Of a DNA stretch of 64,000 nucleotides, positions 1 to 64,000 are shown piece by piece. Origin of the DNA: Litchfieldia alkalitelluris (GTDB lineage Bacteria > Bacillota > Bacilli > Bacillales > Salisediminibacteriaceae); assembly GCF_002153425.1 (NCBI RefSeq), contig NZ_KZ119600.1, forward strand, positions 1,347,103 through 1,411,102, read 5' to 3'. Each line of letters begins with the position of its first letter. The first letter of the stretch is position 1. Under the pieces are notes generated by a model, which made no database searches, was not told where the DNA came from, and saw nothing but the letters and a program-made list of their open reading frames with translations. A program made the translations under genes and the position numbers.

Positions 1-112
1 CTGCTTTCTTTAAAAAATTCTTTGTTTCTTCATTAAGCCCCTTCGCAAAAAGGTCAAATATCTCATCAATTGATTCTAACAGATCCTTTGCCTTTTCTTT
101 GTCAATTGCCAT
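1..112 (-). CDS. Partial hypothetical protein (N-terminus)
   Basis: The reverse strand starts at an ATG with an AAGGAG ribosome site about 10 bases upstream and reads 37 residues before leaving the window. The fragment is hydrophilic and helical, rich in Glu, Lys and Leu, with no signal peptide or membrane segment. I do not recognise the family from this piece. The gene is transcribed away from the kinase region and its 3' end is not in the window. Confidence 0.6.
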   Translation of the reverse strand, partial: MAIDKEKAKDLLESIDEIFDLFAKGLNEETKNFLKKA

Positions 113-338
113 TGCTCACAACTCCTTTTCAATCTAATTGTCACCATATTTTTTGGGAAATAATCAGTCGATGATCTCTTATAACTAATACATTATTTCG
201 ACAAGTGAACAGAAAACCCTTCACTATTTCACATATAGCTCATGGCGGTCAAGTGCCGTAGACTTTAGTAGGGGGAGGGGAGACTTCTTTTCGCCTACCA
301 AACCAAATAAATTAGGATATTACTTATTACTCATAAAA

Positions 339-384
339 AAAAGACGCTAAACTAAATTTTGAAATGTAGTTTAGGCATCTTAGT
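339..384 (-). terminator. Intrinsic terminator after the membrane-protein gene
   Basis: On the reverse strand the arms AAGATGCCTAAACT and AGTTTAGCGTCTT form a stem followed by a long T run. It sits directly after the stop of the 391-849 gene and would end the kinase and membrane-protein transcript. The remaining bases 113-338 show no gene that I can support. Confidence 0.8.
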
Positions 385-390
385 AATTTT

Positions 391-849
391 CTATTTTAAT
401 AAGGGAATCTTTATTATTAGCTTAAACCTTTGTATTACAAGTAGGGTGACTAACAATGGAAGATGAATAGTCATGATACCAGCAAAAATTCGTAACCATG
501 GATTCGCTGTTATTTGTTCGAATGGTATCACTTGTGTTAGGGGGAGAAGTAATATAATTTCAAAAAACACTAACAAAATAAACCCAATGATTGCAAAAAT
601 AAACCCATGGAGTATTTTAAATTTGAAAATAACCACCACTAATAACGCGAACAGTGTTAAGTTAATGATTGGTTTGACTGAATTCATCATAAACATACTT
701 AAGGTAAAAGTTACGCCACCATACAGTAGTGAAAATATAATCATAGATTTTAAGTTCTTTTTGATTGAAACCCCTAGAAGAGCAAAAGAAACTGCGAGCA
801 TTAAAAATGCTTCTGGAAACGAAAGTAAAAAGAAACTAAACCACTCCAT
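391..849 (-). CDS. Integral membrane protein, partner of the AgrC-like kinase
   Basis: This 152-residue protein is almost entirely hydrophobic, with about five predicted membrane segments and short basic loops (KK near residue 30, RFK near 140). An AGAAGGAG site precedes its ATG. It lies 69 bases downstream of the histidine kinase on the same strand and shares its terminator, so the two are probably one operon. The fold resembles the membrane half of AgrC-like sensors, so it might sense the signal or anchor the complex, but that is inference. No enzymatic motif is visible. No response regulator lies nearby in the window. Confidence 0.65.
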   Translation of the reverse strand: MEWFSFFLLSFPEAFLMLAVSFALLGVSIKKNLKSMIIFSLLYGGVTFTLSMFMMNSVKPIINLTLFALLVVVIFKFKILHGFIFAIIGFILLVFFEIILLLPLTQVIPFEQITANPWLRIFAGIMTIHLPLLVTLLVIQRFKLIIKIPLLK

Positions 850-918
850 AATAACTCCTTCTGAATGATACTTTATTTTATTTTTTGTTAGGGCTCGACT
901 TAAAAAATATAGTCACAT

Positions 919-1782
919 TTAATTTATAGTTGGAACGGAGAATGTATAATCATTTTCCGTCGCTTTTGAAAATGAGATTTCTATGCACACCACATTTTCT
1001 ATGATATCGACTTTCAAAGAACCACTATATTTATCGATAACTTCTTGGATAATTGCTAGGCCGTATCCCCTATCTGCTTCTCGTTTAGAAGAAAAACCAA
1101 TTTTGAAATGATCATCACATATCTCTTTTACAGAAGAAGTATTTCTTACAATTAAGGTTACTGTTTCACCCACCTTAATGATCTCTAATTCTATCCTTCG
1201 TTGTGAATCAGGCATTTCCATTGTTGCATCATAGGCATTATCTAGTAAGTTACTAATCAATCGTATTAAATCGGTGGAAGACAAAATCTTTTCAATTTCT
1301 TCATTTGCAATTATCACATGAAAGGGTATACCTGCTTTTTGGTATTTTTCCATTTTAGAATATAGCATGGAAGAGAGTATAGGACTTTTTATCGTCAGAG
1401 CCTTATTTGTAATGTTAATATTCCCTATCATTTCTTGCATGTATTTATCAGCCGCATCGAAGTTTTTTAATTTCATTAGTCCAGAAATAACCGTTAAGTG
1501 ATTATTTAGATCATGGCGGTCTGATCGCACGGAAGTAACTAAAGAACGGAACTCTTCAACATGAGTAGTTTCAGTATTATAAATTTTTCGTTTCTCCTCG
1601 CGTTTAAAGATTTTCCCCAATACATAAAGAGATAGAATGTTTAATAATATGACGAAAATTAAGTGAATGGGGACCCCAATCACATGTAGTGCATCGTCCT
1701 TTAAACCTGCGATGGAGATAATACTGAAGAAAACTAACAACAGCTGAACTAAAATGATAAGTACTAAAGTGACATGATTCAT
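919..1782 (-). CDS. AgrC/CitA-like sensor histidine kinase (GHKL ATPase)
   Basis: The 287-residue protein has two N-terminal membrane segments (about residues 4-25 and 35-57), a short linker, a phospho-acceptor region DRHDLNNHL near residue 90, and a GHKL ATPase domain with an N box (SNLLDNAYDA, about 180-189) and a G box (RGYGLAIIQE, about 240-250). The HDLNNHL form is typical of the quorum-sensing and citrate-sensor kinase branch, which phosphorylate LytTR or CitB-type regulators. The F/G-box part looks intact, so the protein is probably active. No good ribosome site precedes the ATG, so the exact start is uncertain. The cognate regulator is not in the window, making this an apparent orphan with the downstream membrane protein. 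Confidence 0.85.
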   Translation of the reverse strand: MNHVTLVLIILVQLLLVFFSIISIAGLKDDALHVIGVPIHLIFVILLNILSLYVLGKIFKREEKRKIYNTETTHVEEFRSLVTSVRSDRHDLNNHLTVISGLMKLKNFDAADKYMQEMIGNINITNKALTIKSPILSSMLYSKMEKYQKAGIPFHVIIANEEIEKILSSTDLIRLISNLLDNAYDATMEMPDSQRRIELEIIKVGETVTLIVRNTSSVKEICDDHFKIGFSSKREADRGYGLAIIQEVIDKYSGSLKVDIIENVVCIEISFSKATENDYTFSVPTIN

Positions 1783-2088
1783 AACAGTATATATGTGGCA
1801 AGTATTAAATCTTCAAAATAAGAGCCACTTACTCCTTAATAGTTAGTTTCATATATAGAATTATACCACAAAAAATGATGAATTTTGTCGTAAAAAATAA
1901 ATTGTGAAAAATCATCCTTTAGTATAATAGGAGAAAAAGTTACTTTAAAAAATCTAAAAATGCTATGAGATAGAAATTATTTTTGATGAATGATAAATAT
2001 ATCAATCTGCTACTGTATTTAATAGTTTCACAATATAACTAGTGTATAATGTTCTTATCAACTATCTGTTGGAAAGGATTATATCAAT
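1783..2088. other. Intergenic region between divergent genes
   Basis: A-T rich region of about 306 bases between the kinase (reverse) and the acetyltransferase (forward). TATAAT-like boxes occur near 1860 (reverse) and 2044 (forward), but no convincing paired -35 boxes stand out. No small gene is supported. Confidence 0.4.
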
Positions 2089-2901
2089 ATGCATAATAAG
2101 GAATCATTAATGGAGCAATTAGAAGCGATGGATATTAATAGGGAAGGAACTGTTTTAGTTCACTCCTCTTATAAAAGTATTGGGGAAGTAGAGAATAGGG
2201 CAGAAACTGTGTTAGATGCTTTCTCTGAATATATGAAAGACGGCCTACTAGTTTTTCCAACCCACACGTGGTCATTTATCAATCAAAAGAATCCGAAGTT
2301 TGATGTAGAAGAATCTCCTTCGTGTGTAGGGATCCTTCCAGAGTTATTCAGAAAACGACCTGGAGTAGTCCGTTCCTTACATCCTACGCATTCTGTTGCA
2401 GCACTTGGAAAGGATGCAGTGCCTTTTACTTCGGGGGATGAGAAATGTGATACTCCTTGTGCAAGGGAATCAGCATGGGGGAAATTATTAGATCGACAAG
2501 CAACCATCTTATTAGTAGGAGTAGACTTAACTCGTAATACATATATGCATGGGGTTGAAGAATGGCTTGATATCCCTGGCAGATTAACCACAACACAAGA
2601 GATGCTTTATACTGTTTTACCTGATGGAACAGAAATATCCGTTCCGTCCTATCGACATACAGGAACGCCTTGGTCTGACTATTTCTGGAAGGTGGAGGAG
2701 CCTTTCAAGGAGTTGGGAGCCGTAAAAATGGGGACATTCGGCGATGCGAAGGTAATGGTATGTGATACAGTAAAAATCTATGAGATCTTAACTGTAATGT
2801 TGGGAATGGATCAAGACGTATTTTCCGATAATACTCCTCTTGAAGATACTTTTTTACAAGATTTTTATGAAGAGTGGGAGAGGGTTAGGTTTGTTGGGTA
2901 G
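2089..2901 (+). CDS. AAC(3)/YokD-family N-acetyltransferase
   Basis: This 270-residue cytosolic protein matches the aminoglycoside 3-N-acetyltransferase family in length and motifs: VLVHSSYKSIG near residues 23-33, the FPTHTWSF segment near 56-63, SLHPTHSVAALG near 95-106, and ILLVGVDLTRNTYMH near 140-154 with the conserved His. The family transfers acetyl from acetyl-CoA to an amine. Chromosomal Bacillus members such as YokD are of the same fold, and their real substrates are often unknown, so resistance should not be assumed. A GGAAAGGA site precedes the ATG. It stands alone, with a MerR gene 135 bases downstream on the same strand. Confidence 0.88.
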   Translation: MHNKESLMEQLEAMDINREGTVLVHSSYKSIGEVENRAETVLDAFSEYMKDGLLVFPTHTWSFINQKNPKFDVEESPSCVGILPELFRKRPGVVRSLHPTHSVAALGKDAVPFTSGDEKCDTPCARESAWGKLLDRQATILLVGVDLTRNTYMHGVEEWLDIPGRLTTTQEMLYTVLPDGTEISVPSYRHTGTPWSDYFWKVEEPFKELGAVKMGTFGDAKVMVCDTVKIYEILTVMLGMDQDVFSDNTPLEDTFLQDFYEEWERVRFVG

Positions 2902-3036
2902 CTTAGGCTGAGCGAATGAAGGAAAGGGTCTGGAGTAGATATCATTTAAAACATCATTTTTCTAAAGAATCTCACATAAGTAATTGACTGTTCCCTTGGG
3001 GCACGTGGTAAAAAGAGAGCAAGGGAGGGCTAGAAG

Positions 3037-3867
3037 ATGCAGATAAAAGATGTAGAAAAGCGTACAGGATTAACTAAAAAAGCGATTCGGTATTACGAGG
3101 AAGCAGGTCTTATCCAGACAGAAAGAAAGGAAAATCGTTACAAGGAGTATAGTGAAGATACCGTTGATACCTTGTTGCATGTTAAGCAGCTCCGACTGCT
3201 GGATTTTTCAATTGAAGAGATCAAACTAATTTTTTCCGAAGAGAATCATGAAGACATCATCTACGAGAAAATGAAGCAAAACGAAGAGAAACTGAAACAG
3301 GCATATGGGGTCAAGAAGGTGCTTGAAAAGGTATTGGATGGGGAATCGGTTCGTGCCCTAGATGTGGAACAATTACTCCTTGACGAAAAAAAGCAAACGT
3401 ACACCTATATACGGAATAATAATTTATTATTTGGACTAATAAATGTGTTGGCGTTCGTAGCTATTTACATGTTTTTCTTTTCTCGAATGGAGACAGTAGG
3501 AGGCGCAACTGGGAATTTAATGGTCCTTTTGTTTGTGCAAGTGACAACGGCAGCAGTGTGGATGGGGGTACAAGAAAAACGTAAGAAGAGGGCAAGGGCA
3601 GAAGGAATATTGATGAAGGAGATAAAACCGCTGGAAAGAATTGTCCAATTTGCAGTCCATACCTTTACGTATATCTTATCCGCCCGAATGTGTGTAGAAG
3701 GCTTTTACTATGCCGGTAAATATCTGGAGTGGGGAGAATCAATGTCTTTGGTGATTGGTAATGTGGCATTAGGACTGTTCATGTCTACCATCGGTCTCTT
3801 TATGCTAATTGCGAGTTTCCTAGATACGAACAAAGAAGTAGAAGACTATCTTCCAACCACTAATTGA
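3037..3867 (+). CDS. MerR-family regulator with a predicted membrane domain
   Basis: The 276-residue protein begins with a clear MerR winged helix (residues 1-70: IKDVEKRTGLTKKAIRYYEEAGLI), then a coiled-coil dimerisation helix (about 75-105). Instead of a small effector-binding tail it carries four hydrophobic stretches (about 129-149, 157-179, 203-222 and 236-262). The arrangement predicts a DNA-binding protein anchored in the membrane. A GGGAGGG site precedes the ATG. No obvious target operon adjoins it except the small membrane protein at 4152. Function is inferred from the domains; the signal is unknown. The membrane half has no catalytic motif that I can see. Confidence 0.85.
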   Translation: MQIKDVEKRTGLTKKAIRYYEEAGLIQTERKENRYKEYSEDTVDTLLHVKQLRLLDFSIEEIKLIFSEENHEDIIYEKMKQNEEKLKQAYGVKKVLEKVLDGESVRALDVEQLLLDEKKQTYTYIRNNNLLFGLINVLAFVAIYMFFFSRMETVGGATGNLMVLLFVQVTTAAVWMGVQEKRKKRARAEGILMKEIKPLERIVQFAVHTFTYILSARMCVEGFYYAGKYLEWGESMSLVIGNVALGLFMSTIGLFMLIASFLDTNKEVEDYLPTTN

Positions 3868-3905
3868 ATGTATTCTTACGTTACTTTAGTGGTGGTCGAC
3901 GAAGG

Positions 3906-3938
3906 GTGTGTAATGATTTGTTGATCATTACACACTCC
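3906..3938 (+). terminator. Stem-loop after the membrane MerR gene
   Basis: GTGTGTAATGAT and ATCATTACACAC pair perfectly around a 6-base loop. The following TCCTATATTTAT is T-rich but not a clean U tract, so it may be a weak terminator or an mRNA-stabilising hairpin. Confidence 0.6.
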
Positions 3939-4151
3939 TATATTTATGTCTGTTGTAAAACTACTTAGTTGCCCCAAATATATTAGAAAAAAGAAACCAT
4001 TACTACTATGACTCTATGCTTTAAGAGTAAAATGGAAAAATTTATGTTGTTATGATTAGATAGGTAATGAGTTCTCAGAAAAATCACTAAGTTATTTAGC
4101 CAGTAATTTCTAGGCTAGTTTCTATTGTCTCATGTGAGTAGGGGAGGTTAG

Positions 4152-4424
4152 GTGAATTACATGGATATATTATTTAATGTATTGTCTTCAATCTTAATTG
4201 TAATTTTTCCATTGTTACTTATATTCGGTTTTATTCTTTACTTAAAACGTTCCTTTATATATCTCAGTCTACTAGGTGTCCTAATAATAATATTTGAAGT
4301 TCTTATCTTCTCTATGACTAGTAATTGGTCTAACATTCTACTTGGTATCATAGCTATTTCAAAACTATTGTTTGCTATTTATTTTTTTATCCTTATCATT
4401 CCATGGATTCGTCCTTCAACTTAA
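4152..4424 (+). CDS. Small hypothetical membrane protein
   Basis: About 90 residues with three hydrophobic segments (about 8-28, 34-53 and 60-86) and few charged residues. The GTG at 4152 follows GGGGAGG by four bases; an in-frame ATG at 4161 has AGGTG in front and is an alternative start giving 87 residues. I do not recognise a family. It lies downstream of the membrane-linked MerR gene but is separated by a hairpin, so cotranscription is uncertain. Confidence 0.55.
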   Translation: MNYMDILFNVLSSILIVIFPLLLIFGFILYLKRSFIYLSLLGVLIIIFEVLIFSMTSNWSNILLGIIAISKLLFAIYFFILIIPWIRPST

Positions 4425-4523
4425 GGAGTTTTAATGCATCTAACCCTTTACTTGTAGAATACATGTTTAAGCATACTCATCCTTAAACGATTAACGAATT
4501 TACTATTTCTTAATCTATCTTGT

Positions 4524-4705
4524 CTAAAAATACCCACCCTCTTCTACATACCCCTTATGAATATATGATTTGATTGCCTGTTTATTATCTACTTCGACTC
4601 TTAGCCACATCTTGTTTAAATCTAATTCGCCAAATCCAAATATCATCATTTCTTTCATGGCAGCAATTCCTAAAACCTTTACCCCAAGGGTTCTTACCAA
4701 TATGG
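4524..4705 (-). pseudogene. GNAT acetyltransferase remnant (C-terminal part)
   Basis: The reverse strand encodes about 60 residues that look like the C-terminal half of a RimJ/RimL-type GNAT enzyme: GIAAMKEMMIFGFGELDLNK, then WLRVEVDNKQAIKSYIHKGY and VEEG. A full gene would need about 100 more residues upstream, with the acetyl-CoA loop. Upstream homology stops at the short GGGAC palindrome (4711-4743), and beyond that the frame has no GNAT character. I read this as a decayed gene, not a functional one. Confidence 0.65.
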
Positions 4706-4710
4706 GCTCT

Positions 4711-4743
4711 GAAGTGGGACGTGGAACCTGTCCCTCCGTCCCC
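4711..4743. repeat. Dispersed GGGAC...GTCCC palindromic element, copy 1
   Basis: GAAGTGGGACGTGGAACCTG is followed by TCCC and GTCCCC. Nearly the same 33 bases recur at 9915-9947. The core is an inverted repeat, GGGAC..GG.ACC..GTCCC. It abuts the broken end of the GNAT remnant. Confidence 0.65.
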
Positions 4744-4830
4744 AATTCAAATTTTATTTCTTGTTTTATTTTGTTACAATATCTACATCGAAATTTTATA
4801 TTACATATTTCCTGAGCAAGGAGCAACACG

Positions 4831-6660
4831 ATGAAGCATACAGGTAGAATTGTAGGAGTATTATTGCCTTTTACATTTAATCTATTTTTTTTCCTAAATT
4901 CTAATGACATCCCAATATCTAGTGCAAGTATTTATTTATTGTTTATCTTAAATGGTGTTGTAGGCTATTTTTTTGGTTTGCAATTTGATAAGTATATGTT
5001 TTCTAAAAGGGAATTGAATGATAGCAAGCTAAGCTTAAAAGAATATGCTGATGCCATTAAGTCTACGATGGATGGTGTAGCAATCTTAAATGAAGTTGGA
5101 GAATATCAATTTTTTAACCAATCATTCTTAAATATTTATAGATATGAAGATGGTGAGTTATTAGGGAAAGCATGGCAAGTAGTATATAAAGAAGAAGAAT
5201 TACCTTGGATCGAACAAAATATCCTTGTGGCACTAAACACGAATGATTTTTGGCAAGGGGAGTTAATAGGATTGAGGAAGGATGGCACCACCTTCCCGCA
5301 AGAAGCAACCTTATCCAAAATCAAAGAAACGAATGGTTTTGTCGTTGTTGTTCGGGACATTTCAGAGAAGAAAGCGGCTGAGGAATATATTAAGCAAATG
5401 GCAACACAAAATGAACTGACGAATTTACCTAATCGAAGACTGTTGCTTGATCAATTAAATACATACATTGATAACGATAAGAAGTTTGCAGTTTTGTTTA
5501 TGGATTTGGATCGGTTCAAGATGACGAATGATACACTCGGTCATTCTGTTGGTGATCAACTGCTGAAAGAGGTTGCTAGTAGACTTTTATCTTTTAAAAA
5601 CGATAGGACATCCATTTATCATCTTGGTGGGGATGAGTTTATCGTTGTATTGTTAGATTATTTAAATGATGAAGTAAATAATTTGGCAGAAAAAGTAATT
5701 CAGGCAATCGATAAGGTTTATGTTATTGATGAATTTGAAGTGTATATAACTACTAGCATAGGTATCAGTTTACATCCAGATAGTACGAATAACGCTGAAA
5801 AGATCATTTCCCTTGCTGATACGGCTATGTACAATGCAAAGCTAAAAGGGAAAAACACGTATCAGTTGTATAATGCAGAAATAAATGAGCAGCTCCATAG
5901 AAGGGTGAATATCGAAAGAGAACTTAGGTATGCTGTCGAAAAAAATGAGTTGAGTCTAAACTATCAGCCAAAATTTAATCTACAAAATAATAAAGTCATT
6001 GGTATGGAAGCCCTACTGCGTTGGGACAATTCTACGCTTGGTCGTGTTTCTCCAATTGAGTTTATCCCGATTGCAGAGGAGACAGGAATGATCAACTCGA
6101 TTGGATTATGGGTAATTAAACAAGCTATTACGCAGATGAAATTATGGGAGAAACAAGGATTTACAAATTTAAAGGTGTCAGTAAATTTATCCCTCATTCA
6201 ACTTCGTCATCGTCATTTTGTTGATTCTATTTCTACTACATTGCGCCAATCTGGAATAGATCCAGCCTTATTTGAATTAGAAATAACGGAAAGCATGATG
6301 GAAAGTGTAGAAGAGATTCTTCCTACACTTGAAAAGATAAAGCAACTCGGGGTTGGCATCTCCATTGATGACTTTGGAACTGGCTTCTCATCCCTCAGTT
6401 ATTTAAAGCGTCTTCCAATTGATACTATTAAAATTGATAGAAGCTTTATATTCGATCTGGTTCAAGATTCTAGTGATGTAGCTATTGTAAAAAGTATTTT
6501 AGACATCGGAACTAATTTACAGCTTTCAGTAGTAGCAGAAGGAATTGAAACAGAGGAGCATTTACGGTTATTGAAGGATTTAGGCTGTCCCATTGGGCAA
6601 GGATATTACTTTAGTCCACCAGTACCAGTAGAAAAAATTGAAGAGTTATATTTAAAATAA
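4831..6660 (+). CDS. Membrane PAS-GGDEF-EAL cyclic-di-GMP protein
   Basis: This 609-residue protein has two N-terminal membrane segments (about 7-24 and 31-50), a PAS sensor domain (about 60-170), a GGDEF domain with an intact GGDEF at residues 266-270, and an EAL domain starting near 375. The EAL motif is at 393-395, with ITES, DDFGTGFSSL, KIDRSF and VAEGIET all present. Both active sites look usable, so it could make and degrade c-di-GMP. No RxxD inhibitory site lies at the usual place before GGDEF. An AAGGAG site precedes the ATG. It is monocistronic, with a strong terminator behind it. The window also has a GGDEF remnant at 37.2 kb and an exopolysaccharide operon, a common c-di-GMP target. 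Confidence 0.93.
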   Translation: MKHTGRIVGVLLPFTFNLFFFLNSNDIPISSASIYLLFILNGVVGYFFGLQFDKYMFSKRELNDSKLSLKEYADAIKSTMDGVAILNEVGEYQFFNQSFLNIYRYEDGELLGKAWQVVYKEEELPWIEQNILVALNTNDFWQGELIGLRKDGTTFPQEATLSKIKETNGFVVVVRDISEKKAAEEYIKQMATQNELTNLPNRRLLLDQLNTYIDNDKKFAVLFMDLDRFKMTNDTLGHSVGDQLLKEVASRLLSFKNDRTSIYHLGGDEFIVVLLDYLNDEVNNLAEKVIQAIDKVYVIDEFEVYITTSIGISLHPDSTNNAEKIISLADTAMYNAKLKGKNTYQLYNAEINEQLHRRVNIERELRYAVEKNELSLNYQPKFNLQNNKVIGMEALLRWDNSTLGRVSPIEFIPIAEETGMINSIGLWVIKQAITQMKLWEKQGFTNLKVSVNLSLIQLRHRHFVDSISTTLRQSGIDPALFELEITESMMESVEEILPTLEKIKQLGVGISIDDFGTGFSSLSYLKRLPIDTIKIDRSFIFDLVQDSSDVAIVKSILDIGTNLQLSVVAEGIETEEHLRLLKDLGCPIGQGYYFSPPVPVEKIEELYLK

Positions 6661-6666
6661 AAAGGG

Positions 6667-6715
6667 AAGGCTGGTGTGAAATCGGTATGGAGCCGATTTC
6701 ACCCAGCTTTTTTTG
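6667..6715 (+). terminator. Intrinsic terminator of the GGDEF-EAL gene
   Basis: GGCTGGTGTGAAATCGG pairs with CCGATTTCACCCAGC around a short loop and is followed by a run of Ts. It begins seven bases after the stop codon. Confidence 0.9.
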
Positions 6716-6931
6716 ATAAGTGCATTGTTAACTAAAATAACCTATATGAATTAATTGATATGTAATGGATCGGTGGAGTATTTTTATGTATGCATATGAA
6801 GGAGAGGCTTCGGGTAATGATAATAGGAATTTCGTGACATACTGTGTAGGTATACGAACATTATTTATATAAAAACAAATTGGCTTTACACAACATGTAA
6901 CTTACTAGTAGATCAGGGGGATTACACACCT

Positions 6932-8203
6932 ATGAAATATTTTCTCCTGCAAATTAAACAAACCATTTGGCTTTTACCGAGCCTATATTGTTTATTTGCC
7001 TCGCTTTTGGCCTTTGGCGTGATTTATTTAGATACGGTCCATGGGGAGGCAGTTACGCAAACGATCCCTCCTCTATTTTTGATAAGCGTTGACTTAGCCC
7101 AAACGATTTTGGGGACGATTGCAGCAGCCCTTTTAACAATGATCACCATCACGTTTTCCACAATCATGGTCGTGTTAACAACGTATTCCTCCCAGTTTTC
7201 CCCACGAACCCTGTCTGACTTCATTACGAACAAAGTCACGATGCGGGTCCTTGGCGTTTATATGGGGGGCATTATGTATTCGATTCTTACCCTTCTGTTC
7301 ATGAGGGAGGATCTGAAGCATGAGGTGATTGCTGGACCGATTGGCGTGTTGATTGCCATCATTTGTCTCGCTTTCTTTGCGTATTTCATCCATCACGTGG
7401 CCAACTCAATTCAAGTGAGCAATCTCATTAATAAGGTAACAACTTCGACTTTAAAGGCAATGGAACATAGACTTACTCCGAATAAAGATGAAGTGATTAA
7501 GATAACTTGGGACAAGCCATCATTGCCCCAAAGTGCGAATCGTTTCGAGGTGAAAAGCGATACGCTAGGATATATCCAACTACACGAAACGCACCGTTTG
7601 TTAGAAACGGCTTTGGATAAAAAGCTTGTGTTTGAGTTAACCAAGCCTGTTGGGGCATTTGTCAAACCAGGAGATACGTTGATGATCATTTATTATCAAA
7701 ACCATGGGTCTCATCCAAAACTCGATTTTAGGAAGTATATTAAAATCGGAAATGACAGGACGATGTTTCAGGACGTGGAGTTTGGGATTCGAAAAATTGT
7801 TGAAGTAACATTGCGAGCAATTTCCCCGGGAATAAATGATCCGAATACAGCAGTTGACTGTATCCTTCATCTAGGAAAGCTGCTGGCTGAAGTGAGTAAA
7901 TACGATGGAAGCTATCTCAACTATTACCATGACGGCGAGATTAAGGTTACTACGATGCAAACTCCCTTTAAAGATATTTTATATGGGGCGTTTTTTCAGA
8001 TATGTCATTACGGAAGAGAGGATATCTCCATTCTTTTAGCCATGTACGATGCCCTCATCACCATTGTGGAAGAAGGAGATCCGTCGGTGGAAGAAGTAGT
8101 TAGGCAGTTTAGTGAATATATCAATGCCAATTTTAACAAAGAGGCCATTCATGAAATGGATATGCCCTATTTAAATAGGAAGAAGGAGCGGCTTGGGTAC
8201 TAG
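6932..8203 (+). CDS. DUF2254 membrane protein
   Basis: This 423-residue protein has four N-terminal membrane segments (about 10-32, 50-80, 101-123 and 133-159) followed by a large soluble domain. Family features include TYSSQFSPRTL after the second segment and the conserved RAISPGINDPNTA motif near residue 292, both typical of DUF2254. No biochemical role is established for the family that I can name. AGGGGGAT precedes the ATG with a nine-base gap. Codon use is somewhat more GC-rich than its neighbours. It appears monocistronic. Confidence 0.88.
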   Translation: MKYFLLQIKQTIWLLPSLYCLFASLLAFGVIYLDTVHGEAVTQTIPPLFLISVDLAQTILGTIAAALLTMITITFSTIMVVLTTYSSQFSPRTLSDFITNKVTMRVLGVYMGGIMYSILTLLFMREDLKHEVIAGPIGVLIAIICLAFFAYFIHHVANSIQVSNLINKVTTSTLKAMEHRLTPNKDEVIKITWDKPSLPQSANRFEVKSDTLGYIQLHETHRLLETALDKKLVFELTKPVGAFVKPGDTLMIIYYQNHGSHPKLDFRKYIKIGNDRTMFQDVEFGIRKIVEVTLRAISPGINDPNTAVDCILHLGKLLAEVSKYDGSYLNYYHDGEIKVTTMQTPFKDILYGAFFQICHYGREDISILLAMYDALITIVEEGDPSVEEVVRQFSEYINANFNKEAIHEMDMPYLNRKKERLGY

Positions 8204-8261
8204 CAAGAGTATAGGATTAGGAAATAGTTTCGTAAAAATTACACTTCCAACTGAAGTCTCT

Positions 8262-8450
8262 TAGAGTTTAGCTATAAATCGACCTAAACAACACAGTGCT
8301 AGTCTATATCATGCTGAAATATTAATCTATAAAAAGAATGATAATTCTGATATTATTATTTTACATGAAAGAGGCCTATTGGAGTATTGGAGTTATTATG
8401 ATGTAATGTCTCATGATGTAGAGATTATTGTAGAGGAGCACACTGTGTGA
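8262..8450 (+). pseudogene. Possible coding remnant ending at the YcdB-like start
   Basis: After an in-frame stop near 8260, an open frame without a clear start runs about 60 residues and ends in a TGA that overlaps the GTG of the next gene (GTGTGA). The translation includes YHAEILIYKKND, ILHERGLLEYWSYYDV and VEIIVEEHTV, which reads like real protein. The same frame upstream of the stop also reads sensibly (SFVKITLPTEVS). I cannot name a family. It may be a decayed gene or chance. Confidence 0.3.
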
Positions 8451-9892
8451 GTGAATTAACGAATAAACTTAGAAAATATATAAAAGGCAACCCGGATATC
8501 ATGATCGAAAAGGACGATTATGATACTACTATTGTTGATGCGAAGACAGGTGATTTGTATGCAAATATTTATTTCAGTGACGACGGGTCATTCAGTGGAT
8601 TTGAAATAGATCCATATAACGAAGAAGAGGGACAAGAGGAGGAAGAGTCTCCCCCTCATACTCCCTTATCTGAAAGAGAGATAGCTGATTTTTTACAAAA
8701 AGGAGATCAGTTTGTTGCTGACTTTCTAACAGCACCTGTAGAATTTGGCATGTTTTCGGAATGGTTAGAGAACAGCTACATCATGATTTATGAAGAGATC
8801 GATCAAAAGCTGGATATTCCAATTCCACATACTGGTTGTACTCTGTATTTTAATCGAAAAGGCGAGATTACCTCTGCGAACCTTGGTCATCAAAGATACA
8901 TGCTAGAATATCCTAATGTTACTATTACGAATGAAGAAGCGAAAGCTATTTTCCTACATGCATCGGTGATAGAGTTAGTCATCCAGGCAGAGGGAGATGG
9001 AAACGTAGAGTTAATTTATCGAATGAACCCTGCTTATATCGGTGTTAAAGTTAATGGAGAAATTGATAATGTGTTGGAGTTTATGGGAGCAGAAGAAATT
9101 CCGGTTTATCCACTAAAGGAAACGGTTGTGAAGGAAAGTATAGAAACAATGCTAGGTATTACCAATGATTTTGTCATGTTCAAAGATGATGGAGAATCAA
9201 AGCTTTGGGTGGAAAAAGATATTTTTGATGCTGCAGAGGATACAGAAGAAATTGTGCATAAGGTTTCCACTTTTGAAGATGAAACAGGATTTTTCATCGA
9301 GTCAAACGTTGTGTGGGAAAAATCAGATACACCGCTCTCACTTGAAGTTTTACAAGAACAGGCCATTTCGTTTTTAGAGAGTGTTGTTGGTGATGTACAT
9401 ACGAAATATTGTCTAGAGGAGCCTCAACACAACGAAGATGAATTAACAGAAGAGGACAGTGAAATAATTCTAGAGGTAGAAGACCTAGATGATTTAGAAA
9501 TGGACGACGATTTTTTTCCAAGTGAACCTACTCAAATGTTTACCTTTCAACGCTATCATAAAGGCATGAAGATCGAAAGTTATGATATCTATATCCACGT
9601 AGGTTTGTTTACCGGAATTATTCGGGAATGTAGTGGCTCTAAATTAAATGAATCTCAGCTACAAGCTCTTAATATTAAGCCAAGTATTCCTTTGGAAGAA
9701 GTAGAGGAACGTTTTTTCCAAGAAATCGACTTGAAACTAACGAGATGTGTGAAAGATTTTGATGATACCTCCGTATATACTCTATCATTTACTGTAGACT
9801 ATCCAGGGGAAATGGGGGCTATTGAAAAAATTAATGCACATACAGGACGCGTGACCTATGTGGATACAGGGATTATTAGGGAAACTCTTTAA
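8447..9892 (+). CDS. YcdB/YcdC-like protein with repeated DUF4901-type domains
   Basis: This acidic 481-residue protein has no signal peptide or membrane segment. Two repeats of a YcdB-type fold seem present: each has a hydrophobic tyrosine-rich strand, an ITNEEAKAIFLHAS or PLEEVEERFFQEI helix, and an I..vnahtG.v strand near its end. The C-terminal part (KINAHTGRVTYVDTG) is the clearest. GTG is the start, with GAGGAG eight bases upstream. A Glu/Asp-rich linker occurs near residues 325-350. Function is unknown; B. subtilis YcdB and YcdC are uncharacterised. The family call is from pattern memory. Confidence 0.65.
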   Translation: MSELTNKLRKYIKGNPDIMIEKDDYDTTIVDAKTGDLYANIYFSDDGSFSGFEIDPYNEEEGQEEEESPPHTPLSEREIADFLQKGDQFVADFLTAPVEFGMFSEWLENSYIMIYEEIDQKLDIPIPHTGCTLYFNRKGEITSANLGHQRYMLEYPNVTITNEEAKAIFLHASVIELVIQAEGDGNVELIYRMNPAYIGVKVNGEIDNVLEFMGAEEIPVYPLKETVVKESIETMLGITNDFVMFKDDGESKLWVEKDIFDAAEDTEEIVHKVSTFEDETGFFIESNVVWEKSDTPLSLEVLQEQAISFLESVVGDVHTKYCLEEPQHNEDELTEEDSEIILEVEDLDDLEMDDDFFPSEPTQMFTFQRYHKGMKIESYDIYIHVGLFTGIIRECSGSKLNESQLQALNIKPSIPLEEVEERFFQEIDLKLTRCVKDFDDTSVYTLSFTVDYPGEMGAIEKINAHTGRVTYVDTGIIRETL

Positions 9893-9914
9893 ATCATGCA
9901 CATTATCTAGCGGG

Positions 9915-9947
9915 GAAGTGGGACGAGGTACCTGTCCCCTTGTCCCC
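9915..9947. repeat. Dispersed GGGAC...GTCCC palindromic element, copy 2
   Basis: GAAGTGGGACGAGGTACCTG, then TCCCCTTGTCCCC; a close copy of 4711-4743. It lies between two convergent genes, where it could act as a weak bidirectional hairpin. Confidence 0.65.
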
Positions 9948-9952
9948 CTTCC

Positions 9953-10669
9953 TCACTTTTTAAATAATGCTAGTGTCTCATTTGCCCCCTCAATCGCTTC
10001 TTCTAATGATTTTACTAGTCGGTCCGTAACAGTAACGATGTCTTCATTCTCTGTTGGACTATTCAGGATCTCTATAATATTTGGAGAGGGTCGATGGATT
10101 TGTGAGAGTAATCGATGTATTGAATTGATGGAATAATGAGCGCTTCTTAAACTCCGAATAACTCTTAACTGCTCCACCTCTTTCTCACCGTAAATACGAA
10201 AACCATTCTCCAACCTTGGGACATCGATGAGACCATTACGCTCCCAGTTTCGTACTGCTTCTGGAGTAATATCTAACAGCCTCGCAACCTCTTTCCGTGT
10301 ATATTGCCTTACATCGTTAATCGGATTTTTATGGAGCCAGTTTTCGACTACCTTCACAGCGACCAAGGCGTACTCATATTCCTTTTTTAGATGACTAAGA
10401 TAGTCTTGGGTTAGCTCTTCTGCTTTTCCAAACTGCTCTTTTCCACAAGTATAAACAATGTCGCGGGCCATTTTTCGAATATTCCCTTGCACGATTTCGC
10501 ATTGAAACAAGGTGCGTGCAACCTTTAATTGGAATAAATGGATATCGGAATATACTCGATACCAATTATTCTTTCTTGGGACAGGCGATATAAACCCCCA
10601 CTCTTCGTATATTCGAACAGTGTTAGGGTGTACCCCAACGATCTGTGCGATTTCTTTTGTTTTGTACAC
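9953..10669 (-). CDS. Regulator with two tandem MerR DNA-binding domains
   Basis: Starting at the GTG at 10669, the protein has 238 residues. It contains two MerR-type helix-turn-helix domains: YKTKEIAQIVGVHPNTVRIY (about 2-21) with its wing FISPVPRK, and YTRKEVARLLDITPEAVRNW (about 120-139) with wing IDVPRLENGFRIYGEKEVEQ. A helical linker lies between and a helical tail follows. A single-chain pseudo-dimer is therefore possible. A longer frame from 10711 exists, but the GTG has a GGAAGTAGGTG ribosome site overlapping the permease stop and gives the standard MerR start. It is the last gene of the ABC exporter operon and probably controls it. Confidence 0.85.
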   Translation of the reverse strand: MYKTKEIAQIVGVHPNTVRIYEEWGFISPVPRKNNWYRVYSDIHLFQLKVARTLFQCEIVQGNIRKMARDIVYTCGKEQFGKAEELTQDYLSHLKKEYEYALVAVKVVENWLHKNPINDVRQYTRKEVARLLDITPEAVRNWERNGLIDVPRLENGFRIYGEKEVEQLRVIRSLRSAHYSINSIHRLLSQIHRPSPNIIEILNSPTENEDIVTVTDRLVKSLEEAIEGANETLALFKK

Positions 10670-10679
10670 CCTAAAACAC

Positions 10680-11414
10680 CTACTTCCATTTGAAAAATTT
10701 GGTTGCTCCACCTAAACCAATTAGTATACATAATGTTAACACTCCGAAATGAATGAAACCATCTGACATCGGTTCTCCAACACTAGTTTGCTTCAAAAGA
10801 TGTATTCCATGAGAAAGTGGAAGAATGTCCATACCCCATTGAACAAATCTTGGCATGACTTCGTATGGGATTGTCGCCCCTGAAAAAAGTAGCATGGTAA
10901 AATAGGCAACCGAGGACCATAAATTTGCAGACTTTTGGTCTTTTACTAAACTTCCTATGAAAATACCAATACTATACATGGCCAAAGTTACGTATGCAAA
11001 AATCAATAAAAATAAGGGCCAACTACCACTCAAGGTGTAGTCAAATACTAATTGATAGACGAGAGTGACCCCAATAAAAGATATAATTGCAGCAATAAGC
11101 TGGATAACTCCTTGTGCAAAAAGAATGGTCAGGGGCGATACTGGAGTTACTTGGAATCTTTTTAGTATCCCACGGTGACGGTAGTCCGCAATAGTCAATG
11201 GCAATCCCATTACTCCAGTTGCTAAAATACCAATTGTTACTACAGCTGCATATGACAAATCAAATGTAGAAAAGCCCATGGAAGCATCATTGTTCAGCAA
11301 ATAGCCAAATAGGAGAGATAATAGAATCGGAAAGCAAATTCCAAATATGAAAATATCCATTCCTTTCCATACCAATTTACCTTCTATTTTTAAAAATGTA
11401 GTAAATGTACTCAT
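10680..11414 (-). CDS. ABC-2 type exporter permease
   Basis: Starting at the ATG at 11414, whose A is also the last base of the ATPase stop (TGATG), the protein has 244 residues and six predicted membrane segments. The family signature appears as HRGILKRFQVTPVSPLTILF near residues 80-100 and LFSGATIPYEVMPRFVQWG near 180-200. A GAGGAGGAT site precedes the ATG. With the preceding ATPase it forms an ABC-2 exporter of the drug, lantibiotic or lipid type; the substrate is not predictable. The tandem-MerR gene follows 10 bases after its stop. Confidence 0.88.
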   Translation of the reverse strand: MSTFTTFLKIEGKLVWKGMDIFIFGICFPILLSLLFGYLLNNDASMGFSTFDLSYAAVVTIGILATGVMGLPLTIADYRHRGILKRFQVTPVSPLTILFAQGVIQLIAAIISFIGVTLVYQLVFDYTLSGSWPLFLLIFAYVTLAMYSIGIFIGSLVKDQKSANLWSSVAYFTMLLFSGATIPYEVMPRFVQWGMDILPLSHGIHLLKQTSVGEPMSDGFIHFGVLTLCILIGLGGATKFFKWK

Positions 11415-12130
11415 CACCACTTATCCTCCTCACCAGAATAATATAAATATGCTTCTTCAAGGGACGTCTTCTTACTAGACTCCAGGGCAGCGCTAACCGT
11501 ACCTTTGAAAACAGTTACCCCATCTCGTAGAATGATAATTTCATCGCATAAAGCATCTACTTCATCCATGTAATGGGAAGTAAGGACGATGGATAGACCG
11601 TTCTTCTTCATATTTTGGAGATGCTGCCATAGAATTCTGCGGGCTTTCGTATCAAGCCCTGTTGTAAGCTCGTCCAAAAAGACTAGTTTTGGATTAGGAA
11701 GTAAAGCAAGTAATACAGCTAAACGCTGCCGTTCTCCTCCTGATAGGGATTTTACTAGTTGATTTTCTTTCCCCTCCAAACCGAATGTTTGTATCAGTTG
11801 GGATAAGTCACCCGTTTTCTTATATAATGATTGCCACTGTTCACAAGCTTCTTTTACAGTGATTTTATCCTGGAAATTTGTTTCTTGAAACTGAACACCG
11901 ACTTGTTCAAATACTTCTTTTCTATTTCGTATTGGAGACTTTCCTAAAATGGAAAGCTCTTCAAACTTACTTTTTTGCACACCAAGTACTGCAGCAATCG
12001 TCGAAGATTTTCCAGCTCCATTTGCCCCTAGCAATCCAATGACATTCCCTTTTTTTAGGGTAAAACTGATGTTGTCGACTGCCTTTTTTGAGCCATATGA
12101 TACAGTCATATTTTTTACAGATAAAACCAT
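11414..12130 (-). CDS. ABC transporter ATP-binding protein
   Basis: This 238-residue ATPase starts at the ATG at 12130, with TTAAGGAGGA eight bases upstream; an upstream ATG at 12160 lacks such a site. It shows Walker A GANGAGKSS (about residues 36-44), signature LSGGERQRLAVL (about 133-144), Walker B LVFLDELTTGLD (about 153-164) and the switch His in LTSHYMDE. Walker B has DEL, not the usual DEP. It energises the permease downstream, with one-base overlap. It heads a three-gene operon: ATPase, permease, tandem-MerR regulator. Confidence 0.9.
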   Translation of the reverse strand: MVLSVKNMTVSYGSKKAVDNISFTLKKGNVIGLLGANGAGKSSTIAAVLGVQKSKFEELSILGKSPIRNRKEVFEQVGVQFQETNFQDKITVKEACEQWQSLYKKTGDLSQLIQTFGLEGKENQLVKSLSGGERQRLAVLLALLPNPKLVFLDELTTGLDTKARRILWQHLQNMKKNGLSIVLTSHYMDEVDALCDEIIILRDGVTVFKGTVSAALESSKKTSLEEAYLYYSGEEDKW

Positions 12131-12331
12131 ATTAATCCTCCTTAACAGGTAATAGGACATTACTATATCAAAGAGATATAGGGGTGGTGTAATATTGGAG
12201 GGTTTTAGTATTCATAAACAAAAAAACTTTATTTTTCTAGTATTGAGAAGAAAGGCCAGCGTAGCAAAAAATAAATAGCCTATGTATGTTGAGGGTGATC
12301 ATTTTATTTTTTGTTGAGGAGTGTGGTCGTT

Positions 12332-12802
12332 ATGAAACGATGTAAAGTGTGTAGAAGGAAGCCGAAGCTAGGAAGACGGGTAAACTGTGAGGGGATTTTA
12401 TTTTGCTCGGATGATTGTTATGAAGACTATGAGAATTCCCCTAATGATTTCAGTCACCCTTATATTGATGATTATGAAGCGGTTCGGTTTGAGTACATGG
12501 AGTGGATGAAAGATTACGAGGACGATCTTTATAAGTATTGGTTATTTGGATCGCCGAGGAAGGCAGATTTAATAGCAGATATTGATAGTGTAATAGGGGA
12601 ATTTCATGACTATTATCGTTTAGAAAGAACTGATGGCATTTTTTCACAAGAAATCTATCAATATTTACTTCAACTTGAAGAGTTACAAATAGTGATTGCT
12701 GAGTGGGAAGTAGACGGGAATGAATTGAAGAAACGGCGTAAACAACTTGAACGAAAGAGAAGGGAGGCTATGATCGATGAAGAAAGGGAGAATATATTAT
12801 GA
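12332..12802 (+). CDS. Hypothetical protein with N-terminal zinc-finger-like Cys motif
   Basis: This 156-residue soluble protein starts at the ATG at 12332, with TGAGGAG 11 bases upstream. The N-terminus holds CKVCRRKPKLGRRVNC then FCSDDC, a CxxC...CxxxC pattern like a treble-clef zinc site. The rest is acidic, rich in aromatic residues and helical, ending in a Lys/Arg-rich helix (KKRRKQLERKRRE). I do not recognise the family. Its last 26 bases overlap the MORN-type gene, whose ribosome site (AGGGAGG) lies inside this gene, so the two are translationally linked. Confidence 0.7.
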   Translation: MKRCKVCRRKPKLGRRVNCEGILFCSDDCYEDYENSPNDFSHPYIDDYEAVRFEYMEWMKDYEDDLYKYWLFGSPRKADLIADIDSVIGEFHDYYRLERTDGIFSQEIYQYLLQLEELQIVIAEWEVDGNELKKRRKQLERKRREAMIDEERENIL

Positions 12803-13226
12803 TAATGGAAATTTGAAATATGATGGTGAGTTAAAAAATAATGAACCTCATGGTGAAGGCATAGGATATTGGGAGAATGGTATTGATGTTTGGTTTAAAG
12901 GTACTTTCAAAAATGGGAAGCCATTTGGAAAAGGGAAGTTTTATTACAATACGGGTCAACTTCGCTATGAGGGAGAATTTGAAGGGCTGGAATACGTAGG
13001 ACAAGGAACGGAATACTACGAAAATGGACATGTGAAATTTACTGGTCGCTTCCGAAAATGTCATTACTTTTTTTACGGTGCAAGACTATACGTAGAAGGA
13101 AAACTTTATTATAAAACTGGAAAGCTTCGTTATGAAGGAACGTTTAAGGGATTTAAAAACTACGAATTTGATACAGGGACGGAATACTTAGAAGATGATA
13201 GGATCATTGTTCATGGTAGGGATTAA
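12777..13226 (+). CDS. MORN/YwqK-type repeat protein
   Basis: This 149-residue protein is built of MORN-like repeats: GRIYYDNGNLKYDGEL, GKFYYNTGQLRYEGEF, GTEYYENGHVKFTGRF and GKLYYKTGKLRYEGTF. The spacing is about 23 residues. Such repeats form an extended beta surface. In Bacillus, YwqK-like MORN proteins often lie near secreted toxin loci as antitoxins, but no toxin is next to this one, so the role is open. It overlaps the preceding zinc-finger-like gene by 26 bases and is followed by a bidirectional terminator. Confidence 0.85.
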   Translation: MKKGRIYYDNGNLKYDGELKNNEPHGEGIGYWENGIDVWFKGTFKNGKPFGKGKFYYNTGQLRYEGEFEGLEYVGQGTEYYENGHVKFTGRFRKCHYFFYGARLYVEGKLYYKTGKLRYEGTFKGFKNYEFDTGTEYLEDDRIIVHGRD

Positions 13227-13285
13227 GATGGAGCGATGTTAAGTCCTGCCTATTTCTTGTATTGTACATATAAAAAAGCATGAAT

Positions 13286-13325
13286 AAAAATTGCTCAGTT
13301 CCATTTGAACCGAGCAATTTTTACT
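13286..13325. terminator. Bidirectional terminator
   Basis: AAAAATTGCTC.GTT and AAC.GAGCAATTTTT pair across a short loop, giving A and T runs on both sides. It serves the MORN gene (forward) and the lipoprotein gene (reverse). Confidence 0.85.
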
Positions 13326-13376
13326 TTTTTTTGTTTTGGTAACTCGCGTCCGTTAGTTTTACTTCACAGAAAATTA

Positions 13377-14018
13377 TCACGTTAATATAGCATCGGACAT
13401 TTCTTCTATTTTTTCCTCGATTTCCTCCTCGGTCATCTTAGAAGTAATTTCTACATAAACTCGGTAATACGTTCCATCGTTTTCAACCTCAAAAATAAAG
13501 TATGCAAACCTGCCATCACCTGTCATAGCATCGAATGTGTAATCATAAACAACTTCTTTACCTACTATTTCAACCGTATATAGCTCATCTCTATCCTTAT
13601 CTGGACTGACAACATCAAATGGACTCCTCTTTATAATTAAATTAATGGGCTGAATAGTCTCACCTGATTTGTAATACGGACCATAGATGGAATATCCCCC
13701 ACTTTCAACAATCTCGACTTCTTTTAGATTCTCCATCGCTTCTTCCATTTCTTCTGTTACAAATACATCCGCATTATATGTGATATGAAGTTCTTCTTCT
13801 GTATCGAAGTCTTCATCATGAGGTACGTAATACATACTCACGATCGTATAATCTTCAAAATGAGGAAGGTGATAAGGGAATGTGACATGACTTTCTGCGG
13901 CCTCATATACATGTTCTAGATGTTCTCCCTCATGGTTATTCTGACTGCCTAGTTCAGTACACCCCATAAGATTGAATGAAGCCAAAAATAAAGTTACGAA
14001 TAATAACTTTTTTTTCAA
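13377..14018 (-). CDS. Hypothetical lipoprotein
   Basis: The best start is the TTG at 14018, with AGGAGGTGAT eight bases upstream; an in-frame GTG lies inside that ribosome site and is unlikely. The 213-residue protein begins KKKLLFVTLFLASFNLMGC, a lipoprotein signal peptide with lipobox LMGC, so it should be anchored on the outer face of the membrane. The mature part is very acidic, with HVTFPYHLPHFEDYTIVSMY near residue 40 and a Glu-rich helix at the C-terminus. I do not recognise the fold. Confidence 0.75.
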   Translation of the reverse strand: MKKKLLFVTLFLASFNLMGCTELGSQNNHEGEHLEHVYEAAESHVTFPYHLPHFEDYTIVSMYYVPHDEDFDTEEELHITYNADVFVTEEMEEAMENLKEVEIVESGGYSIYGPYYKSGETIQPINLIIKRSPFDVVSPDKDRDELYTVEIVGKEVVYDYTFDAMTGDGRFAYFIFEVENDGTYYRVYVEITSKMTEEEIEEKIEEMSDAILT

Positions 14019-14142
14019 GAGTATCACCTCCTCTTTTATGGAATTTATGTCTTATTTAATTTCATTTCCTAGATTTCTTCGGTAATGTGATATGTGCAGG
14101 ATCAGTATCGCTTTTTCCCATTAAGGCCTCTCTGTGTTGATC

Positions 14143-14574
14143 TCAAAATTCTATATAAAATGGGTGGGTACTTTCATCTAAACAGTATTCAATTCTTTGT
14201 CTGAAATTGTGCCACTCTACCATCTCTAATGCTTGCTGGATAGGGAAGAAGCCGACTTCCAAACTCTCTGAAGATGTAGTTAATTTACCCCCAATCGGCT
14301 TGGCTAGAAATAATGTATTGCAGATGGATTGGTTCACATTTTGGAATACGCCACAAAATTTTAATACCTCAACCTCAATCCCAGATTCCTCTTTAGTTTC
14401 CCTTATTGCGGCTGCTTTTAGAGATTCTCCTTCTTCAACTTGTCCACCAGGCATTTCCCAACCCCTTCTAGGACCCTTGATTAATAATATTTCTCTTTGT
14501 TCATTGATTACAATTGTTGCTGCCGAAACAATATGTTTTGGTGGTGAATAAATTGTTTGTGGTTTTTGTTCCAT
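14143..14574 (-). CDS. NUDIX hydrolase
   Basis: The 143-residue protein carries a complete Nudix box, GGQVEEGESLKAAAIRETKE ending ESGIE, near residues 43-67. The family cleaves nucleoside diphosphates linked to another group, using the REXXEE glutamates to bind Mg. The ATG at 14574 is preferred because an upstream ATG (14592) has no ribosome site, though the GGGGATG before 14574 is also weak. The substrate is not predictable from sequence. The gene appears monocistronic. Confidence 0.88.
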   Translation of the reverse strand: MEQKPQTIYSPPKHIVSAATIVINEQREILLIKGPRRGWEMPGGQVEEGESLKAAAIRETKEESGIEVEVLKFCGVFQNVNQSICNTLFLAKPIGGKLTTSSESLEVGFFPIQQALEMVEWHNFRQRIEYCLDESTHPFYIEF

Positions 14575-14732
14575 TTGACATCCCCATTTCATAAAAATTA
14601 TGTATATACTTTTTTACTTTAATAATGATGTTAGTAGAAAATGTAGGTGAAATCTCCTTATTTAACGTGTTTTTCCCGATAGGGGCATAAGTGAAGTAAT
14701 AGCTTTTTCCCACTACCCATCCGTTTGTTAAA

Positions 14733-15146
14733 TTAATTTTGATTTTTCACTAGTGAGTTACGCTTTTTTGTATAGATAAAAGAGATAATCGTCCCTATAA
14801 AACTTATTGCCGTAAGGTTTATCCAAATATACGTAGCCCGGTCTCTTTCTCTCCACGCCTCAACCATGAATCCAGAACGCGCATGTTTATTATGGTCTTG
14901 CATTACATGGGAATAAGAACTGTGCCTATCTTCCTCAGTTACTAAGGGGGTTTCCTTGAGCCTGCTACACATTCCGACTCCTCCGCAATGTGCAACCCAT
15001 GGTTGTCCCACCCAATTATCTTGCTTATAGTAAAGGGTTGTATTTCTTGGTAAAACATCGGTAGTTTCTATTTCAGACCAACGAAAAAAACTAGAAGATA
15101 TTAATAAAGCGGTTACAACCAATAAAATATAAAAAGTCCATTTCAA
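14733..15146 (-). CDS. Hypothetical protein with two membrane segments and a large external loop
   Basis: This 137-residue protein has hydrophobic segments at about 4-21 and 107-125 with a loop of about 85 residues between, probably outside the cell. The loop has a Cys pair (HCGGVGMCSRL) that could form a disulfide. The C-terminus is basic (KKRNS). A TTGGAGTGA site precedes the ATG. I do not recognise a family. Confidence 0.6.
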   Translation of the reverse strand: MKWTFYILLVVTALLISSSFFRWSEIETTDVLPRNTTLYYKQDNWVGQPWVAHCGGVGMCSRLKETPLVTEEDRHSSYSHVMQDHNKHARSGFMVEAWRERDRATYIWINLTAISFIGTIISFIYTKKRNSLVKNQN

Positions 15147-15507
15147 TTAAATCACTCCAAACGCCATGATTACCTCTTGCTATTAAACTCCTTTCCACCC
15201 TTGAGTAAGTTGCTCCGTTCACATACTATATACATATTTTAACATAGGTAGTTTGATATTTATTGAATTACTCAAATTTTTCCAACTTTACTTTTGTCCT
15301 ATCCTCTATATTTAGGGTAAGGAAAGGAACCCGTTAGTATGCTAATAACGGGTTAGTTCAGAGTTGCAAACAAGCTTTTCAAAACAAATTGGATATTTAT
15401 GTTAAAATGAATGGGAGGAATAGATAGACTTTGTGAAGTGATGTACTTAAAGGACGAGGTGATTAATACAAGTATATGGCCAAAAATAGTATTTGGAGGG
15501 TCAGGTA
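15147..15507. other. Intergenic region with a hairpin
   Basis: Between divergent genes. The inverted repeat AACCCGTTA and TAACGGGTT (about 15328-15356) forms a clear hairpin without a T run. It is not placed as a terminator and could be an operator or RNA element. Nothing else supported. Confidence 0.4.
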
Positions 15508-16014
15508 ATGAAGAAAATTATCGAAACAGAGAGACTGTATCTTAGGGAACTAATAATGGAGGATATACAAGATTTATCAAAAGTTCTTTCAGACCCAGAA
15601 TCTATGCAATACTATGCCGAGCCGTTTAATCAGGAGAAAGTGGAACAATGGATCCAATGGAGTATTAATAATTATAAAAAATATACCCATGGTTTATGGG
15701 CAGTTATTCTAAAAGATGGGGAGAAATTCATTGGAGACTGTGGTATTACAATGCAAGAAATAGAGAATGAAGTAGTACCGGAAATTGGTTATCACATTAT
15801 AAAGGATTATTGGAATAAAGGTTATGCAACAGAAGCCGCAATTGCCTGTAAGGATTATGCATTTAATGTTTTGAAATACCCCAAGATATTTTCCTATACA
15901 ACGCTTGAAAATATATCTTCACAGAAGGTTGCAGAAAAAATAGGAATGCAGACATATAAGATATTTAAGAAAAATGGTGAAAGACAAATTGCACAAGTGA
16001 TATGTAATAAATAA
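15508..16014 (+). CDS. GNAT-family N-acetyltransferase (RimJ/RimL-like)
   Basis: This 168-residue protein begins KKIIETERLYLRELIMEDIQ, the usual opening of RimJ/RimL-type acetyltransferases, and has IGYHIIKDYWNKGYATEAA near residues 91-110, the acetyl-CoA pyrophosphate loop. A LENISSQKVAEKIGM segment follows, matching the conserved NxxSxxvaeKlG. GGAGGG precedes the ATG by eight bases. Its substrate may be a protein N-terminus or a small amine; this cannot be told from sequence. Confidence 0.88.
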   Translation: MKKIIETERLYLRELIMEDIQDLSKVLSDPESMQYYAEPFNQEKVEQWIQWSINNYKKYTHGLWAVILKDGEKFIGDCGITMQEIENEVVPEIGYHIIKDYWNKGYATEAAIACKDYAFNVLKYPKIFSYTTLENISSQKVAEKIGMQTYKIFKKNGERQIAQVICNK

Positions 16015-16044
16015 GGGATAAGATTTTCCTTAGCTTTTAAATTC

Positions 16045-16842
16045 TTAGGGGTTGTGAAAAATCAGGTGTTGTTTAACTCCAACGACGCGTATTCTTTTAT
16101 AGTCAGCAATCCAATCGCCCTCACTATATAGGGTTTCCTTTAGATTTTCTTCGACGTTACTCACGATTTGGTTGGTGGTGTTCTCAGGGATACCAACAAA
16201 CAACTGATTGCAGAACAAATCAATCCAATTTTTTAAACCATTATCGCCAGCCAAAATCGTTGGTCTATCATAGTGCTGAGCAAAGGTCACTCTGAAGCCC
16301 ACTTCTTCCATTAACTTCGCATACTCAGCAATACTTGGATAAAACCAAGGGAATTGCTCCTGCTTAAATTCTAATCCATATGCCTTTATTTGCTTAATGA
16401 TTTCATCTGTTATCGTTTGAACGTTGCCTTTTCCTCCAAATTCAGCTACAAATCTTCCGTCTACTTTAAGACTATTGTAAATCCCCTGCAGTGCCTCTTT
16501 AGGGGAGGTTACCCAGTGAAGTGCTGCGTTTGAGAATACGGCATCGAATTCGCAATCATAATCTAGAGCTGTGGCATCTTGAATCTTAAACTGTATATGA
16601 GGGTATTTCCTATTTGCTTGTTTAACCATATTTTCCGATTTATCTACTCCGATAATGTCTACGCCAGACTCATATAATGTATTGGCTAAATCCCCCGTCC
16701 CGCAGCCAAGGTCAAGAATACTTTCTCCCTGCTTTGGAGCTAGCAATGTTACCAAACTCTCCCCAAAATTTGAAACAAAAGCATGTTGATCATCATATAA
16801 ATTAGCATCCCAATTGTCTTTTCCAGCTTCACGTGATCCCAT
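16045..16842 (-). CDS. Class I SAM-dependent methyltransferase
   Basis: This 265-residue cytosolic protein has motif I LDLGCGTGDLA (about 44-54), IGVDKSENMVKQA (about 65-77), FKIQDATALDY and FDAVFSNAALHWV (about 88-118). The order and spacing match the trans-aconitate methyltransferase-like branch. A GTGGGGAT site is just upstream of the ATG. It stands alone between convergent and divergent genes. The substrate is not known. Confidence 0.85.
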   Translation of the reverse strand: MGSREAGKDNWDANLYDDQHAFVSNFGESLVTLLAPKQGESILDLGCGTGDLANTLYESGVDIIGVDKSENMVKQANRKYPHIQFKIQDATALDYDCEFDAVFSNAALHWVTSPKEALQGIYNSLKVDGRFVAEFGGKGNVQTITDEIIKQIKAYGLEFKQEQFPWFYPSIAEYAKLMEEVGFRVTFAQHYDRPTILAGDNGLKNWIDLFCNQLFVGIPENTTNQIVSNVEENLKETLYSEGDWIADYKRIRVVGVKQHLIFHNP

Positions 16843-17054
16843 ATATCCCCACTCTCCTATGTATATATTTGTTAATTAATTATAATACACTTTACTGTAG
16901 TGGAGGGCATGTAATTTCTGATAAGGAATAATTTTCACCAAAAACTCGGGAGTGTTATTCCCAGCACTTTTTCTCATAATTACTTTCTAATATATTCCTA
17001 ATTAGAAAATTCTGTGTTATGTTAAAAGTACTTTTATGAAGTTGGGAGATGCAC

Positions 17055-18314
17055 ATGGAAAATTTACTTATTAATATACTTTTTGTTTTATTACCGATTC
17101 TTTTTTTCCAAATCTTTTATATTAATACTGATTCGAAGTATAAAAGAGTTTCCCTAGCTGCCGTATTTAGTATCTCTATTATAATATGTATGAATTTTCC
17201 AATTACAAACTATGAAGGACACTACTTTGATTTTAGATATGTTCCATATGTATTAGGAGCCCTTTATGGCGGGAAAAAAGTGGCTATTACTCTGTATTTT
17301 GTCATTTTAGCTTATCGATTTTATTTGGGGGGCGTAGGGTTTTATATTGCCGTCTTCGATAGTACTATATTATTATTTATTCTACTATTGGTTTTACTAC
17401 CAAAATATCAAGCATATTCTCTCAAAACTAAAATTAGTAGTATGATGGTTCTGCTTGCACTTGTTAATATTATTAGCTTATTTTTATGTCATTCCTTATT
17501 TGGCTTTATCCTTCACGCTCCAACTGTCTTATTAGTTTCCTTTGTGATTGCACAAGCTGTTACAATCGGGCTTTCTGTTTATTTTATTGAATACTTAAAA
17601 GCAATGGATACCATGAAAAAGCAACTATATCATAATGAAAAATTAAAAAGCCTTAGTGAAATGGCGGCTAGCATCTCGCACGAAGTTCGTAATCCGTTAA
17701 CCGTCACAAGGGGGTTTATCCAGCTACTTAAGAGCCCTGATATTGATGAGGAGAAAAAGAACAACTATTTAGATTTGTCTCTTAGGGAATTGGACCGTGC
17801 TGAGTCGATCATTACTGATTATCTAACGTTCGCAAAACCACATGAGGACGTTGAACTTGAATTAATAAATGTTATTGATGAAATGAATTATGTTGCGAAT
17901 GTGATGCAGCCTTATGCATTAATGCAGAGTGTCTCAATTACCAAAGAGTTCTTCACTAGTGAGAGTTATATTTTAGGAACGAAAAAACATTTCCACCAAT
18001 GTTTTATTAATCTAGCTAAAAATGCGATTGAGGCGATGCCAAACGGTGGAAAACTAGTGTTTAAAATAGATCAAGAAAATAGAATGACAACGATAGAGTT
18101 GATTGATACTGGGATAGGAATGACCACAGAGCAAATTGAAAGATTAGGGGTTCCTTTTTTCACAAACAAAGAAAAGGGTACTGGGCTAGGTACTATGGTA
18201 GCATTCAGTATTGTGAAAGCAATGAAGGGAGAAATAAATGTGAATAGTAAATTGAACGAAGGAACGACATTTACTATTTCGATTCCAGAGTGCGTCAAGA
18301 ATGATGCGACGTGA
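17055..18314 (+). CDS. KinB-like membrane sensor histidine kinase
   Basis: From the ATG at 17055 (six bases after GGGAG; an ATG at 17049 is too close) the protein has 419 residues. It carries five to six membrane segments (about 3-195) of the 5TM-LYT type, then HisKA with the phospho-acceptor in SISHEVRNPLTVTRG (about 207-221), then the ATPase with NLAKNAIEAMPNGG, DTGIGM and GTGLGT. Bacillus kinases of this layout, such as KinB, feed phosphate to Spo0F in the sporulation phosphorelay. No response regulator adjoins, which fits that role, but the assignment is by architecture. A VOC-family gene follows 31 bases after the stop. Confidence 0.87.
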   Translation: MENLLINILFVLLPILFFQIFYINTDSKYKRVSLAAVFSISIIICMNFPITNYEGHYFDFRYVPYVLGALYGGKKVAITLYFVILAYRFYLGGVGFYIAVFDSTILLFILLLVLLPKYQAYSLKTKISSMMVLLALVNIISLFLCHSLFGFILHAPTVLLVSFVIAQAVTIGLSVYFIEYLKAMDTMKKQLYHNEKLKSLSEMAASISHEVRNPLTVTRGFIQLLKSPDIDEEKKNNYLDLSLRELDRAESIITDYLTFAKPHEDVELELINVIDEMNYVANVMQPYALMQSVSITKEFFTSESYILGTKKHFHQCFINLAKNAIEAMPNGGKLVFKIDQENRMTTIELIDTGIGMTTEQIERLGVPFFTNKEKGTGLGTMVAFSIVKAMKGEINVNSKLNEGTTFTISIPECVKNDAT

Positions 18315-18345
18315 ACATAAATGCTAAATGGAAGGTGGAGTGTTT

Positions 18346-18762
18346 ATGATTGTAACACCTAATTTTCACTTTAATGGAGAATGTTTGGAGGCTTTACGTC
18401 TTTACGAGAAGGCCTTTGGTGGTCAGTTGTTGATGTGCCTCCATTACAATGAGGCGAATCCAGAGGATATGTCTACTGAGAACCTTTCAGAAGAGCAAAA
18501 GCAGTATGTCTACCATGCAGAGATGATGATTGGGTCTCAACGATTTATGTTTTCTGATTCCCTTACTACCGTGCCAACAGGGCAGCATATCTCCATTGTC
18601 ATTACTTTCAACAAACCAGACGAAGTAAGAGGAGCTTACAACGTACTAAAGTTTGGAAGTACCATCATCCACCCATTACATGAGACAACCTACAGTAACT
18701 TAATGGTTTCGTTGATTGATAAGTTCGGGATGAGATGGGAGCTGATGACGGAAAGAGCATAG
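18346..18762 (+). CDS. PhnB-like VOC/glyoxalase-family protein
   Basis: From the ATG at 18346, with AAGGTGGAG nine bases upstream, the protein has 138 residues. It opens with VTPNFHFNGECLEALRLYEK then AFGG, typical of the PhnB-like branch of the vicinal oxygen chelate superfamily. HAEMMIGSQRFMFSDS (about 63-78) and DKFGMRWELM near the end also match. Many such proteins are uncharacterised. It may be cotranscribed with the KinB-like kinase upstream. Confidence 0.85.
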   Translation: MIVTPNFHFNGECLEALRLYEKAFGGQLLMCLHYNEANPEDMSTENLSEEQKQYVYHAEMMIGSQRFMFSDSLTTVPTGQHISIVITFNKPDEVRGAYNVLKFGSTIIHPLHETTYSNLMVSLIDKFGMRWELMTERA

Positions 18763-18799
18763 TTTTGAATATGAACTATGGAGATGAGAGACACTGTCG

Positions 18800-19159
18800 T
18801 CACTGTCTAAATTCTGAGACGATGTACTTTAATGCGTAATATACTAAAATGAATATTGGTACAACAAATAAGAAATGGTTGAATAGAGTCAATAAAAGGG
18901 TATGAATTTTACTCAATCCAGGTCTAAAATTTATCGCAGCATAATAGTTAGGTACGAGTAATAGAGCACTTGACAATAGTGTGAAGATAAGCGCGCTCAT
19001 TATATGTGCATAGGTATAGGACCCAGATACAGAAACAAAATATCTAATGACAACAACAAATGTTACGATTAATGAGAAGAATGCAAAAATAATCGAAAGC
19101 AAATAAATATACCAATACTTAAGGTGCGTCGTGAATAATTCGCTAAAATAGTTTTCCAT
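18800..19159 (-). CDS. Hypothetical four-segment membrane protein
   Basis: The 119-residue protein has four hydrophobic stretches (about 15-38, 47-70, 78-95 and 97-112). An AAGGAAGG site precedes the ATG. No recognised family motif or catalytic residue is visible. It is convergent with the VOC gene. Confidence 0.6.
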   Translation of the reverse strand: MENYFSELFTTHLKYWYIYLLSIIFAFFSLIVTFVVVIRYFVSVSGSYTYAHIMSALIFTLLSSALLLVPNYYAAINFRPGLSKIHTLLLTLFNHFLFVVPIFILVYYALKYIVSEFRQ

Positions 19160-19476
19160 AGCACAGCCTTCCTTAATTTATAACTCTCATAATTATGTTT
19201 TCAATTATATAGAACAAAAGCCTACAGTACCCTCGTCAAACTCAATGATATAACTACGAGTAAATAGGTTTAATTACTTTCTATATCTACTAACTTCAAC
19301 TGATAAGTTATTCGCATCTTGGGTGTGGCGCCCATAATATACATTATATTACAGATAGCGAGCTTTTTGCTATTGTATTTTAATATGATGAGATTTTTAA
19401 TGTAATGGTTATTTGATATCGGAATGAAAATAAGTAGTATGTTAAATTGGAAATCAAAATCGGTAGGAGTGTTCAT

Positions 19477-19770
19477 ATGAAAACAGAAAATAAAATGAGA
19501 GTGTGTGCTAAAGGGCATAAGTATTATAAAAGTAGTGATTGCCCAAGTTGTCCTACTTGTGAAATAGAGAATAAACCTGAAAGTGGCTTTCTATCAAAAC
19601 TAAGTTCACCTGCTAGAAGTGCCTTAATTCACGAAGGGATAGATACATTATCTAAACTCTCAAACTACACAGAAAAAGAAATTCTAAAAATCCATGGCAT
19701 TGGGCCAGCCTCCTTACCAACTATGAGAACTTTACTAGAAGATGCTGATTTATCATTTAAGAAACAATAA
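19477..19770 (+). CDS. Helix-hairpin-helix protein like the RNA polymerase alpha C-terminal domain
   Basis: From the ATG at 19477 (TAGGAGTG upstream) the protein has 97 residues. The N-terminus carries CAKGHKYYKSSDCPSCPTC, a zinc-ribbon-like set of Cys residues. The C-terminal half, LSSPARSALIHEGIDTLSKL and then LKIHGIGPASLPTMRTLL, matches the fold of the alpha subunit C-terminal domain, with a helix-hairpin-helix (HGIGPAS). Such small proteins may bind DNA or transcription complexes, but the role is inferred. It has its own terminator. Confidence 0.8.
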   Translation: MKTENKMRVCAKGHKYYKSSDCPSCPTCEIENKPESGFLSKLSSPARSALIHEGIDTLSKLSNYTEKEILKIHGIGPASLPTMRTLLEDADLSFKKQ

Positions 19771-19787
19771 CACTTTTGTGCCTGTTC

Positions 19788-19833
19788 ACTGATGTGGTAA
19801 GAACTTTACTACATCAGTGATCAGGCATTTTTA
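19788..19833 (+). terminator. Intrinsic terminator of the helix-hairpin-helix gene
   Basis: TGCCTG.TCACTGATGTGGTAA pairs with TTACTACATCAGTGATCAGGCA and is followed by TTTTTAG. Its inner GTGGTAA...TTAC core recurs in other terminators of the window. Confidence 0.9.
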
Positions 19834-19837
19834 GTAG

Positions 19838-20006
19838 CACACTAACATCAAGAAATAGTTCCCGAACCGGCCGAGTGCCAGAATCTCCGGGCACTATCAC
19901 CAAGAAATAGTTCCCGAACCGCACTAGTCCCAGCTGCTCCGGGCACTAACATCAGAAATAGTTCCCGAACCTCACTAATCCCTGCTGCTCCGGGCACTAT
20001 CACCGA
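19838..20006. repeat. Tandem array A1: three 51-52-bp units
   Basis: Each unit reads about AAATAGTTCCCGAAC...CTCCGGGCACTA. ATAGTTCCC occurs at 19855, 19907 and 19958, so the periods are 52 and 51. It is the same family as the long array at 27.45 kb but more diverged. It lies between the terminator and the nirB promoter. Confidence 0.85.
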
Positions 20007-20093
20007 ACACTTCATTTATATAGTTGCCTCACTTTCCCCCTCCCACCCCTTAAAATGTCGAATTTGTGAAACTGTGAACAATAATTCTCTAGA

Positions 20094-20136
20094 TGTGATG
20101 AATATCACACACAAAAGAATAAATAAAATTTAATAT
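20094..20136 (+). promoter_or_regulatory. Fnr/CRP-type site and -10 box of the nirBD operon
   Basis: TGTGATGAATATCACA (20094-20109) is a perfect TGTGA-N6-TCACA palindrome. The window has nirB, nirD and narK downstream, which are classic anaerobic targets of Fnr in Bacillus. A TAATAT box lies at 20131-20136. If it is the -10, the start of transcription would be near 20143, with the site centred at about -41.5, the normal position for activation by Fnr. Confidence 0.75.
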
Positions 20137-20225
20137 AAGTATATAAAGAGTATTCATACATCACGAATATTAATCTATCAAAATAGTACTTAATTCGAAC
20201 ACACCCATAACTGGAGGGAGTAGTA

Positions 20226-22652
20226 ATGAAACACTTAGTGATGATCGGAAATGGAATGGCTGGAATCAGGGTGATAGAAGAGATCTTACAACAAAATAGA
20301 GAGATGTATCAAATTACTATTTTCGGAGCTGAGCCTCACCCGAACTACAATCGAATCAAATTATCCAATGTACTACAAGGTGATACAACAATTGATGACA
20401 TAATCATGAACGAGTGGGATTGGTATAGAGAAAACAATATAGATCTACATGTAAATGAAGCAATCGTTCAAATTGACACCAATAACAAACAAGTAATCTC
20501 TGAAAAAGGTACAATCGTTTCCTACGACGAGCTATTAATTGCAACAGGTTCCTCTTCTTTTATCTTACCGATACCAGGTGCGGATAAAGATGGTGTAACC
20601 GGGTTTCGTGATATAAAAGATTGTGAAACGATGATCAAGGTTGCGGAGAAATATAAAAAGGCCGTAGTCATTGGTGGTGGTCTACTAGGGTTAGAAGCTG
20701 CGAGAGGGTTACTAAACCTTGGAATGGAAGCTAGCGTAGTTCATTTGGCACCACATCTAATGGAAAGACAACTAGATTCAACTGCTGGTGCGATGCTGAA
20801 AAACGAGTTGGAAGCACAAGGAATGAAGTTTTTCATGGAAAAGCAGACAGCAGAAATTCTCGGTGAGGAGCGCGTAACTGGTCTTCGCTTCACAGACGGA
20901 AGCGAAATCGAGGCAGATCTCATTGTCATGGCCGTTGGAATAAAGGCGAATACTCAGGTTGCACAAAACACTGACATCATTGTGAATCGCGGAATTGTTG
21001 TGAACGACTTTATGGAGACGAACATTCCAAACGTTTACGCTGTCGGAGAATGTGCCGAGCACCGTGAAGTGACGTATGGATTGGTGGCACCACTTTATGA
21101 GCAGGCGAAAGTGCTTGCAGCGAAGTTAACTGGAAACGAAGTCGATGGATATGAAGGGTCTATTGTAGGAACACAATTAAAAGTTGCAGGTGTTGACTTG
21201 TTCTCTGCAGGAGAAATTGATGAAGATGATCGTACAAAATCAATTAAAATACACAATGATTTTGACGGTGTGTATAAGAAGATTCTAATCCGTGATAACC
21301 GCATTGCTGGTATCGTCCTCTATGGCGATACGTCAGATGGTCAAAAGCTATTCCGAATGCTATTGAAAAGAGAAGATTTGACTGGAATGACAAGTACGCA
21401 AATTCTTCACACTCCATGTGGTGGAGGAGGCGGTGGTGAAGACGTTGCTTCCATGCCAGATGATGAACTTGTTTGTGGCTGTAATGGTGTTACGAAGAAA
21501 ACGATCGTTGATGCTATCACAACAAACGAGTTAACGACCGTTGACGAAGTAGGCGGTTGTACAAACGCCGGTCGTTCATGTGGAAGATGTAAAGATTTAG
21601 TCGGTGATATTCTTGCATATACGCTAGGAGATTCTTTTGATAAAAATGCTGCAACGAAGAAAACACTTTGTGGGTGTACCACATTAGATCGAGAAGAAGT
21701 TGTAGCTGAAATTCAAGAGAAGGGTCTCAACTCCACAAAAGAAGTAATGTATGTTCTCGGTTGGAAGAATGAAGAAGGCTGCTCTAAGTGTCGCCCGGCC
21801 CTCAACTATCTACTGGGCATGCTGAATCCTACGGAATATATCGATGAGAGCAATTCACGCTTAGTGAATGAAAAGATGCATGCGAACATTCAGAAGGACG
21901 GAACATACTCCGTTATTCCGAGAATGTACGGTGGTGTGACAACAGCGGAGGATTTGAAAAAAATCGGTGAGGTTGCTGAGAAATATGATGTTCCTCTTGT
22001 TAAGTTGACAGGTGGACAAAGAATCGGTTTATTCGGAGTTAAAAAAGATGATTTGCTTCCAATTTGGGAAGAGCTCGATATGCCTTCTGGATATGCGTAC
22101 GGCAAAACACTTCGTACGGTGAAAACATGTGTAGGTAAGACCTTCTGCCGTTACGGTACACAAGATTCCATGAGTCTCGGAATCGAATTGGAGAAGAAGT
22201 TTGAGCGGTTGGATACTCCTCACAAATTTAAAATGGGCGTATCTGCTTGTCCACGTAACTGCGCAGAATCTGGAATTAAAGATATTGGATTTGTTGGTGT
22301 AGACGGAGGCTGGGAAATATATGTAGCTGGGAATGGTGGTACAGATTTACGCGCTGGTGACCTCCTATGTACTGTCAAAACAGAGGAAGAAGCGCTGGAA
22401 ATGACTAGTGTGTTCCTTCAATATTACCGTGAAACTGCGAATTACTTGGAGCGTACTTCCCATTGGGTAGAACGTATAGGATTGGAAAACATTAAAGAAG
22501 CTATCGCTGATCCTGAGACTAGAAAGCAACTAGTAGAAAGATTAGAAGTGACATTAACACGTTATACTGAGCCTTGGAAAGAAGCACTTGAGAATAAAGA
22601 AATTCAAGAAAAGTTTTATAAAAATCGTCAAATTAAAGTAGAGGTGAACTAA
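20226..22652 (+). CDS. nirB: Nitrite reductase [NAD(P)H] large subunit
   Basis: This 808-residue enzyme reduces nitrite to ammonium in the cytoplasm with NADH. In order: an FAD domain (IGNGMAGIRVIEEI, about 6-19), an NAD domain (VVIGGGLLGLEAARG, about 147-161), two BFD-type [2Fe-2S] segments (CGCNGVTKKTI...CTNAGRSCGRC, about 417-460; CGCTTLDREEV...CSKC, about 482-525), and a sulfite/nitrite reductase domain with CVGKTFC and ACPRNC (about 634-680), which bind [4Fe-4S] and siroheme. GGAGGGAG precedes the ATG. It heads an operon with nirD, three siroheme genes and narK, behind an Fnr-type site. Confidence 0.97.
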   Translation: MKHLVMIGNGMAGIRVIEEILQQNREMYQITIFGAEPHPNYNRIKLSNVLQGDTTIDDIIMNEWDWYRENNIDLHVNEAIVQIDTNNKQVISEKGTIVSYDELLIATGSSSFILPIPGADKDGVTGFRDIKDCETMIKVAEKYKKAVVIGGGLLGLEAARGLLNLGMEASVVHLAPHLMERQLDSTAGAMLKNELEAQGMKFFMEKQTAEILGEERVTGLRFTDGSEIEADLIVMAVGIKANTQVAQNTDIIVNRGIVVNDFMETNIPNVYAVGECAEHREVTYGLVAPLYEQAKVLAAKLTGNEVDGYEGSIVGTQLKVAGVDLFSAGEIDEDDRTKSIKIHNDFDGVYKKILIRDNRIAGIVLYGDTSDGQKLFRMLLKREDLTGMTSTQILHTPCGGGGGGEDVASMPDDELVCGCNGVTKKTIVDAITTNELTTVDEVGGCTNAGRSCGRCKDLVGDILAYTLGDSFDKNAATKKTLCGCTTLDREEVVAEIQEKGLNSTKEVMYVLGWKNEEGCSKCRPALNYLLGMLNPTEYIDESNSRLVNEKMHANIQKDGTYSVIPRMYGGVTTAEDLKKIGEVAEKYDVPLVKLTGGQRIGLFGVKKDDLLPIWEELDMPSGYAYGKTLRTVKTCVGKTFCRYGTQDSMSLGIELEKKFERLDTPHKFKMGVSACPRNCAESGIKDIGFVGVDGGWEIYVAGNGGTDLRAGDLLCTVKTEEEALEMTSVFLQYYRETANYLERTSHWVERIGLENIKEAIADPETRKQLVERLEVTLTRYTEPWKEALENKEIQEKFYKNRQIKVEVN

Positions 22653-22653
22653 T

Positions 22654-22974
22654 ATGAACGCTTTAAAAATCCCAGTAAAAGTTGCAACCTATGAGGAATT
22701 GGTACCACAAGTTGGACAGCCAGTCTTAATCAATGATAAGCCCATTGCTCTCTTTAAAGTAACGAGTGGTGAAGTGTATGCGATAGAGGACAAGAGCCCG
22801 CACCCAAAGGGCGGCGTTCTATCAGAAGGGTTAGTTAGTGGTCACTATGTGTTTTGTCCCGTATATGATTGGAAAATCTCACTAGCAGACGGCCTAGTCC
22901 AAGCACCTGATGAAGGAAAGGTACAAACCTATAAAGTAGAAGTTCGCGATGGAGATGTGTATGTCAGCTTGTAA
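22654..22974 (+). CDS. nirD: Nitrite reductase small subunit (Rieske-like)
   Basis: The 106-residue protein begins one base after the nirB stop. It has the Rieske-like fold of NirD: SPHPKGGVLSEGLVSGHYVF then CPVYDWKISL and DGLVQAPDEG. A true Rieske protein has CxH and CxxH ligands; here these are SPH and CPVY, so it should not bind a cluster. NirD proteins are known to lack the ligands and to act as a structural partner of NirB, so this is expected. Confidence 0.95.
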   Translation: MNALKIPVKVATYEELVPQVGQPVLINDKPIALFKVTSGEVYAIEDKSPHPKGGVLSEGLVSGHYVFCPVYDWKISLADGLVQAPDEGKVQTYKVEVRDGDVYVSL

Positions 22975-23045
22975 GCACAGCTTTAATAAATAGAGGGAAA
23001 AGCGCCGCTAGATCGCTGTCTCCCTCTTCACAGGGGGAGAACAGC

Positions 23046-24518
23046 ATGAAACAAACAGGAAGCGTCTATTTAGTTGGAGCAGGACCTGGTGATATCGGAC
23101 TTATTACAGTGAAAGGTTTAGAAGCGATAAAAAAAGCAGATGTTATTTTATATGACCGACTTGCAAACCCTAAACTTCTTGATTTTGCAAAACCGGATTG
23201 TGAGCTCATTTACTGTGGTAAACTCCCACAACGCCATTTTTTACGACAAGAATCAATTAATGATTTATTAATTGTGAAGGCACTTGAAGGGAAAACTGTG
23301 ACACGACTTAAAGGTGGAGATCCGAGCGTCTTTGGTCGTGTTGGGGAAGAAGCTGAGGGACTAGCAGAACATGGTATTCGATTTGAAATTGTGCCTGGTA
23401 TCACGTCAGGAATCGCTGCACCCATTTATGCTGGAATTCCTGTCACTCATCGGGAGTATGGCACGTCGTTTGCGGTTGTTACTGCTCACGATAAATCGAA
23501 CAATGGCCAACCAAACATTGATTGGGAAGGACTTGTCAAAGGGGTCGACACGATCGCCTTTTATATGGGAGTAGCAAACCTGCCGTTCATCTGTGAGAAC
23601 ATGATAAAACACGGCAAGGCATCATCTACTCCTGTGATCTTGATTCAATGGGGGACTTTCGGTCGCCAGAAAACATTGGAAGGAACGCTTGAAACGATTG
23701 CTGAAAAAGTCCGTTCATCAGGTTTTACCAATCCAGCCATTACCCTTGTTGGAGATATCGTTAATGTCCGTGAAAAATGTAAGTGGTTTGAAAACCAACC
23801 TCTTTTTGGCAGCCAAATTCTGTTGGCACGTACAAGTGAAGGGGAAAGTGATCTTGCTCGTCAACTAAGGGAGCAAGGAGCGGACGTTATAGAATATCCA
23901 AAGTGGAAAAGTACGCCTGCCATCATGGAGGAAGACATCCTATCCAACCTTTGTACCTATGATAAAGTGCTGTTTACATCTCCTGAAAGTGTAGCACAAT
24001 TTTTTACTATCCTTGCAGAACGGGAGATTGATATTCGCCACCTTCATGCGGAAATCTATGTTCCTTCAGTAAAGTCTAAAAAAGCCCTTTCCTCTCGAGG
24101 AATTGTAGCAAAATTAGCAACTACTATGGAAGAGGCTGGTACCCTTTTAATCATCGGCGACAGTACAATACGCTCTCAAACGCTTGAAAATACGGTGAAC
24201 TACGGTTCCCATGATGTACTTATCACTTCTGAAAAAACGATAGATGAACAATTTTTACCGATTGTGGAGCGCATGTTGGAAGAAGCGGACATTGATACAA
24301 TCATCTTCCCAAGCAGCTTGTCCATACAGCCAATCGTGGAAAGTAGCAGTGCGGCGATTCATACGTTACTAGGAACTTCCAAGATCGTTGCTATGGGGGA
24401 AAAAACGGAAATAATGGCTGCAACTCATGGTTTGAACGTTAATATAAGACCTACTAAGCCAACGGTAGAAGAGTTGATAAAATCCTTAACCATAGATGAG
24501 GAAAAAGTGTTGATATAG
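23046..24518 (+). CDS. cobA: CobA-HemD fusion: uroporphyrinogen-III methyltransferase/synthase
   Basis: The 490-residue protein joins two siroheme-pathway enzymes. Residues 1-245 are uroporphyrinogen-III C-methyltransferase (VYLVGAGPGDIGLITVKG near 7, RLKGGDPSVFGR near 87, VPGITSG near 117), which makes precorrin-2 with SAM. Residues 255-485 look like uroporphyrinogen-III synthase (ILLARTSEGESDLARQL, VLFTSPESVAQF). The C-terminal half is diverged and its activity is not assured. AGGGGGAGAA precedes the ATG. It supplies siroheme for NirB, in line with its position 71 bases behind nirD. Confidence 0.93.
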   Translation: MKQTGSVYLVGAGPGDIGLITVKGLEAIKKADVILYDRLANPKLLDFAKPDCELIYCGKLPQRHFLRQESINDLLIVKALEGKTVTRLKGGDPSVFGRVGEEAEGLAEHGIRFEIVPGITSGIAAPIYAGIPVTHREYGTSFAVVTAHDKSNNGQPNIDWEGLVKGVDTIAFYMGVANLPFICENMIKHGKASSTPVILIQWGTFGRQKTLEGTLETIAEKVRSSGFTNPAITLVGDIVNVREKCKWFENQPLFGSQILLARTSEGESDLARQLREQGADVIEYPKWKSTPAIMEEDILSNLCTYDKVLFTSPESVAQFFTILAEREIDIRHLHAEIYVPSVKSKKALSSRGIVAKLATTMEEAGTLLIIGDSTIRSQTLENTVNYGSHDVLITSEKTIDEQFLPIVERMLEEADIDTIIFPSSLSIQPIVESSSAAIHTLLGTSKIVAMGEKTEIMAATHGLNVNIRPTKPTVEELIKSLTIDEEKVLI

Positions 24519-24576
24519 ACATCAGCAAGGATGAAGTGATTGATGAAAGAATTGGATTTTGACAGGAGGGATCGTT

Positions 24577-25305
24577 GTGGAAGCAGTCGTGTATGCCGGA
24601 CACGGAAGCCGGACAGAATCAGGTAACAGGACATTTACTAGCTTTGTGAACCGTGTAACGGAAAAGGTCGACGTGCCTATACAAGAGATAGGATTTCTGG
24701 AATCGGCAACGCCCAGCATCCCTGACGCCATAGAAACGGCAGTGAGGAGAGGGGCCACTTCCATTACTGTGATGCCTGTGCTTCTGATGCCAGGGGTTCA
24801 TGTGAATGAAGATATTCCGGACATCATCTCCGTGTCAAAAAAGCAGTATGAAAATGTTCAGTTTCATTATGGTAGTCCATTAGGAGCAGATGAGCTGGCG
24901 ATTCAAACAATGCAAAGTAAACTGCCTGATGATGCGGATGGCACTATTGTTTTAGTCGGGCACGGCAGTAGGGATTCTGAGGCAAAAACAGCATTTACGG
25001 AGTTAACAAACTTATTTGCTGAACAGACTGGCTTCCAATCAGATCAAGCCTTCATAAAAAGTACAGCACCGTCGATTTCAGAGAAGCTCCAACAATTGCT
25101 GGAAGAAGGGCATCAAACGATTTACCTCCTTCCATACCTCCTGTTCACTGGAGGTTTCATGAATAAGATCGCAAGGGAGATTGCCCCCTTTCAAGCGAGT
25201 TATGGCGACTGTCGTATCATACTTTGTGAACCGGCAGGCTTTGATAATCGAATGGAATCTTTGTTGGAAAAACGAGTAGAAGAAGCTAGAACGAGAAGGT
25301 CGTAA
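24577..25305 (+). CDS. sirB: Sirohydrochlorin ferrochelatase (CbiX-like)
   Basis: The start is the GTG at 24577, with CAGGAGGGATC upstream; an in-frame TTG at 24559 precedes that ribosome site and is unlikely. The 242-residue protein has two CbiX halves, each opening with a metal-binding His: YAGHGSRTESGNRTF (about 6-20) and LVGHGSRDSEAKTAF (about 127-141). It inserts iron into sirohydrochlorin in siroheme synthesis. Genes of the same path flank it. Confidence 0.9.
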   Translation: MEAVVYAGHGSRTESGNRTFTSFVNRVTEKVDVPIQEIGFLESATPSIPDAIETAVRRGATSITVMPVLLMPGVHVNEDIPDIISVSKKQYENVQFHYGSPLGADELAIQTMQSKLPDDADGTIVLVGHGSRDSEAKTAFTELTNLFAEQTGFQSDQAFIKSTAPSISEKLQQLLEEGHQTIYLLPYLLFTGGFMNKIAREIAPFQASYGDCRIILCEPAGFDNRMESLLEKRVEEARTRRS

Positions 25306-25370
25306 TGAAAAGCAAGTAAAACAACTTTTTAATATAACAATTGTATTTTTTTAAGAAAGGCGAGATAACG

Positions 25371-25979
25371 ATGTATCCAGTGATGCTTCATCTCTGCAGT
25401 AAGCCTATCGTCGTCATCGGTGGAGGCGCTGTCGCAGAGCGCAAAGTAGTAGGTCTGCTAGATGGCGGCGCAACGGCGATCACGTTGGTTAGTCCTGAAA
25501 TAACCGATACCTTAAGGGAGCTTGTTCGTGAGGGAATCGTTGTTTGGCAGCAGAAGCAGTATGAGAAAAATGATTTAGAAGGTGCATTCTTAATTATTGC
25601 TGCCACGGATTGTGCTAGCGTTAATACTGAAGTTTTGCAAGGGAAGGCTCCAAATCAACTGGTCAACATCGCCGATAACCCTGGGCAATCTGACTTTCAA
25701 GTTCCTGCAGTTTATCGAAATGGTGACTTAAGCATTGCCATTTCCACAGGGGGAGCAAGTCCCATGCTTGCTAAAAAAATTAAGCGGGATATCGCTCATC
25801 TATTTGATGAGGAATACAACGAGTTTATTAAATTTTTATCCATGGCACGCCAAAGGATCCTTGCAGAAATATCAGATCCTGGAAAAAAGCGGGTGCTGTT
25901 ACGAGAAGTGATGAGTGACCGTTTCTTATCAAGTGGGTCGAGGGCGGAACTATTTGAAGAGTTGCTTCGGCGGAGATAA
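25371..25979 (+). CDS. sirC: Precorrin-2 dehydrogenase (SirC/Met8-like)
   Basis: From the ATG at 25371 (AAAGGCGAG upstream) the protein has 202 residues. It opens YPVMLHLCSKPIVVIGGGAV then AERK, the NAD-binding loop of Met8/CysG-N. NIADNPGQSDFQVPAVYRNG (about 95-114) and ISTGGASPMLAKKIKRDI (about 122-139) are conserved family segments. It oxidises precorrin-2 to sirohydrochlorin, between the CobA and SirB steps. It lies 65 bases after sirB and 68 bases before narK. Confidence 0.92.
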   Translation: MYPVMLHLCSKPIVVIGGGAVAERKVVGLLDGGATAITLVSPEITDTLRELVREGIVVWQQKQYEKNDLEGAFLIIAATDCASVNTEVLQGKAPNQLVNIADNPGQSDFQVPAVYRNGDLSIAISTGGASPMLAKKIKRDIAHLFDEEYNEFIKFLSMARQRILAEISDPGKKRVLLREVMSDRFLSSGSRAELFEELLRRR

Positions 25980-26047
25980 ATATTAGTTTTTTGTAGAAAT
26001 TTAAATGTAATTGAGATTATTAATTTGGGATATTGGGGGAGTACTGG

Positions 26048-27343
26048 ATGGCAAAGATAAAGGAATGGCAACCAGAAGATGAGCAATTTTGGAATAGAAC
26101 AGGAAAGAAAGTTGCAAATAAGAACTTAAAACTATCGGTTTTTGCTCTAATACTTGCGTTTATCATTTGGCAATTATGGTCTGTAACGGCAGTAAAATTG
26201 AATGATGTTGGTTTTGAATTCACGAATAGTCAATTATTCACCTTGGCAGCATTACCTGGTTTAACGGGAGCGACGTTTCGTTTGTTATATACTTTTTTAC
26301 CGGGAATTCTTGGTGGGAAAAAGACAACACTACTTACAACCGGGGTTCTTTTAATTCCTGCAATAGGGATCGGGATTGCCGTCCAAAATCCAGATACTAG
26401 TTTTATCACAATGGCAATCTTAGCAGCTTTATGTGGATTAGGTGGAGGAAATTTAGCTTCTTCCACAGCATCTTTAAATCCTTTTTACCCAAAAAGGGCA
26501 AAGGGAACTGCAAACGGTATAAATGTAGGTATCGGTAATTTAGGTGTTAGTGCTGTACAATTCCTAACGCCAATTGTGATTAGTTTAGGATTTATTGGAG
26601 CATTAACAGGTGGTGGACAAGTATTACCAGACGGCACGGAAATATATATCCAAAATGCCGCGTTCATATGGGTCATTCCTATTATTATATCGTTTATCTT
26701 GACGCTATTCTTTATGGATGAATTACCAAACACGAAACAAAGTGTAAAAAGCCAATTAGCTGTATTAAAGTTAAAGCACACATGGGTTATGGCGTGGTTG
26801 TATATTATGTGCTTCGGTTCCTTTATCGGATTTGCAGCAGCTTTCCCATTGCTTATAAATAGTGAGTTTGCAGAACTAAATGGGGTTCAATTTGCATTTT
26901 TAGGGCCTTTAATTGGGGCTTCGATCCGTCCTATTGGTGGTTGGTTAGCCGATAAAGTGGACAGTGGATCGAAGGTAACGTTTTGGACGATTGTTAGTAT
27001 GATTTTAGCTACATTAGGCATTATTTTCTTCTTATCTGTTGGGAATTTTGTTGGGTTTCTCATTATGTTTATCATTTTATTTGCAGGAACGGGTATTGCC
27101 AATGGTGCAACGTTCAGAATGGTGCCATTTATATTCGACGCAAAACAATCTGCACCAGTTCTTGGATTGATCGCTGCATTTGCAGCATACGGAGCATTTT
27201 TCATTCCTAAAATCTTCGGCTGGTCCATTGATACAACTGGCAGCGCAATATTCGCTCTATATGCCTTTGTTTTATATTATGTAGTCAGCTTATTTGTTTG
27301 CTGGTTCTGGTATTCGAGGAAAAACTCAGGTATTGCTTGTTGA
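26048..27343 (+). CDS. narK: NarK-type nitrate/nitrite MFS transporter
   Basis: From the ATG at 26048 (GGGGGAG upstream) the protein has 431 residues and about 12 membrane segments. The nitrate-porter signature is present in ALCGLGGGNLASSTASLNPF and GTANGINVGIGNLGVS (about 120-165). It imports nitrate or exports nitrite, supporting the nitrite reductase encoded upstream. As the final gene it gives the operon its transport step. No nitrate reductase lies in the window. Confidence 0.93.
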   Translation: MAKIKEWQPEDEQFWNRTGKKVANKNLKLSVFALILAFIIWQLWSVTAVKLNDVGFEFTNSQLFTLAALPGLTGATFRLLYTFLPGILGGKKTTLLTTGVLLIPAIGIGIAVQNPDTSFITMAILAALCGLGGGNLASSTASLNPFYPKRAKGTANGINVGIGNLGVSAVQFLTPIVISLGFIGALTGGGQVLPDGTEIYIQNAAFIWVIPIIISFILTLFFMDELPNTKQSVKSQLAVLKLKHTWVMAWLYIMCFGSFIGFAAAFPLLINSEFAELNGVQFAFLGPLIGASIRPIGGWLADKVDSGSKVTFWTIVSMILATLGIIFFLSVGNFVGFLIMFIILFAGTGIANGATFRMVPFIFDAKQSAPVLGLIAAFAAYGAFFIPKIFGWSIDTTGSAIFALYAFVLYYVVSLFVCWFWYSRKNSGIAC

Positions 27344-27454
27344 TTTGGAGTAGCGGTATTGAGTGTAGGTGGGGCAGGTGGAGCAGTGACGGGATTGGGG
27401 GTTGACAACGGGTATCGTGCGGCTAACAGGGAGTGGGACTTGACAACCTCTCAC

Positions 27455-27963
27455 TGGATAGTTCTCGAAAGTTGAGTTGGTCGAATGCTCCGGGCACTAA
27501 TGTGGCCTGATAGTTCCCGGAGCCTGATCAGGTCGAGAGCTTCGGGCACTAATGTGGTCTGATAGTTCCCGAAAGCTGATCAGGTAGAGTACTTCGGGCA
27601 CTAATGTCGTTTGATAGTTCCCGGAGCCTGATCAAGTCGAGTGCTCCGGGCACTAAAGTCGTCTGATAGTTCCCGAAGCCTGATCAAGTCGAGAGCTTCG
27701 GGCACTAATGTGGTCTGATAGTTCCCGGAGCCTGATCAAGTCGAGAGCTTCGGGCACTAAAGTCGTCTGATAGTTCCCGAAAGTTGATCTGGTCGAGAGC
27801 TTCGGGCACTAATGTGGTCTGATAGTTCCCGGAGCTTTATCAGGTCGAGAGCTTCGGGCACTAATGTCGTCTGATAGTTCCCGAAGCCTGATCAGGTCGA
27901 GAGCTTCGGGCACTAATGTGGTCTGATAGTTCCCGGATCCTGATCAAGTCGAGTGGTTCGGGC
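27455..27963. repeat. Tandem array A2: about ten 52-bp units
   Basis: The unit is GATAGTTCCCGAAGCCTGAT, then CAAGTCGAGAGCTTCGGGCA and CTAATGTGGTCT. GATAGTTCCC recurs about every 52 bases from 27508 to 27924, with a diverged first unit near 27460. Inside each unit CCCGAAGC and GCTTCGGG form a stem. Successive units alternate between CCCGGAG and CCCGAA left arms, so the true repeat is 104 bp. It starts about 110 bases behind the narK stop and passes without a phase change into array B. Confidence 0.93.
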
Positions 27964-28022
27964 AAATAAACTAGATTTAATTTACCTTTATCCGATCCCC
28001 CCAAGAGCTTCGGGCAAATAAA
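27964..28022. repeat. Tandem array B, left part (before the IS)
   Basis: Unit: CGGGCAAATAAACTAGATTT, then ATTTTACCTTTATGCGATTC and CCCCAAGAGCTT. The first CGGGC is at 27959 and the next at 28011, exactly 52 bases. The array is cut here by the insertion element and continues at 29423. Confidence 0.9.
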
Positions 28023-28157
28023 TGGACTTATGTCAAGAAAGTAGAGTCCCTTTTTCTCTGGAAAACAGTCAGTAATCCTTGTCTAATGCTAGTGTATTTC
28101 AACTTTTAAGTCCTTGTAAAATTTGGTTATTCATAGTTTGTCATCTTACTGTCCGAC

Positions 28158-29003
28158 TTATGACGCTTTTAATTGCTGGCCTGCGAGAAAATTAAATTCG
28201 TATTGATCTGGGCTTACATACCCTAAAGTTGAATGCCTACGGCGCTTGTTGTAACGTGCACTTATGTAATAATTAACAGCCTTCATCGCCTCTGCTTTTG
28301 TGTTGAAGCGTCTTCTGTAAATCAATTCTTTCTTGATTGTGGCATGAAAAGATTCAATACAAGCATTATCGTAAGGGTTTCCTTTGCGACTCATACTAAT
28401 CTGGCAGCCTTCTTCCTTTAGGAGATCTATATATTCCTTCGAACAATATTGAGACCCCCTATCTGAATGATGAATTAGCTTTTCTGACGGCGACCTGTTA
28501 ACCAGAGCCATCTTTAAAGCAGTACTACACAATTCTACACGCATGTGGTCAGCCATATACCAACCCACAATTTTACGTGAGAAGAGGTCCATGACCGTCG
28601 CTAAATAAACCCAGCCTTGTACTGTGCGGATGTAAGTTATATCAGTAACCCATAACCTGTCTGGTTCATCGACAGTAAAATTTCGTTTGACTAAGTCTGT
28701 ATATAACGGCAATTCGTGATTAGAGTCTGTTGTCACGACATACGCTTGTTCCTGGGTTGCTTTTAATCCCATTTCTTTCATCAAGCGTGCAACTGTCTTC
28801 TGAGAAACCGTATATCCCCATTCAATGAGGTCAGCGTGGATACGTGGACTACCGTATGTTCCAAAGCTCTCATGAAACGATTTATTGATCTTTTGACATA
28901 GCTCTTGCCTATAAATCTCTTTCTCAGTGGGACCCTGTCGTTGACGCCCCACCCACTTGTAATAACCACTAACTGAAACCTTTAATACCTTGCACATCTT
29001 CAC
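28158..29003 (-). CDS. IS3-family transposase OrfB (DDE integrase)
   Basis: This is the catalytic half of the IS3 transposase (281 residues from its first ATG). The rve core shows the DDE triad: WVTDITYIRT (first Asp), HHSDRGSQY (second Asp) and NACIESFHATIKKEL (Glu). The N-terminus has SVSGYYKW and a helix-turn-helix-like segment. The same frame stays open upstream through the end of orfA to about 29076, so the real product is probably the OrfAB fusion made by -1 slippage. A stand-alone start is weak, as no ribosome site precedes the ATG. Confidence 0.93.
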   Translation of the reverse strand: MKMCKVLKVSVSGYYKWVGRQRQGPTEKEIYRQELCQKINKSFHESFGTYGSPRIHADLIEWGYTVSQKTVARLMKEMGLKATQEQAYVVTTDSNHELPLYTDLVKRNFTVDEPDRLWVTDITYIRTVQGWVYLATVMDLFSRKIVGWYMADHMRVELCSTALKMALVNRSPSEKLIHHSDRGSQYCSKEYIDLLKEEGCQISMSRKGNPYDNACIESFHATIKKELIYRRRFNTKAEAMKAVNYYISARYNKRRRHSTLGYVSPDQYEFNFLAGQQLKAS

Positions 29004-29044
29004 AACCGTATGTTCATCACGATGCGTATCTATGAATTGATACT

Positions 29045-29341
29045 TTATTCTTGGTTTCGCGTGAAGATGTGCATTGCCTTTTTTAAGATTTCGTTCTCCT
29101 CTTCTTTCTCACGAAGCTGCTTTTCATACTCAGCTTTTATCTTTTTAAGTTCCTTCGGTGTAACATACTCTTCTCCTTCTGATTTGCTTCTTAACTCTTC
29201 ACGAGCCTCCCTTACCCACCGCGATACAGACTTTGGCGAGATCTCAAGTTCATAAGCCAATTCTGTTGTTTTTCGTCCTTCCTCTAACACTAACTTGACT
29301 ACATATTCTTTATATTCTTGTGAATAACGTTTCTGAGACAC
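29045..29341 (-). CDS. IS3-family OrfA (DNA-binding) with -1 frameshift site
   Basis: The 98-residue protein starts SQKRYSQEYKEYVVKLVLEE and has a helix-turn-helix (TTELAYELEISPKSVSRWVR), then a leucine-rich coiled coil. Near its end the heptamer TTAAAAAAG (reverse strand, about 29077-29085) is a classic slippery site. A -1 shift there would continue as GNAHLHAKPRIKYQFIDTHR into OrfB without a stop. Confidence 0.92.
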   Translation of the reverse strand: MSQKRYSQEYKEYVVKLVLEEGRKTTELAYELEISPKSVSRWVREAREELRSKSEGEEYVTPKELKKIKAEYEKQLREKEEENEILKKAMHIFTRNQE

Positions 29342-29422
29342 TGGGCCACATCCCTCTCCTATTAGTTAATTTAATTATAGACTGTGTCCCATTACTAAGT
29401 CTCTACTTTTTAGACTAACTCA

Positions 29423-30215
29423 ATAAAACCGATTTATTTTACCTTTATGCGATTCTCCCAAGAGCTTCGGGCAAATAAACTAGATTTATTTTACCTTTTC
29501 GTGATACCTCCGAGTGCTTCGGGCAAATAAACTAGATTTGTTTTACCTTTATGCGATTCCCCCAAGAGCTCCGGGCAAATAAAACCGATTTATTTTACCT
29601 TTACGCGATTCCTCCACGTGCTTCGGGCAAATAAACTAGATTTGTTTTACCTTTATGCGATTCCCCCAAGAGCTCCGGGCAAATAAAACCGATTTATTTT
29701 ACCTTTATAAGATCGAGCCAAGTACTTCGGGCAAATAAAACCGATTTATTTTACCTTTACGCGATTCCTCCACGTGCTTCGGGCAAATAAACTAGATTTG
29801 TTTTACCTTTATAAGATCCAGCCAAGTACTTCGGGCAAATAAACCAGATTTATTTTACCTTTACACGATTCCTCCAAGATCTTCGGGCAAATAAAACCGA
29901 TTTATTTTACCTTTATAAGATCCAGCCAAGAGCTTCGGGCAAATAAACTAGATTTATTTTACCTTAATGCGATTCCAACAAGAGCTTCGGGCAAATAAAC
30001 CCAGTTTATTTTACCTTTATGCGATTCTCCCGAGTGCTCCGGGCAAATAAAACCGATTTATTTTACCTTTACGCGATACCTCCAAGAGCTTCGGGCAAAT
30101 AAACTAGATTTATTTTACCTTTATGAACTCCCCTCAAGAGCTTCGGGTAAATAAACCCATTATATTTTACCTTTACACAATTCCCCCATGAGCTTCAGGC
30201 AATTAAACCAAATTT
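29423..30215. repeat. Tandem array B, right part: about fifteen 52-bp units
   Basis: CGGGCA recurs at 29468, 29520, 29572, 29624 and so on to about 30194, a strict 52-base step. Each unit has AAATAAA...TTTATTT, an inverted repeat, within CGGGCAAATAAANNNNNTTT. Two central variants (ACTAGA and ACCGA) mix along the array. The last units (30130-30215) are decayed. Bases 30216-30396 show no gene. Confidence 0.92.
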
Positions 30216-30396
30216 TTCCTAGACACTAAATCCGATATATCAAAGAATGAGGCCAGAATTTCAACAAAAAAATACTGTCCCTCATTATCAAAAAAAGAGT
30301 GCAAGAAATACAACTAACCACCTATATTCATTTTCACAGAATGAAGACTGAACCGAAGTTTTAGGTAACCCGGACCCCGTTCCCCGATACTAATAA

Positions 30397-30621
30397 CTAT
30401 AAATTTGTTATCACCAAGATGATTCCGAGCAGGATAAGTATGACACTCTGATTCGATTCATCTGTAATGGAAACTAGAATAACAGAATAAATAAGAGCAG
30501 ATATAACGTCTGCGTCGAGTAATAACGATATGATAATGGTCAAAACGATTAAAGAAGTAGTAATTACTAACTGATTTGACTGTTTTTTTTCTGTCTCCTT
30601 TTCCTTTTCCTTCTCCTCCAA
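30397..30621 (-). CDS. Small membrane protein with a charged N-terminus
   Basis: The likely start is the TTG at 30621, with AGAGGTGA five bases upstream; a GTG at 30639 has no site before it. The protein has about 74 residues: a run of alternating Glu and Lys (EEKEKEKETEKK), then two hydrophobic segments separated by DADV and TDESNQ. I do not recognise it. It might be a small regulator or only a weakly expressed ORF; the charged start and two tidy segments favour a gene. Confidence 0.55.
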   Translation of the reverse strand: MEEKEKEKETEKKQSNQLVITTSLIVLTIIISLLLDADVISALIYSVILVSITDESNQSVILILLGIILVITNL

Positions 30622-30639
30622 TTTGCTCACCTCTTTCAC

Positions 30640-31063
30640 TTTAATATATGAAGTCGAGAAAAAGAAGGGTATCGAAAAAGGAGCAAATAAGAATACGGCC
30701 TATGAAGGGGGAGCAGGGAAAAAAAGGTGCTCGCCCCCTCCCCACAATTAGATGCAACATCATCCAGTTAGCGGGCCGAGCTGCTTACGAAGTAAAACGA
30801 TATTAGAAACCAGACAACACTCTAGATAGACGACTGTGTTCAAAGTGTCCGTCTTTCGTAGTTGTTTTGCTGTCGGTGACCAAATTACTTTTCCTTTCTA
30901 TTTTGATACAGTTCTTAAGTCATTTAATGTGGAATAAGATAATTATGGTCGAAAAAACAAGAGAAAAAACGAACAGATAGGGAGAAGATTATTTGATTGA
31001 CACTAGATTGACGCTAATCAAAAGGCTTCATTGATTTTTAGCAAAGCAGTTGGAGGTTTAAAC
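30640..31063. other. Intergenic region upstream of the dynamin-like gene
   Basis: Over 400 bases without a supported gene. A G-rich then C-rich stretch (AGGGGGAGCAGGG ... CGCCCCCTCCCC, about 30705-30745) could pair as a hairpin. No clear promoter pair was found. Confidence 0.4.
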
Positions 31064-33967
31064 ATGACGAAAAATCAGCTTATTAATAAAACATATTATA
31101 GAGTATTCGTAACGGAATACGAGAATCAGCAACCATCGGAAACTGTAGAACGAGTGCAAAACCAGCAAGCCGTGGAGCGAGTTTCCCTAACTGAACTGGG
31201 GGGACGGGGTGAACTTGTAGAGCGAGCGCAAAGGATGCAAAACCAGCACCCTGGTCAACACACAGATTCTGTTCAACGGACGAAACATACTCAAAGAGTG
31301 GAATCATCGCACCCTATTCATCTACTCGGCCATATATTTTTTACCGAACAATCCATGGAGCAGGCAGACTTATCACCTATTCGGTTCGCCCAAGGAGAGT
31401 ACTATTATCATGTGAAAGATTACGAAGCTGCGATTTATAAGTGGTCGAATGTGGAGGGAGAGCTTGGAGATTGGGCCAAGAAAAACATTGGTGATGCTTA
31501 TTATGAGCTTGGCTGGTTGAGGGATGCGGAAAAAACATATCAGTCTATCAGATCGAAAGATGAGGTTCTTTCAATTGAAATAGCGTTACAATTAGCTTCC
31601 CTTTACGCTGAGAAAAATGATGTGGAACGACTCTATCTGTCTATTAATAAAGCCATATCCATCAACCCCGATTATCCAAATGTGACGGAGTTAGGGCGCA
31701 CCATCTATGAGCAGCATCAAGATTGGCAAAACGCAGTCGTCCTCGTTGTAAATGAAGCCGTACGAACGGAGGATACATCTTGGTTTGACTTGTTAAAAAC
31801 GTATGTTGATAAAGGGTACACCAGAGATTTCGTACCTGATTATTTTCAAGATTCCCTTCAAGTTTTAGCCAAAGTGGATGAAAGTAGATTTGCACAACTT
31901 CTTAAATCCCTGAACAACAGCTATATAGGTCAAGCCGCCTTTGTGGATTGGGTAAAAACGTTAAATGATCTATTATTAGGGGTGGAAGAAATAGAGGAAC
32001 GGGGTCCAAAACAGGACATTTCCACCGTTCTTCATCACTCGTATCTTGAATTAATGACTGGAGAGTATTTACTTAATGAATTAAAAACAGTTATGCCTGA
32101 CTTGTTAACGAACTGGCTAAACGCCATGAGTGGAGAACAGGCACTTGTCCCAGCAACTGCCGTGATGGCTTGGAATGAGATTTTTCCATCTACATTAACG
32201 ATCGATACATTAAGGGAATCGGAGCACCATCTTTTTAACAATGATATTAGTTTTTATGACAGCACTGAAGAAGTCCTTACCTTACTAGAGGCAATCATGG
32301 CATGGGCTGACAAACATACGATTGGGGAAAAAATTAAGTGGCTATCAAGGAAACTGTTAAAGGCTTCTGAAAGAGGGAACAAACATTTACTTGTTACGGG
32401 TCGAAAAGGTAGTGGGGCAGCTGAAACTATTAATGCTATCCTCGGTGAGAACTTACTAGGCGATGAGAATATTACGATGTTTATTGAAAAAGCAACAGGT
32501 ACAAACACTCTGACTGAAATAAAAAATGACGGTGTTCAGCCTGTAACCGATATGGTAACCCTTCAGAATAATGATCTAGTAGAATTAAGATGGTCAACAC
32601 CATCCCCATTGCAGAAACTCGATTTTTCACTCATCAGTATTCCTGAAATGAGTGGGGGGCATGGGCAGGAAAATGATATCTTCAATTACTCGAACGTTTC
32701 TGATGGCATACTTTATGTGTTGGACGATCATGAGGTTTTGCGAGAAGGTGGAATTCCTGAACTGGATCAAGTGAATCATCAACATGTTCCTGTTCATTTC
32801 CTCATTCGTGGTGAGAGGGAATCTAAGGCAACTCGAGAAAGAATACAAGAATTCTATCCGAATGCAGAGGTATTCACCCTCTCCAATATAACTTCGGACA
32901 TGTCAACAGGTAACAATCTCGTCCACTTTATTAATCGGAACTACCATATAGACAGAGAAAATTCTACTCAGCATCTCATTTCTAAAGTATTGTATCTTAT
33001 TCGATCAGCTTTAGTGGAGCTACTGAAAGGTAGAACAACTGCTGAAAATTCGTTTAACTTTAATCTGTCCTTCATTGAAGAGCTCACGGGAAAACTTCAA
33101 GGTTTGGAATCCTCTCTGCAGGATAAGCTAAAGGAAAACACGCTTTCGATTACAGAAGCGTATCGGGTATTAAAAGATAACACAAGGCGAAACATAGAGG
33201 TTAGACTTCCTAAAATTTTACAAGAATGCACACAATATATTAAAGAAGATAGTAACTTCCGAGAAATTCATATAGAGTTAGATAATAAAATGAATGAAGC
33301 CATTCAGACATATGTGCAGGACAGTTTAATTCCAAAGTTTAAGAGTGATATTCAAAATTGGATGAATGAAGCGGAAAGAGAACTCAATGAAACACAGTGT
33401 TATTTAGAAGAAATGAGTGAAACGATAAATACGTCGATGGAGGAGAAGAAGGTAGCACTTGCAGGTGATCTACAGATTCTCTTAGATTGGAAACGAGATA
33501 TTAATAGGTTAACTTATCGAATAGAGATAGATAAGGTTAACATTATGACTCGTAATAAGCCGGCGCAGATGCTATTAAAAAGCGCTGGAAAAATTTTTGG
33601 TAACCTTCAACAAAATAAACAGATTCTTTATAACCAGTATAAGAAGAAGGTTGAAAATGATAGCTATGAAGATGTGACGACAAGTCTCATAGAAAAGTTC
33701 TTCTTTGAGTTTAATTTATTTGAGAAAACGATGAAATCGGATATAGCTTTATTTTTTGAAGAGCCGTTAGTGCGAGTGCATGAGCTTATTACTAATGTTC
33801 AGGCAGAGAAGGAATCAGTCAAGGAGCAACTACTACATTTAAAAGAAAATCCTGAACTGTTTTACGATCCATTAAAGGTGTTTGAAGTAAGAGCTCTTCA
33901 GTGCGACATGTTAAAAAAAGTTAATGAAGACATCACGATCTCATACTACCCCATGGAAGGGAAATAA
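31064..33967 (+). CDS. Dynamin-like protein with TPR region and degenerate GTPase site
   Basis: From the ATG at 31064 (TTGGAGG upstream) the protein has 967 residues. A Gln/Glu-rich, low-complexity start (to about 85) is followed by TPR-like helices (about 105-230: GEYYYHVKDYEAAIYKW, NIGDAYYELGWLRDAEKTYQ), a P-loop-like domain (VTGRKGSGAAETINAILGE, about 457-475), and a long coiled-coil tail. This is the layout of bacterial dynamin-like GTPases. The P-loop has GSGAAE where GKS/T is expected, DxxG reads PEMSG, and NKxD reads RGER. It may therefore bind no GTP. It is monocistronic with its own terminator. Confidence 0.7.
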   Translation: MTKNQLINKTYYRVFVTEYENQQPSETVERVQNQQAVERVSLTELGGRGELVERAQRMQNQHPGQHTDSVQRTKHTQRVESSHPIHLLGHIFFTEQSMEQADLSPIRFAQGEYYYHVKDYEAAIYKWSNVEGELGDWAKKNIGDAYYELGWLRDAEKTYQSIRSKDEVLSIEIALQLASLYAEKNDVERLYLSINKAISINPDYPNVTELGRTIYEQHQDWQNAVVLVVNEAVRTEDTSWFDLLKTYVDKGYTRDFVPDYFQDSLQVLAKVDESRFAQLLKSLNNSYIGQAAFVDWVKTLNDLLLGVEEIEERGPKQDISTVLHHSYLELMTGEYLLNELKTVMPDLLTNWLNAMSGEQALVPATAVMAWNEIFPSTLTIDTLRESEHHLFNNDISFYDSTEEVLTLLEAIMAWADKHTIGEKIKWLSRKLLKASERGNKHLLVTGRKGSGAAETINAILGENLLGDENITMFIEKATGTNTLTEIKNDGVQPVTDMVTLQNNDLVELRWSTPSPLQKLDFSLISIPEMSGGHGQENDIFNYSNVSDGILYVLDDHEVLREGGIPELDQVNHQHVPVHFLIRGERESKATRERIQEFYPNAEVFTLSNITSDMSTGNNLVHFINRNYHIDRENSTQHLISKVLYLIRSALVELLKGRTTAENSFNFNLSFIEELTGKLQGLESSLQDKLKENTLSITEAYRVLKDNTRRNIEVRLPKILQECTQYIKEDSNFREIHIELDNKMNEAIQTYVQDSLIPKFKSDIQNWMNEAERELNETQCYLEEMSETINTSMEEKKVALAGDLQILLDWKRDINRLTYRIEIDKVNIMTRNKPAQMLLKSAGKIFGNLQQNKQILYNQYKKKVENDSYEDVTTSLIEKFFFEFNLFEKTMKSDIALFFEEPLVRVHELITNVQAEKESVKEQLLHLKENPELFYDPLKVFEVRALQCDMLKKVNEDITISYYPMEGK

Positions 33968-33972
33968 AATTT

Positions 33973-34028
33973 GGTGTCTGCCTCAGTGTGAGAATGCTTT
34001 CGTGCACTATGGGGCAGGCACCTTTTTA
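33973..34028 (+). terminator. Intrinsic terminator of the dynamin-like gene
   Basis: GGTGTCTGCC..CAGTG pairs with CAC..GGGGCAGGCACC, followed by TTTTTATT. It starts six bases behind the stop. Confidence 0.85.
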
Positions 34029-34202
34029 TTGAGACAATTTCAAAACAATATATAGAATACACATTGACTTTGTAGGAGTAAATATCTAAAGTTTAGAAAT
34101 AGGGGAATGATAACAAATGGGGAGGACCACATAGTAATCTTCATTGTTAATTCCCATCAAATAACAACAAACAAACTTTAGAAGAGAGAGGTAGTAAGTT
34201 AT

Positions 34203-34580
34203 ATGATTTGGGCTATTTTAAGTGGAGTCGTTTTGTACATGGTAAGTGGTATGATTTATTATTCTGTATTAGGAAACCGTTGGGTAGATCTACTAAACAT
34301 TAAGCCCGAACAGCCTAATTATGGGTTGCTGACCCTTGTTACGGTAATAACTTCAACGATGTTGTATGGTGTCCTTCAACTATCTCAGGCGAAAACTTTA
34401 GTAGATGGAGCATTAATCGGTGGGGGCGTTGGAATAATTGTAGCTCTAGCGTATGCAAAGGATTTTATCTTTGGGCTAGGAACAAATAGTAAAAAACCAG
34501 CCTCTGTTTATTTTATAGCTGTCGGTTACCATGTGATTGCACTGACATTGATAGGAACTGTAATGATGTTTTTTATATAG
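34203..34580 (+). CDS. DUF1761 membrane protein
   Basis: The 125-residue protein has four membrane segments (about 2-22, 42-60, 68-86 and 100-122). The pattern G..Y..LG..W, followed by a Lys/Asp-rich loop and GGGVGIIVALAYAKDFIFG, matches DUF1761. AGAGAGGTAG precedes the ATG. The role of the family is unknown. It stands alone with a terminator behind it. Confidence 0.75.
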   Translation: MIWAILSGVVLYMVSGMIYYSVLGNRWVDLLNIKPEQPNYGLLTLVTVITSTMLYGVLQLSQAKTLVDGALIGGGVGIIVALAYAKDFIFGLGTNSKKPASVYFIAVGYHVIALTLIGTVMMFFI

Positions 34581-34627
34581 TAGTTGATCTATTCAACTCT
34601 CAATAATCAAAAATAGAGTAGGAAAAT

Positions 34628-34655
34628 GGACAAGGGGGCAGCCACTTGTCCTTTT
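34628..34655 (+). terminator. Stem-loop after the DUF1761 gene
   Basis: GGACAAG pairs with CTTGTCC over a 10-base loop, followed by TTTTG. It lies between convergent genes and is modest in strength. Confidence 0.6.
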
Positions 34656-34697
34656 GTATATAATTTTTTCGACGTGCAGGCTCCAACAGTTCTCTCG

Positions 34698-35381
34698 TTA
34701 ATGGTATGTATTAATATACAGTGAGTCACCTTCAAGCCACTCTGCATAGAATACCCTTTTAACATTAACGATTCCTTGTTTATTAAGTTCATTATGGAGC
34801 CACTCCTCGCTGTAACCGGCCTCTATCAAGTTATCAAATACAATTTTTCCATCTGAGATAACGGTAGTAGGTAAATAGACAGACTTCGGACTCATATTAA
34901 TGTCTTGTTTTGTTGGTGTATCGTAATTCGATTTTTTTAAGATACTAATCGATCCATTTGGCTCTAGAATAGCATAGGATACCTCCCGGATAGAAAAAAC
35001 GTTTTTACTTCTTAATAGACTTTGTAGTTGATTAATATCAAGACGATTTTTCTTTAGCTGCTGATAATCAATCTTTCCGTTTTGAACGATAATTGCCGGA
35101 TTTCCTTCTAGGAAACTTCTCGTTTTCTTTATTTTTTGAGTAAGCATTTCAATTAAGTATATAAGAAGCCCCCACAAAGCTACAGCGTAAAGAACGAAGT
35201 GTGCCCCTATTTCCTTATCATAAATGGCGTTTCCTACTAATTCTCCAAGTACTAGGGCAGAAATAAAGTCAAAGGGAGTCAGTTGTGTTATTTGTGTCTT
35301 TCCAAGCACCTTCGTTATAAGAAGCAATGCGAAAAAACCAATGATAAGCTCAATAGTAAGTTGAATGAAATTCGTATTCAC
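34698..35381 (-). CDS. DUF421/YetF-family membrane protein
   Basis: The GTG start has GGGGAG six bases upstream. The 227-residue protein has three membrane segments (about 5-22, 37-50 and 62-80) with LLITKVLGKTQITQLTPFDF then ISALVLGELVGNAIYD, which is the DUF421 signature. After that come two small soluble domains: GNPAIIVQNGKIDYQQLKKN and VYLPTTVISDGKIVFDNLIE. YetF-type proteins are common in spore-formers; their function is not well defined. It is divergent from the downstream acetyltransferase gene. Confidence 0.88.
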   Translation of the reverse strand: MNTNFIQLTIELIIGFFALLLITKVLGKTQITQLTPFDFISALVLGELVGNAIYDKEIGAHFVLYAVALWGLLIYLIEMLTQKIKKTRSFLEGNPAIIVQNGKIDYQQLKKNRLDINQLQSLLRSKNVFSIREVSYAILEPNGSISILKKSNYDTPTKQDINMSPKSVYLPTTVISDGKIVFDNLIEAGYSEEWLHNELNKQGIVNVKRVFYAEWLEGDSLYINTYH

Positions 35382-35484
35382 AGTAAAACTCCCCTAACTG
35401 CAGGATTTGTTATTTATAGTCCGCTATAATGAAAGAGACTATACAGTAAAGAGGTTAAGTGACTGATGAAAAAGGAGATTACTG

Positions 35485-36588
35485 ATGGAGATTCGTAGAT
35501 TGAGAGGACCAGAATATAAGCAAGCGATTGAGTTGGCTGATTGTACATTTCGTGAGAAGGGGCAAGTTTCCATGGCTGAAGCTTTTCCTCATGTATTTTC
35601 CGAAGAACTAGGGCTTTCTATTGGAGCATTTGATGGAGAGAAGCTTGTAAGTTTCATGGGAATTGTTCCTTCAACGATAAAGGTCGGCCCAGCAAGGTTG
35701 AACGTGTTTTCGTTAGGTGCTGTGTGCACGAATGAAAGCTATCGAAAGCAAGGTATTGCTAGCGCTTTACTAAAAGAAGTGTATCGCTTTATTGATGAGG
35801 CGCAGGCATCACTTCTGTTTATTTCCGGCGATCGTGGACTTTATACAAGGAACAACTGTTACCATTTTGGGCAGGTAACGAAATACATGCTTGAGGACGC
35901 TAGTCGAGTAAATAGAAATGAAGATTGGGACGTAAGACTTGGAAAAAAAGAAGATGTTTTTCAAGTTCAACATTTGCGAGTAAAGGAACAGGTTCAGTTT
36001 GAATACAGTGCTGCTGAATGGCTGCTGTTACTTGCGTCAAGTGGATATACGAGAGTTTTTAATAATATGGATCAAGCGTTGTTTGTTGCGGAAAAAAGTG
36101 GTGTTGTAGAGGGGTACGTTGTGGTTGGTATGCCATCGGAAAAAAGTACAACGAAATATGGTGTCGTAACAGATTGGGGCGGTAGCAGAAAATCGGTGGT
36201 GCATATACTTTTGACTTTATTAAGGGACCGGGTAGTCCCAATGCTAGAAGTGAAGGTGCCTTGGCAGGATCTTTTAAATGATGAGTTAAAGGAGCTTTCT
36301 AGTTCGGTGGAAGTAGAGAAAAATGGTGGTACAGTGCATATCGTTAATCCTAACCGATTAATCGCACAGCTAATGCCTTACCTAGGTTCCAAAGGATTGA
36401 AGAATGATATACAATTTCAGCAGACTGGCGAAAATAACTATACCATTAATTATGGTGATAATGAGGTTATGTTGTCAAAAGAGGAAATTGTATCGTTAAT
36501 TTTTAACTTTGAACACGATCTTGATTATCAATTTGAAGGAGTGTTCCCCATACCACTGCCAAGCACGGAAGGCTTATTCTATGTATGA
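35485..36588 (+). CDS. Two-domain GNAT acetyltransferase (Eis-like)
   Basis: The 367-residue protein has an N-terminal GNAT domain: MEIRRLRGPEYKQAIELAD, LNVFSLGAVCTNESYRKQGI near 72-91 (acetyl-CoA site), and LLFISGDRGLYTRNNCYHFG near 111-130. A second region (about 150-260) and a C-terminal sterol-carrier-like part (about 290-365) follow, as in Eis-type enhanced-survival proteins. AAAGGAG precedes the ATG by 9 bases. The acceptor is unknown. It is followed by a terminator shared with the convergent coat-like gene. Confidence 0.8.
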   Translation: MEIRRLRGPEYKQAIELADCTFREKGQVSMAEAFPHVFSEELGLSIGAFDGEKLVSFMGIVPSTIKVGPARLNVFSLGAVCTNESYRKQGIASALLKEVYRFIDEAQASLLFISGDRGLYTRNNCYHFGQVTKYMLEDASRVNRNEDWDVRLGKKEDVFQVQHLRVKEQVQFEYSAAEWLLLLASSGYTRVFNNMDQALFVAEKSGVVEGYVVVGMPSEKSTTKYGVVTDWGGSRKSVVHILLTLLRDRVVPMLEVKVPWQDLLNDELKELSSSVEVEKNGGTVHIVNPNRLIAQLMPYLGSKGLKNDIQFQQTGENNYTINYGDNEVMLSKEEIVSLIFNFEHDLDYQFEGVFPIPLPSTEGLFYV

Positions 36589-36612
36589 CTTAAAATTCCT
36601 CGATCTCCAAAA

Positions 36613-36677
36613 TTTCCTGCCCTCTAGTACGACAATTACTAAGTGGACAAGGGGCAGGAACCATTTTTACTATTATA
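36613..36677. terminator. Bidirectional stem-loop between convergent genes
   Basis: TTCCTGCCCC/GGGGCAGGAA arms enclose a loop of about 35 bases and are followed by CCATTTTTAC. It belongs to the same CCTGCC...GGCAGG hairpin theme found at 34.0, 37.4, 38.3 and 42.7 kb. Confidence 0.65.
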
Positions 36678-36684
36678 TCTTTAT

Positions 36685-37011
36685 TTAGTAATAGTAATAT
36701 GGGTATGCTGGATAAGCGGGATAATATGGGTATGGTCGGTAATATCCGTACCCAGGTCTTGGGGCTAAAAGTGCACCTGTAGCAAGGCCTCCTAAAAAGC
36801 CTAACCCTAAGCCAACGCCAGGGCCTACAAAACCATAACCAGGCCTTCCATATCCCACCCCAGGCCTCCCAAAGCCATAGCCAGGTCCACCATATCCAAA
36901 CCCAGGTCTCCCCACTCCAATTCCAGGACTTAAAATCCGTTGATCATTGTCATCAATCATTTCCTGATTCCTCACTTCTGGTACTAGGTGATATGAATAG
37001 TCATTTGACAA
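36685..37011 (-). CDS. Gly/Pro/Tyr-rich spore-coat-like protein
   Basis: The TTG start (AGGAGGG seven bases before it) gives 108 residues. After a polar start (residues 1-28) there are repeats of GFGYGGPG, GFGRPGVG and GYGRPGYG, a Gly/Leu/Ala stretch (GLGLGFLGGLATGALLAPRP), and a Tyr/Pro tail (YYRPYPYYPAYPAYPYYYY). Such compositions are common in spore coat and crust proteins of Bacillus, but no specific family is assigned. The hydrophobic centre might also insert in a membrane. Confidence 0.7.
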   Translation of the reverse strand: MSNDYSYHLVPEVRNQEMIDDNDQRILSPGIGVGRPGFGYGGPGYGFGRPGVGYGRPGYGFVGPGVGLGLGFLGGLATGALLAPRPGYGYYRPYPYYPAYPAYPYYYY

Positions 37012-37154
37012 AACAATTCCCTCCTAAAGATGTTATACACTAAAGGGTATGCTTAAATAGCCTATTTGGGTTGGGTATGTGCCTTTTGTGAACAAAATGT
37101 GATATCACTTCCTTAATATTTCCAGATTGGGTGGAGAAGACTTCTTAATTTAAT

Positions 37155-37365
37155 TGAAAGAAACGGAAATAGCTGAGGCGCATAAAATGATTGAAAACCT
37201 TAAGCGTAACTTTGAGGAAGATATTACATTTTCATATTATGAAAAACGTTTAATATTTCGATGACCAATGGTTTATTTGAATACAATGAGTCAAAGCGAG
37301 ATGTCCTCAATTGTATTAAAAACGCGGACAAAGCACTACTAGAAGATAAAAACCTCATGTCGTAA
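37155..37365 (+). pseudogene. GGDEF-domain remnant with a frameshift
   Basis: Two frames, joined at a shift near 37262, read ETEIAEAHKMIENLKRNFEE, DITFSYYEKRLIFR, then TNGLFEYNESKRDVLNCIKN and ADKALLEDKNLMS, followed by a stop. The end matches the C-terminal part of a GGDEF domain (S.G...y......d.l..ADkAly.aK). The GGDEF signature is absent. The gene is thus a decayed, 5'-truncated diguanylate cyclase piece. Its stop lies within the hairpin CCTCATGTCG/CGACATGAGG at 37353-37379. Confidence 0.6.
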
Positions 37366-37369
37366 GTGC

Positions 37370-37439
37370 GACATGAGGTCCAAAGAAAGATGCCTGCCTC
37401 CAAGTGGTAAAAATGACTTCATTGGGGGCAGGCGTTTTA
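37370..37439. repeat. Direct repeat flanking the AbrB/PIN pair, left copy; terminator hairpin
   Basis: GACATGAGGTCCAAAGAAAG then ATGCCTGCCTCCAAGTGGTA ... TTCATTGGGGGCAGGCGTTT. About 70 bases recur at 38230-38303 with few changes. It also folds into a CCTGCC...GGCAGG terminator. Confidence 0.8.
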
Positions 37440-37542
37440 TGATTTATCACTAGCCTTATAGCACTTTTCTTAAGTTTGCAAACACAATTAGTATTACTTA
37501 TAATGTTGGTAATACAAAAAAACTTGTAAGAGGTGAATTGAG

Positions 37543-37812
37543 TTGGAATTAGTTAGTGGGAAAATGACAAGTAAAGGTCAAATAACTATCCCAAAAGAAC
37601 TTAGGGAAAAGTTAGGCTTAAGTGAGGGTGACCAACTTAATTTTTTTATAGAAAATGATGAAGTAAGAATAAAGCCAGTTAAGAAAAAATTATTAAGTCA
37701 TGCCATTGGAAGATTTGAATCTAAAGAGAATATTGATGTTGAAAAAATGAGAGAGGTTGCTCAAAAGGAAGCATCTAAACATATCTTGTCAGAGGGATTT
37801 GAGCATGAATAA
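37543..37812 (+). CDS. AbrB/MazE-type antitoxin
   Basis: The TTG start has AGAGGTG nine bases upstream. The 89-residue protein begins with a SpoVT/AbrB domain: GKMTSKGQITIPKELREKLG then LSEGDQLNFFIENDEVRIKP. This is the DNA-binding half of VapB-type antitoxins; the acidic C-terminus probably binds the toxin. It overlaps the PIN toxin gene by eight bases (GAGCATGAATAA), the usual coupling. It lies in a cassette flanked by direct repeats. Confidence 0.9.
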   Translation: MELVSGKMTSKGQITIPKELREKLGLSEGDQLNFFIENDEVRIKPVKKKLLSHAIGRFESKENIDVEKMREVAQKEASKHILSEGFEHE

Positions 37813-38215
37813 ATTCCTGGTTGATACAAATGTTCTAATACGACTGATAGTAAAAGATGATCAAAAAAAATTTTCTACTATTGTAAAACTAGTAGAGAAG
37901 GTTGAAAGAAATGAGTTAACATTAGTTATCCCTACAATTGTAATAGCTGAATGTTGTTGGTTACTACGGTCATTCTATAAATTGGATAAAACCTTAATAA
38001 CGGAATATTTAATAGATGTAATTGAGTCTGAAAATGTGGAAGTAGAGGAAGATAACGTAATCAATGTACTTAAGAGATATGCGGAAAAAAATGTTGATTT
38101 TGCTGATGCTTTATTAGGGTGCAAATCCAACAGCAATCTTCCTGTTTTAACATGGGATAATAAGGATTTTAAAAAGTTGGACTGTGAATATTATATTCCA
38201 GAAGAAATATTATAA
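37805..38215 (+). CDS. PIN-domain (VapC-type) toxin
   Basis: From the ATG at 37805 (GAGGG upstream in the antitoxin gene) the protein has 136 residues. PIN features: MNKFLVDTNVLIRLIVKDD (first Asp, residue 7), VIAECCWLLRS (Glu about 44), DFADALLG (Asp about 98-102) and VLTWDNKDFKKLD (last Asp near 118). These acidic residues bind the metal for RNA cleavage. It should be a toxic endoribonuclease neutralised by the AbrB-type antitoxin. Confidence 0.9.
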   Translation: MNKFLVDTNVLIRLIVKDDQKKFSTIVKLVEKVERNELTLVIPTIVIAECCWLLRSFYKLDKTLITEYLIDVIESENVEVEEDNVINVLKRYAEKNVDFADALLGCKSNSNLPVLTWDNKDFKKLDCEYYIPEEIL

Positions 38216-38229
38216 ATGTTTCAAAAAGG

Positions 38230-38303
38230 GACATGAGATCCAAAGAAAGATGCCTGCCTCCAATGTGGTAAAAAATACTTCATTGGGGGCAGGCATTTTA
38301 ATT
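38230..38303. repeat. Direct repeat flanking the AbrB/PIN pair, right copy; terminator hairpin
   Basis: GACATGAGATCCAAAGAAAG then ATGCCTGCCTCCAATGTGGT ... TTCATTGGGGGCAGGCATTT, followed by a run of Ts. It duplicates 37370-37439 and ends the toxin transcript. Confidence 0.8.
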
Positions 38304-38343
38304 TTTTTTTGGCCAATGAGAACCGTCCCCATTAGGTTTTTAT

Positions 38344-38661
38344 GAGAAGGTTTTTACATTCATTGTAAGACTGAAGACACATGCTAAACGAGAGGAAGAA
38401 GGATTGTTCACATTAATGAAACAGTGTGAAGGGGAACATCACAAAACAATCGAAGTAATGGAAGTCGAACATGACAAGGCAGAACAGCATCTAGACGATT
38501 TTCTTACGGAAACGGAGAAAATTACGGGAAAACTTGATGAGTATGCTGCTCAATCTATTACTGTAAACGTCGTCCAAGCTTATGCAACGTTAATCCAACA
38601 CTTTGCTAACGAAGAAAAAGTTCTTTTTCCTTTGGCGGAGGAAATTCTAACTGGACAGTAG
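38344..38661 (+). pseudogene. 5'-truncated hemerythrin-like protein
   Basis: An open frame without a credible start reads EKVFTFIVRLKTHAKREEEG LF, EHDKAEQHL and HFANEEKVLFPLAEEIL. These are the second to fourth helices of an HHE hemerythrin, with His/Glu ligands HxxxEE, EH and HxxxE. The first helix with the leading His is missing. The frame upstream runs into GAGAACCGTCCCCATTAGG, a short repeat-like segment, and then the right copy of the cassette repeat. A short start at the ATG at 38416 would lack more ligands. I read this as a gene broken by the adjacent insertion. Confidence 0.6.
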
Positions 38662-38841
38662 GGATAGATCCCACACATACTGTCCCAAAAGAAGTGATGT
38701 CTGAGCCCAAATGCGGAAACATAAGCCGATTTACCTCTTCTAGTTTCAACAGTTTTTTTCTAAAACTTGACTTACATCAATTTCATTCATTTTTCTTCGT
38801 GTGATAATAAAAGTAATCAAACGAAAGAAAAGGTGATTGCT

Positions 38842-39294
38842 ATGTCATTTCAATATGAAGATATGAAGAAGATTGATCGAAAGACATTAGGGAAAGAGGT
38901 ACCACTAGAGTTATTCCGCTCAATACGTTTGATTGGTATGTACCAAGGCCTGCCGTTAAACGGAAAAAGTACAACAGCGACTATAGGGAGAAAGATTGGC
39001 GAGAGTTTACCAGTTCATTCAGTAGAGGGGGCTTTAAACTTATTTGAAGAATTAAAGATTGGGATTCCAAGAATCATAGAAAAGAAGGATAACGAATTTC
39101 ATATTGCAATTGATGAGTGTTTTTGTAAAGGACTTCCTAAACAACCTGGCAATAAAGTCTGTGATCTAGAAGGTGCAATCTTAGAGGGGGCGCTAGAAGG
39201 GATTATTAAAAAAAGGGTTCGAGCTCGGGAAGTGAAGTGTAATGTGAATGGTGATGAATGTTGTGAGTATAAGGTGAAAACCTATGAAGTATAA
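38842..39294 (+). CDS. V4R-domain protein
   Basis: From the ATG at 38842 (AAAGGTGA upstream) the protein has 150 residues. It resembles the V4R domain: LFRSIRLIGMYQGLPLNGKS near the start, AIDECFCKGLPKQPGNKVCD near 94-113, EGAILEGALEGIIKK and VNGDECCEYKV at the end. The Cys residues (CFC, VC, KC, ECC) are typical of this small-molecule-binding fold. It might sense a hydrocarbon or redox signal; no ligand can be named. It is followed by a terminator. Confidence 0.75.
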   Translation: MSFQYEDMKKIDRKTLGKEVPLELFRSIRLIGMYQGLPLNGKSTTATIGRKIGESLPVHSVEGALNLFEELKIGIPRIIEKKDNEFHIAIDECFCKGLPKQPGNKVCDLEGAILEGALEGIIKKRVRAREVKCNVNGDECCEYKVKTYEV

Positions 39295-39386
39295 GGAAGT
39301 AGAAGTATGTCATTATAACAAAAAAGGGATCTGATTTTTCCCCGAATAACAGCGATTCAAGTATAACCGAAGCGTGTGAGCTATTT

Positions 39387-39422
39387 GGAACGGGAAGTGG
39401 CTGCTTCCCGTTCTTTGCGTTT
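39387..39422 (+). terminator. Stem-loop terminator
   Basis: GGAACGGGAAG and CTTCCCGTTC pair perfectly around TGGCTG, followed by TTTGCGTTT. It ends the V4R transcript about 90 bases downstream of the stop. Confidence 0.75.
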
Positions 39423-39538
39423 AAGCTAATATAAAACAATAGGATGCCGCTAGCTAATTTCCCTCCCCCTCTAAAACTTTGTATTAAATTCATTCCTACA
39501 TTTACTCCAAATGACGTTATGTGCCGAAAGGTTATTAA

Positions 39539-39649
39539 TCAATCAATACGATAAACTTTAATATTTAAGAAAATTGCTAATACGAAAACAAAAACATAAA
39601 AAGCTATCCCAGTAAACGAAGTTGCAGCAAAGTATTCGAGGAATCCCAT
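39539..39649 (-). CDS. 36-residue single-span membrane protein
   Basis: On the reverse strand an ATG at 39649 has AAAGGAGGT seven bases upstream. It reads MGFLEYFAATSFTGIAFYVF then VFVLAIFLNIKVYRID and stops. One hydrophobic segment spans nearly the whole length, with acidic and basic residues at the ends. Its size is like the small subunits of cytochrome oxidases or of transporters (CydX/CydS type), but no such partner lies nearby. It faces the MarR gene across two palindromic sites, so it may be a target of that regulator. Confidence 0.7.
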   Translation of the reverse strand: MGFLEYFAATSFTGIAFYVFVFVLAIFLNIKVYRID

Positions 39650-39686
39650 GATTTACCTCCTTTATTAAGTCTTTTTTAATTTGTTT

Positions 39687-39723
39687 ACAGTCATTTATAT
39701 CGTTATACGATATAAATGACTGT
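39687..39723. promoter_or_regulatory. Long palindromic operator 1
   Basis: ACAGTCATTTATATCG, then TTATA, then CGATATAAATGACTGT: a perfect 16-base inverted repeat. It lies between the small membrane-protein gene and the MarR gene. The inner TATATCG-N5-CGATATA recurs in the second site. Confidence 0.75.
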
Positions 39724-39747
39724 AATTATACTTAATATCTATTATGA

Positions 39748-39768
39748 TTATATCGTAATGTGATATAA
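39748..39768. promoter_or_regulatory. Palindromic operator 2
   Basis: TTATATCGTAATGTGATATAA: arms TTATATC and GATATAA around seven bases. Its centre is 53 bases from that of operator 1, so both sites are on the same face of the helix. It is a probable MarR binding site. Confidence 0.65.
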
Positions 39769-39907
39769 TTTTTCAATAACAAAGCTAAGTTTCAGTAATA
39801 CTTATTTCTACATATATTTATGTATATTAAGTAATTATTAACTGCATTTTTTCCCATGTGGCTATAATGGTAGTGTTAGTTGAAATACGTAAATTAGGAG
39901 AATGTAT

Positions 39908-40306
39908 ATGAATAATCATTTAGATAAAGAAGTTTATGAATCACTCGCTGAGTTTCGGTATCAGTTAAAGAAGTTTCTTCATTTTAGTGATTTAGAAGCA
40001 CGGAAGGTGGGAATTACCCCGCAACAGCATCAATTACTTCTCGCAATAAAAGGGTATCCAGGGCGCGACTACGTAACACCAAGGGAGTTAGGAGAACGGT
40101 TATTTATTACGCATCATGCTTGTGTAGGACTCATTGATAGGTGTGAACAACAAAATCTTGTCACTCGAAAAAGAAATCCTAATGATGGCCGAAGTGTACT
40201 GATTTATGTTACAGAAAAGGGGGAGGAGTTTCTAGAAAAGTTGTCTGAGATCCACCTAAATGAAATAAAACGAATACACGTGTTCCATGACGTTTTTGAT
40301 TTATAG
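39908..40306 (+). CDS. MarR-family transcriptional regulator
   Basis: From the ATG at 39908 (TAGGAG eight bases upstream; the ATG at 39902 is too close) the protein has 132 residues. The winged helix is clear: TPRELGERLFITHHACVGLI (about 60-79) and the wing LVTRKRNPNDGRSVLIYVTE (about 87-106). The N-terminal helix and the last helix would form the dimer. Two palindromes upstream and the divergent small membrane gene suggest autoregulation and control of that gene. Confidence 0.88.
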   Translation: MNNHLDKEVYESLAEFRYQLKKFLHFSDLEARKVGITPQQHQLLLAIKGYPGRDYVTPRELGERLFITHHACVGLIDRCEQQNLVTRKRNPNDGRSVLIYVTEKGEEFLEKLSEIHLNEIKRIHVFHDVFDL

Positions 40307-40390
40307 TATCAATTATTGAAGTTTTATCATAACCTTAGAATCTTATATGAAATTGTAAATATTAGAGCATAGTTATAGTAAGTTTTTTTT

Positions 40391-40424
40391 AAGCCCCTCC
40401 AAATCAATTGAGGGGCCTTTTATA
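40391..40424 (+). terminator. Intrinsic terminator of the MarR gene
   Basis: GCCCCTC pairs with GAGGGGC, followed by CTTTTATAAA, 85 bases after the stop. Confidence 0.8.
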
Positions 40425-40572
40425 AAAATTTAAAAGTATGAGGCGGAACCCTCCCCCCTAGTAGGTGGAGCAAATATTTGGTTAAAAATTCAAGTTGCAG
40501 TCTTGTAGTTTTTTAACCCATGTAGGTGTGTGAATATAAATGTATTTTTAATAAAAATATTCAAAATTTTCA

Positions 40573-40601
40573 TTTACATACGAACGTACGTTTTGTATAA
40601 T
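40573..40601 (+). promoter_or_regulatory. Promoter with an operator-like palindrome in its spacer
   Basis: TTTACA (40573-40578), a 17-base spacer, then TATAAT (40596-40601). The spacer holds GAACGTACGTT, a near-perfect palindrome of the sort bound by TetR-like repressors. It would drive the pentapeptide-repeat gene 74 bases further on. The remaining bases of 40307-40674 hold no gene. Confidence 0.7.
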
Positions 40602-40674
40602 GGGCGGTAGAGGGAGTTGGGAAATTATTCAAGGCAAACTAAAACGATAGTATTTAAAAAATGAGGAGGGATTT

Positions 40675-41115
40675 ATGATGAGTGGTATTCCAGAATTAAA
40701 AGGAGCAAAAGTGAACCTAGAATTTGCAGATATATCTAAGTCAGAATATAAATCAGTGATGGCCAGTGAGTTAGTATTTGATAATGTTGATTTAAGCGGT
40801 ACTACCATAAACAATGCGAATATGAGCGGAGTGAAAATTACTGATGCAAATTTAAGTGATTTGGAGATTTGTGGCGCTCAGCTTGGTGGGGCATATATCC
40901 ACAATATTGGACTACCTACAGAGGGACATCCGAACCATGAGCCTGGTGTAAAACAAAGACCAATAAAGTTCAAACATTGTAATCTCAACGATAGTATTTT
41001 CACAGATTGTAACTTAACAAATGTGGAGATTAATGCAAGCGATATAAAGGGCATGAAAATAAATGGTATTTTAGTTGAGGAACTACTTGCATCTTATGTG
41101 AAAAATAAGGGATAA
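40675..41115 (+). CDS. Pentapeptide-repeat protein
   Basis: This 146-residue protein has pentapeptide-like repeats in two blocks: about 35-75 (VFDNVDLSGTTINNANMSGV, KITDANLSDLEI) and about 98-125 (FKHCNLNDSIFTDCNLTNVE). The A(D/N)LXX pattern forms a right-handed quadrilateral helix. Some such proteins mimic DNA and protect gyrase, but no function can be assigned. GAGGAGGG precedes two adjacent ATGs, either of which may start it. Confidence 0.88.
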   Translation: MMSGIPELKGAKVNLEFADISKSEYKSVMASELVFDNVDLSGTTINNANMSGVKITDANLSDLEICGAQLGGAYIHNIGLPTEGHPNHEPGVKQRPIKFKHCNLNDSIFTDCNLTNVEINASDIKGMKINGILVEELLASYVKNKG

Positions 41116-41231
41116 CTGCTGGAAATACAGTATAAAGTAATTCTGGAAAAATAGATTCTATAGGTATTTTTCAGAAAAGATTGTTATTGATTGATACAGG
41201 CATTAAATTTCAATGAGATGGGGAATTAAAT

Positions 41232-41729
41232 ATGAGTGAAGAAAGAAACATTATTCATAGTTTCGGTGAATTCTCAACATGGCTAAGCACATTAGAAGAT
41301 TTGGATGAAACTTTATGGTCGAAGCCGATAAGCGAGGGTAAATGGTCCGTCAGTGAGATAGTAGCCCATATTATGAATTGGGATCATCACCTATTATTTG
41401 AAGTTATCCCATCAGTACGAGAAGGAAAGGGAATGGAGTTTCCTGAATGTGATCCTTTTAATAAGAAAGCGTCTGATTACGCAAAATCAGGTGTATCTCA
41501 GGCAAAATTATTAAAAGAAGTAAGGTATAAAAGGGAATTACTTGTAAAGGAACTACATACAGTACCTACCGTCATGTTGAACAAACCATTAACTGTAAAT
41601 GGCGAAACCCATTGTCCACATACGGGATTGCCATATTCCTTAATCGTTATTACTCATCATTTTATCTACCACGATCAGCACCATCAAAAACAAATAACAG
41701 AATTCCTAGAGGCAAACACGGTTGTCTGA
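41232..41729 (+). CDS. DinB-family protein
   Basis: The 165-residue helical protein has a DinB pattern: WSVSEIVAHIMNWDHHLLFE near 38-57 (first His), then ITHHFIYHDQHHQKQITEFL near 140-159 (two more His). These three His typically bind a divalent metal. Such proteins are often thiol-dependent transferases; no substrate can be named. ATGGGGA precedes the ATG. A strong terminator follows. Confidence 0.83.
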   Translation: MSEERNIIHSFGEFSTWLSTLEDLDETLWSKPISEGKWSVSEIVAHIMNWDHHLLFEVIPSVREGKGMEFPECDPFNKKASDYAKSGVSQAKLLKEVRYKRELLVKELHTVPTVMLNKPLTVNGETHCPHTGLPYSLIVITHHFIYHDQHHQKQITEFLEANTVV

Positions 41730-41768
41730 TCGAGTTGTTCAGGGTGCCCCCCAAAAAAGTCCGAAGAA

Positions 41769-41815
41769 AATACACATATGATTTCTGCAGTAGAAATCAT
41801 ATGTGTATATTTTTG
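41769..41815 (+). terminator. Intrinsic terminator of the DinB gene
   Basis: AATACACATATGATTTCT and AGAAATCATATGTGTATATT form a long stem with a 5-base loop, followed by a T run. Confidence 0.9.
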
Positions 41816-42047
41816 TTATTATAGCTTTTTAACATTAAATCGGGATGGTCTAAAGAAGCTCATGATCCTGGTTTATACAATGGGGAAAAATGTATGTAAA
41901 TGAAGCAATTGTTTTTTTATGTTAAAATGATAAGAGAGAATATTCTGAATTTACTTTCAAGAAGCTAAGTACCTGATGAAACAAGGAGAATTTATATATT
42001 TAAAAACTAAGAAGGATAACTTTAGTTTTCAAGGGGGAGGGATTCCG

Positions 42048-42302
42048 GTGAGAAACTTCATGATATCTTTGTTTAGTGGCATAATCTTAGGTAGTATTAT
42101 TGCATTTTTTGTAACTGATGGCCCCATTTTTTTCCGCATTCAAGCTGCACCACACTATGTAGAAAATGCAGCACTAGAAATTAACCCAGACGTTTTCTTT
42201 ATGTATTTTACTATCATTATTGTTGCAGTCATAATCATATATGCTAGTTTATTTTTATTAGGTAGATTAAGGCATAAAATACGAATGGTATCAAACAAAT
42301 AA
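42048..42302 (+). CDS. Small two-segment membrane protein
   Basis: The GTG at 42048 follows GGGGGAGGG by six bases and gives 84 residues; a longer frame from 41976 exists but has a weaker start. Hydrophobic segments are at about 3-22 and 50-70, with an extended middle (FFRIQAAPHYVENAALEINP). The C-terminus is basic. I do not recognise it. Confidence 0.6.
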   Translation: MRNFMISLFSGIILGSIIAFFVTDGPIFFRIQAAPHYVENAALEINPDVFFMYFTIIIVAVIIIYASLFLLGRLRHKIRMVSNK

Positions 42303-42446
42303 TGAATCAAATATAAGTTTAGTGCACTTCTTTGCGCTCTACAAGGTACTGTAGGATAAAGTTCAAATTTGGATTGTTAGTAAACTAGTTTTTATGGTGC
42401 TCGCTTATGGATATTGGGTGAAATAGTGAGGGGGGAGACTTCCATT

Positions 42447-42650
42447 ATGCAAAAATTAATAAAGCTGCTATTTTTATGGAGTGTTATTTTTCCCTTGGTA
42501 ATTACTACTGCATTAATAATTAGGGATGCTCAAAATGATATAAGTATTGCTTTTCATAGGGCTGGAACTTACTTTATTGTTACTTTTCTTTTAGGTTTCC
42601 TTTTTTTCCATATTCATAGGTTATACGATTTTTTTCATGAGAATAAATAG
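42447..42650 (+). CDS. Small two-segment membrane protein
   Basis: The ATG at 42447 has GGGGGGAGA about seven bases upstream. The 67-residue protein has two hydrophobic segments (about 5-22 and 39-56) separated by RDAQNDISIAFHR, and ends HRLYDFFHENK. It lies 144 bases behind another small membrane protein and is followed by a terminator; the pair may be co-transcribed. No family recognised. Confidence 0.6.
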   Translation: MQKLIKLLFLWSVIFPLVITTALIIRDAQNDISIAFHRAGTYFIVTFLLGFLFFHIHRLYDFFHENK

Positions 42651-42674
42651 CTTTTATTAGGTAAGCATAATGAG

Positions 42675-42722
42675 TGCCTGTCCCTAGTGCGGTATGCTTT
42701 TACTGCAGGGGCGGGCATTTTC
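42675..42722 (+). terminator. Intrinsic terminator
   Basis: TGCCTGTCCCTAGTGCGGTA and TACTGCAGGGGCGGGCA pair with few mismatches, followed by TTTTC. Similar in theme to the hairpins at 34.0 and 37.4 kb. Confidence 0.8.
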
Positions 42723-42916
42723 ATTATTAGTTACCGTCATTTGTACTAATAAATTCTGTTTTGTACATGGTGACGTAGAAGGATAGTTTGATAGAATAGG
42801 TGTTAATCGTTACGTCTATGTACCAATGCTTTGGAAAACCTTAATGTAAACCCAATTAACTTAGAGTGTAGTGTTGTTGGTTAGTTCACGTCGTTTCAAA
42901 TGAGAGGGGTTAAGTG

Positions 42917-44527
42917 ATGACAACAGAAGTGAGAAATATTACAGTAAATCAACTTGGTTACTTGAAAGAGGCTAATAAGGTAGCGATTTTCACCGAGGTT
43001 GGTGGGAAATTTGAGGTAATCAATAATGAAAACGGTATCATCGTTTTTGAAGGGGAAACAGGAGAGCCGATCAATGATGAATTAAGTGGCAAGACGGTGT
43101 ATTATGGTGATTTTTCTGTAGTGACAGAAGAAGGTACATATTATATCAGACAATCTCATTCGACTTCAGCTTCATTTAAGATCGCAGCTCAACCGTATGA
43201 TGAGTTACATACTAGTCTATTAAAAGGACTATATTTTTTACGATGCGGAATGGATTTAGAAGAAAAATATGCTGGCCCGTGGAAACATGGGAAGTGTCAT
43301 CTCAAGGAAGCAATTGTGTATGGGGAAGAAGACCATCGCATCGAAACAAGCGGTGGTTGGCATGATGCTGGTGATTACGGAAAGTACATCGTTCCTGGAG
43401 CAAAAACATTGGCAGATCTATTCCTTGCCTATGAGTTGTATCCTGACGCATTTAAAACGGTGATCCCTCTTCCGGAGACTGATCATCAAGTTCCTGATGT
43501 CCTTCACGAGTGCAGATATGAACTAGAGTGGATGCTGAAAATGCAGGACGAAAGGACCGGTGGAGTATTCCATAAATTGACTACTCTCGAGTTTCCAGAA
43601 TTAGATGTCATGCCTGAAGATGATCTGGCAGATTTATATTTATCACCTATTTCAGCAACGGCCACGGCAACTTTTTGTGCCGTGATGGCGATGGCAAGTC
43701 GAATCTATGAAAAGCTAGACGGTCAGTTTTCTGAAGTGTGTTTAAAGGCTGCCGTTTACGCATGGGAATGGCTTCAGAAGAATCCAGATATACCTGGTTT
43801 TAAGAATCCACCTTCCATAAAAACCGGAGAATATGGAGATGCAACAGATACGGACGAACGCTATTGGGCAGCTGCTGAATTATACCGAACAACTGGAGAG
43901 AAAGTGTACCATGATGCGTTTCAATCTTTTGCACGTATGGAGTTTCCCAAGTATTCGTTTGGCTGGGTAGACAATGGGGGTTACGGAACGGTCTCGTATT
44001 TGTTGAATCGAGAGCATGATGTAGACGATGCCCTCTATAATGATTTAAATAGTGGATTTTTGAAAGAGGCAGAAAGACTTGCGTCCCAGAGCAAGAGGGA
44101 TGGTTACAAGATCTCTTTAGATGAAAGTGGATACATATGGGGGAGTAACATGGTCCTGATGAATAATGCCATGATATTAGTGCTTGCAACCCACTTTTCT
44201 GAAAAAGAAGATTGGTCCTCTATCGCATTGGATCATGTCCATTATTTGCTTGGGAGGAACGTGATGGATATATGCTATGTCACTGGTTTTGGCGATCGTC
44301 CAGTACGTAATCCTCATCACCGTCCGTCAGTAGGAGATAACGTGGAAGAACCTGTTCCAGGATATGTTTCTGGAGGCCCAAATAAACATGTGCAAGATGA
44401 GGCGGTACAGCATCTAAAGGGTCAGCCTCCAGCACAATGCTTCCGTGATCATATCGATAGTTATTCAACAAATGAGATAACGATCTATTGGAATTCACCG
44501 GCGATCTTTGTCCTGTCCGGGACGTAG
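42917..44527 (+). CDS. Glycoside hydrolase family 9, cytoplasmic
   Basis: From the ATG at 42917 (GAGGGG seven bases upstream) the protein has 536 residues. Residues 1-95 form the Ig-like CelD-N domain (ITVNQLGYLKEANKVAIF); the rest is the alpha6/alpha6 barrel of family 9. Catalytic regions are GGWHDAGDYGKYIVPGA (about 148-164), FGDRPVRNPHHRPS (about 457-470) and DSYSTNEITIYWNSP (about 515-529, with the acid Glu). There is no signal peptide, so it should act inside the cell on imported oligosaccharides such as cellodextrins or chitosan fragments. It stands alone with a terminator behind it. Confidence 0.92.
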   Translation: MTTEVRNITVNQLGYLKEANKVAIFTEVGGKFEVINNENGIIVFEGETGEPINDELSGKTVYYGDFSVVTEEGTYYIRQSHSTSASFKIAAQPYDELHTSLLKGLYFLRCGMDLEEKYAGPWKHGKCHLKEAIVYGEEDHRIETSGGWHDAGDYGKYIVPGAKTLADLFLAYELYPDAFKTVIPLPETDHQVPDVLHECRYELEWMLKMQDERTGGVFHKLTTLEFPELDVMPEDDLADLYLSPISATATATFCAVMAMASRIYEKLDGQFSEVCLKAAVYAWEWLQKNPDIPGFKNPPSIKTGEYGDATDTDERYWAAAELYRTTGEKVYHDAFQSFARMEFPKYSFGWVDNGGYGTVSYLLNREHDVDDALYNDLNSGFLKEAERLASQSKRDGYKISLDESGYIWGSNMVLMNNAMILVLATHFSEKEDWSSIALDHVHYLLGRNVMDICYVTGFGDRPVRNPHHRPSVGDNVEEPVPGYVSGGPNKHVQDEAVQHLKGQPPAQCFRDHIDSYSTNEITIYWNSPAIFVLSGT

Positions 44528-44559
44528 GGACAGGTACACTGTCCCCAAAAAAGAGTCGT

Positions 44560-44606
44560 AATCCCCCAATGTGGTAACTTTACTACATTGGGGGAATCTT
44601 TTTTTG
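44560..44606 (+). terminator. Intrinsic terminator of the GH9 gene
   Basis: AATCCCCCAATGTGGTAA pairs with TTACTACATTGGGGGAAT (short central loop), followed by CTTTTTTT. Before it, 44527-44553 holds GGGACAGGTACACTGTCCC, a variant of the short dispersed palindrome. Confidence 0.9.
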
Positions 44607-44695
44607 TGAGGGTGTATGTACACTCTCAATAGTGTTTCTATATATAATTTGTTAAGAAATGTTCTTCAGTGGTGTGAAAGGGGGAGTGTATAAGC

Positions 44696-44806
44696 ATGAA
44701 AGGTATAACATTTGAAATTCCAAATGGTTATGGAAAATAACTATTAGACATTTTCCTTTTTTGTGGTGATGAGCATGCTATATCTTTCTACTTTAAATGT
44801 AGTTAA
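44696..44806 (+). pseudogene. DUF2691-like remnant with an in-frame stop
   Basis: An ATG with AGGGGGAG nine bases upstream reads MKGITFEIPNGYGK, a stop at 44738, and then in the same frame LLDIFLFCGDEHAISFYFKC and a second stop. The start resembles the N-terminus of DUF2691 proteins as I recall them (GISFEIPN.YG..L). A complete member would be over 100 residues, so most is missing. It runs directly into repeat array C. The family call is tentative. Confidence 0.45.
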
Positions 44807-44819
44807 TTTTCCCTTTGCA

Positions 44820-45325
44820 AAAGTAGTAAGATGCCTTCGGTAAAAAAAACGAATTTAATTTCCCTTTGCGGAGGGTGAGAGATGGTTACGGTAAAATAAA
44901 CCGAATTTAATTTCCCTTTGCGGAGGGTGAGAGATGGTTACGGTAAAATAAACTGAGTTTAATTTCCCTTTGCAGAGGGTGAGAAATGGTTACGGTAAAA
45001 TAAACTGAATTTATTTTCCCTTTGCGGAGGGTGAGAGATGGTTACGGTAAAATAAATCGAGTTTAATTTCCCTTTGCAGAGGGTGAGAGATGGTTTCGGT
45101 AAAATAAATCGAATTTAATTTCCCTTTGCGAAGTGTTGGAGGTGCGTTCGGTAAAATAAATCGAGTTTAATTTCCCTTTGCGGAGGGTGAGAGACGGTTA
45201 CGGTAAAATAAACTGAATTTATTTTCCCTTTTCAAAGGACGAGAGGTGTGTTCGGTAAAATAAACCGGATTTATTTTCCCTTTACTTAGAGAACGAGAAG
45301 ATTTCAGTCAAATAAACCAAAACAA
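44820..45325. repeat. Tandem array C: about ten 52-bp units
   Basis: Unit: CGGTAAAATAAACCGAATTT, then AATTTCCCTTTGCGGAGGGT and GAGAGATGGTTA. CGG recurs at 44838, 44889, 44941, 44993, 45045, 45097, 45149, 45201, 45253 with a decayed copy at 45305: one step of 51, then 52 each time. The AAATAAA...TTTATTT half matches array B column by column. Confidence 0.93.
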
Positions 45326-45463
45326 CTCCCTGGCACCATTGTAGAAACACGCGCTGTATAGAGGATAGGCACTTTTATCGTAATACTTATGAAACTTTAG
45401 ATCGGCATGAATCGTAAAACAAATGAAAGAGTACATTACATTTTTACTAGAAGGGACGGTTAT
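45326..45463. other. Intergenic stretch behind array C
   Basis: About 140 bases of A-T rich sequence. I see no gene, repeat or clear promoter in it. Confidence 0.4.
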
Positions 45464-45690
45464 ATGCCTATTCAAGCAATAATTGTCATTTTAATTGGGG
45501 TAGCTTTTATTTTTTTGGCTACTTAATTTTTACCGGGAAAGCACCAACTTTACTAGATTATTTCTTAAAACAAGGTGTTACATATAATGATAATATATCT
45601 TTAAAGTCTTTTGGTACGATCATAGTCATCATAGGTATTATTGTGATCCTACTACCATTTATACTCGGTATTGGAAATATGAACCTATAA
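45464..45690 (+). pseudogene. Small membrane protein gene with a frameshift in a T run
   Basis: An ATG with AAGGGA upstream reads MPIQAIIVILIGVAFIFLAT and stops. One extra T in the run of seven near 45508 would give instead ...AFIFFGYLIFTGKAPTLLDY and, later, SFGTIIVIIGIIVILLPFIL, a protein of about 75 residues with two membrane segments. The shifted frame reads well to its stop. It is either broken, switched by slippage, or affected by a sequencing error. The following 45764-45787 holds GGCGAAGA/TCTTCGCC, a hairpin. Confidence 0.6.
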
Positions 45691-45907
45691 ACAAGAGTGA
45701 AGCTGATGGGAAAGGGCGTTCATGGACTGTTTTTGATGAACATGCAAATGTGACATTGAAAGGGGCGAAGAGCATATTCTTCGCCTAATTCGTTATTACT
45801 CTTACTCCAACCAAAAATTCTACTTTAAAATTCTTCTTGCCTGTTCCGTTACGTAACAGACTACAATACAATTATGCGAATGTTAAAGGATGTGGAGGGG
45901 AGCTTTA

Positions 45908-46672
45908 TTGGGCGAAACAATTGGTGTGTTTGCAAAAAGAATGAATGTGACTGTTCGTACGTTGCGCTACTATGAAGAAATTGGTTTATTAATGCCTGTA
46001 GAGACGAATGAGCAAGGTCACAAACTTTATGGATCTAAGGAAGAAAGTGTTTTACAACGAATACAAGCTTGGAAATTTCTCGGCGTTCCACTAGAAGATA
46101 TTAAGAGACTACTAGATGAATCGGCAAATGATTTATCTACGACACTTTCATTGCAGAAAAAACTATTGTTGGAGCAAAAACAGCTCATTGAAGGGATGAT
46201 TGATGCCGTTGAAGATGCAGAAGTCATTTTGAAGTTGAGTGAAGGCAAGGCAAAAGAGTACATGGAGGTCCTTTACATGGTGCTTAACACGTACCGATTA
46301 GAAAAGGAACAGAGAAAATTCCTCCTACACCATTTTTCAGAAGAGTGGGTTAATCAGCTGTACCAGCCTGAAGGGATAGATCGTAATGAATTGATAAAGC
46401 TTAATACGAGTTATTTATTTCAGTTACTAGAATTTATGAAAAATAAAGTGGATCCAACGAGCCAGCAGGTACAAAATGTCATTGAAGAGATGTTACAGAA
46501 GGTTAATAGTTTGATTGATCCTGTAGTAGTAGGAGAGATTGCGAAACAAATTGAACTCTTTGAAGCGAATGAACACTTATTTTACACAGTCATGCCAGAA
46601 CCGTTTAAATTATTTACAGAAAAAGCTGTAGAATATTATTATGCAAATTCAGAGGACGAGAGGGGCGGTTGA
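45908..46672 (+). CDS. MerR-family regulator of the ABC module
   Basis: The TTG at 45908 follows GGAGGGGAG and gives 254 residues. The MerR helix-turn-helix (TIGVFAKRMNVTVRTLRYYE, EIGLLMPVE, KLYGSKEESVLQRIQAWKFL) occupies 1-75. The long C-terminal part is helical and may form an effector pocket of the TipA type. Its stop is two bases before the ATPase start, so it heads a three-gene operon and probably controls it in response to a compound the transporter handles. Confidence 0.88.
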   Translation: MGETIGVFAKRMNVTVRTLRYYEEIGLLMPVETNEQGHKLYGSKEESVLQRIQAWKFLGVPLEDIKRLLDESANDLSTTLSLQKKLLLEQKQLIEGMIDAVEDAEVILKLSEGKAKEYMEVLYMVLNTYRLEKEQRKFLLHHFSEEWVNQLYQPEGIDRNELIKLNTSYLFQLLEFMKNKVDPTSQQVQNVIEEMLQKVNSLIDPVVVGEIAKQIELFEANEHLFYTVMPEPFKLFTEKAVEYYYANSEDERGG

Positions 46673-46673
46673 T

Positions 46674-47606
46674 TTGGAAAAAATACTAGCTGTTAATAGT
46701 ATAGGAAAGTTTTTTAAAGACAAGAAGGTGCTAGATCAAATATCCTTTGATGTTCACAAAGGGGAAATCATGGCGATTCTAGGCCCAAACGGTGCTGGGA
46801 AATCGACAACCATACGTAATATTATGGGGATTATGTATCCTGATGAGGGGAGTATTTCCTTTCATGGCAGGAAGGAAGTGCCACGAAATAAAATAGGCTA
46901 TCTCCCAGAGGAGCGGGGGTTATATAAGAATGTTAAAGTAATGGATATTCTGCTTTACTTGGCGGATCTAAAGGACTATCCCCTTAAAAAAGCAAAGGAG
47001 CGTGCCCTTGATTATTTGGAGAAGTTCGACTTGAAAGGAAAAGAAAATGTGTCGGTGGAAGAGTTGTCCAAGGGGATGGGGCAGAAAGTTCAATTCATTG
47101 CCTCTATCCTCCACGAGCCAGAGATGCTTATTCTAGACGAGCCCTTTTCTGGTCTTGATCCAGTGAGTCAGGAGTTGTTTAAGGAGGAGATTAGAAATTT
47201 AGCGAACCAAGGGACAGCCATTCTCCTATCCTCGCACCAAATGAACCTCGTGGAAGAAATGGCTGACAGACTATTTATGATTCATAAGGGGAAAAAAGTC
47301 ATTTATGGAACGATGGACGAGGTGAAAGAGCAGTACGCGAATTTTAAATGCACAATAAAGGGTGTAAATGATCGTTCCTTACTAGATGACCTCCCTAACG
47401 TCCAACGGGTGGAGCAGAATGAGGGAGGAACCACTTCTGTTCTCTATTTGGACAATGAAGTTCATCCTTCTGCTTGGTTGAAGAATCTACCAGAAGGTGT
47501 AAACATTCAAGAACTAATTTTTGATAGGATCACCTTGCATGAGATCTTTATCCAAATTGCAACAGGAAAAAATTTAGCTGTGGAAGCAGGTGATCTAGAT
47601 GCGTAA
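46674..47606 (+). CDS. ABC transporter ATP-binding protein (YhaQ/NatA-like)
   Basis: The TTG at 46674 has GAGAGGGG upstream and gives 310 residues. Walker A is GPNGAGKST (about 40-48), the signature LSKGMGQKVQFIAS (about 126-139), Walker B LILDEPFSGLDP (about 146-157), and the switch His SSHQMN. A C-terminal extension (about 215-310) is typical of this branch. It pairs with the YhaP/NatB-like permease, with eight bases of overlap. Relatives export sodium or drugs. Confidence 0.9.
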   Translation: MEKILAVNSIGKFFKDKKVLDQISFDVHKGEIMAILGPNGAGKSTTIRNIMGIMYPDEGSISFHGRKEVPRNKIGYLPEERGLYKNVKVMDILLYLADLKDYPLKKAKERALDYLEKFDLKGKENVSVEELSKGMGQKVQFIASILHEPEMLILDEPFSGLDPVSQELFKEEIRNLANQGTAILLSSHQMNLVEEMADRLFMIHKGKKVIYGTMDEVKEQYANFKCTIKGVNDRSLLDDLPNVQRVEQNEGGTTSVLYLDNEVHPSAWLKNLPEGVNIQELIFDRITLHEIFIQIATGKNLAVEAGDLDA

Positions 47607-48855
47607 TACATGGAAGGTAGCTAGGTGGGAAATCAAGCGGAACATGAAAAACAAAACATTTTTGATTGGTATGTTATCAACACCAGTTATTTTTATAGGG
47701 TTCATGTTGCTAGGAAGTTTATTCGGCGGATCTGACTCGGAAAATATTGATCCGACACAGGTTTTCGTTAACGATGAAGTTGGGGTTATTGCAGATATCG
47801 AACGTATAGTGGAAGAATCGGCTCTCGACTGGGATATCTATTCGACTGATTTGTCGAGGGAGGAGATGGAGGCAGAACTGGACGATCGGGAAAACACAGC
47901 TTTTCTATTGTTAGATCATCTAGCGGTACAAGAAGGGACTGTTTCTGTTTATTTGAGTGAGGGTGTGGGCCCATTTTTTCAAAGTGAGCTTCGCGTCATT
48001 TCCCCAGTCATTCAAGCGTTGCAACTTGAAGAGCTTGGATTGTCTGAAGATGAAATGGCCGTTGTAGCCCGTGGTATAACGTTTGTTGATGTCACACCAA
48101 GGGGTTCAGATATTGGTGAAGGTGCCGCAGGTGATGGGGAAGGCGCAGGTGCTGGGGAGTCCGATTTCATGGAACGATTAGTACCTGGTGCATTTGCTGG
48201 CTTCATCATGGTGTCCATTGTTTTTACTGGAATGGCGATTTTTCAGAGTGCTTCACAAGAAAAGAAAGATAAGCTGGCGGAGATCATCTTGTCTTCATTA
48301 ACCCCTTCGGAATTGATGCAAGGAAAAATTATTGGATATTTCGCACTTGGGATTATTCAGTCGCTTGTTTCCATTGTGTTCATTGTACCGTTTTTAATAT
48401 GGCGTTACGACTTTCCGATTTTAGAATATTTATTCGTGCCTGAATTGGCGGTACTTCTTTTAATAGCTGTCTTAGGATTTTTGTTATTCGCAGCTATTTT
48501 CGTTGGCATCGGTGCCACGATGGAGGACATCACTACAGCAGGGAACTTCCAAGGGATTGTCATGATGTTACCATTTTCACCAGCGATTTTCATTGGACCA
48601 GTTCTTAGTGATCCAAATGGTCTCATGGCGCAAATTGGGACGTATATTCCTTTCACAAGCCCAGGCGTGATGATCCTCAGGTTAACCATGCTAGAAGAAT
48701 GGCCTTGGATCGAAGTGATTATCGGCACGGCTATATTAGCTGTGAGTGTCTGGTTATTTATGAAACTTGCAGGAAAGATCTTTCACGTCGGTATACTCAT
48801 GTACGGCAAAAATGCAACGCCAGGTGAAATCTGGAAATGGCTTCGCGGGTCGTGA
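47599..48855 (+). CDS. ABC-2 type permease (YhaP/NatB-like)
   Basis: This 418-residue membrane protein has an N-terminal segment (about 20-40), a long external domain (about 50-190) with a Gly/Ala/Glu-rich linker GEGAAGDGEGAGAGES, and five more membrane segments (about 200-395). EKKDKLAEIILSSLTPSELM near 226-245 is characteristic of YhaP/NatB permeases. It overlaps the ATPase by eight bases and completes the MerR-ATPase-permease operon. The exported substrate may be Na+ or a drug. Confidence 0.9.
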   Translation: MRNTWKVARWEIKRNMKNKTFLIGMLSTPVIFIGFMLLGSLFGGSDSENIDPTQVFVNDEVGVIADIERIVEESALDWDIYSTDLSREEMEAELDDRENTAFLLLDHLAVQEGTVSVYLSEGVGPFFQSELRVISPVIQALQLEELGLSEDEMAVVARGITFVDVTPRGSDIGEGAAGDGEGAGAGESDFMERLVPGAFAGFIMVSIVFTGMAIFQSASQEKKDKLAEIILSSLTPSELMQGKIIGYFALGIIQSLVSIVFIVPFLIWRYDFPILEYLFVPELAVLLLIAVLGFLLFAAIFVGIGATMEDITTAGNFQGIVMMLPFSPAIFIGPVLSDPNGLMAQIGTYIPFTSPGVMILRLTMLEEWPWIEVIIGTAILAVSVWLFMKLAGKIFHVGILMYGKNATPGEIWKWLRGS

Positions 48856-48869
48856 TCATCATGGGAGAG

Positions 48870-48900
48870 AAGGACAGGTATTTATGCCTGTCCTTTTTGT
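48870..48900 (+). terminator. Intrinsic terminator of the MerR-ABC operon
   Basis: AAGGACAGG and CCTGTCCTT pair around TATTTATG, followed by TTTTG. Confidence 0.85.
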
Positions 48901-48947
48901 GTTGTTGCAACATTACGAGGTAATTTCCCCAATTTTCCCAAAAGGTA

Positions 48948-48997
48948 TTGACAAAAACAACTACACCTATTATGGTTATATACATAACTATATAACC
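48948..48997 (+). promoter_or_regulatory. Promoter and palindromic operator of the GntR-ABC operon
   Basis: TTGACA near 48949, a 17-base spacer, then TATGGT at about 48972. Over and behind the -10 lies GGTTATAT-N8-ATATAACC (48974-48997), a perfect palindrome fit for the GntR/YtrA-type repressor encoded just downstream. Confidence 0.75.
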
Positions 48998-49050
48998 ACT
49001 CAACGCGGTAGCAGTTAGGTGGATTACACTATAGAATAGTGGGCGATAAG

Positions 49051-49428
49051 ATGAGCAAACCATTTGATCAAGACAAACCGATATATATCCAGATTCGAGA
49101 AAGAATTGAGGATCAAATTATTAACAATCAACTACAGGAAGGGGATCAGGCACCTTCTACTAATCAGTTGGTTAATTTTTATAAGATTAATCATGTTACG
49201 GTTTCGAAGGGGATAAACCAGTTAGTTGATGAAGGGATTCTGTACAAGAAACGAGGGATTGGTATGTTTGTAGCTGAAGGTGCAAGAGCTAAACTGATTC
49301 AACAGCGGAAAGAAGCGTTCATGGAAGACTATGTCGTTAAACTTGTCCGTGAGGCGGATAAGCTTGAGATTACGGAGGGTGAAATTATCCAGTTCATCAA
49401 AAAGGTAAAAGGGAGTGACGCGGAGTGA
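49051..49428 (+). CDS. GntR-family regulator (YtrA subfamily)
   Basis: From the ATG at 49051 the protein has 125 residues; a GTG at 49039 is an alternative. The winged helix is typical of GntR: PIYIQIRERIEDQIINNQLQ, EGDQAPSTNQLVNFYKINHV, TVSKGINQLVDEGILYKKRG. The short helical tail marks the YtrA group, which repress ABC transporters in Bacillus. Its stop overlaps the GTG of the ATPase by four bases, and the palindrome upstream is a likely autoregulatory site. Confidence 0.9.
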   Translation: MSKPFDQDKPIYIQIRERIEDQIINNQLQEGDQAPSTNQLVNFYKINHVTVSKGINQLVDEGILYKKRGIGMFVAEGARAKLIQQRKEAFMEDYVVKLVREADKLEITEGEIIQFIKKVKGSDAE

Positions 49429-50291
49429 AGATTGCTGTGAACCAACTCAGCTTAAAATATGGGAATGAATTAGCATTAAGTGAGGTGAGTTTTGATATAG
49501 ATAGTCCGAAGATTTATGGACTTTTAGGAAAAAATGGGGCTGGGAAAACATCATTCCTCTCTATTTTAGCTTCCTATCGTGAACCGACATCTGGGTCCGT
49601 TACTGTTAATGGAGAAACACCTTTTGAAAATGCCACGGTGATGCAGCAGGTGGCCTTTTTATACAATAAAGATTACAAAGAGGAAACAGACAATGTTCTC
49701 GGGATATTGCAAGATACTGAGCGATACCGTCCTCATTTTGATAGGGAATACGCCGAATACCTCGTCAATAGGTTTAACCTTGATGTAAAAAAACCAGTTA
49801 AACAGTTTTCGAAAGGAATGCAATCAGCACTTAATGTCATTATTGGATTAGCAAGTAGAGCACCAATTACTATTTTCGATGAAGTATACCTAGGTATGGA
49901 TGTGCCATCACGTGATATTTTTTATAAAGAATTATTAGAGGATCAGGAGAAGCATCCAAGGGTTATTATTCTCTCAACACATCTCGTTTCTGAAATGGAG
50001 TACTTGTTTGATGAGGTCATCATTTTAGATAAGGGGAAAGTTATTATTCATGAGGAATTTGATTCCTTGATTAATAAAGGTGTGAAAATTATTGGAAACG
50101 GAGAAGCAGTCGATCGTTTTGTACAATCAAAGAATCAAATTCATGTGGAGCAATTAGGTCAGACAAAGGCTGTGATGATTTATGGTGAACTTAGTGACCA
50201 TGATCGAATGGTGGCGAGGGAGCAGGGGCTGGAATTAGAACCCATCTCACTCCATGAGCTATTTTTACACGTAACGAAGGAAGGTGCTTAA
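49425..50291 (+). CDS. ABC transporter ATP-binding protein (YtrB-like)
   Basis: The GTG overlaps the regulator stop. The 288-residue ATPase has Walker A GKNGAGKTS (about 35-43), the signature FSKGMQSALNVI (about 126-137) and Walker B ITIFDEVYLGMD (about 147-158), followed by STHLVSE (switch His). The Walker B continues DEV, not DEP. It pairs with the permease two bases downstream. In B. subtilis, relatives respond to cell-wall antibiotics, but the substrate here is unknown. Confidence 0.9.
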   Translation: MKIAVNQLSLKYGNELALSEVSFDIDSPKIYGLLGKNGAGKTSFLSILASYREPTSGSVTVNGETPFENATVMQQVAFLYNKDYKEETDNVLGILQDTERYRPHFDREYAEYLVNRFNLDVKKPVKQFSKGMQSALNVIIGLASRAPITIFDEVYLGMDVPSRDIFYKELLEDQEKHPRVIILSTHLVSEMEYLFDEVIILDKGKVIIHEEFDSLINKGVKIIGNGEAVDRFVQSKNQIHVEQLGQTKAVMIYGELSDHDRMVAREQGLELEPISLHELFLHVTKEGA

Positions 50292-50292
50292 T

Positions 50293-51093
50293 ATGAAACA
50301 ACCTCGGATTTTTCAAAAAGTAGCATTAGATATGTTCTGGGCTCAGTTTCAATGGGCACTTGGTTTTTTAGGGATCATGTTGGGGATACACATCTTCAGA
50401 ATCGTTACATCATTCATGAGGGGAACCGATGTTGATACTTATTTCAATATGGTTTTTGTTGCTGCAAATATTTTCATCTTTATCTTAGGGATCATATGTA
50501 TGAACTTCCTTAAGCATTATGTTGGAAATGGTGTCACTAGGAAGGACTACTTTAAAGGTGGGCTAATCGCATCACTTGGTTTATCGATTGTCCTTCCAAT
50601 CATCACTTTACTTGTATCTGCAGTAAGTCAGTTAGTGATTGGTCAGATTGATAGAGTGACGATTAATGAGCCTAATATTAATTCCGTTGTACTAGATATT
50701 GAGTTAGATGGAAATATTATTGGCAATATCATTAGTAGTGTCGTCCAATCTTTCGTTGTTCCTCCGTATGTTGATCCGAATGGTGCTTTGATACTAGCTT
50801 TAGGCATCGTCAGTCTTAATGTTTTTATTTATTATTTAATAGGTTGGATGATTCATGCAGGTTTTTATCGATTAGGTACATTAGGTGGATTAGGCTTCGT
50901 TCTTGTTGGAGTAGTGACTTTAATTTTAAAAGACACGCTTTTACGAATCATACTAGACTTACCAATAGCTGAAATGGTTCAGTTTCTAGATTTTGTCCCA
51001 CAAAGTGTTGCGGGGATTACCGTGTTTTTACTAATGATGATGTTGATTGGCATCATTCGTACCTTAACAAAGAGGGCTATGATAAAAATCTAA
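50293..51093 (+). CDS. ABC transporter permease
   Basis: From the ATG at 50293 (GGAAGGTG upstream) the protein has 266 residues and six predicted membrane segments (about 20-38, 52-72, 92-115, 165-186, 195-215 and 235-255). No common motif beyond hydrophobic segments is visible, as usual for YtrC-like permeases. It is the last gene of the GntR-ATPase-permease operon. Confidence 0.85.
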   Translation: MKQPRIFQKVALDMFWAQFQWALGFLGIMLGIHIFRIVTSFMRGTDVDTYFNMVFVAANIFIFILGIICMNFLKHYVGNGVTRKDYFKGGLIASLGLSIVLPIITLLVSAVSQLVIGQIDRVTINEPNINSVVLDIELDGNIIGNIISSVVQSFVVPPYVDPNGALILALGIVSLNVFIYYLIGWMIHAGFYRLGTLGGLGFVLVGVVTLILKDTLLRIILDLPIAEMVQFLDFVPQSVAGITVFLLMMMLIGIIRTLTKRAMIKI

Positions 51094-51146
51094 ATTGCAT
51101 TTAAAGTGCGTATGAACCCAATTAAGACATTTTTCAATGTATAAAG

Positions 51147-51185
51147 AAGCAGAGGACCTTTGTTACTTGGTTCTTTGCTTTTTTA
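51147..51185 (+). terminator. Intrinsic terminator of the GntR-ABC operon
   Basis: AAGCAGAGGACC pairs (with two G-U pairs) with GGTTCTTTGCTT, followed by TTTTTATTT. Confidence 0.8.
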
Positions 51186-51296
51186 TTTCATAAATAAAAT
51201 TAAACATGTTTTGAGTTTATTGACTAATTTTAGAATAAAGGAGAAAGCTATAGATACCCCTAACACAGCTTCAAAACCACATAAAAGGATGATACC

Positions 51297-51812
51297 ATGC
51301 ATCTTATCACTACAATCATTGTCATTATTGCTGTTATATTAAAAGGTGATTGGAAAAACTGGGAAAAGTTTCATACTACAATGCTTTACATTGCATTATG
51401 CAATTTAGCTTATAACTTTTTGACGGCTAACTACTTTTTGTGGCGCTTAGATGCTGATTTTTTATCTAATCATTCTCTAACGGAGATGTTGTATACATTT
51501 ATCGTATTCCCAGCAACAGTGTTAATGTTTTTAACGCATTATCCAAAGAGTATAAAAAAGCAAGTCCTTCACAATGGAATGTGGATCACGATTTATATTT
51601 TATGGGAAGCTTTTTTCCTGTTAACAGGTAGGATTCAATATCAGTACGGCTGGAACATTTGGTGGTCATTATTTATATTATGCTTAATGTTTCCATTTAT
51701 AAGGCTTCATCATACGAAACCATTGTTAACATATGTTTTATCATTTATATTTACAGTTTTATTTATTTTATTTTTTGATGTTCCTGTACATATTCCAGTT
51801 GAATTGCGGTAA
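51297..51812 (+). CDS. CBO0543-like membrane protein
   Basis: The 171-residue protein has five membrane segments (about 2-15, 28-48, 62-81, 96-113 and 120-160). WKNWEKFHTTMLYIALCNLA near 19-38 and WNIWWSLFILCLMFPFIRLH near 120-139 are typical of the CBO0543 group found in Clostridia and Bacilli. AAAAGGATG precedes the ATG. Function is unknown. A second, longer protein of similar layout is encoded at 53440. Confidence 0.7.
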   Translation: MHLITTIIVIIAVILKGDWKNWEKFHTTMLYIALCNLAYNFLTANYFLWRLDADFLSNHSLTEMLYTFIVFPATVLMFLTHYPKSIKKQVLHNGMWITIYILWEAFFLLTGRIQYQYGWNIWWSLFILCLMFPFIRLHHTKPLLTYVLSFIFTVLFILFFDVPVHIPVELR

Positions 51813-51990
51813 AAAATGGTTAACGGTTTTTGAGGTACATTCCAGTCGAACGAATAGTAATGCATGTTCATGTTTACGATAGGTAACAGAACCTGTTTTT
51901 CTGATGACATCTTCTTTTTCACATGAGGGTTCATTTGTCATGTAACCCGTATGAATGCGATACTACTCAACACTAAAGGAGAAGGAATGA

Positions 51991-52218
51991 ATGAAAAAAC
52001 CTGCAGAATTTGCTGATCTAGGGGAAGTTATCGTCGTTTCAGAGGTTTTTCAATTAAATACATTTCAAACAGTATCCTATTTGGAAAAGGGGATAATGGA
52101 GGTATTTAAGGATAGAGAAGCTTTTTTTGAAAAATACGGGGATAAGGACGATTATGAAGAATTAGAGGATTGGTGTGAGTTGAGTACGGGGAAAATTTTT
52201 ACAAAGGTTAAGCAATAA
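51991..52218 (+). CDS. Small acidic hypothetical protein
   Basis: The 75-residue protein follows AAAGGAGAAGG and an ATG. It is soluble and acidic, with LGEVIVVSEVFQLNTFQTVS in the centre and GDKDDYEELEDWCELS near the end. It has no membrane or signal segment. I do not recognise it. Behind it 52225-52270 holds GGGGCAGACCCC and GGGAGGTCCCC, weak hairpins. Confidence 0.6.
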   Translation: MKKPAEFADLGEVIVVSEVFQLNTFQTVSYLEKGIMEVFKDREAFFEKYGDKDDYEELEDWCELSTGKIFTKVKQ

Positions 52219-52370
52219 GTATTACGGGGCAGACCCCAATTCAGTATTGTTTTACTGTTCTAGGGAGGTCCCCATTATAGTTATGTTTATGTTTACATTA
52301 ATGGGGAAAGGTATCGCATATATACAGGGGGCCATGGAAGTCACTTGGGAAAAAGGGGCTTCGGCAGGCT

Positions 52371-53093
52371 CTATAAACGATAATACTTTACAAGTTCGGG
52401 GTACTCCTTTATCTCCTGCTTACCTTTTTCACTGAGGGCATAGACGCCTCTTTTGACTCTAACAAACCAACCGTAATAATTTTTGCTAAGGATGGATTGT
52501 GTTTTCTTCCCAGTTCCCATTTGGAGAAGTCCCTTGGGAGATAATTCACCGTGTTTTTCCAAGTAACAAGCTATTTGAATGCAGCTTTCTCGATAGGCGG
52601 TCATAATTTGCTTTCTGCTGGAACCACCGATATTGTAATCGCCACTTCGCCCATCGATTTCCTTTATTATCTTCTGCCTGAGGTATTTGGCTTTCCCCAT
52701 GCTGATGGATCGATGAAAAGGGGTAGGTTGAATGATAACTTCCACTCTTTTTCGCTTCTCTGTATAGGAAACGAGGATAAGACCTAATTCTAATCTACGC
52801 AGTAAATGGCAAGTATCTCTCCATTTTTTTGAGCGAGGATTGTGTTTTTTCGGTTTTGGTATTGCGATATATACGTGTTCTGACATTCGTTGCCTTTTTG
52901 TTCCTTGAATGAGCAAATCCACGCTTAAGTTTAATTTCAATTCTACAATGATTAAGACGTCATCTTTCATGACTGCCATATCACAATCTTTCACTTCTCC
53001 GTACACGTCGTACCCTTTACGCTTAAAGTACTTTTGAATTGGTTCATATAAATCAGATTCTCTTAATTTCCGTTTTTCATTCACTACCAGCAC
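52371..53093 (-). CDS. DUF2161 PD-(D/E)XK-type nuclease-like protein
   Basis: The 240-residue soluble protein has a restriction-endonuclease-like core: KRKGYDVYGEVKDCDMAVMK then DDVLIIVELKLN (about 25-55), giving D...ExK residues. Basic residues are frequent. The C-terminal half has a winged-helix-like part (ACYLEKHGELSPKGLLQMGT). This fits DUF2161, a putative PD-(D/E)XK phosphodiesterase family. GTG is the start; an internal GTG at 53084 is an alternative. Target unknown. It is convergent with the small acidic gene. Confidence 0.78.
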   Translation of the reverse strand: MLVVNEKRKLRESDLYEPIQKYFKRKGYDVYGEVKDCDMAVMKDDVLIIVELKLNLSVDLLIQGTKRQRMSEHVYIAIPKPKKHNPRSKKWRDTCHLLRRLELGLILVSYTEKRKRVEVIIQPTPFHRSISMGKAKYLRQKIIKEIDGRSGDYNIGGSSRKQIMTAYRESCIQIACYLEKHGELSPKGLLQMGTGKKTQSILSKNYYGWFVRVKRGVYALSEKGKQEIKEYPELVKYYRL

Positions 53094-53439
53094 CGTCCAG
53101 TTAAAAAATACTAGACTTTATTTTATCATATAATATAAAAAATTGGGTTTCTGGGATATTCTGCTGTTTTGGGACGGTTTAACCATATCGTGCCTGAAGC
53201 TCTAGTTGTTTTTCAAAAAAATCGAGTGTTTTTCTTAAAATGAACGTGGTGCTTATAGTTTGGTGACTGGACTGACTTCCGTGCGTTAATGCTTTATTAT
53301 ACTGGGGATCAGGTGCTTTTTCGAATGGGCATTACGATTTAGTAGTTTTTTTAGGTTGAATTTGATTGCATAATTTTTTCATCAATTAGCAAAATAATAA
53401 AAATGTAATGGTTAATCTAACAAGATCGGGGTTAGTTTA
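53094..53439. other. Intergenic region, no gene seen
   Basis: About 346 bases between divergent genes. Short runs of A and T occur, but I see no convincing promoter pair, repeat or small gene. Confidence 0.4.
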
Positions 53440-54018
53440 ATGAAATATAATGAATACTTGGATAAGATCTATCAAACAAATGAGGAATGGAACGAACTCA
53501 TATCATCCTATTGGCATGATTTTTCTAGTTTTGATGCGTGGCAATTTTGGATGGTTTTTCTCATTTTGATACTGCCGCTTCTACTTCTCATCATGATAGT
53601 TGATCGGAAGCGGCTCTTTGAATTATTTTTTTTCGGATACACCGTTCACATACTTTGGACGTACGCAGCAAATTTCCTAGAAAGTCATAATTACTTAGTT
53701 CATAATTATTTTTTAACTCCATTTTTGCCGACCTCTCTTAATATGACGGCATCAGCACTACCTGTAGGTTTCCTTCTAGTTTACCAGTACTGTACAAATC
53801 GTCAGAAGAACTTTTATATTTATGCTGTCATTTTGTCTGCCGTATTTGGAATTGGATTTGCAACCGTGTCTGATTGGATTGACTTAATTAATTTTAATAA
53901 AGGGATGAATCAAATTTATCTCTTTATGATCGATGTAGTTATCGCATTTACTGCCTACTGGTTTACGAGGCTTGTTAAGCGTGTATGGAAAAAGGCAGGG
54001 GGCAGGAGTGTTTACTAA
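53440..54018 (+). CDS. CBO0543-like membrane protein, longer form
   Basis: The 192-residue protein has an N-terminal soluble helix (YNEYLDKIYQTNEEWNELIS) then five membrane segments (about 36-54, 62-80, 92-112, 128-146 and 156-174) and a basic tail. WQFWMVFLILILPLLLLIMI and the later VSDWIDLINFNKGMNQIYLF are similar to CBO0543-type proteins. Function unknown. A terminator follows at 54125. Confidence 0.65.
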   Translation: MKYNEYLDKIYQTNEEWNELISSYWHDFSSFDAWQFWMVFLILILPLLLLIMIVDRKRLFELFFFGYTVHILWTYAANFLESHNYLVHNYFLTPFLPTSLNMTASALPVGFLLVYQYCTNRQKNFYIYAVILSAVFGIGFATVSDWIDLINFNKGMNQIYLFMIDVVIAFTAYWFTRLVKRVWKKAGGRSVY

Positions 54019-54124
54019 TTCACTACTTTTTTGCCTAATTTAAAAATGAAGACGAGCGTAGAAAATGAAATAGACTGTATTCTGTATTTGTGCCAACAAC
54101 TTTATTTTTTAAGAGAGAATTATA

Positions 54125-54165
54125 TAAAAAAGACAATTATGCCTTTATGGGTAATTGTCTTTTTA
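54125..54165 (+). terminator. Intrinsic terminator
   Basis: AAAAAGACAATTA and TAATTGTCTTTTT pair perfectly around a loop of about 12 bases, giving a bidirectional A/T-flanked hairpin. Confidence 0.85.
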
Positions 54166-54253
54166 GTCTAGCTAATAGAAGTTAACTCCGTTTGTTGACC
54201 TCTTAGCTTATATTTGGTGTACGGTAGTAATATTGTATTGAGGGGCGAGTGTA

Positions 54254-54376
54254 TTATATAATTCGACGTTGGTGGCGAAGTTCGATTTGATTTCTGTATT
54301 CGTTTAAATGTTTTGTCACCTGATACTCTCTTTCTACATTAGGTCTAAACTTTCTTTTTATGATAGCTAAGATCAT
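54254..54376 (-). CDS. 40-residue basic protein
   Basis: On the reverse strand an ATG at 54376 follows GTGAGGTG by about five bases. It reads MILAIIKRKFRPNVEREYQV then TKHLNEYRNQIELRHQRRII and stops. The product is strongly basic, with an amphipathic helical character, and could bind nucleic acid or membrane. I do not recognise it. The good ribosome site and clean codons support a gene. Confidence 0.55.
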   Translation of the reverse strand: MILAIIKRKFRPNVEREYQVTKHLNEYRNQIELRHQRRII

Positions 54377-54577
54377 TTTTAACACCTCACTTGTTTGTTT
54401 TTCTTACTTATATTCTAGCTATAATCTAGAAAAGCCAAAACGTACTGGAGGTTGGTTTTCTCTCAATCTAAAGTCTGATATACATCTCAACCTAGGGTGA
54501 GATTAGTTAGTCCAATTTACTAGGTAAGGCGAGAATCGATATAGTTGAGAGTAGCTTAAAAGGAGGGGAAGAATTAA

Positions 54578-55158
54578 AAATCTCATATCGGATCAAAGGC
54601 TGATCAGGTATGAAAACATGAAATAAAGAAATCTCATACCAGATCAAGGGCTGATCAGGTATGAAAATAAGAAATTTAGAGATCTCATACCATATCAAAG
54701 GCTGATCAGGTATGAAAACAAGAAATAAAGAAATCTCATACCAGATCAAGGGCTGATCAGGTATGAAAATAAGAAATTTAGAGATCTCATACCATATCAA
54801 AGGCTGATCAGGTATGAAAACAAGAAATAAAGAAATCTCATACCAGATCAAAGGCCGATCAGGTATGAGAAACGAATAAATGAAAATCTCATACCGGATC
54901 AAGGGATGATCAGGTATGAAAACAAGAAATTAAGAAATCTCATACCAGATCAAGGGCCGATCAGGTATGAGAACATGAAATTAAGAAATCTCATACCAGA
55001 TCAAGGGCTGATTAGGTATGAGAAAGGAGGAAATGAAAATCTCATACCGGATCAAGGGCTGATCAGGTATGAAAATAAGAAATTTAGAGATCTCATACCA
55101 GATCAAGGGCTGATCAGGTATGAGAACATGAAATTAAGAAATCTCATACAAGATCATA
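54578..55158. repeat. Tandem array D: twelve 51-bp units
   Basis: ATCTCATA occurs at 54580, 54631, 54682, 54733, 54784, 54835, 54886, 54937, 54988, 55039, 55090 and 55141, a step of exactly 51 each time. Each unit holds CTCATACCAGATCA...TGATCAGGTATGAG, a long inverted repeat. In the first half of the array, units alternate GAAATAAAGAA and GAAATTTAGAG, so the larger repeat is 102 bp. Both strands are open in one frame because 51 is 17 codons. Confidence 0.95.
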
Positions 55159-55379
55159 AGGAAATAAGTACCACCTACTTTACAAAATCACTTATATAAT
55201 TGGGAACAAGAACTTTACTGTGATATGCCTAAAAAAGGTAGCTTTACAGGTGTAACTTTGCTAAATTTGTATAGTTGATCATTTTATCAATACTCATAAC
55301 AAAAATTGGTTAATGTATTTATATATGGTGATCACTTTTGATTTATATCGAGGAAATCAGAAATCGCAAGTGATGAGCC

Positions 55380-55482
55380 GCTAATCGAACGCGAAAAACG
55401 CTGAAAGCCAAGAACTCGCGTGAGATAAGAAGCTAATCGAACGTGAAAAACGCGAAAATCTTGCTAAGGAACTCGCGTGGGA
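55380..55482. repeat. Tandem pair E: two 52-bp units
   Basis: GCTAATCGAACGCGAAAAAC and GCTAATCGAACGTGAAAAAC start at 55380 and 55432, 52 bases apart, each ending in AACTCGCGTG. ACGCGA...TCGCGT is an inverted repeat within the unit. Bases 55159-55379 hold no gene. Confidence 0.8.
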
Positions 55483-55562
55483 TATCCCATCTGCATAACA
55501 TATTACATATTAAAAGCGTGACATTGAAGTAACGTCACATAGAAGGGACACAAGTACAAATT

Positions 55563-57488
55563 ATGACAAGATCACTTCCATTTACGATTGCAAAAACTGA
55601 AAAATTCTTTGATCGTCTCGGAGATTTCGTTGGAGATGTCTTTTATGACATCTTGCCTGAACAAGGCTACGAACTTCGTGATGAACAGATTTATATGGCA
55701 TTTCAATTGGAAAAAGCGTTTCAAAACAAATCTACCATTTTTTCCGAAGCTGGCGTAGGTACTGGTAAGACGTTTGTTTACTTGCTGTATGCGATATGCT
55801 ATGCGCGCTACAAAGGGAAACCGGCCATTATTTCCTGTGCAGATGAAACCCTCATTGAACAGCTTGTCAAAGAGGTCGGGGACATAAAAAAACTAGAAAA
55901 AGCTCTCGGAATAAACATTGATGTTCGACTTGCAAAGGCGAGAGAACAATATGTCTGCATGAAAAAATTGGAGGATATCGTCCACAAAACTGATAATAGG
56001 GATATTCACCGCGTTCATGATAGCATTCCAAGTTTTGTGCATCAGAAAGGTGCATCGATGCAAGCCTTCCAGCGCTACGGAGACCGAAAGGAGTATCCTT
56101 GGGTATCGGATGAGACATGGGAAAAAATCGCATGGGATCCTCTGCAACAATGTTCCACTTGTGAATGGCTGCACCGAAGCGGTTTGACATTGAATCGAGA
56201 GTATTATCGCCACGCAAGTGATTTAATTATTTGTTCACATGATTTTTACATGGAGCATATTTGGACGATGGAATCTCGAAAGAGGGAGGGACAACTCCCA
56301 CTACTGCCAGAGACAAGCTGCGTTATTTTTGATGAAGGTCATTTATTAGAGTTTGCTGCACAAAAAGCGCTGACGTATCGCTTTCAATCGCAAACGTTAA
56401 CGACGGTCCTGACAGGATACATGAATCAGGAAGTACGTGAAGAGTCTTTGTACTTAATTGAAGATATTTTGGCACTACATGATGAATGGTTTGACGTATT
56501 ATTAGAGACCTCGCGCTATGTAGAGGGCTCAAACCGAAAAGAAGTACCACGTTCTAATGTGATGCTGGAACTTGCGGCTAAATTGAGCCAAAAGGTAGAA
56601 CAATTGTTAGATCAACTTGTTTTTGATTCAGAGCTATTCACCATCGATGAGTATCATGTGAAGATTATTGAAGAATATTTAGAGTTTTTTTCCTATGGAC
56701 TAGCTATTTTGCTGAAGGATAATCAGGGAATATTTTGGTTAGAAGAAACGGATTCTGAAACAATCTTTGTGATCATGCCACGTTTGGTAGAGGATGTGTT
56801 GAAAAAAGAAGTGTTTTCTCAAGAAATACCCTTTATTTTTTCCTCTGCAACGATGTCTCAAGCTGGGGATTTCCGTTACATTGCTGATAGTTTAGGAATT
56901 GAACAATATGATTCCTTTGTGGTAGACTCTCCATTTGATTATGACGAGCAAATGACAGTTGCTGGCCATATGGCAGAATCTGAGCTGGAAAAATGGAAGG
57001 GGATTGCTGAAAAGTTAGTGGATAATGGTGGACATTCATTAATTTTATTTTCTTCTAAAGAAGAGATGGAGAAGTTTCGAATCTGGTTTGCTAATAATAA
57101 ACAGGTACCATTTTCTGTCCTTTTTGAAGGTGATAAGGAAATTAGTGAATTGGTCCAGGAGTTTCAGAATGATTCGTCATCGGTGCTGTGTTCATATAAT
57201 TTGTGGGAAGGTTTAGATGTGCCAGGACAAGCATTATCACAGGTGATTATCTCGTCATTGCCATTTCCGCCGCGAGATCCAGTATTTGAGGCCAAACGTA
57301 AATATGCAAAAAATGCAGTGGAGGAAGTGGACAATCCATACATGCTCCTTCGACTGAGGCAAGGAATTGGTCGCTTAATTCGAACGAGTAAAGATAAGGG
57401 AAGCGTACACCTTTGGATGGACAGGGAGCAAAGGAAATCGTACGAACCTATTATCAAGAAAGTGTTGCCAGTTGAATTAGAGTGGTAA
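55563..57488 (+). CDS. Rad3/DinG-type ATP-dependent helicase (YpvA-like)
   Basis: The 641-residue superfamily 2 helicase has Walker A GVGTGKTFVYLLYA (about 65-78), the DEAH-type box as DEGH (about 258-261), motif III SATMSQAGDF (about 424), and motif VI QGIGRLIRTSKDKG (about 600-613). Cys residues at about 121 and in QQCSTCEW (about 197-204), with a later Cys near 225, resemble the iron-sulfur site of the XPD/DinG group. It probably unwinds DNA with 5'-3' polarity in repair. The ATG has only a weak, distant ribosome site. Confidence 0.9.
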   Translation: MTRSLPFTIAKTEKFFDRLGDFVGDVFYDILPEQGYELRDEQIYMAFQLEKAFQNKSTIFSEAGVGTGKTFVYLLYAICYARYKGKPAIISCADETLIEQLVKEVGDIKKLEKALGINIDVRLAKAREQYVCMKKLEDIVHKTDNRDIHRVHDSIPSFVHQKGASMQAFQRYGDRKEYPWVSDETWEKIAWDPLQQCSTCEWLHRSGLTLNREYYRHASDLIICSHDFYMEHIWTMESRKREGQLPLLPETSCVIFDEGHLLEFAAQKALTYRFQSQTLTTVLTGYMNQEVREESLYLIEDILALHDEWFDVLLETSRYVEGSNRKEVPRSNVMLELAAKLSQKVEQLLDQLVFDSELFTIDEYHVKIIEEYLEFFSYGLAILLKDNQGIFWLEETDSETIFVIMPRLVEDVLKKEVFSQEIPFIFSSATMSQAGDFRYIADSLGIEQYDSFVVDSPFDYDEQMTVAGHMAESELEKWKGIAEKLVDNGGHSLILFSSKEEMEKFRIWFANNKQVPFSVLFEGDKEISELVQEFQNDSSSVLCSYNLWEGLDVPGQALSQVIISSLPFPPRDPVFEAKRKYAKNAVEEVDNPYMLLRLRQGIGRLIRTSKDKGSVHLWMDREQRKSYEPIIKKVLPVELEW

Positions 57489-57496
57489 ACGCAGGG

Positions 57497-57529
57497 ACGG
57501 TTCTCATGTTTACGAAACATGAGAACCGT
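57497..57529 (+). terminator. Perfect hairpin after the helicase gene
   Basis: ACGGTTCTCATGTTT and AAACATGAGAACCGT pair fully around ACG. GAGAACCGTCCCC-type sequence also occurs at 38328. No strong T run follows, so termination is likely but not certain. Confidence 0.65.
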
Positions 57530-57756
57530 TTGGAACCAATGAATAAGTCGTAGCACAACTACAACTATTAAGTATATTTATATTTGAATACAATTCTTGA
57601 TGAGACTGGCGCAACTCCCTTTCCACGGGCGGAAGGGGTGCCCCCTCTACTCTCGCAGTATACAGCTAGCGACAGTCCTCCTCCCCCCTTTTGAAGAAGT
57701 ATTTTGTTTTTTTACAAAAGATCTGCACAAAAAACAATATGCGACAAAGAATGCAG

Positions 57757-57785
57757 TTGACACTAATGTATTACAGGAATAGAAT
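57757..57785 (+). promoter_or_regulatory. SigA-type promoter of the exopolysaccharide operon
   Basis: TTGACA (57757-57762), a 17-base spacer, and TAGAAT (57780-57785) make an excellent sigma-A promoter. It would start transcription about 225 bases before wecB, leaving a long leader that holds the SinR-like boxes. The bases 57530-57756 hold no supported gene. Confidence 0.75.
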
Positions 57786-57840
57786 GAAATAAATAATTAC
57801 AACGTCCAATTTCACACCTTTTTTTTGCACATGATATTCG

Positions 57841-57926
57841 TTATTAAGAACCTATAGTATGCATTAAAGAGCAATTAGTAATTTGATACACCTATTATAT
57901 TCTTTATTAAGAACTGGTTGTTCTTA
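57841..57926 (+). promoter_or_regulatory. SinR-like operator boxes
   Basis: TTATTAAGAAC occurs at 57841 and 57904, 63 bases apart. The second is part of TAAGAAC-N5-GTTCTTA (57908-57926), a perfect palindrome. GTTCTTT-like sites are bound by SinR, the biofilm master repressor of Bacillus. The downstream genes make a polysaccharide, which fits; the last base of the consensus (T) is an A here. Confidence 0.5.
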
Positions 57927-58017
57927 GATAGCTAAGGAAACGGCTCGAGTTTTCACCAACATAAAAGCTGCCATGTAATGCCCAGAATTATATTAATGTA
58001 GCAAGGGGTGGGTTTAT

Positions 58018-59190
58018 ATGAACAAAAAAGTAATGGTTGTATTTGGGACGAGGCCAGAAGCGATAAAAATGTGCCCACTTGTCAAAGAACTAAAAGCTCG
58101 AGCAACATTGGATACATTTGTTTGTGTGACTGGTCAACACAGAGAAATGTTAGACCAGGTCTTACACGCGTTTCAAGTTGAACCTGACTTTGATTTATCC
58201 ATTATGAAGGCAAAGCAAACCCTATTTGATGTCACAGTTAATATTCTAGAAAAAATGAAAGTTGTTTTAGAAACAGTAAGGCCTGATGTTGTTCTAGTCC
58301 ATGGTGATACTTCTACAACTTTTGTAACTGCTTTGGCATGTTTTTACCTTCAAATACCTGTTGGTCATGTGGAAGCGGGCTTAAGAACTTATAATATTTT
58401 TTCACCATATCCAGAAGAATTTAATCGTCAAGCTGTGGGGGTTGTAGCCGCTTATAACTTTGCTCCAACGGAAATGGCAAAAGCAAATCTACTAAAGGAA
58501 GGAAAAGATCCTAACACAATCTATGTTACTGGTAATACTGCGATTGATGCCTTACAAACAACCGTTCGAAATAATTACTGTCATGAACAGCTAGAATGGG
58601 CGTCTGATAGTAGATTAATCATGATAACAGCTCACCGAAGGGAAAATCTAGGTATACCAATGAGAAACATGTTTAGGGCTATTAAGAGAATTGTTGATGA
58701 AAAGCCAGATATCAAGGTGATATATCCGATTCATCTGAATCCTGTGGTTAGGGAAGCAGCTAATGATATATTGGGAAATTGTACTCGAGTAAGAATCATT
58801 GAGCCTTTGGATGTATTAGATTTTCATAACTTTCTTTCAAGATCTTACTTAATTTTAACAGATAGTGGTGGGATACAAGAGGAAGCTCCAAGTTTAGGGA
58901 AGCCAGTGTTGGTGATGCGAGACACGACAGAACGACCTGAGGGAATTGCAGCTGGAACATTAAAGTTAGTTGGGACAGAAGAAAATAATATTTACAATAC
59001 CTTTAAATTACTCCTAGAAGTTGAGAAGGAATATACAAGAATGAGCCAATCTAGTAACCCGTATGGGGATGGTTATGCAAGTAAAAGAATTGCGGGTATT
59101 TTGGAAAGTGTGCTAGGAGGACGAGAGGATAGGTCTCCTGCTTTGGATATGATAGACCACCCTTCTAGGCCAGCTGAATTCGTACCATAA
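58018..59190 (+). CDS. wecB: UDP-N-acetylglucosamine 2-epimerase
   Basis: The 390-residue cytosolic enzyme converts UDP-GlcNAc to UDP-ManNAc. Motifs are complete: FGTRPEAIKMCPLVKEL (about 9-25), GQHREMLDQVL (about 42-52), VHGDTSTTF (about 97-105), GHVEAGLRT (about 119-127), ITAHRRENLG (about 203-212) and SDSGGIQEEAPSLGKPVLVM near 282-301, followed by RDTTERPE. AAGGGGTG precedes the ATG. It opens an operon with a hydrolase, a DUF2334 protein and a glycosyltransferase, and would supply a ManNAc-type precursor. Confidence 0.96.
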   Translation: MNKKVMVVFGTRPEAIKMCPLVKELKARATLDTFVCVTGQHREMLDQVLHAFQVEPDFDLSIMKAKQTLFDVTVNILEKMKVVLETVRPDVVLVHGDTSTTFVTALACFYLQIPVGHVEAGLRTYNIFSPYPEEFNRQAVGVVAAYNFAPTEMAKANLLKEGKDPNTIYVTGNTAIDALQTTVRNNYCHEQLEWASDSRLIMITAHRRENLGIPMRNMFRAIKRIVDEKPDIKVIYPIHLNPVVREAANDILGNCTRVRIIEPLDVLDFHNFLSRSYLILTDSGGIQEEAPSLGKPVLVMRDTTERPEGIAAGTLKLVGTEENNIYNTFKLLLEVEKEYTRMSQSSNPYGDGYASKRIAGILESVLGGREDRSPALDMIDHPSRPAEFVP

Positions 59191-59263
59191 TACGTAAGTT
59201 TTTCCTCAATCACATGGATTGTTGTTCTATGAATAGTCTTCAGCAGAAAAAGGAGAGAATCGA

Positions 59264-60481
59264 GTGCCTAGAATAATTCTTATCATCGGTATCATGATAG
59301 TTATACCTATCATTTTGCTGTTGTTTATAAGGGAAGAGGAAATTTCGCCTAGTAATGAAAGTGCTGAGGAACGTGAGGAAGCAGATGAAGTAACCAATGA
59401 CTTAAAGGTAGGGACAGGAGAGACTGAAGGGGAGGAAGATAAAAATACTTTGAAATCAAATAATACAATAAATGTGGAGACGGAGGAACTGAATATGGAG
59501 AAACATAGGGAAGAGATTGAAGCAGTGAATCAGCCAAAATATAAAGCAAGTGAATTTCAAGCTGGAATGAATTTATTAATATATGGTCATCCTGACAGGG
59601 GAGAAGCTCGAAAGATTCTTACTGACCTAAAAAATCTAGGTGTTAATAGTATTGCTATTACGTTTCCTTTTGTCCAAGCGGATCTCCATTCGAATCAAGT
59701 GGAAGAAGACCTTGTGATAACCCCTACCATGAAAGAATTAGATGGCATCATACAGGAAGCGCAGGCCTTGAATTTAAGCGTAATGCTCCGACCAATTCTT
59801 GATGAAGAAAACTTAATGGCATCAGGATATTGGAGGGGAGACCTCGCCCCATCAGATCCAGAGGCATGGTTTAAAAGTTATCGTTCTCTCTTACTTCCCT
59901 ATGCCAAGTTAGCGGAATCAAGAAACGTGAAGGTTTTTAATATCGGTACAGAGTTCAATTCTCTTCAAAATCAGTATAGTAAAGAGTGGATAATTTTGAT
60001 TGAATCATTACGGGAAATCTACAATGGTGATTTGATATATTCATTTAACTGGAACACAGTTAATGAGATACCAACAATTGAATTCGTTCCTTTGCTGGAT
60101 CATGTTGGAATAGATGCTTACTTCCCGTTGGAAGCAGAGGATGGTGCCAGTATCACTAAGTTAGAAGAAGAATGGCATAAATGGACAAGTGAAGTGAAGG
60201 ATATAATCAATCATGATTCTGTCATAATCACCGAATCTGGAATGGTTCCAGTTGCAGGAGCATATCGCCATCCGTACGCATGGGATTTACCTGATGGCAA
60301 GCTCGACTGGCAGGCGCAAGCAAACTATTATGAAGCAACATATAAGGTTTGGAGACCTCTGATTGATGGCATTTACTGGTGGTGTGTTACTTTAGATCAG
60401 GAACCAGGGGTTATTGATTATTCCCCACTCGGTTCCATTACGGAATCAGTAATTGAAAATATATTTCTGAAAACACCTTAG
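59264..60481 (+). CDS. Membrane-anchored GH113-like glycoside hydrolase
   Basis: The GTG start has AAAAAGGAGA nine bases upstream. The 405-residue protein has one N-terminal membrane segment (about 4-23), an acidic low-complexity linker (about 25-90) and a TIM-barrel domain (about 95-400). FNIGTEFNSLQ (about 227-237) and VIITESGMVP (about 322-331) hold the two acids of a family 113-like hydrolase. It should face the cell exterior and may trim the polysaccharide made by the operon. The GH family is judged from the motifs only. Confidence 0.78.
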   Translation: MPRIILIIGIMIVIPIILLLFIREEEISPSNESAEEREEADEVTNDLKVGTGETEGEEDKNTLKSNNTINVETEELNMEKHREEIEAVNQPKYKASEFQAGMNLLIYGHPDRGEARKILTDLKNLGVNSIAITFPFVQADLHSNQVEEDLVITPTMKELDGIIQEAQALNLSVMLRPILDEENLMASGYWRGDLAPSDPEAWFKSYRSLLLPYAKLAESRNVKVFNIGTEFNSLQNQYSKEWIILIESLREIYNGDLIYSFNWNTVNEIPTIEFVPLLDHVGIDAYFPLEAEDGASITKLEEEWHKWTSEVKDIINHDSVIITESGMVPVAGAYRHPYAWDLPDGKLDWQAQANYYEATYKVWRPLIDGIYWWCVTLDQEPGVIDYSPLGSITESVIENIFLKTP

Positions 60482-60622
60482 ATACTCATGAAAAAAACGG
60501 GATCACTATCATAGGAAAATCTACGGCTAACATAAATATAAGATTAATATTCTGAATATTCAAATAAAATGACACGGTCATTGGAGTTTTATAAGGAATG
60601 GTTTCAAGAGGGGGACTTATGA

Positions 60623-62425
60623 ATGTACAATTATAGGTTTGGATATAAATATATTCTCATGGTGATGATTTGTATCTTACTAGTGTTGTTCGGTTCAATC
60701 GATTTGTTTGGATCATATGGCACTACCAATGTTGTTGCGAATGATGAAATATCAAATGAAGAATGGCCAAATGTACTGGTTATTTTCTCCTCGAGAGATG
60801 ACGAAATGGATGAACACCAACGAATGTTGGATATGTTACTAGGCCACTTCACAGCAAACGTGACCTTTATCTCTAGTTCGCTAGTAGAGGAACAGGACTT
60901 GGATCTAGTAGACTACTTATTCTATTATGGCCATGTTAAGGAGGTTCTTCCTAGACAGGTAATAGACATGGTTAACCAATTTGATGGAACGATTGTTACC
61001 ATAGGAGAAAATGCTGATCAGTTTGGAGAACGATTTTCCTTTATAGAACGCTCTCCTACGAATGCGGTTATTGATGAGATTGAACTGGTGGAAGATCCCG
61101 ATAAACAACTATCCTTTGTTCCACAATATATTTTTAACATTAGCGTTGTAGAGGATCACCATTTAGAAACACTATTGTTTGGAAAAAAAGATAATGTACG
61201 ATATCCACTTTTTGTGAAGAAACAATTCCACTACTATTTTGCCTCAAACATATTAAAACCGCCGTTTTCCATATTATTTGCAGAAGTCCTTTATGATGTT
61301 TTTAAAGAGGATTATAGGGAAGTTTCAGAAGTAAATCCAGGTTATATTCGTCTGGAGGACATTCATCCATTAGTCGATCCTGACCATATGATGGATATTG
61401 CCCATATTTTAGCGGAGAAAAATATTCCTTATATGATTGCTGTCATTCCAGTTTATACAAATCCTGAAACAAAAAAACAATATCACTTTTCTGATTCACC
61501 CAAATTATTAAAGGCACTGAAGTTTATGCAAGACAATGGGGGAAGCATCGTCCTCCATGGATATACGCATCAATTCCGATTAAGTGAGACTGGGGAGGGT
61601 TTTGAATTTTGGGATGTAGAAAACAACATGCCTATCTACCACGGTCAGGATGATGAGGTCGTTGTGAAAACGGAAGAAGACTTTAGTAGTATTGGGGAAT
61701 ATGAGGAATATCTTAGTGACCAAAAAGCATATGAACGGGATTATATAGAAGAAAGGATAACAAGGGGGATAGAAGAATTAGCAAACTATGGTTTATACGC
61801 TTTAGCATTTGAAGCTCCACATTATACCATGTCCCAACATGGTTATCAGGTAGTCTCAGAATACTTCACAACTTATGTAGGACAGTTACAACTAAGTGAT
61901 AACGACTGGGAGATAATGACGACCTCACCGTATATTACTGAGCCCAATTTTTTACACGGAATGAAGTTGCTACCAGAAACGATGGGTTATGTTTTACCGG
62001 AAGATCCTGATGGGTCAATAGAAACGATGATCAGGAATGCAGAGAATTATCGTTTTGTTAGAGAAGGAATGGTGGCAGGATTTTACCATCCTTACCTTGG
62101 TCCCGAGTTGTTTATTGAATTAATTGAGCAGATGGAAAAAATTCCGAATGTATCCTGGATCGATTTGAAAAAGATGGATAATCATGTCCAAACGAAGCAT
62201 GTTGACATAAGGTCTGGACAGGGAGAAATTAACGCCAACGTCAACTATATGGGACTCTTTTTATCTTCTACAAGCTACATTGATTTTCATGTGAAAAATG
62301 TAATTGTAGTACTCCTATGGTGTTTTGGTGCAATAGGTGCAATAGCAGTCGTATCATTTATTTTATATATTCTTTCAAATAGTATCAGCTCGAACCAAGT
62401 AGAAAGGAGGAAAGCAGTTGGCTGA
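60623..62425 (+). CDS. DUF2334 polysaccharide-deacetylase-like membrane protein
   Basis: This 600-residue protein has an N-terminal signal-anchor (about 10-32), an external domain, and a C-terminal membrane segment (about 561-585). A DUF2334 core (about 230-530) has YIRLEDIHPLVDPDHMMDIA, PYMIAVIPVYTNPETKK, SIVLHGYTHQFR and GFYHPYLGPELFIELIEQM. The Asp and His residues correspond to the metal site of NodB-like deacetylases. It probably removes acetyl groups from the polysaccharide outside the cell. AGAGGGGG precedes the ATG. It overlaps the glycosyltransferase by eight bases. Confidence 0.83.
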   Translation: MYNYRFGYKYILMVMICILLVLFGSIDLFGSYGTTNVVANDEISNEEWPNVLVIFSSRDDEMDEHQRMLDMLLGHFTANVTFISSSLVEEQDLDLVDYLFYYGHVKEVLPRQVIDMVNQFDGTIVTIGENADQFGERFSFIERSPTNAVIDEIELVEDPDKQLSFVPQYIFNISVVEDHHLETLLFGKKDNVRYPLFVKKQFHYYFASNILKPPFSILFAEVLYDVFKEDYREVSEVNPGYIRLEDIHPLVDPDHMMDIAHILAEKNIPYMIAVIPVYTNPETKKQYHFSDSPKLLKALKFMQDNGGSIVLHGYTHQFRLSETGEGFEFWDVENNMPIYHGQDDEVVVKTEEDFSSIGEYEEYLSDQKAYERDYIEERITRGIEELANYGLYALAFEAPHYTMSQHGYQVVSEYFTTYVGQLQLSDNDWEIMTTSPYITEPNFLHGMKLLPETMGYVLPEDPDGSIETMIRNAENYRFVREGMVAGFYHPYLGPELFIELIEQMEKIPNVSWIDLKKMDNHVQTKHVDIRSGQGEINANVNYMGLFLSSTSYIDFHVKNVIVVLLWCFGAIGAIAVVSFILYILSNSISSNQVERRKAVG

Positions 62426-63693
62426 TTACTTCTTATATATATCTATATTTCTAATTTGGCTGATGTTGTTCTATCATTTGTTCTTAATGCAGGGGGGGTA
62501 TTTCTTCTCCTTAAAGGTTGAGAGAATAAAAGAATTATGGTGGAGTAATATACCTGAACAGCCGATGGTCAGTATTCTCATTCCTGCTCACAATGAAGAA
62601 GTTGTTATCGAAGAGACCATTAAATCAATGATTCGTTTAAATTATCCTAAGAACAAACTGGAAGTCATTGTAATTAATGATAATTCTTCAGATTTAACAG
62701 GAAAAGATTGCTGATTCCTACGCAAGGGATCATTCGTTTATAAAAGTCATCCATAATAAACCGCCATTTGCAGGAAAGGGGAAATCAGGTGCTTTGAATA
62801 CTGGATTCAAGCAGTCCTCAGGAGAGATAATAGTTGTTTATGATGCGGATAATACACCTGAACCTGATGCTGTTCAGAATCTAGTACTCCCTTTACAGAA
62901 GGACAAAAAGGCTGGTGCTGCAGTAGGTAAGTTTCGCGTTGTAAATGCACAAAAAAATTTACTTACTCGATTTATTAATATCGAAACGATTACTTTTCAA
63001 TGGCTTGCACAAGCGGGAAGATGGTTCTGGTTTAAAATGGCAACTATTCCAGGTACCAATTTTTCAATTAGAAGGTCTATATTGGAGGAACTTGGAGGTT
63101 GGGATGAAAAAGCTTTGTCGGAAGATACGGAATTAAGCATCAGGGTCTATAACTTAGGTTATTATATTCGTTTTTTCCCAGCAGCAATTACATGGGAACA
63201 AGAGCCTGAAACTTGGAGAGTCTGGTGGAAGCAAAGAACGAGATGGGCATGTGGTAATATATATGTCATTGGCAAATATTTAGTTCGATTTAATCAATTG
63301 AAGAAAAAGAAGATACTTATTGATTTAGTATATTTTTTATTTACCTACTTTTTGTTTTTTGGCGGCATATTCGTTTCCCACGGTATTTTTGTGACAAACT
63401 TATTTGTTGATTTGGATCTTTCTATCGGCATTATTTCATATATTCTATTAATTGTAGGCTTCCTGTTATTTATAACAGAGATAATGCTGGCATTAACGAT
63501 GGAAAAACATCAATTCAACTTCAAAAACTATTTTACCGTACTTCTGATGTATTTTACGTATTCACAACTGTGGTTGTTTTTAATTCTTTATTCTGGAGGC
63601 TTGGAGTTGAAACGGAGCATTTTAAAGCAGGAAATGAAATGGTATAAAACCCAACGATTTAAAGAAGATGAAATAAAACAGAAGGTTTCTTAG
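62418..63693 (+). pseudogene. Family 2 glycosyltransferase with an internal frameshift
   Basis: The TTG start has AAAGGAGG eight bases before it. The first frame reads a membrane segment (about 5-25) then PMVSILIPAHNEEVVIEETI and VIVINDNSSDLTGKDC with a stop at 62712. Removing one A from AAAA near 62701 gives ...LTGKIADSYARDHSFIKVIH, which continues to 63693 through YDADNTPEP (DXD), NFSIRRSILEELGGWDEKAL, SEDTELS and KQRTRWACGN (QxxRW), followed by four membrane segments. Such enzymes polymerise beta-linked polysaccharide through the membrane, like PgaC. As written, the gene is broken. Confidence 0.85.
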
Positions 63694-63704
63694 ATATATT
63701 AATT

Positions 63705-63770
63705 GGCTCCCCTAGAGGAGACAGATTTTCGGATTTCATCTGTCTACCTTTTGGGGAGCAGGAAATTTTT
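63705..63770 (+). terminator. Terminator at the end of the exopolysaccharide operon
   Basis: GCTCCCC pairs with GGGGAGC, with an inner stem AGACAGAT/ATCTGTCT. TTTTTG follows shortly after. Confidence 0.75.
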
Positions 63771-63796
63771 GTTTGGTTTTCTTAATTGTCCTCTAA

Positions 63797-63812
63797 AAGC
63801 TTCGCCCCGAAG
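63797..63812 (-). terminator. Weak hairpin after the peptidase gene
   Basis: Reverse strand CTTCGGGGCGAAG, then CTTTTAG, downstream of the peptidase stop. Short and marginal. Confidence 0.4.
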
Positions 63813-63823
63813 TTCGGGTCTCG

Positions 63824-64000
63824 TTAATTAATCTCTTTAATGACACTCTCTAGGAAATCACCCATTCGTTTAACTGCAGATTCTGAAAAGTCAAAGCTTA
63901 CTCCAGTTTCTTCATAGATAGCTGCGATAGATTGATTGTAGTCCGCACCTGCACCCTTTTTGAATGATTCAACAGCCAGCTCTGGGTTGCTACGATAATT
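63824..64000 (-). CDS. Partial M3-family oligoendopeptidase (C-terminus)
   Basis: The reverse strand carries the last 58 residues: NYRSNPELAVESFKKGAGAD, YNQSIAAIYEETGVSFDFSE, SAVKRMGDFLESVIKEIN, then a stop. The pattern (short helix, G.G.d, later G.d....) matches the end of M3 oligoendopeptidase F-type proteins. The zinc-binding HExxH region is outside the window. The assignment rests on a short piece. Confidence 0.6.
   Translation of the reverse strand, partial: NYRSNPELAVESFKKGAGADYNQSIAAIYEETGVSFDFSESAVKRMGDFLESVIKEIN

Follow-up and report, generated by a model that had tools for sequence, protein, structure and literature searches.

The closest known kind of sequence to the arrays described here is the REP/BIME, although the arrays depart from it in their orientation and spacing and in their lack of a transposase link. 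In the cited passages of Nunvar et al. (PMC2817692), regularly spaced REPs alternate in orientation, the inter-REP segments vary substantially in length, and RAYTs are proposed to form BIMEs by rolling circle. REPs as defined in PMC3733652 carry GTAG or CGTC as a terminal tag, and insertion into REPs of E. coli and Klebsiella is described for the IS3-family elements IS1397 and ISKpn1 (PMC1525189). Among the full-text literature matches listed, with subscription journals mostly outside coverage, there was no description of arrays such as those in the window, i.e., the whole 64-kb stretch of DNA analyzed. These arrays constitute a fast-evolving satellite class of imperfect palindromes, arranged in head-to-tail units of 51–53 bp and located between genes.

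Arrays of the window and their insertion sequence

The arrays of the window and the element that interrupts one of them are as follows.

19840..19999, + strand: array A1, 3.1 units with a period of 52 bp, palindrome CGGGCACTA-11 nt-TAGTTCCCG (TRF)
27479..27964, + strand: array A2, 9.3 units of 52 bp, arms as in A1, loop and linker different (TRF)
27960..28022, + strand: B-type units in register with the end of A2, interrupted by the IS element (direct reading)
28023..29422, - strand: IS3-type insertion sequence of 1,400 bp, inserted at a B palindrome's loop and bordered on each side by ATAAA (Pfam and located ends)
28158-29003, - strand: transposase ORF of the IS element (Pfam rve, HTH_21, rve_2, and rve_3)
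29423..30215, + strand: array B (29422-30215 in TRF), 15.3 units of 52 bp, palindrome GGGCAAATAAA-5 nt-TTTATTTTACC (TRF)
44803..45283, + strand: array C (44838-45283 in TRF), ~9 units (8.6 in TRF) of 52 bp, palindrome GGTAAAATAAA-5 nt-TTTAATTTCCC (TRF)
54572..55156, + strand: array D, 11.5 units, mostly of 51 bp, palindrome TCATACCAGATCA-5 nt-TGATCAGGTATGA (TRF)
55380..55483, + strand: array E, two units (at 55380 and 55432) with a step of 52 bp, arms ATCGAACGCGAA and CTCGCGTGAGAT (direct reading)

The inverted repeat expected in each unit was confirmed as an imperfect palindrome. The five kinds of array distinguished in the original prediction do have separate consensus sequences, but they are not fully distinct, since families A and B have the left outer arm and the register in common and C is similar to B. 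The common register is visible immediately before the IS element, where A2 passes into B units with CGGG at 27907, 27959, and 28011. B units were indeed found between 28 and 30.2 kb, but the array supposed to extend over this interval is not continuous, because the 1,400-bp element lies within it; array B has a higher-order period of 156 bp, equal to three units. A step of 52 bp in A, B, C, and E and of 51 bp in D also held, except that the D array of the window is mixed and the loosest of all, with six of its ten inner units at 51 bp, two at 50, and two at 52. The linker of array C is 25 nt long. Array E, which is not in the TRF list for the window and is known by direct reading, belongs to a family forming long arrays elsewhere in the same chromosome. 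Terminator-like hairpins, recognized by eye, precede arrays A1, C, and D, and nirB lies on the other side of A1.

On our reading, the domains and ends of the insertion sequence place it in IS3. Two IS3-type elements were observed at seven places, six of them within arrays, and five of these six at or beside the loop of a palindrome.

Unit length and sequence across the chromosome and its relatives

A survey of 34% of the chromosome, which NirB suggests is Evansella-like, with a period filter of 50–54 bp yielded 47 arrays with ~630 units, all with a period of 51–53 bp; the count excludes arrays with fewer than 2.2 units or with a period outside 50–54 bp. By extrapolation, the whole chromosome probably contains more than a hundred arrays, and array DNA makes up ~2% of the genome sample. 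When the period filter was removed, 27 of 31 intergenic arrays (at least 3 copies, score at least 100; 61 stretches, 1.264 Mb of the chromosome) had periods of 51–53 bp and the other four had periods of 9, 21, 38, and 128, so that the narrow genome-wide peak anticipated from a tandem-repeat survey was found. A further 24 arrays with a score of at least 100 overlap ORFs of a simple prediction, and 16 of them have periods of 51–52 bp. A coding repeat was nevertheless rejected for the class as a whole, since 52-bp arrays cannot hold a single frame; some 51-bp arrays are open in frame because 51 bp corresponds to 17 codons, a length that lets a frame stay open by chance.

The arrays fall into ~8 arm families, almost every one with its own period: 52 bp in A, B/C, H, and I, 51 bp in D, F, and G, and 52, once 53, bp in E. 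With the motif rule used for sorting, one array put in D has a period of 52 bp and one array remained unassigned. The 51-bp step of D is thus mostly a regular family variant, and the constancy of length across different sequences holds for all 47 arrays. That the period differs by one base among families (51, 52, and 53) and varies within the D array of the window counts against the phased-protein reading favored below. Different families abut at four loci (L122, L164, L203, and L207).

Arrays also occur on a contig of 4.87 Mb and in two single-contig congeners, and a plasmid search with A and B DNA gave no match. Two of the sampled arrays were found in 32 terminus-region stretches vs. 45 in 49 stretches elsewhere; an origin-biased chromosome function was rejected, since matches to the D and F/G patterns include terminus loci between the sampled stretches and since congener G003 has arrays near the middle of its 4.9-Mb contig, at 2.4 Mb. 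Divergent gaps are avoided (3 of 44 arrays, as against 135 of the 561 remaining gaps; p 0.008 by Fisher's test); in this count genes are ORFs of at least 90 aa from a simple script, three arrays without both neighbors in their stretch were omitted, and one of the three divergent arrays is an effect of the window's own IS element. The arrays are therefore mostly downstream of a gene.

Unit statistics omit arrays with fewer than 5 units (7/47). Exactly the modal length of their array was found in 525 of 549 inner units, leaving 24 net length changes vs. 2,663 substitutions in the unit set; these are not counts of independent events, as many units share changes by descent. Conservation over 40 arrays was 0.961 in arms, 0.870 in loops, and 0.856 in linkers, so that arms are ~3.7 times less divergent than linkers (Wilcoxon p 1.3e-11). 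Arm changes affected both sides in 29 cases (16 still pairing) and one side in 381; compensatory evolution within arrays is accordingly weak. In each of thirteen consensus units with GGGCACTA, 10 from the sample and 3 from loci L002 and L003, the loop measures 11 nt and the whole unit 52 bp, although the median pairwise identity of their linkers is 0.42 vs. 0.32 after shuffling. Indels were present in 53 units of 39 arrays, and 30 of these units carried a cancelling insertion and deletion vs. 0.6 under the null. As a sign of length constraint this is suggestive only, since the substitution-only null breaks linkage and the 30 units belong to 8 arrays. The 14-unit array L054 4939, with a consensus one base below the mode, was left out of this test; of the 108 indel events counted, 13 are spurious insertions from this array.

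Block copying was considered and rejected; similarity between units was maximal at a distance of three units in 6 of 19 arrays and at 1, 2, 5, 6, or 8 units in the others. The spacing of AA/TT shows excess power at 10.4 bp in units of this genome and of relatives, a value reached by 0 of 200 mononucleotide shuffles, which destroy palindromes too. Other AA/TT harmonics are also raised, and the 10.4-bp signal is not unique among them; the importance proposed for 52 bp as five helical turns is no more than a possibility.

In relatives belonging to several genera, periods again peak at 52 bp, but the sequences are different. Their array periods (n = 68) are 51–52 bp in 29 cases, 20–21 in 20, 41–42 in 4, and other values in 15; the periods 51–52, 20–21, and 41–42 are near 5, 2, and 4 helical turns, respectively. 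Searches of 8 congeners with the exact arms of families A, D, and F/G gave no match. Among orthologous sites in congeners, a 52-bp array was found in 1 of 17 stretches, and E. tamaricis has no array before nirB. No single array can thus be essential, orthologous congener sites being mostly without one. Between species, length and symmetry outlast sequence and position. The pattern TTTTGTCC-N15-19-GGACAAAA was rejected as a general second family, since it occurred in 3 of 35 genomes, no better than a reversed control; it had no match in the genome of the window, and the fetched matches lie in or beside 52-bp arrays in G039 and G006 and not in G014.

Explanations for a constant unit length

The reading that we favor, tentatively, is that each unit is the dyad site of a DNA-binding protein and that ~5 helical turns keep the sites on one face. 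Each palindrome would be bound by a dyad-symmetric protein, with one specificity per arm family, and adjacent complexes would have to sit on one side of the helix, a constant five or so turns apart. Units gaining or losing a base would be selected against, the letters of loop and linker would be free to drift, and recombination between units would change the copy number. The arrays might then act as cooperative docking platforms for chromosome organization, anchoring, or protein sequestration. Arms kept as sequence with little compensation fit such a protein better than a pure hairpin, and the constant length of units with drifting linkers, the relatives' periods near 5, 2, and 4 turns, and the avoidance of divergent gaps also speak for it. 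The partial role of descent in the constancy within families and the usual absence of arrays from orthologous sites speak against it. Because there are ~8 arm families, and the three searched patterns are species-specific, several proteins, or one fast-changing protein, would be needed. It is also possible, though short of probable, that the satellite class is set by geometry, so that Bacillaceae and relatives repeatedly rebuild arrays with new palindromes at 5 turns (51–53 bp) or, for another class of array, 2 turns (20–21 bp), via a conserved machine binding or making that pitch.

The constraint could instead lie in copying, which we consider rather unlikely. A REP-transposase-like or hairpin-processing enzyme would take two adjacent palindromes in single-stranded DNA and amplify the segment between them (e.g., by rolling circle), its geometry permitting 51–53 nt only, and the arrays would be selfish. 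In line with this, nine of ten chosen consensus units form the expected single-stranded hairpin and the tenth, C, does so weakly (fold z at or below -3.2 for eight units, -1.15 for C, and -1.55 for E), orthologous sites mostly lack arrays, and some A arrays at separate loci are related. The genome has five Y1_Tnp matches, four with open frames of 218–281 aa, and Y1_Tnp genes occur in all six congeners, and in the one genome of another family, where 52-bp arrays were seen. However, with Y1_Tnp in 29 of the 35 genomes searched, its presence does not discriminate, and motif counts ~1.5 kb to each side of the four long Y1 genes revealed no A–I arms, save one F half-site in L052; the Y1 genes of L050 and L053 have another palindrome, GGGACCAGGTCCC. 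An origin from a RAYT was set aside on these grounds as unlikely. Moreover, a gauge acting only at birth leaves fixed lengths amid linker divergence unexplained.

We also regard as unlikely a passive satellite, in which all arrays descend from a single ancient palindromic array of 52 bp that became dispersed. The register would be kept by slippage and unequal crossing over while the letters drift, and the period would last simply because small indels are rarer than substitutions. Descent has left traces: among the 78 pairings of A consensus units, 27 exceed the shuffled 95% level in linker likeness (3 of the 13 units being from L002 and L003), one register is common to the A and B units of the window, families abut at four loci, and ordinary unequal exchange could account for the three-unit higher-order repeats seen in some arrays. 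Against this explanation stand the lower divergence of arms than of linkers, the same period across genera with unrelated sequences, and the scarcity of length changes. The ratio of indels to substitutions in bacteria is roughly 1:10, and passive drift is disfavored because 24:2,663 falls far below it. The proposal of selection on length is supported by the scarcity of net length changes (24 in 549 units), although part of the constancy within families, as the A pairs indicate, is due to descent.

Least probable, and by our estimate very unlikely, is a function in RNA, with arrays transcribed into successive hairpins that serve in transcript termination, in 3'-end protection, or as sites for an RNA-binding protein: the avoidance of divergent gaps, the position mostly downstream of a gene, and the good single-stranded folding of most tested units (DNA parameters) agree with it, but arm mismatches are C.T or A.G, unpaired in RNA (by eye; A with TAGTTCCC, F, E, and some relatives), covariation within arrays is small, and A1, C, and D come after terminator-like hairpins. 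Rfam gave 0 matches at the gathering score over the whole window.

Comparison with described systems

Like REP/BIME sequences, the arrays are high-copy, clustered, intergenic imperfect palindromes with several families per genome, have spacers largely unrelated between clusters, and contain IS3-type elements within the palindromes. They differ in that the units are head-to-tail, in one orientation, and at a fixed 51–53 bp, and none of the four long Y1_Tnp (RAYT) genes is flanked by array arms. No GTAG or CGTC tag shared at the unit end was seen by eye in 45 consensus units of this genome and 19 of relatives. The IS3-type elements resemble IS1397 and ISKpn1 in being placed in palindromes, whereas the host phylum and the palindromes differ.

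A regular step with a palindromic element per unit is shared with CRISPR. As originally predicted, the arrays are nonetheless not CRISPR: there are no unique spacers, loops and linkers being 86–87% conserved within arrays, and Cas1 (PF01867) had 0 matches in the genome, whereas the control gave matches in 9 of 14 genomes. The sopC centromere of the F plasmid is similar in its tandem units of ~43 bp; every unit holds a single inverted repeat, to which a dimeric ParB-type protein binds. However, sopC is one plasmid array beside its own partition genes, whereas here there are many arrays and ~8 arm families.

If length and symmetry are conserved, these bacteria would possess a DNA-binding or DNA-copying machine, so far unknown, that measures ~52 bp. 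In eukaryotic satellites, the length of the unit and a protein box persist as the sequence changes, and the arrays, if so explained, would be their bacterial counterpart in growable, engineerable organisms.

Arrays in the window and on the chromosome

Tandem Repeats Finder reported window arrays A, B, C, and D, which are real; array E, absent from its output, consists of only two units and was confirmed by direct reading. The original prediction of a near-constant step was borne out: A, B, C, and E all repeat every 52 bp, and D is mostly, but not uniformly, 51 bp. The B region is present, although not continuous, as it is split by a 1,400-bp IS3-type element. At its end, the second A array (A2) passes into B units with the register kept. 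Terminator-like hairpins, identified by eye, precede the first A array (A1), C, and D. Several arrays also repeat at a higher order, every three units (156 bp) or every six (312 bp), namely those at 29422–30215 and 44803–45283 of the window and in L012, L014, L029, L044, and L048 (L-numbers denote loci of this chromosome or of relatives).

The 4,873,469-bp contig, in which the window occupies 1,347,103–1,411,102, was sampled in 80 further 20-kb stretches; the first set comprises 61 stretches, the window being one of them, and spans 1.264 Mb, and the full set comprises 81 (1.664 Mb). The majority of intergenic arrays in the first set (27/31; at least 3 copies, score of at least 100, no period filter) have a period of 51–53 bp, the remaining four having periods of 9, 21, 38, and 128 bp, and 16/24 arrays over predicted ORFs have a period of 51–52 bp. 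The period range is narrow across the sampled chromosome, and the wide spread that the original prediction had named as contrary evidence did not appear. The full set contains 47 arrays of period 50–54 bp (29 at 52, 17 at 51, and one at 53), which together hold approximately 630 units and take up 2.0% of the sequence sampled. The terminus region is array-poor in the sample (2 arrays in 32 stretches vs. 45 in 49 elsewhere); D and F/G patterns also match terminus loci lying between sampled stretches. A 128-bp tandem array with 99% matches, not of the 52-bp class, occupies L032 3996–4780.

The 44 arrays with both flanks have co-directional (30), convergent (11), or divergent (3) neighbors, compared with 344, 82, and 135, respectively, for other gaps longer than 150 bp; arrays are rarer in divergent gaps (p = 0.008) and commoner in convergent ones (p = 0.08).

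Head-to-tail units, each with two palindrome arms, a loop, and a linker, fall into about eight arm families (letters beyond E are our own). The period tracks the family, and one array was left unassigned. The core dyad spans ~27–29 bp in many families and is longer in D, E, and H, the remainder being linker; an asymmetric mismatch is present in many arms.

Arm families and periods (bp)
Family A: CGGGCACTA-11-TAGTGCCCG (or TAGTTCCCG); 52
Family B/C: GG(G)NAAATAAA-5-TTTAATTTCCC or TTTATTTTACC; 52
Family D: CATACCNGATC; 51 (one array sorted as D, 52)
Family E: CGCGTGNGAT/ATCGAACGCG; 52 or 53
Family F: AGTCCGCATT-7-AATGCGGACT; 51
Family G: AGTCTTCATT-7-AATGAAGACT; 51
Family H: CCGACAGATTTG; 52
Family I: TGTCCGC-13-GCGGACA; 52

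Constraint on length and sequence

Unit statistics cover the 40 arrays of the chromosome sample with at least 5 units (549 inner units). Inner units are 52 (386), 51 (127), 53 (30), 50 (5), or 41 bp (1) long, and 525/549 exactly match the mode of their own array. The least regular arrays are window D (6/10 at the mode), L028 (5/8), and L027 (27 of 32 units at 53 bp, five at 52). Substitutions in the inner units number 2,663 and indel events 108, of which 13 indels are false, produced by one short consensus. In the other 39 arrays, 30 of the 53 indel-bearing units combine a cancelling deletion and insertion and 23 are altered in length, compared with 0.6 and 1.4 expected under a substitution-only null; the excess of cancelling indels is inflated by descent, since the null breaks linkage and the 30 units fall in 8 arrays. 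Conservation is higher in arms (0.961) than in loops (0.870; p = 1.0e-6) and linkers (0.856; p = 1.3e-11). Only 29 changes involve both arms, 16 of them still pairing, against 381 one-sided ones, and therefore the arms are held as sequence.

Our favored reading, offered tentatively, is that dyad-symmetric proteins dock at a fixed pitch. Such proteins would read the arms as sequence, the linkers would be free in sequence and fixed in length, and periods would lie near whole helical turns (~21, 42, and 52 bp). The 10.4-bp AA/TT harmonic exceeds 200/200 mononucleotide shuffles in both own (40) and relatives' (19) units; the predicted five-turn phasing is not proved, because harmonics 1, 7, and 9 are likewise raised. 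A length-gauging amplification enzyme, a rather unlikely maker of the arrays, would better account for their birth at 52 bp.

Descent and distribution in relatives

Thirteen consensus units with GGGCACTA were compared, of which the sample supplied ten and L002 and L003 the other three; all have an 11-nt loop and are 52 bp long. Their median linker identity is 0.42 in the better orientation vs. 0.32 when shuffled, and 27/78 linker pairs lie above the 95% level of the shuffles, including some pairs in opposite orientation. From this likeness, some A arrays have spread and diverged inside the genome, and the 13 units show no net change in length. Passive inheritance of length, which accounts for part of the within-family constancy, seems an improbable explanation of the whole.

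Relatives were represented by 80 named nirB loci (1.64 Mb), 34 stretches from congeners, and 14 from other families in the order (in total, 128 loci, 2.59 Mb), with arrays of at least 3 copies counted without a coding filter. The 68 arrays have periods of 51–52 (29), 20–21 (20), 41–42 (4), or other lengths (15, five at 15 bp). The 51–53-bp class occurs in 12/80 nirB loci (mainly Neobacillus, also Litchfieldia, Pseudoneobacillus, and Halalkalibacter), in 8/34 congener stretches spanning all five congeners sampled, and in 1/14 other-family stretches; a sixth congener (G006) has such an array at a fetched pattern match. The relatives' consensus units are unlike those of the window. Searches for the exact arms of A, D, and F/G gave 222, 87, and 60 matches in the own genome and none in 59, 34, and 34 relatives, respectively (8 congeners included, one 76% complete). 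Congener stretches at flgL (6), lipA (5), and cshA (6) hold a 52-bp array in only one case, of other sequence, and no array precedes nirB in Evansella tamaricis, whose NirB is the nearest named one found for the window (93% identity). This protein comparison, which may omit the window's own record, makes the source probably a species of Evansella. The same period with other sequences and sites in relatives indicates that length and symmetry outlast sequence or place.

A 27-unit, 1.4-kb array lies between flgK-like and flgL-like genes (named from proteins) at L070 8369–9802; the 1.8-kb stretches adjoining flgL in six congeners hold no array. The second class in relatives, with a period of 20–21 (and 41–42) bp and, for example, the motif CTCGGATAAG or GGCGGATAAG, was seen at L081, L085, L089, L105, L107, L110, L145, L149, L172, and others, within nirB loci often ~6–7 kb downstream of nirB. 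Its 20–21-bp period possibly corresponds to two helical turns.

Insertion sequences and known systems

Searches found two IS3-type elements in seven places.

First element: window 28023–29422, L002, and L003 (short remnant)
Second element: L004–L007

Six of these places lie within 51–52-bp arrays (families A, B/C, F, and I); the L006 flank as read has no array. Five of the six in-array copies are at or beside the palindrome loop, the sixth (L007) being in a linker. The IS3-type transposases accept palindromes of differing sequence as targets, a choice compatible with either extruded hairpins or recognition of shared outer arms.

The arrays are not CRISPR, as originally stated: loops and linkers are conserved within an array, and no Cas1 gene was found in the genome. 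Full-text searches of the accessible literature showed no account of such arrays among the papers listed. A separate dispersed palindrome, GGGACCAGGTCCC (L050, L053, L026, L028, and L060), lies near two of four long genes with Y1_Tnp, the transposase domain of REP-associated RAYT enzymes, and may be this genome's own REP. The nearest known kind is REP/BIME, the intergenic palindrome repeats, which, as far as their accessible descriptions go, differ from the present arrays in orientation, spacing, and transposase linkage. IS1397 and ISKpn1 insert likewise in REPs (PMC1525189), as the IS3-type elements here target array palindromes.
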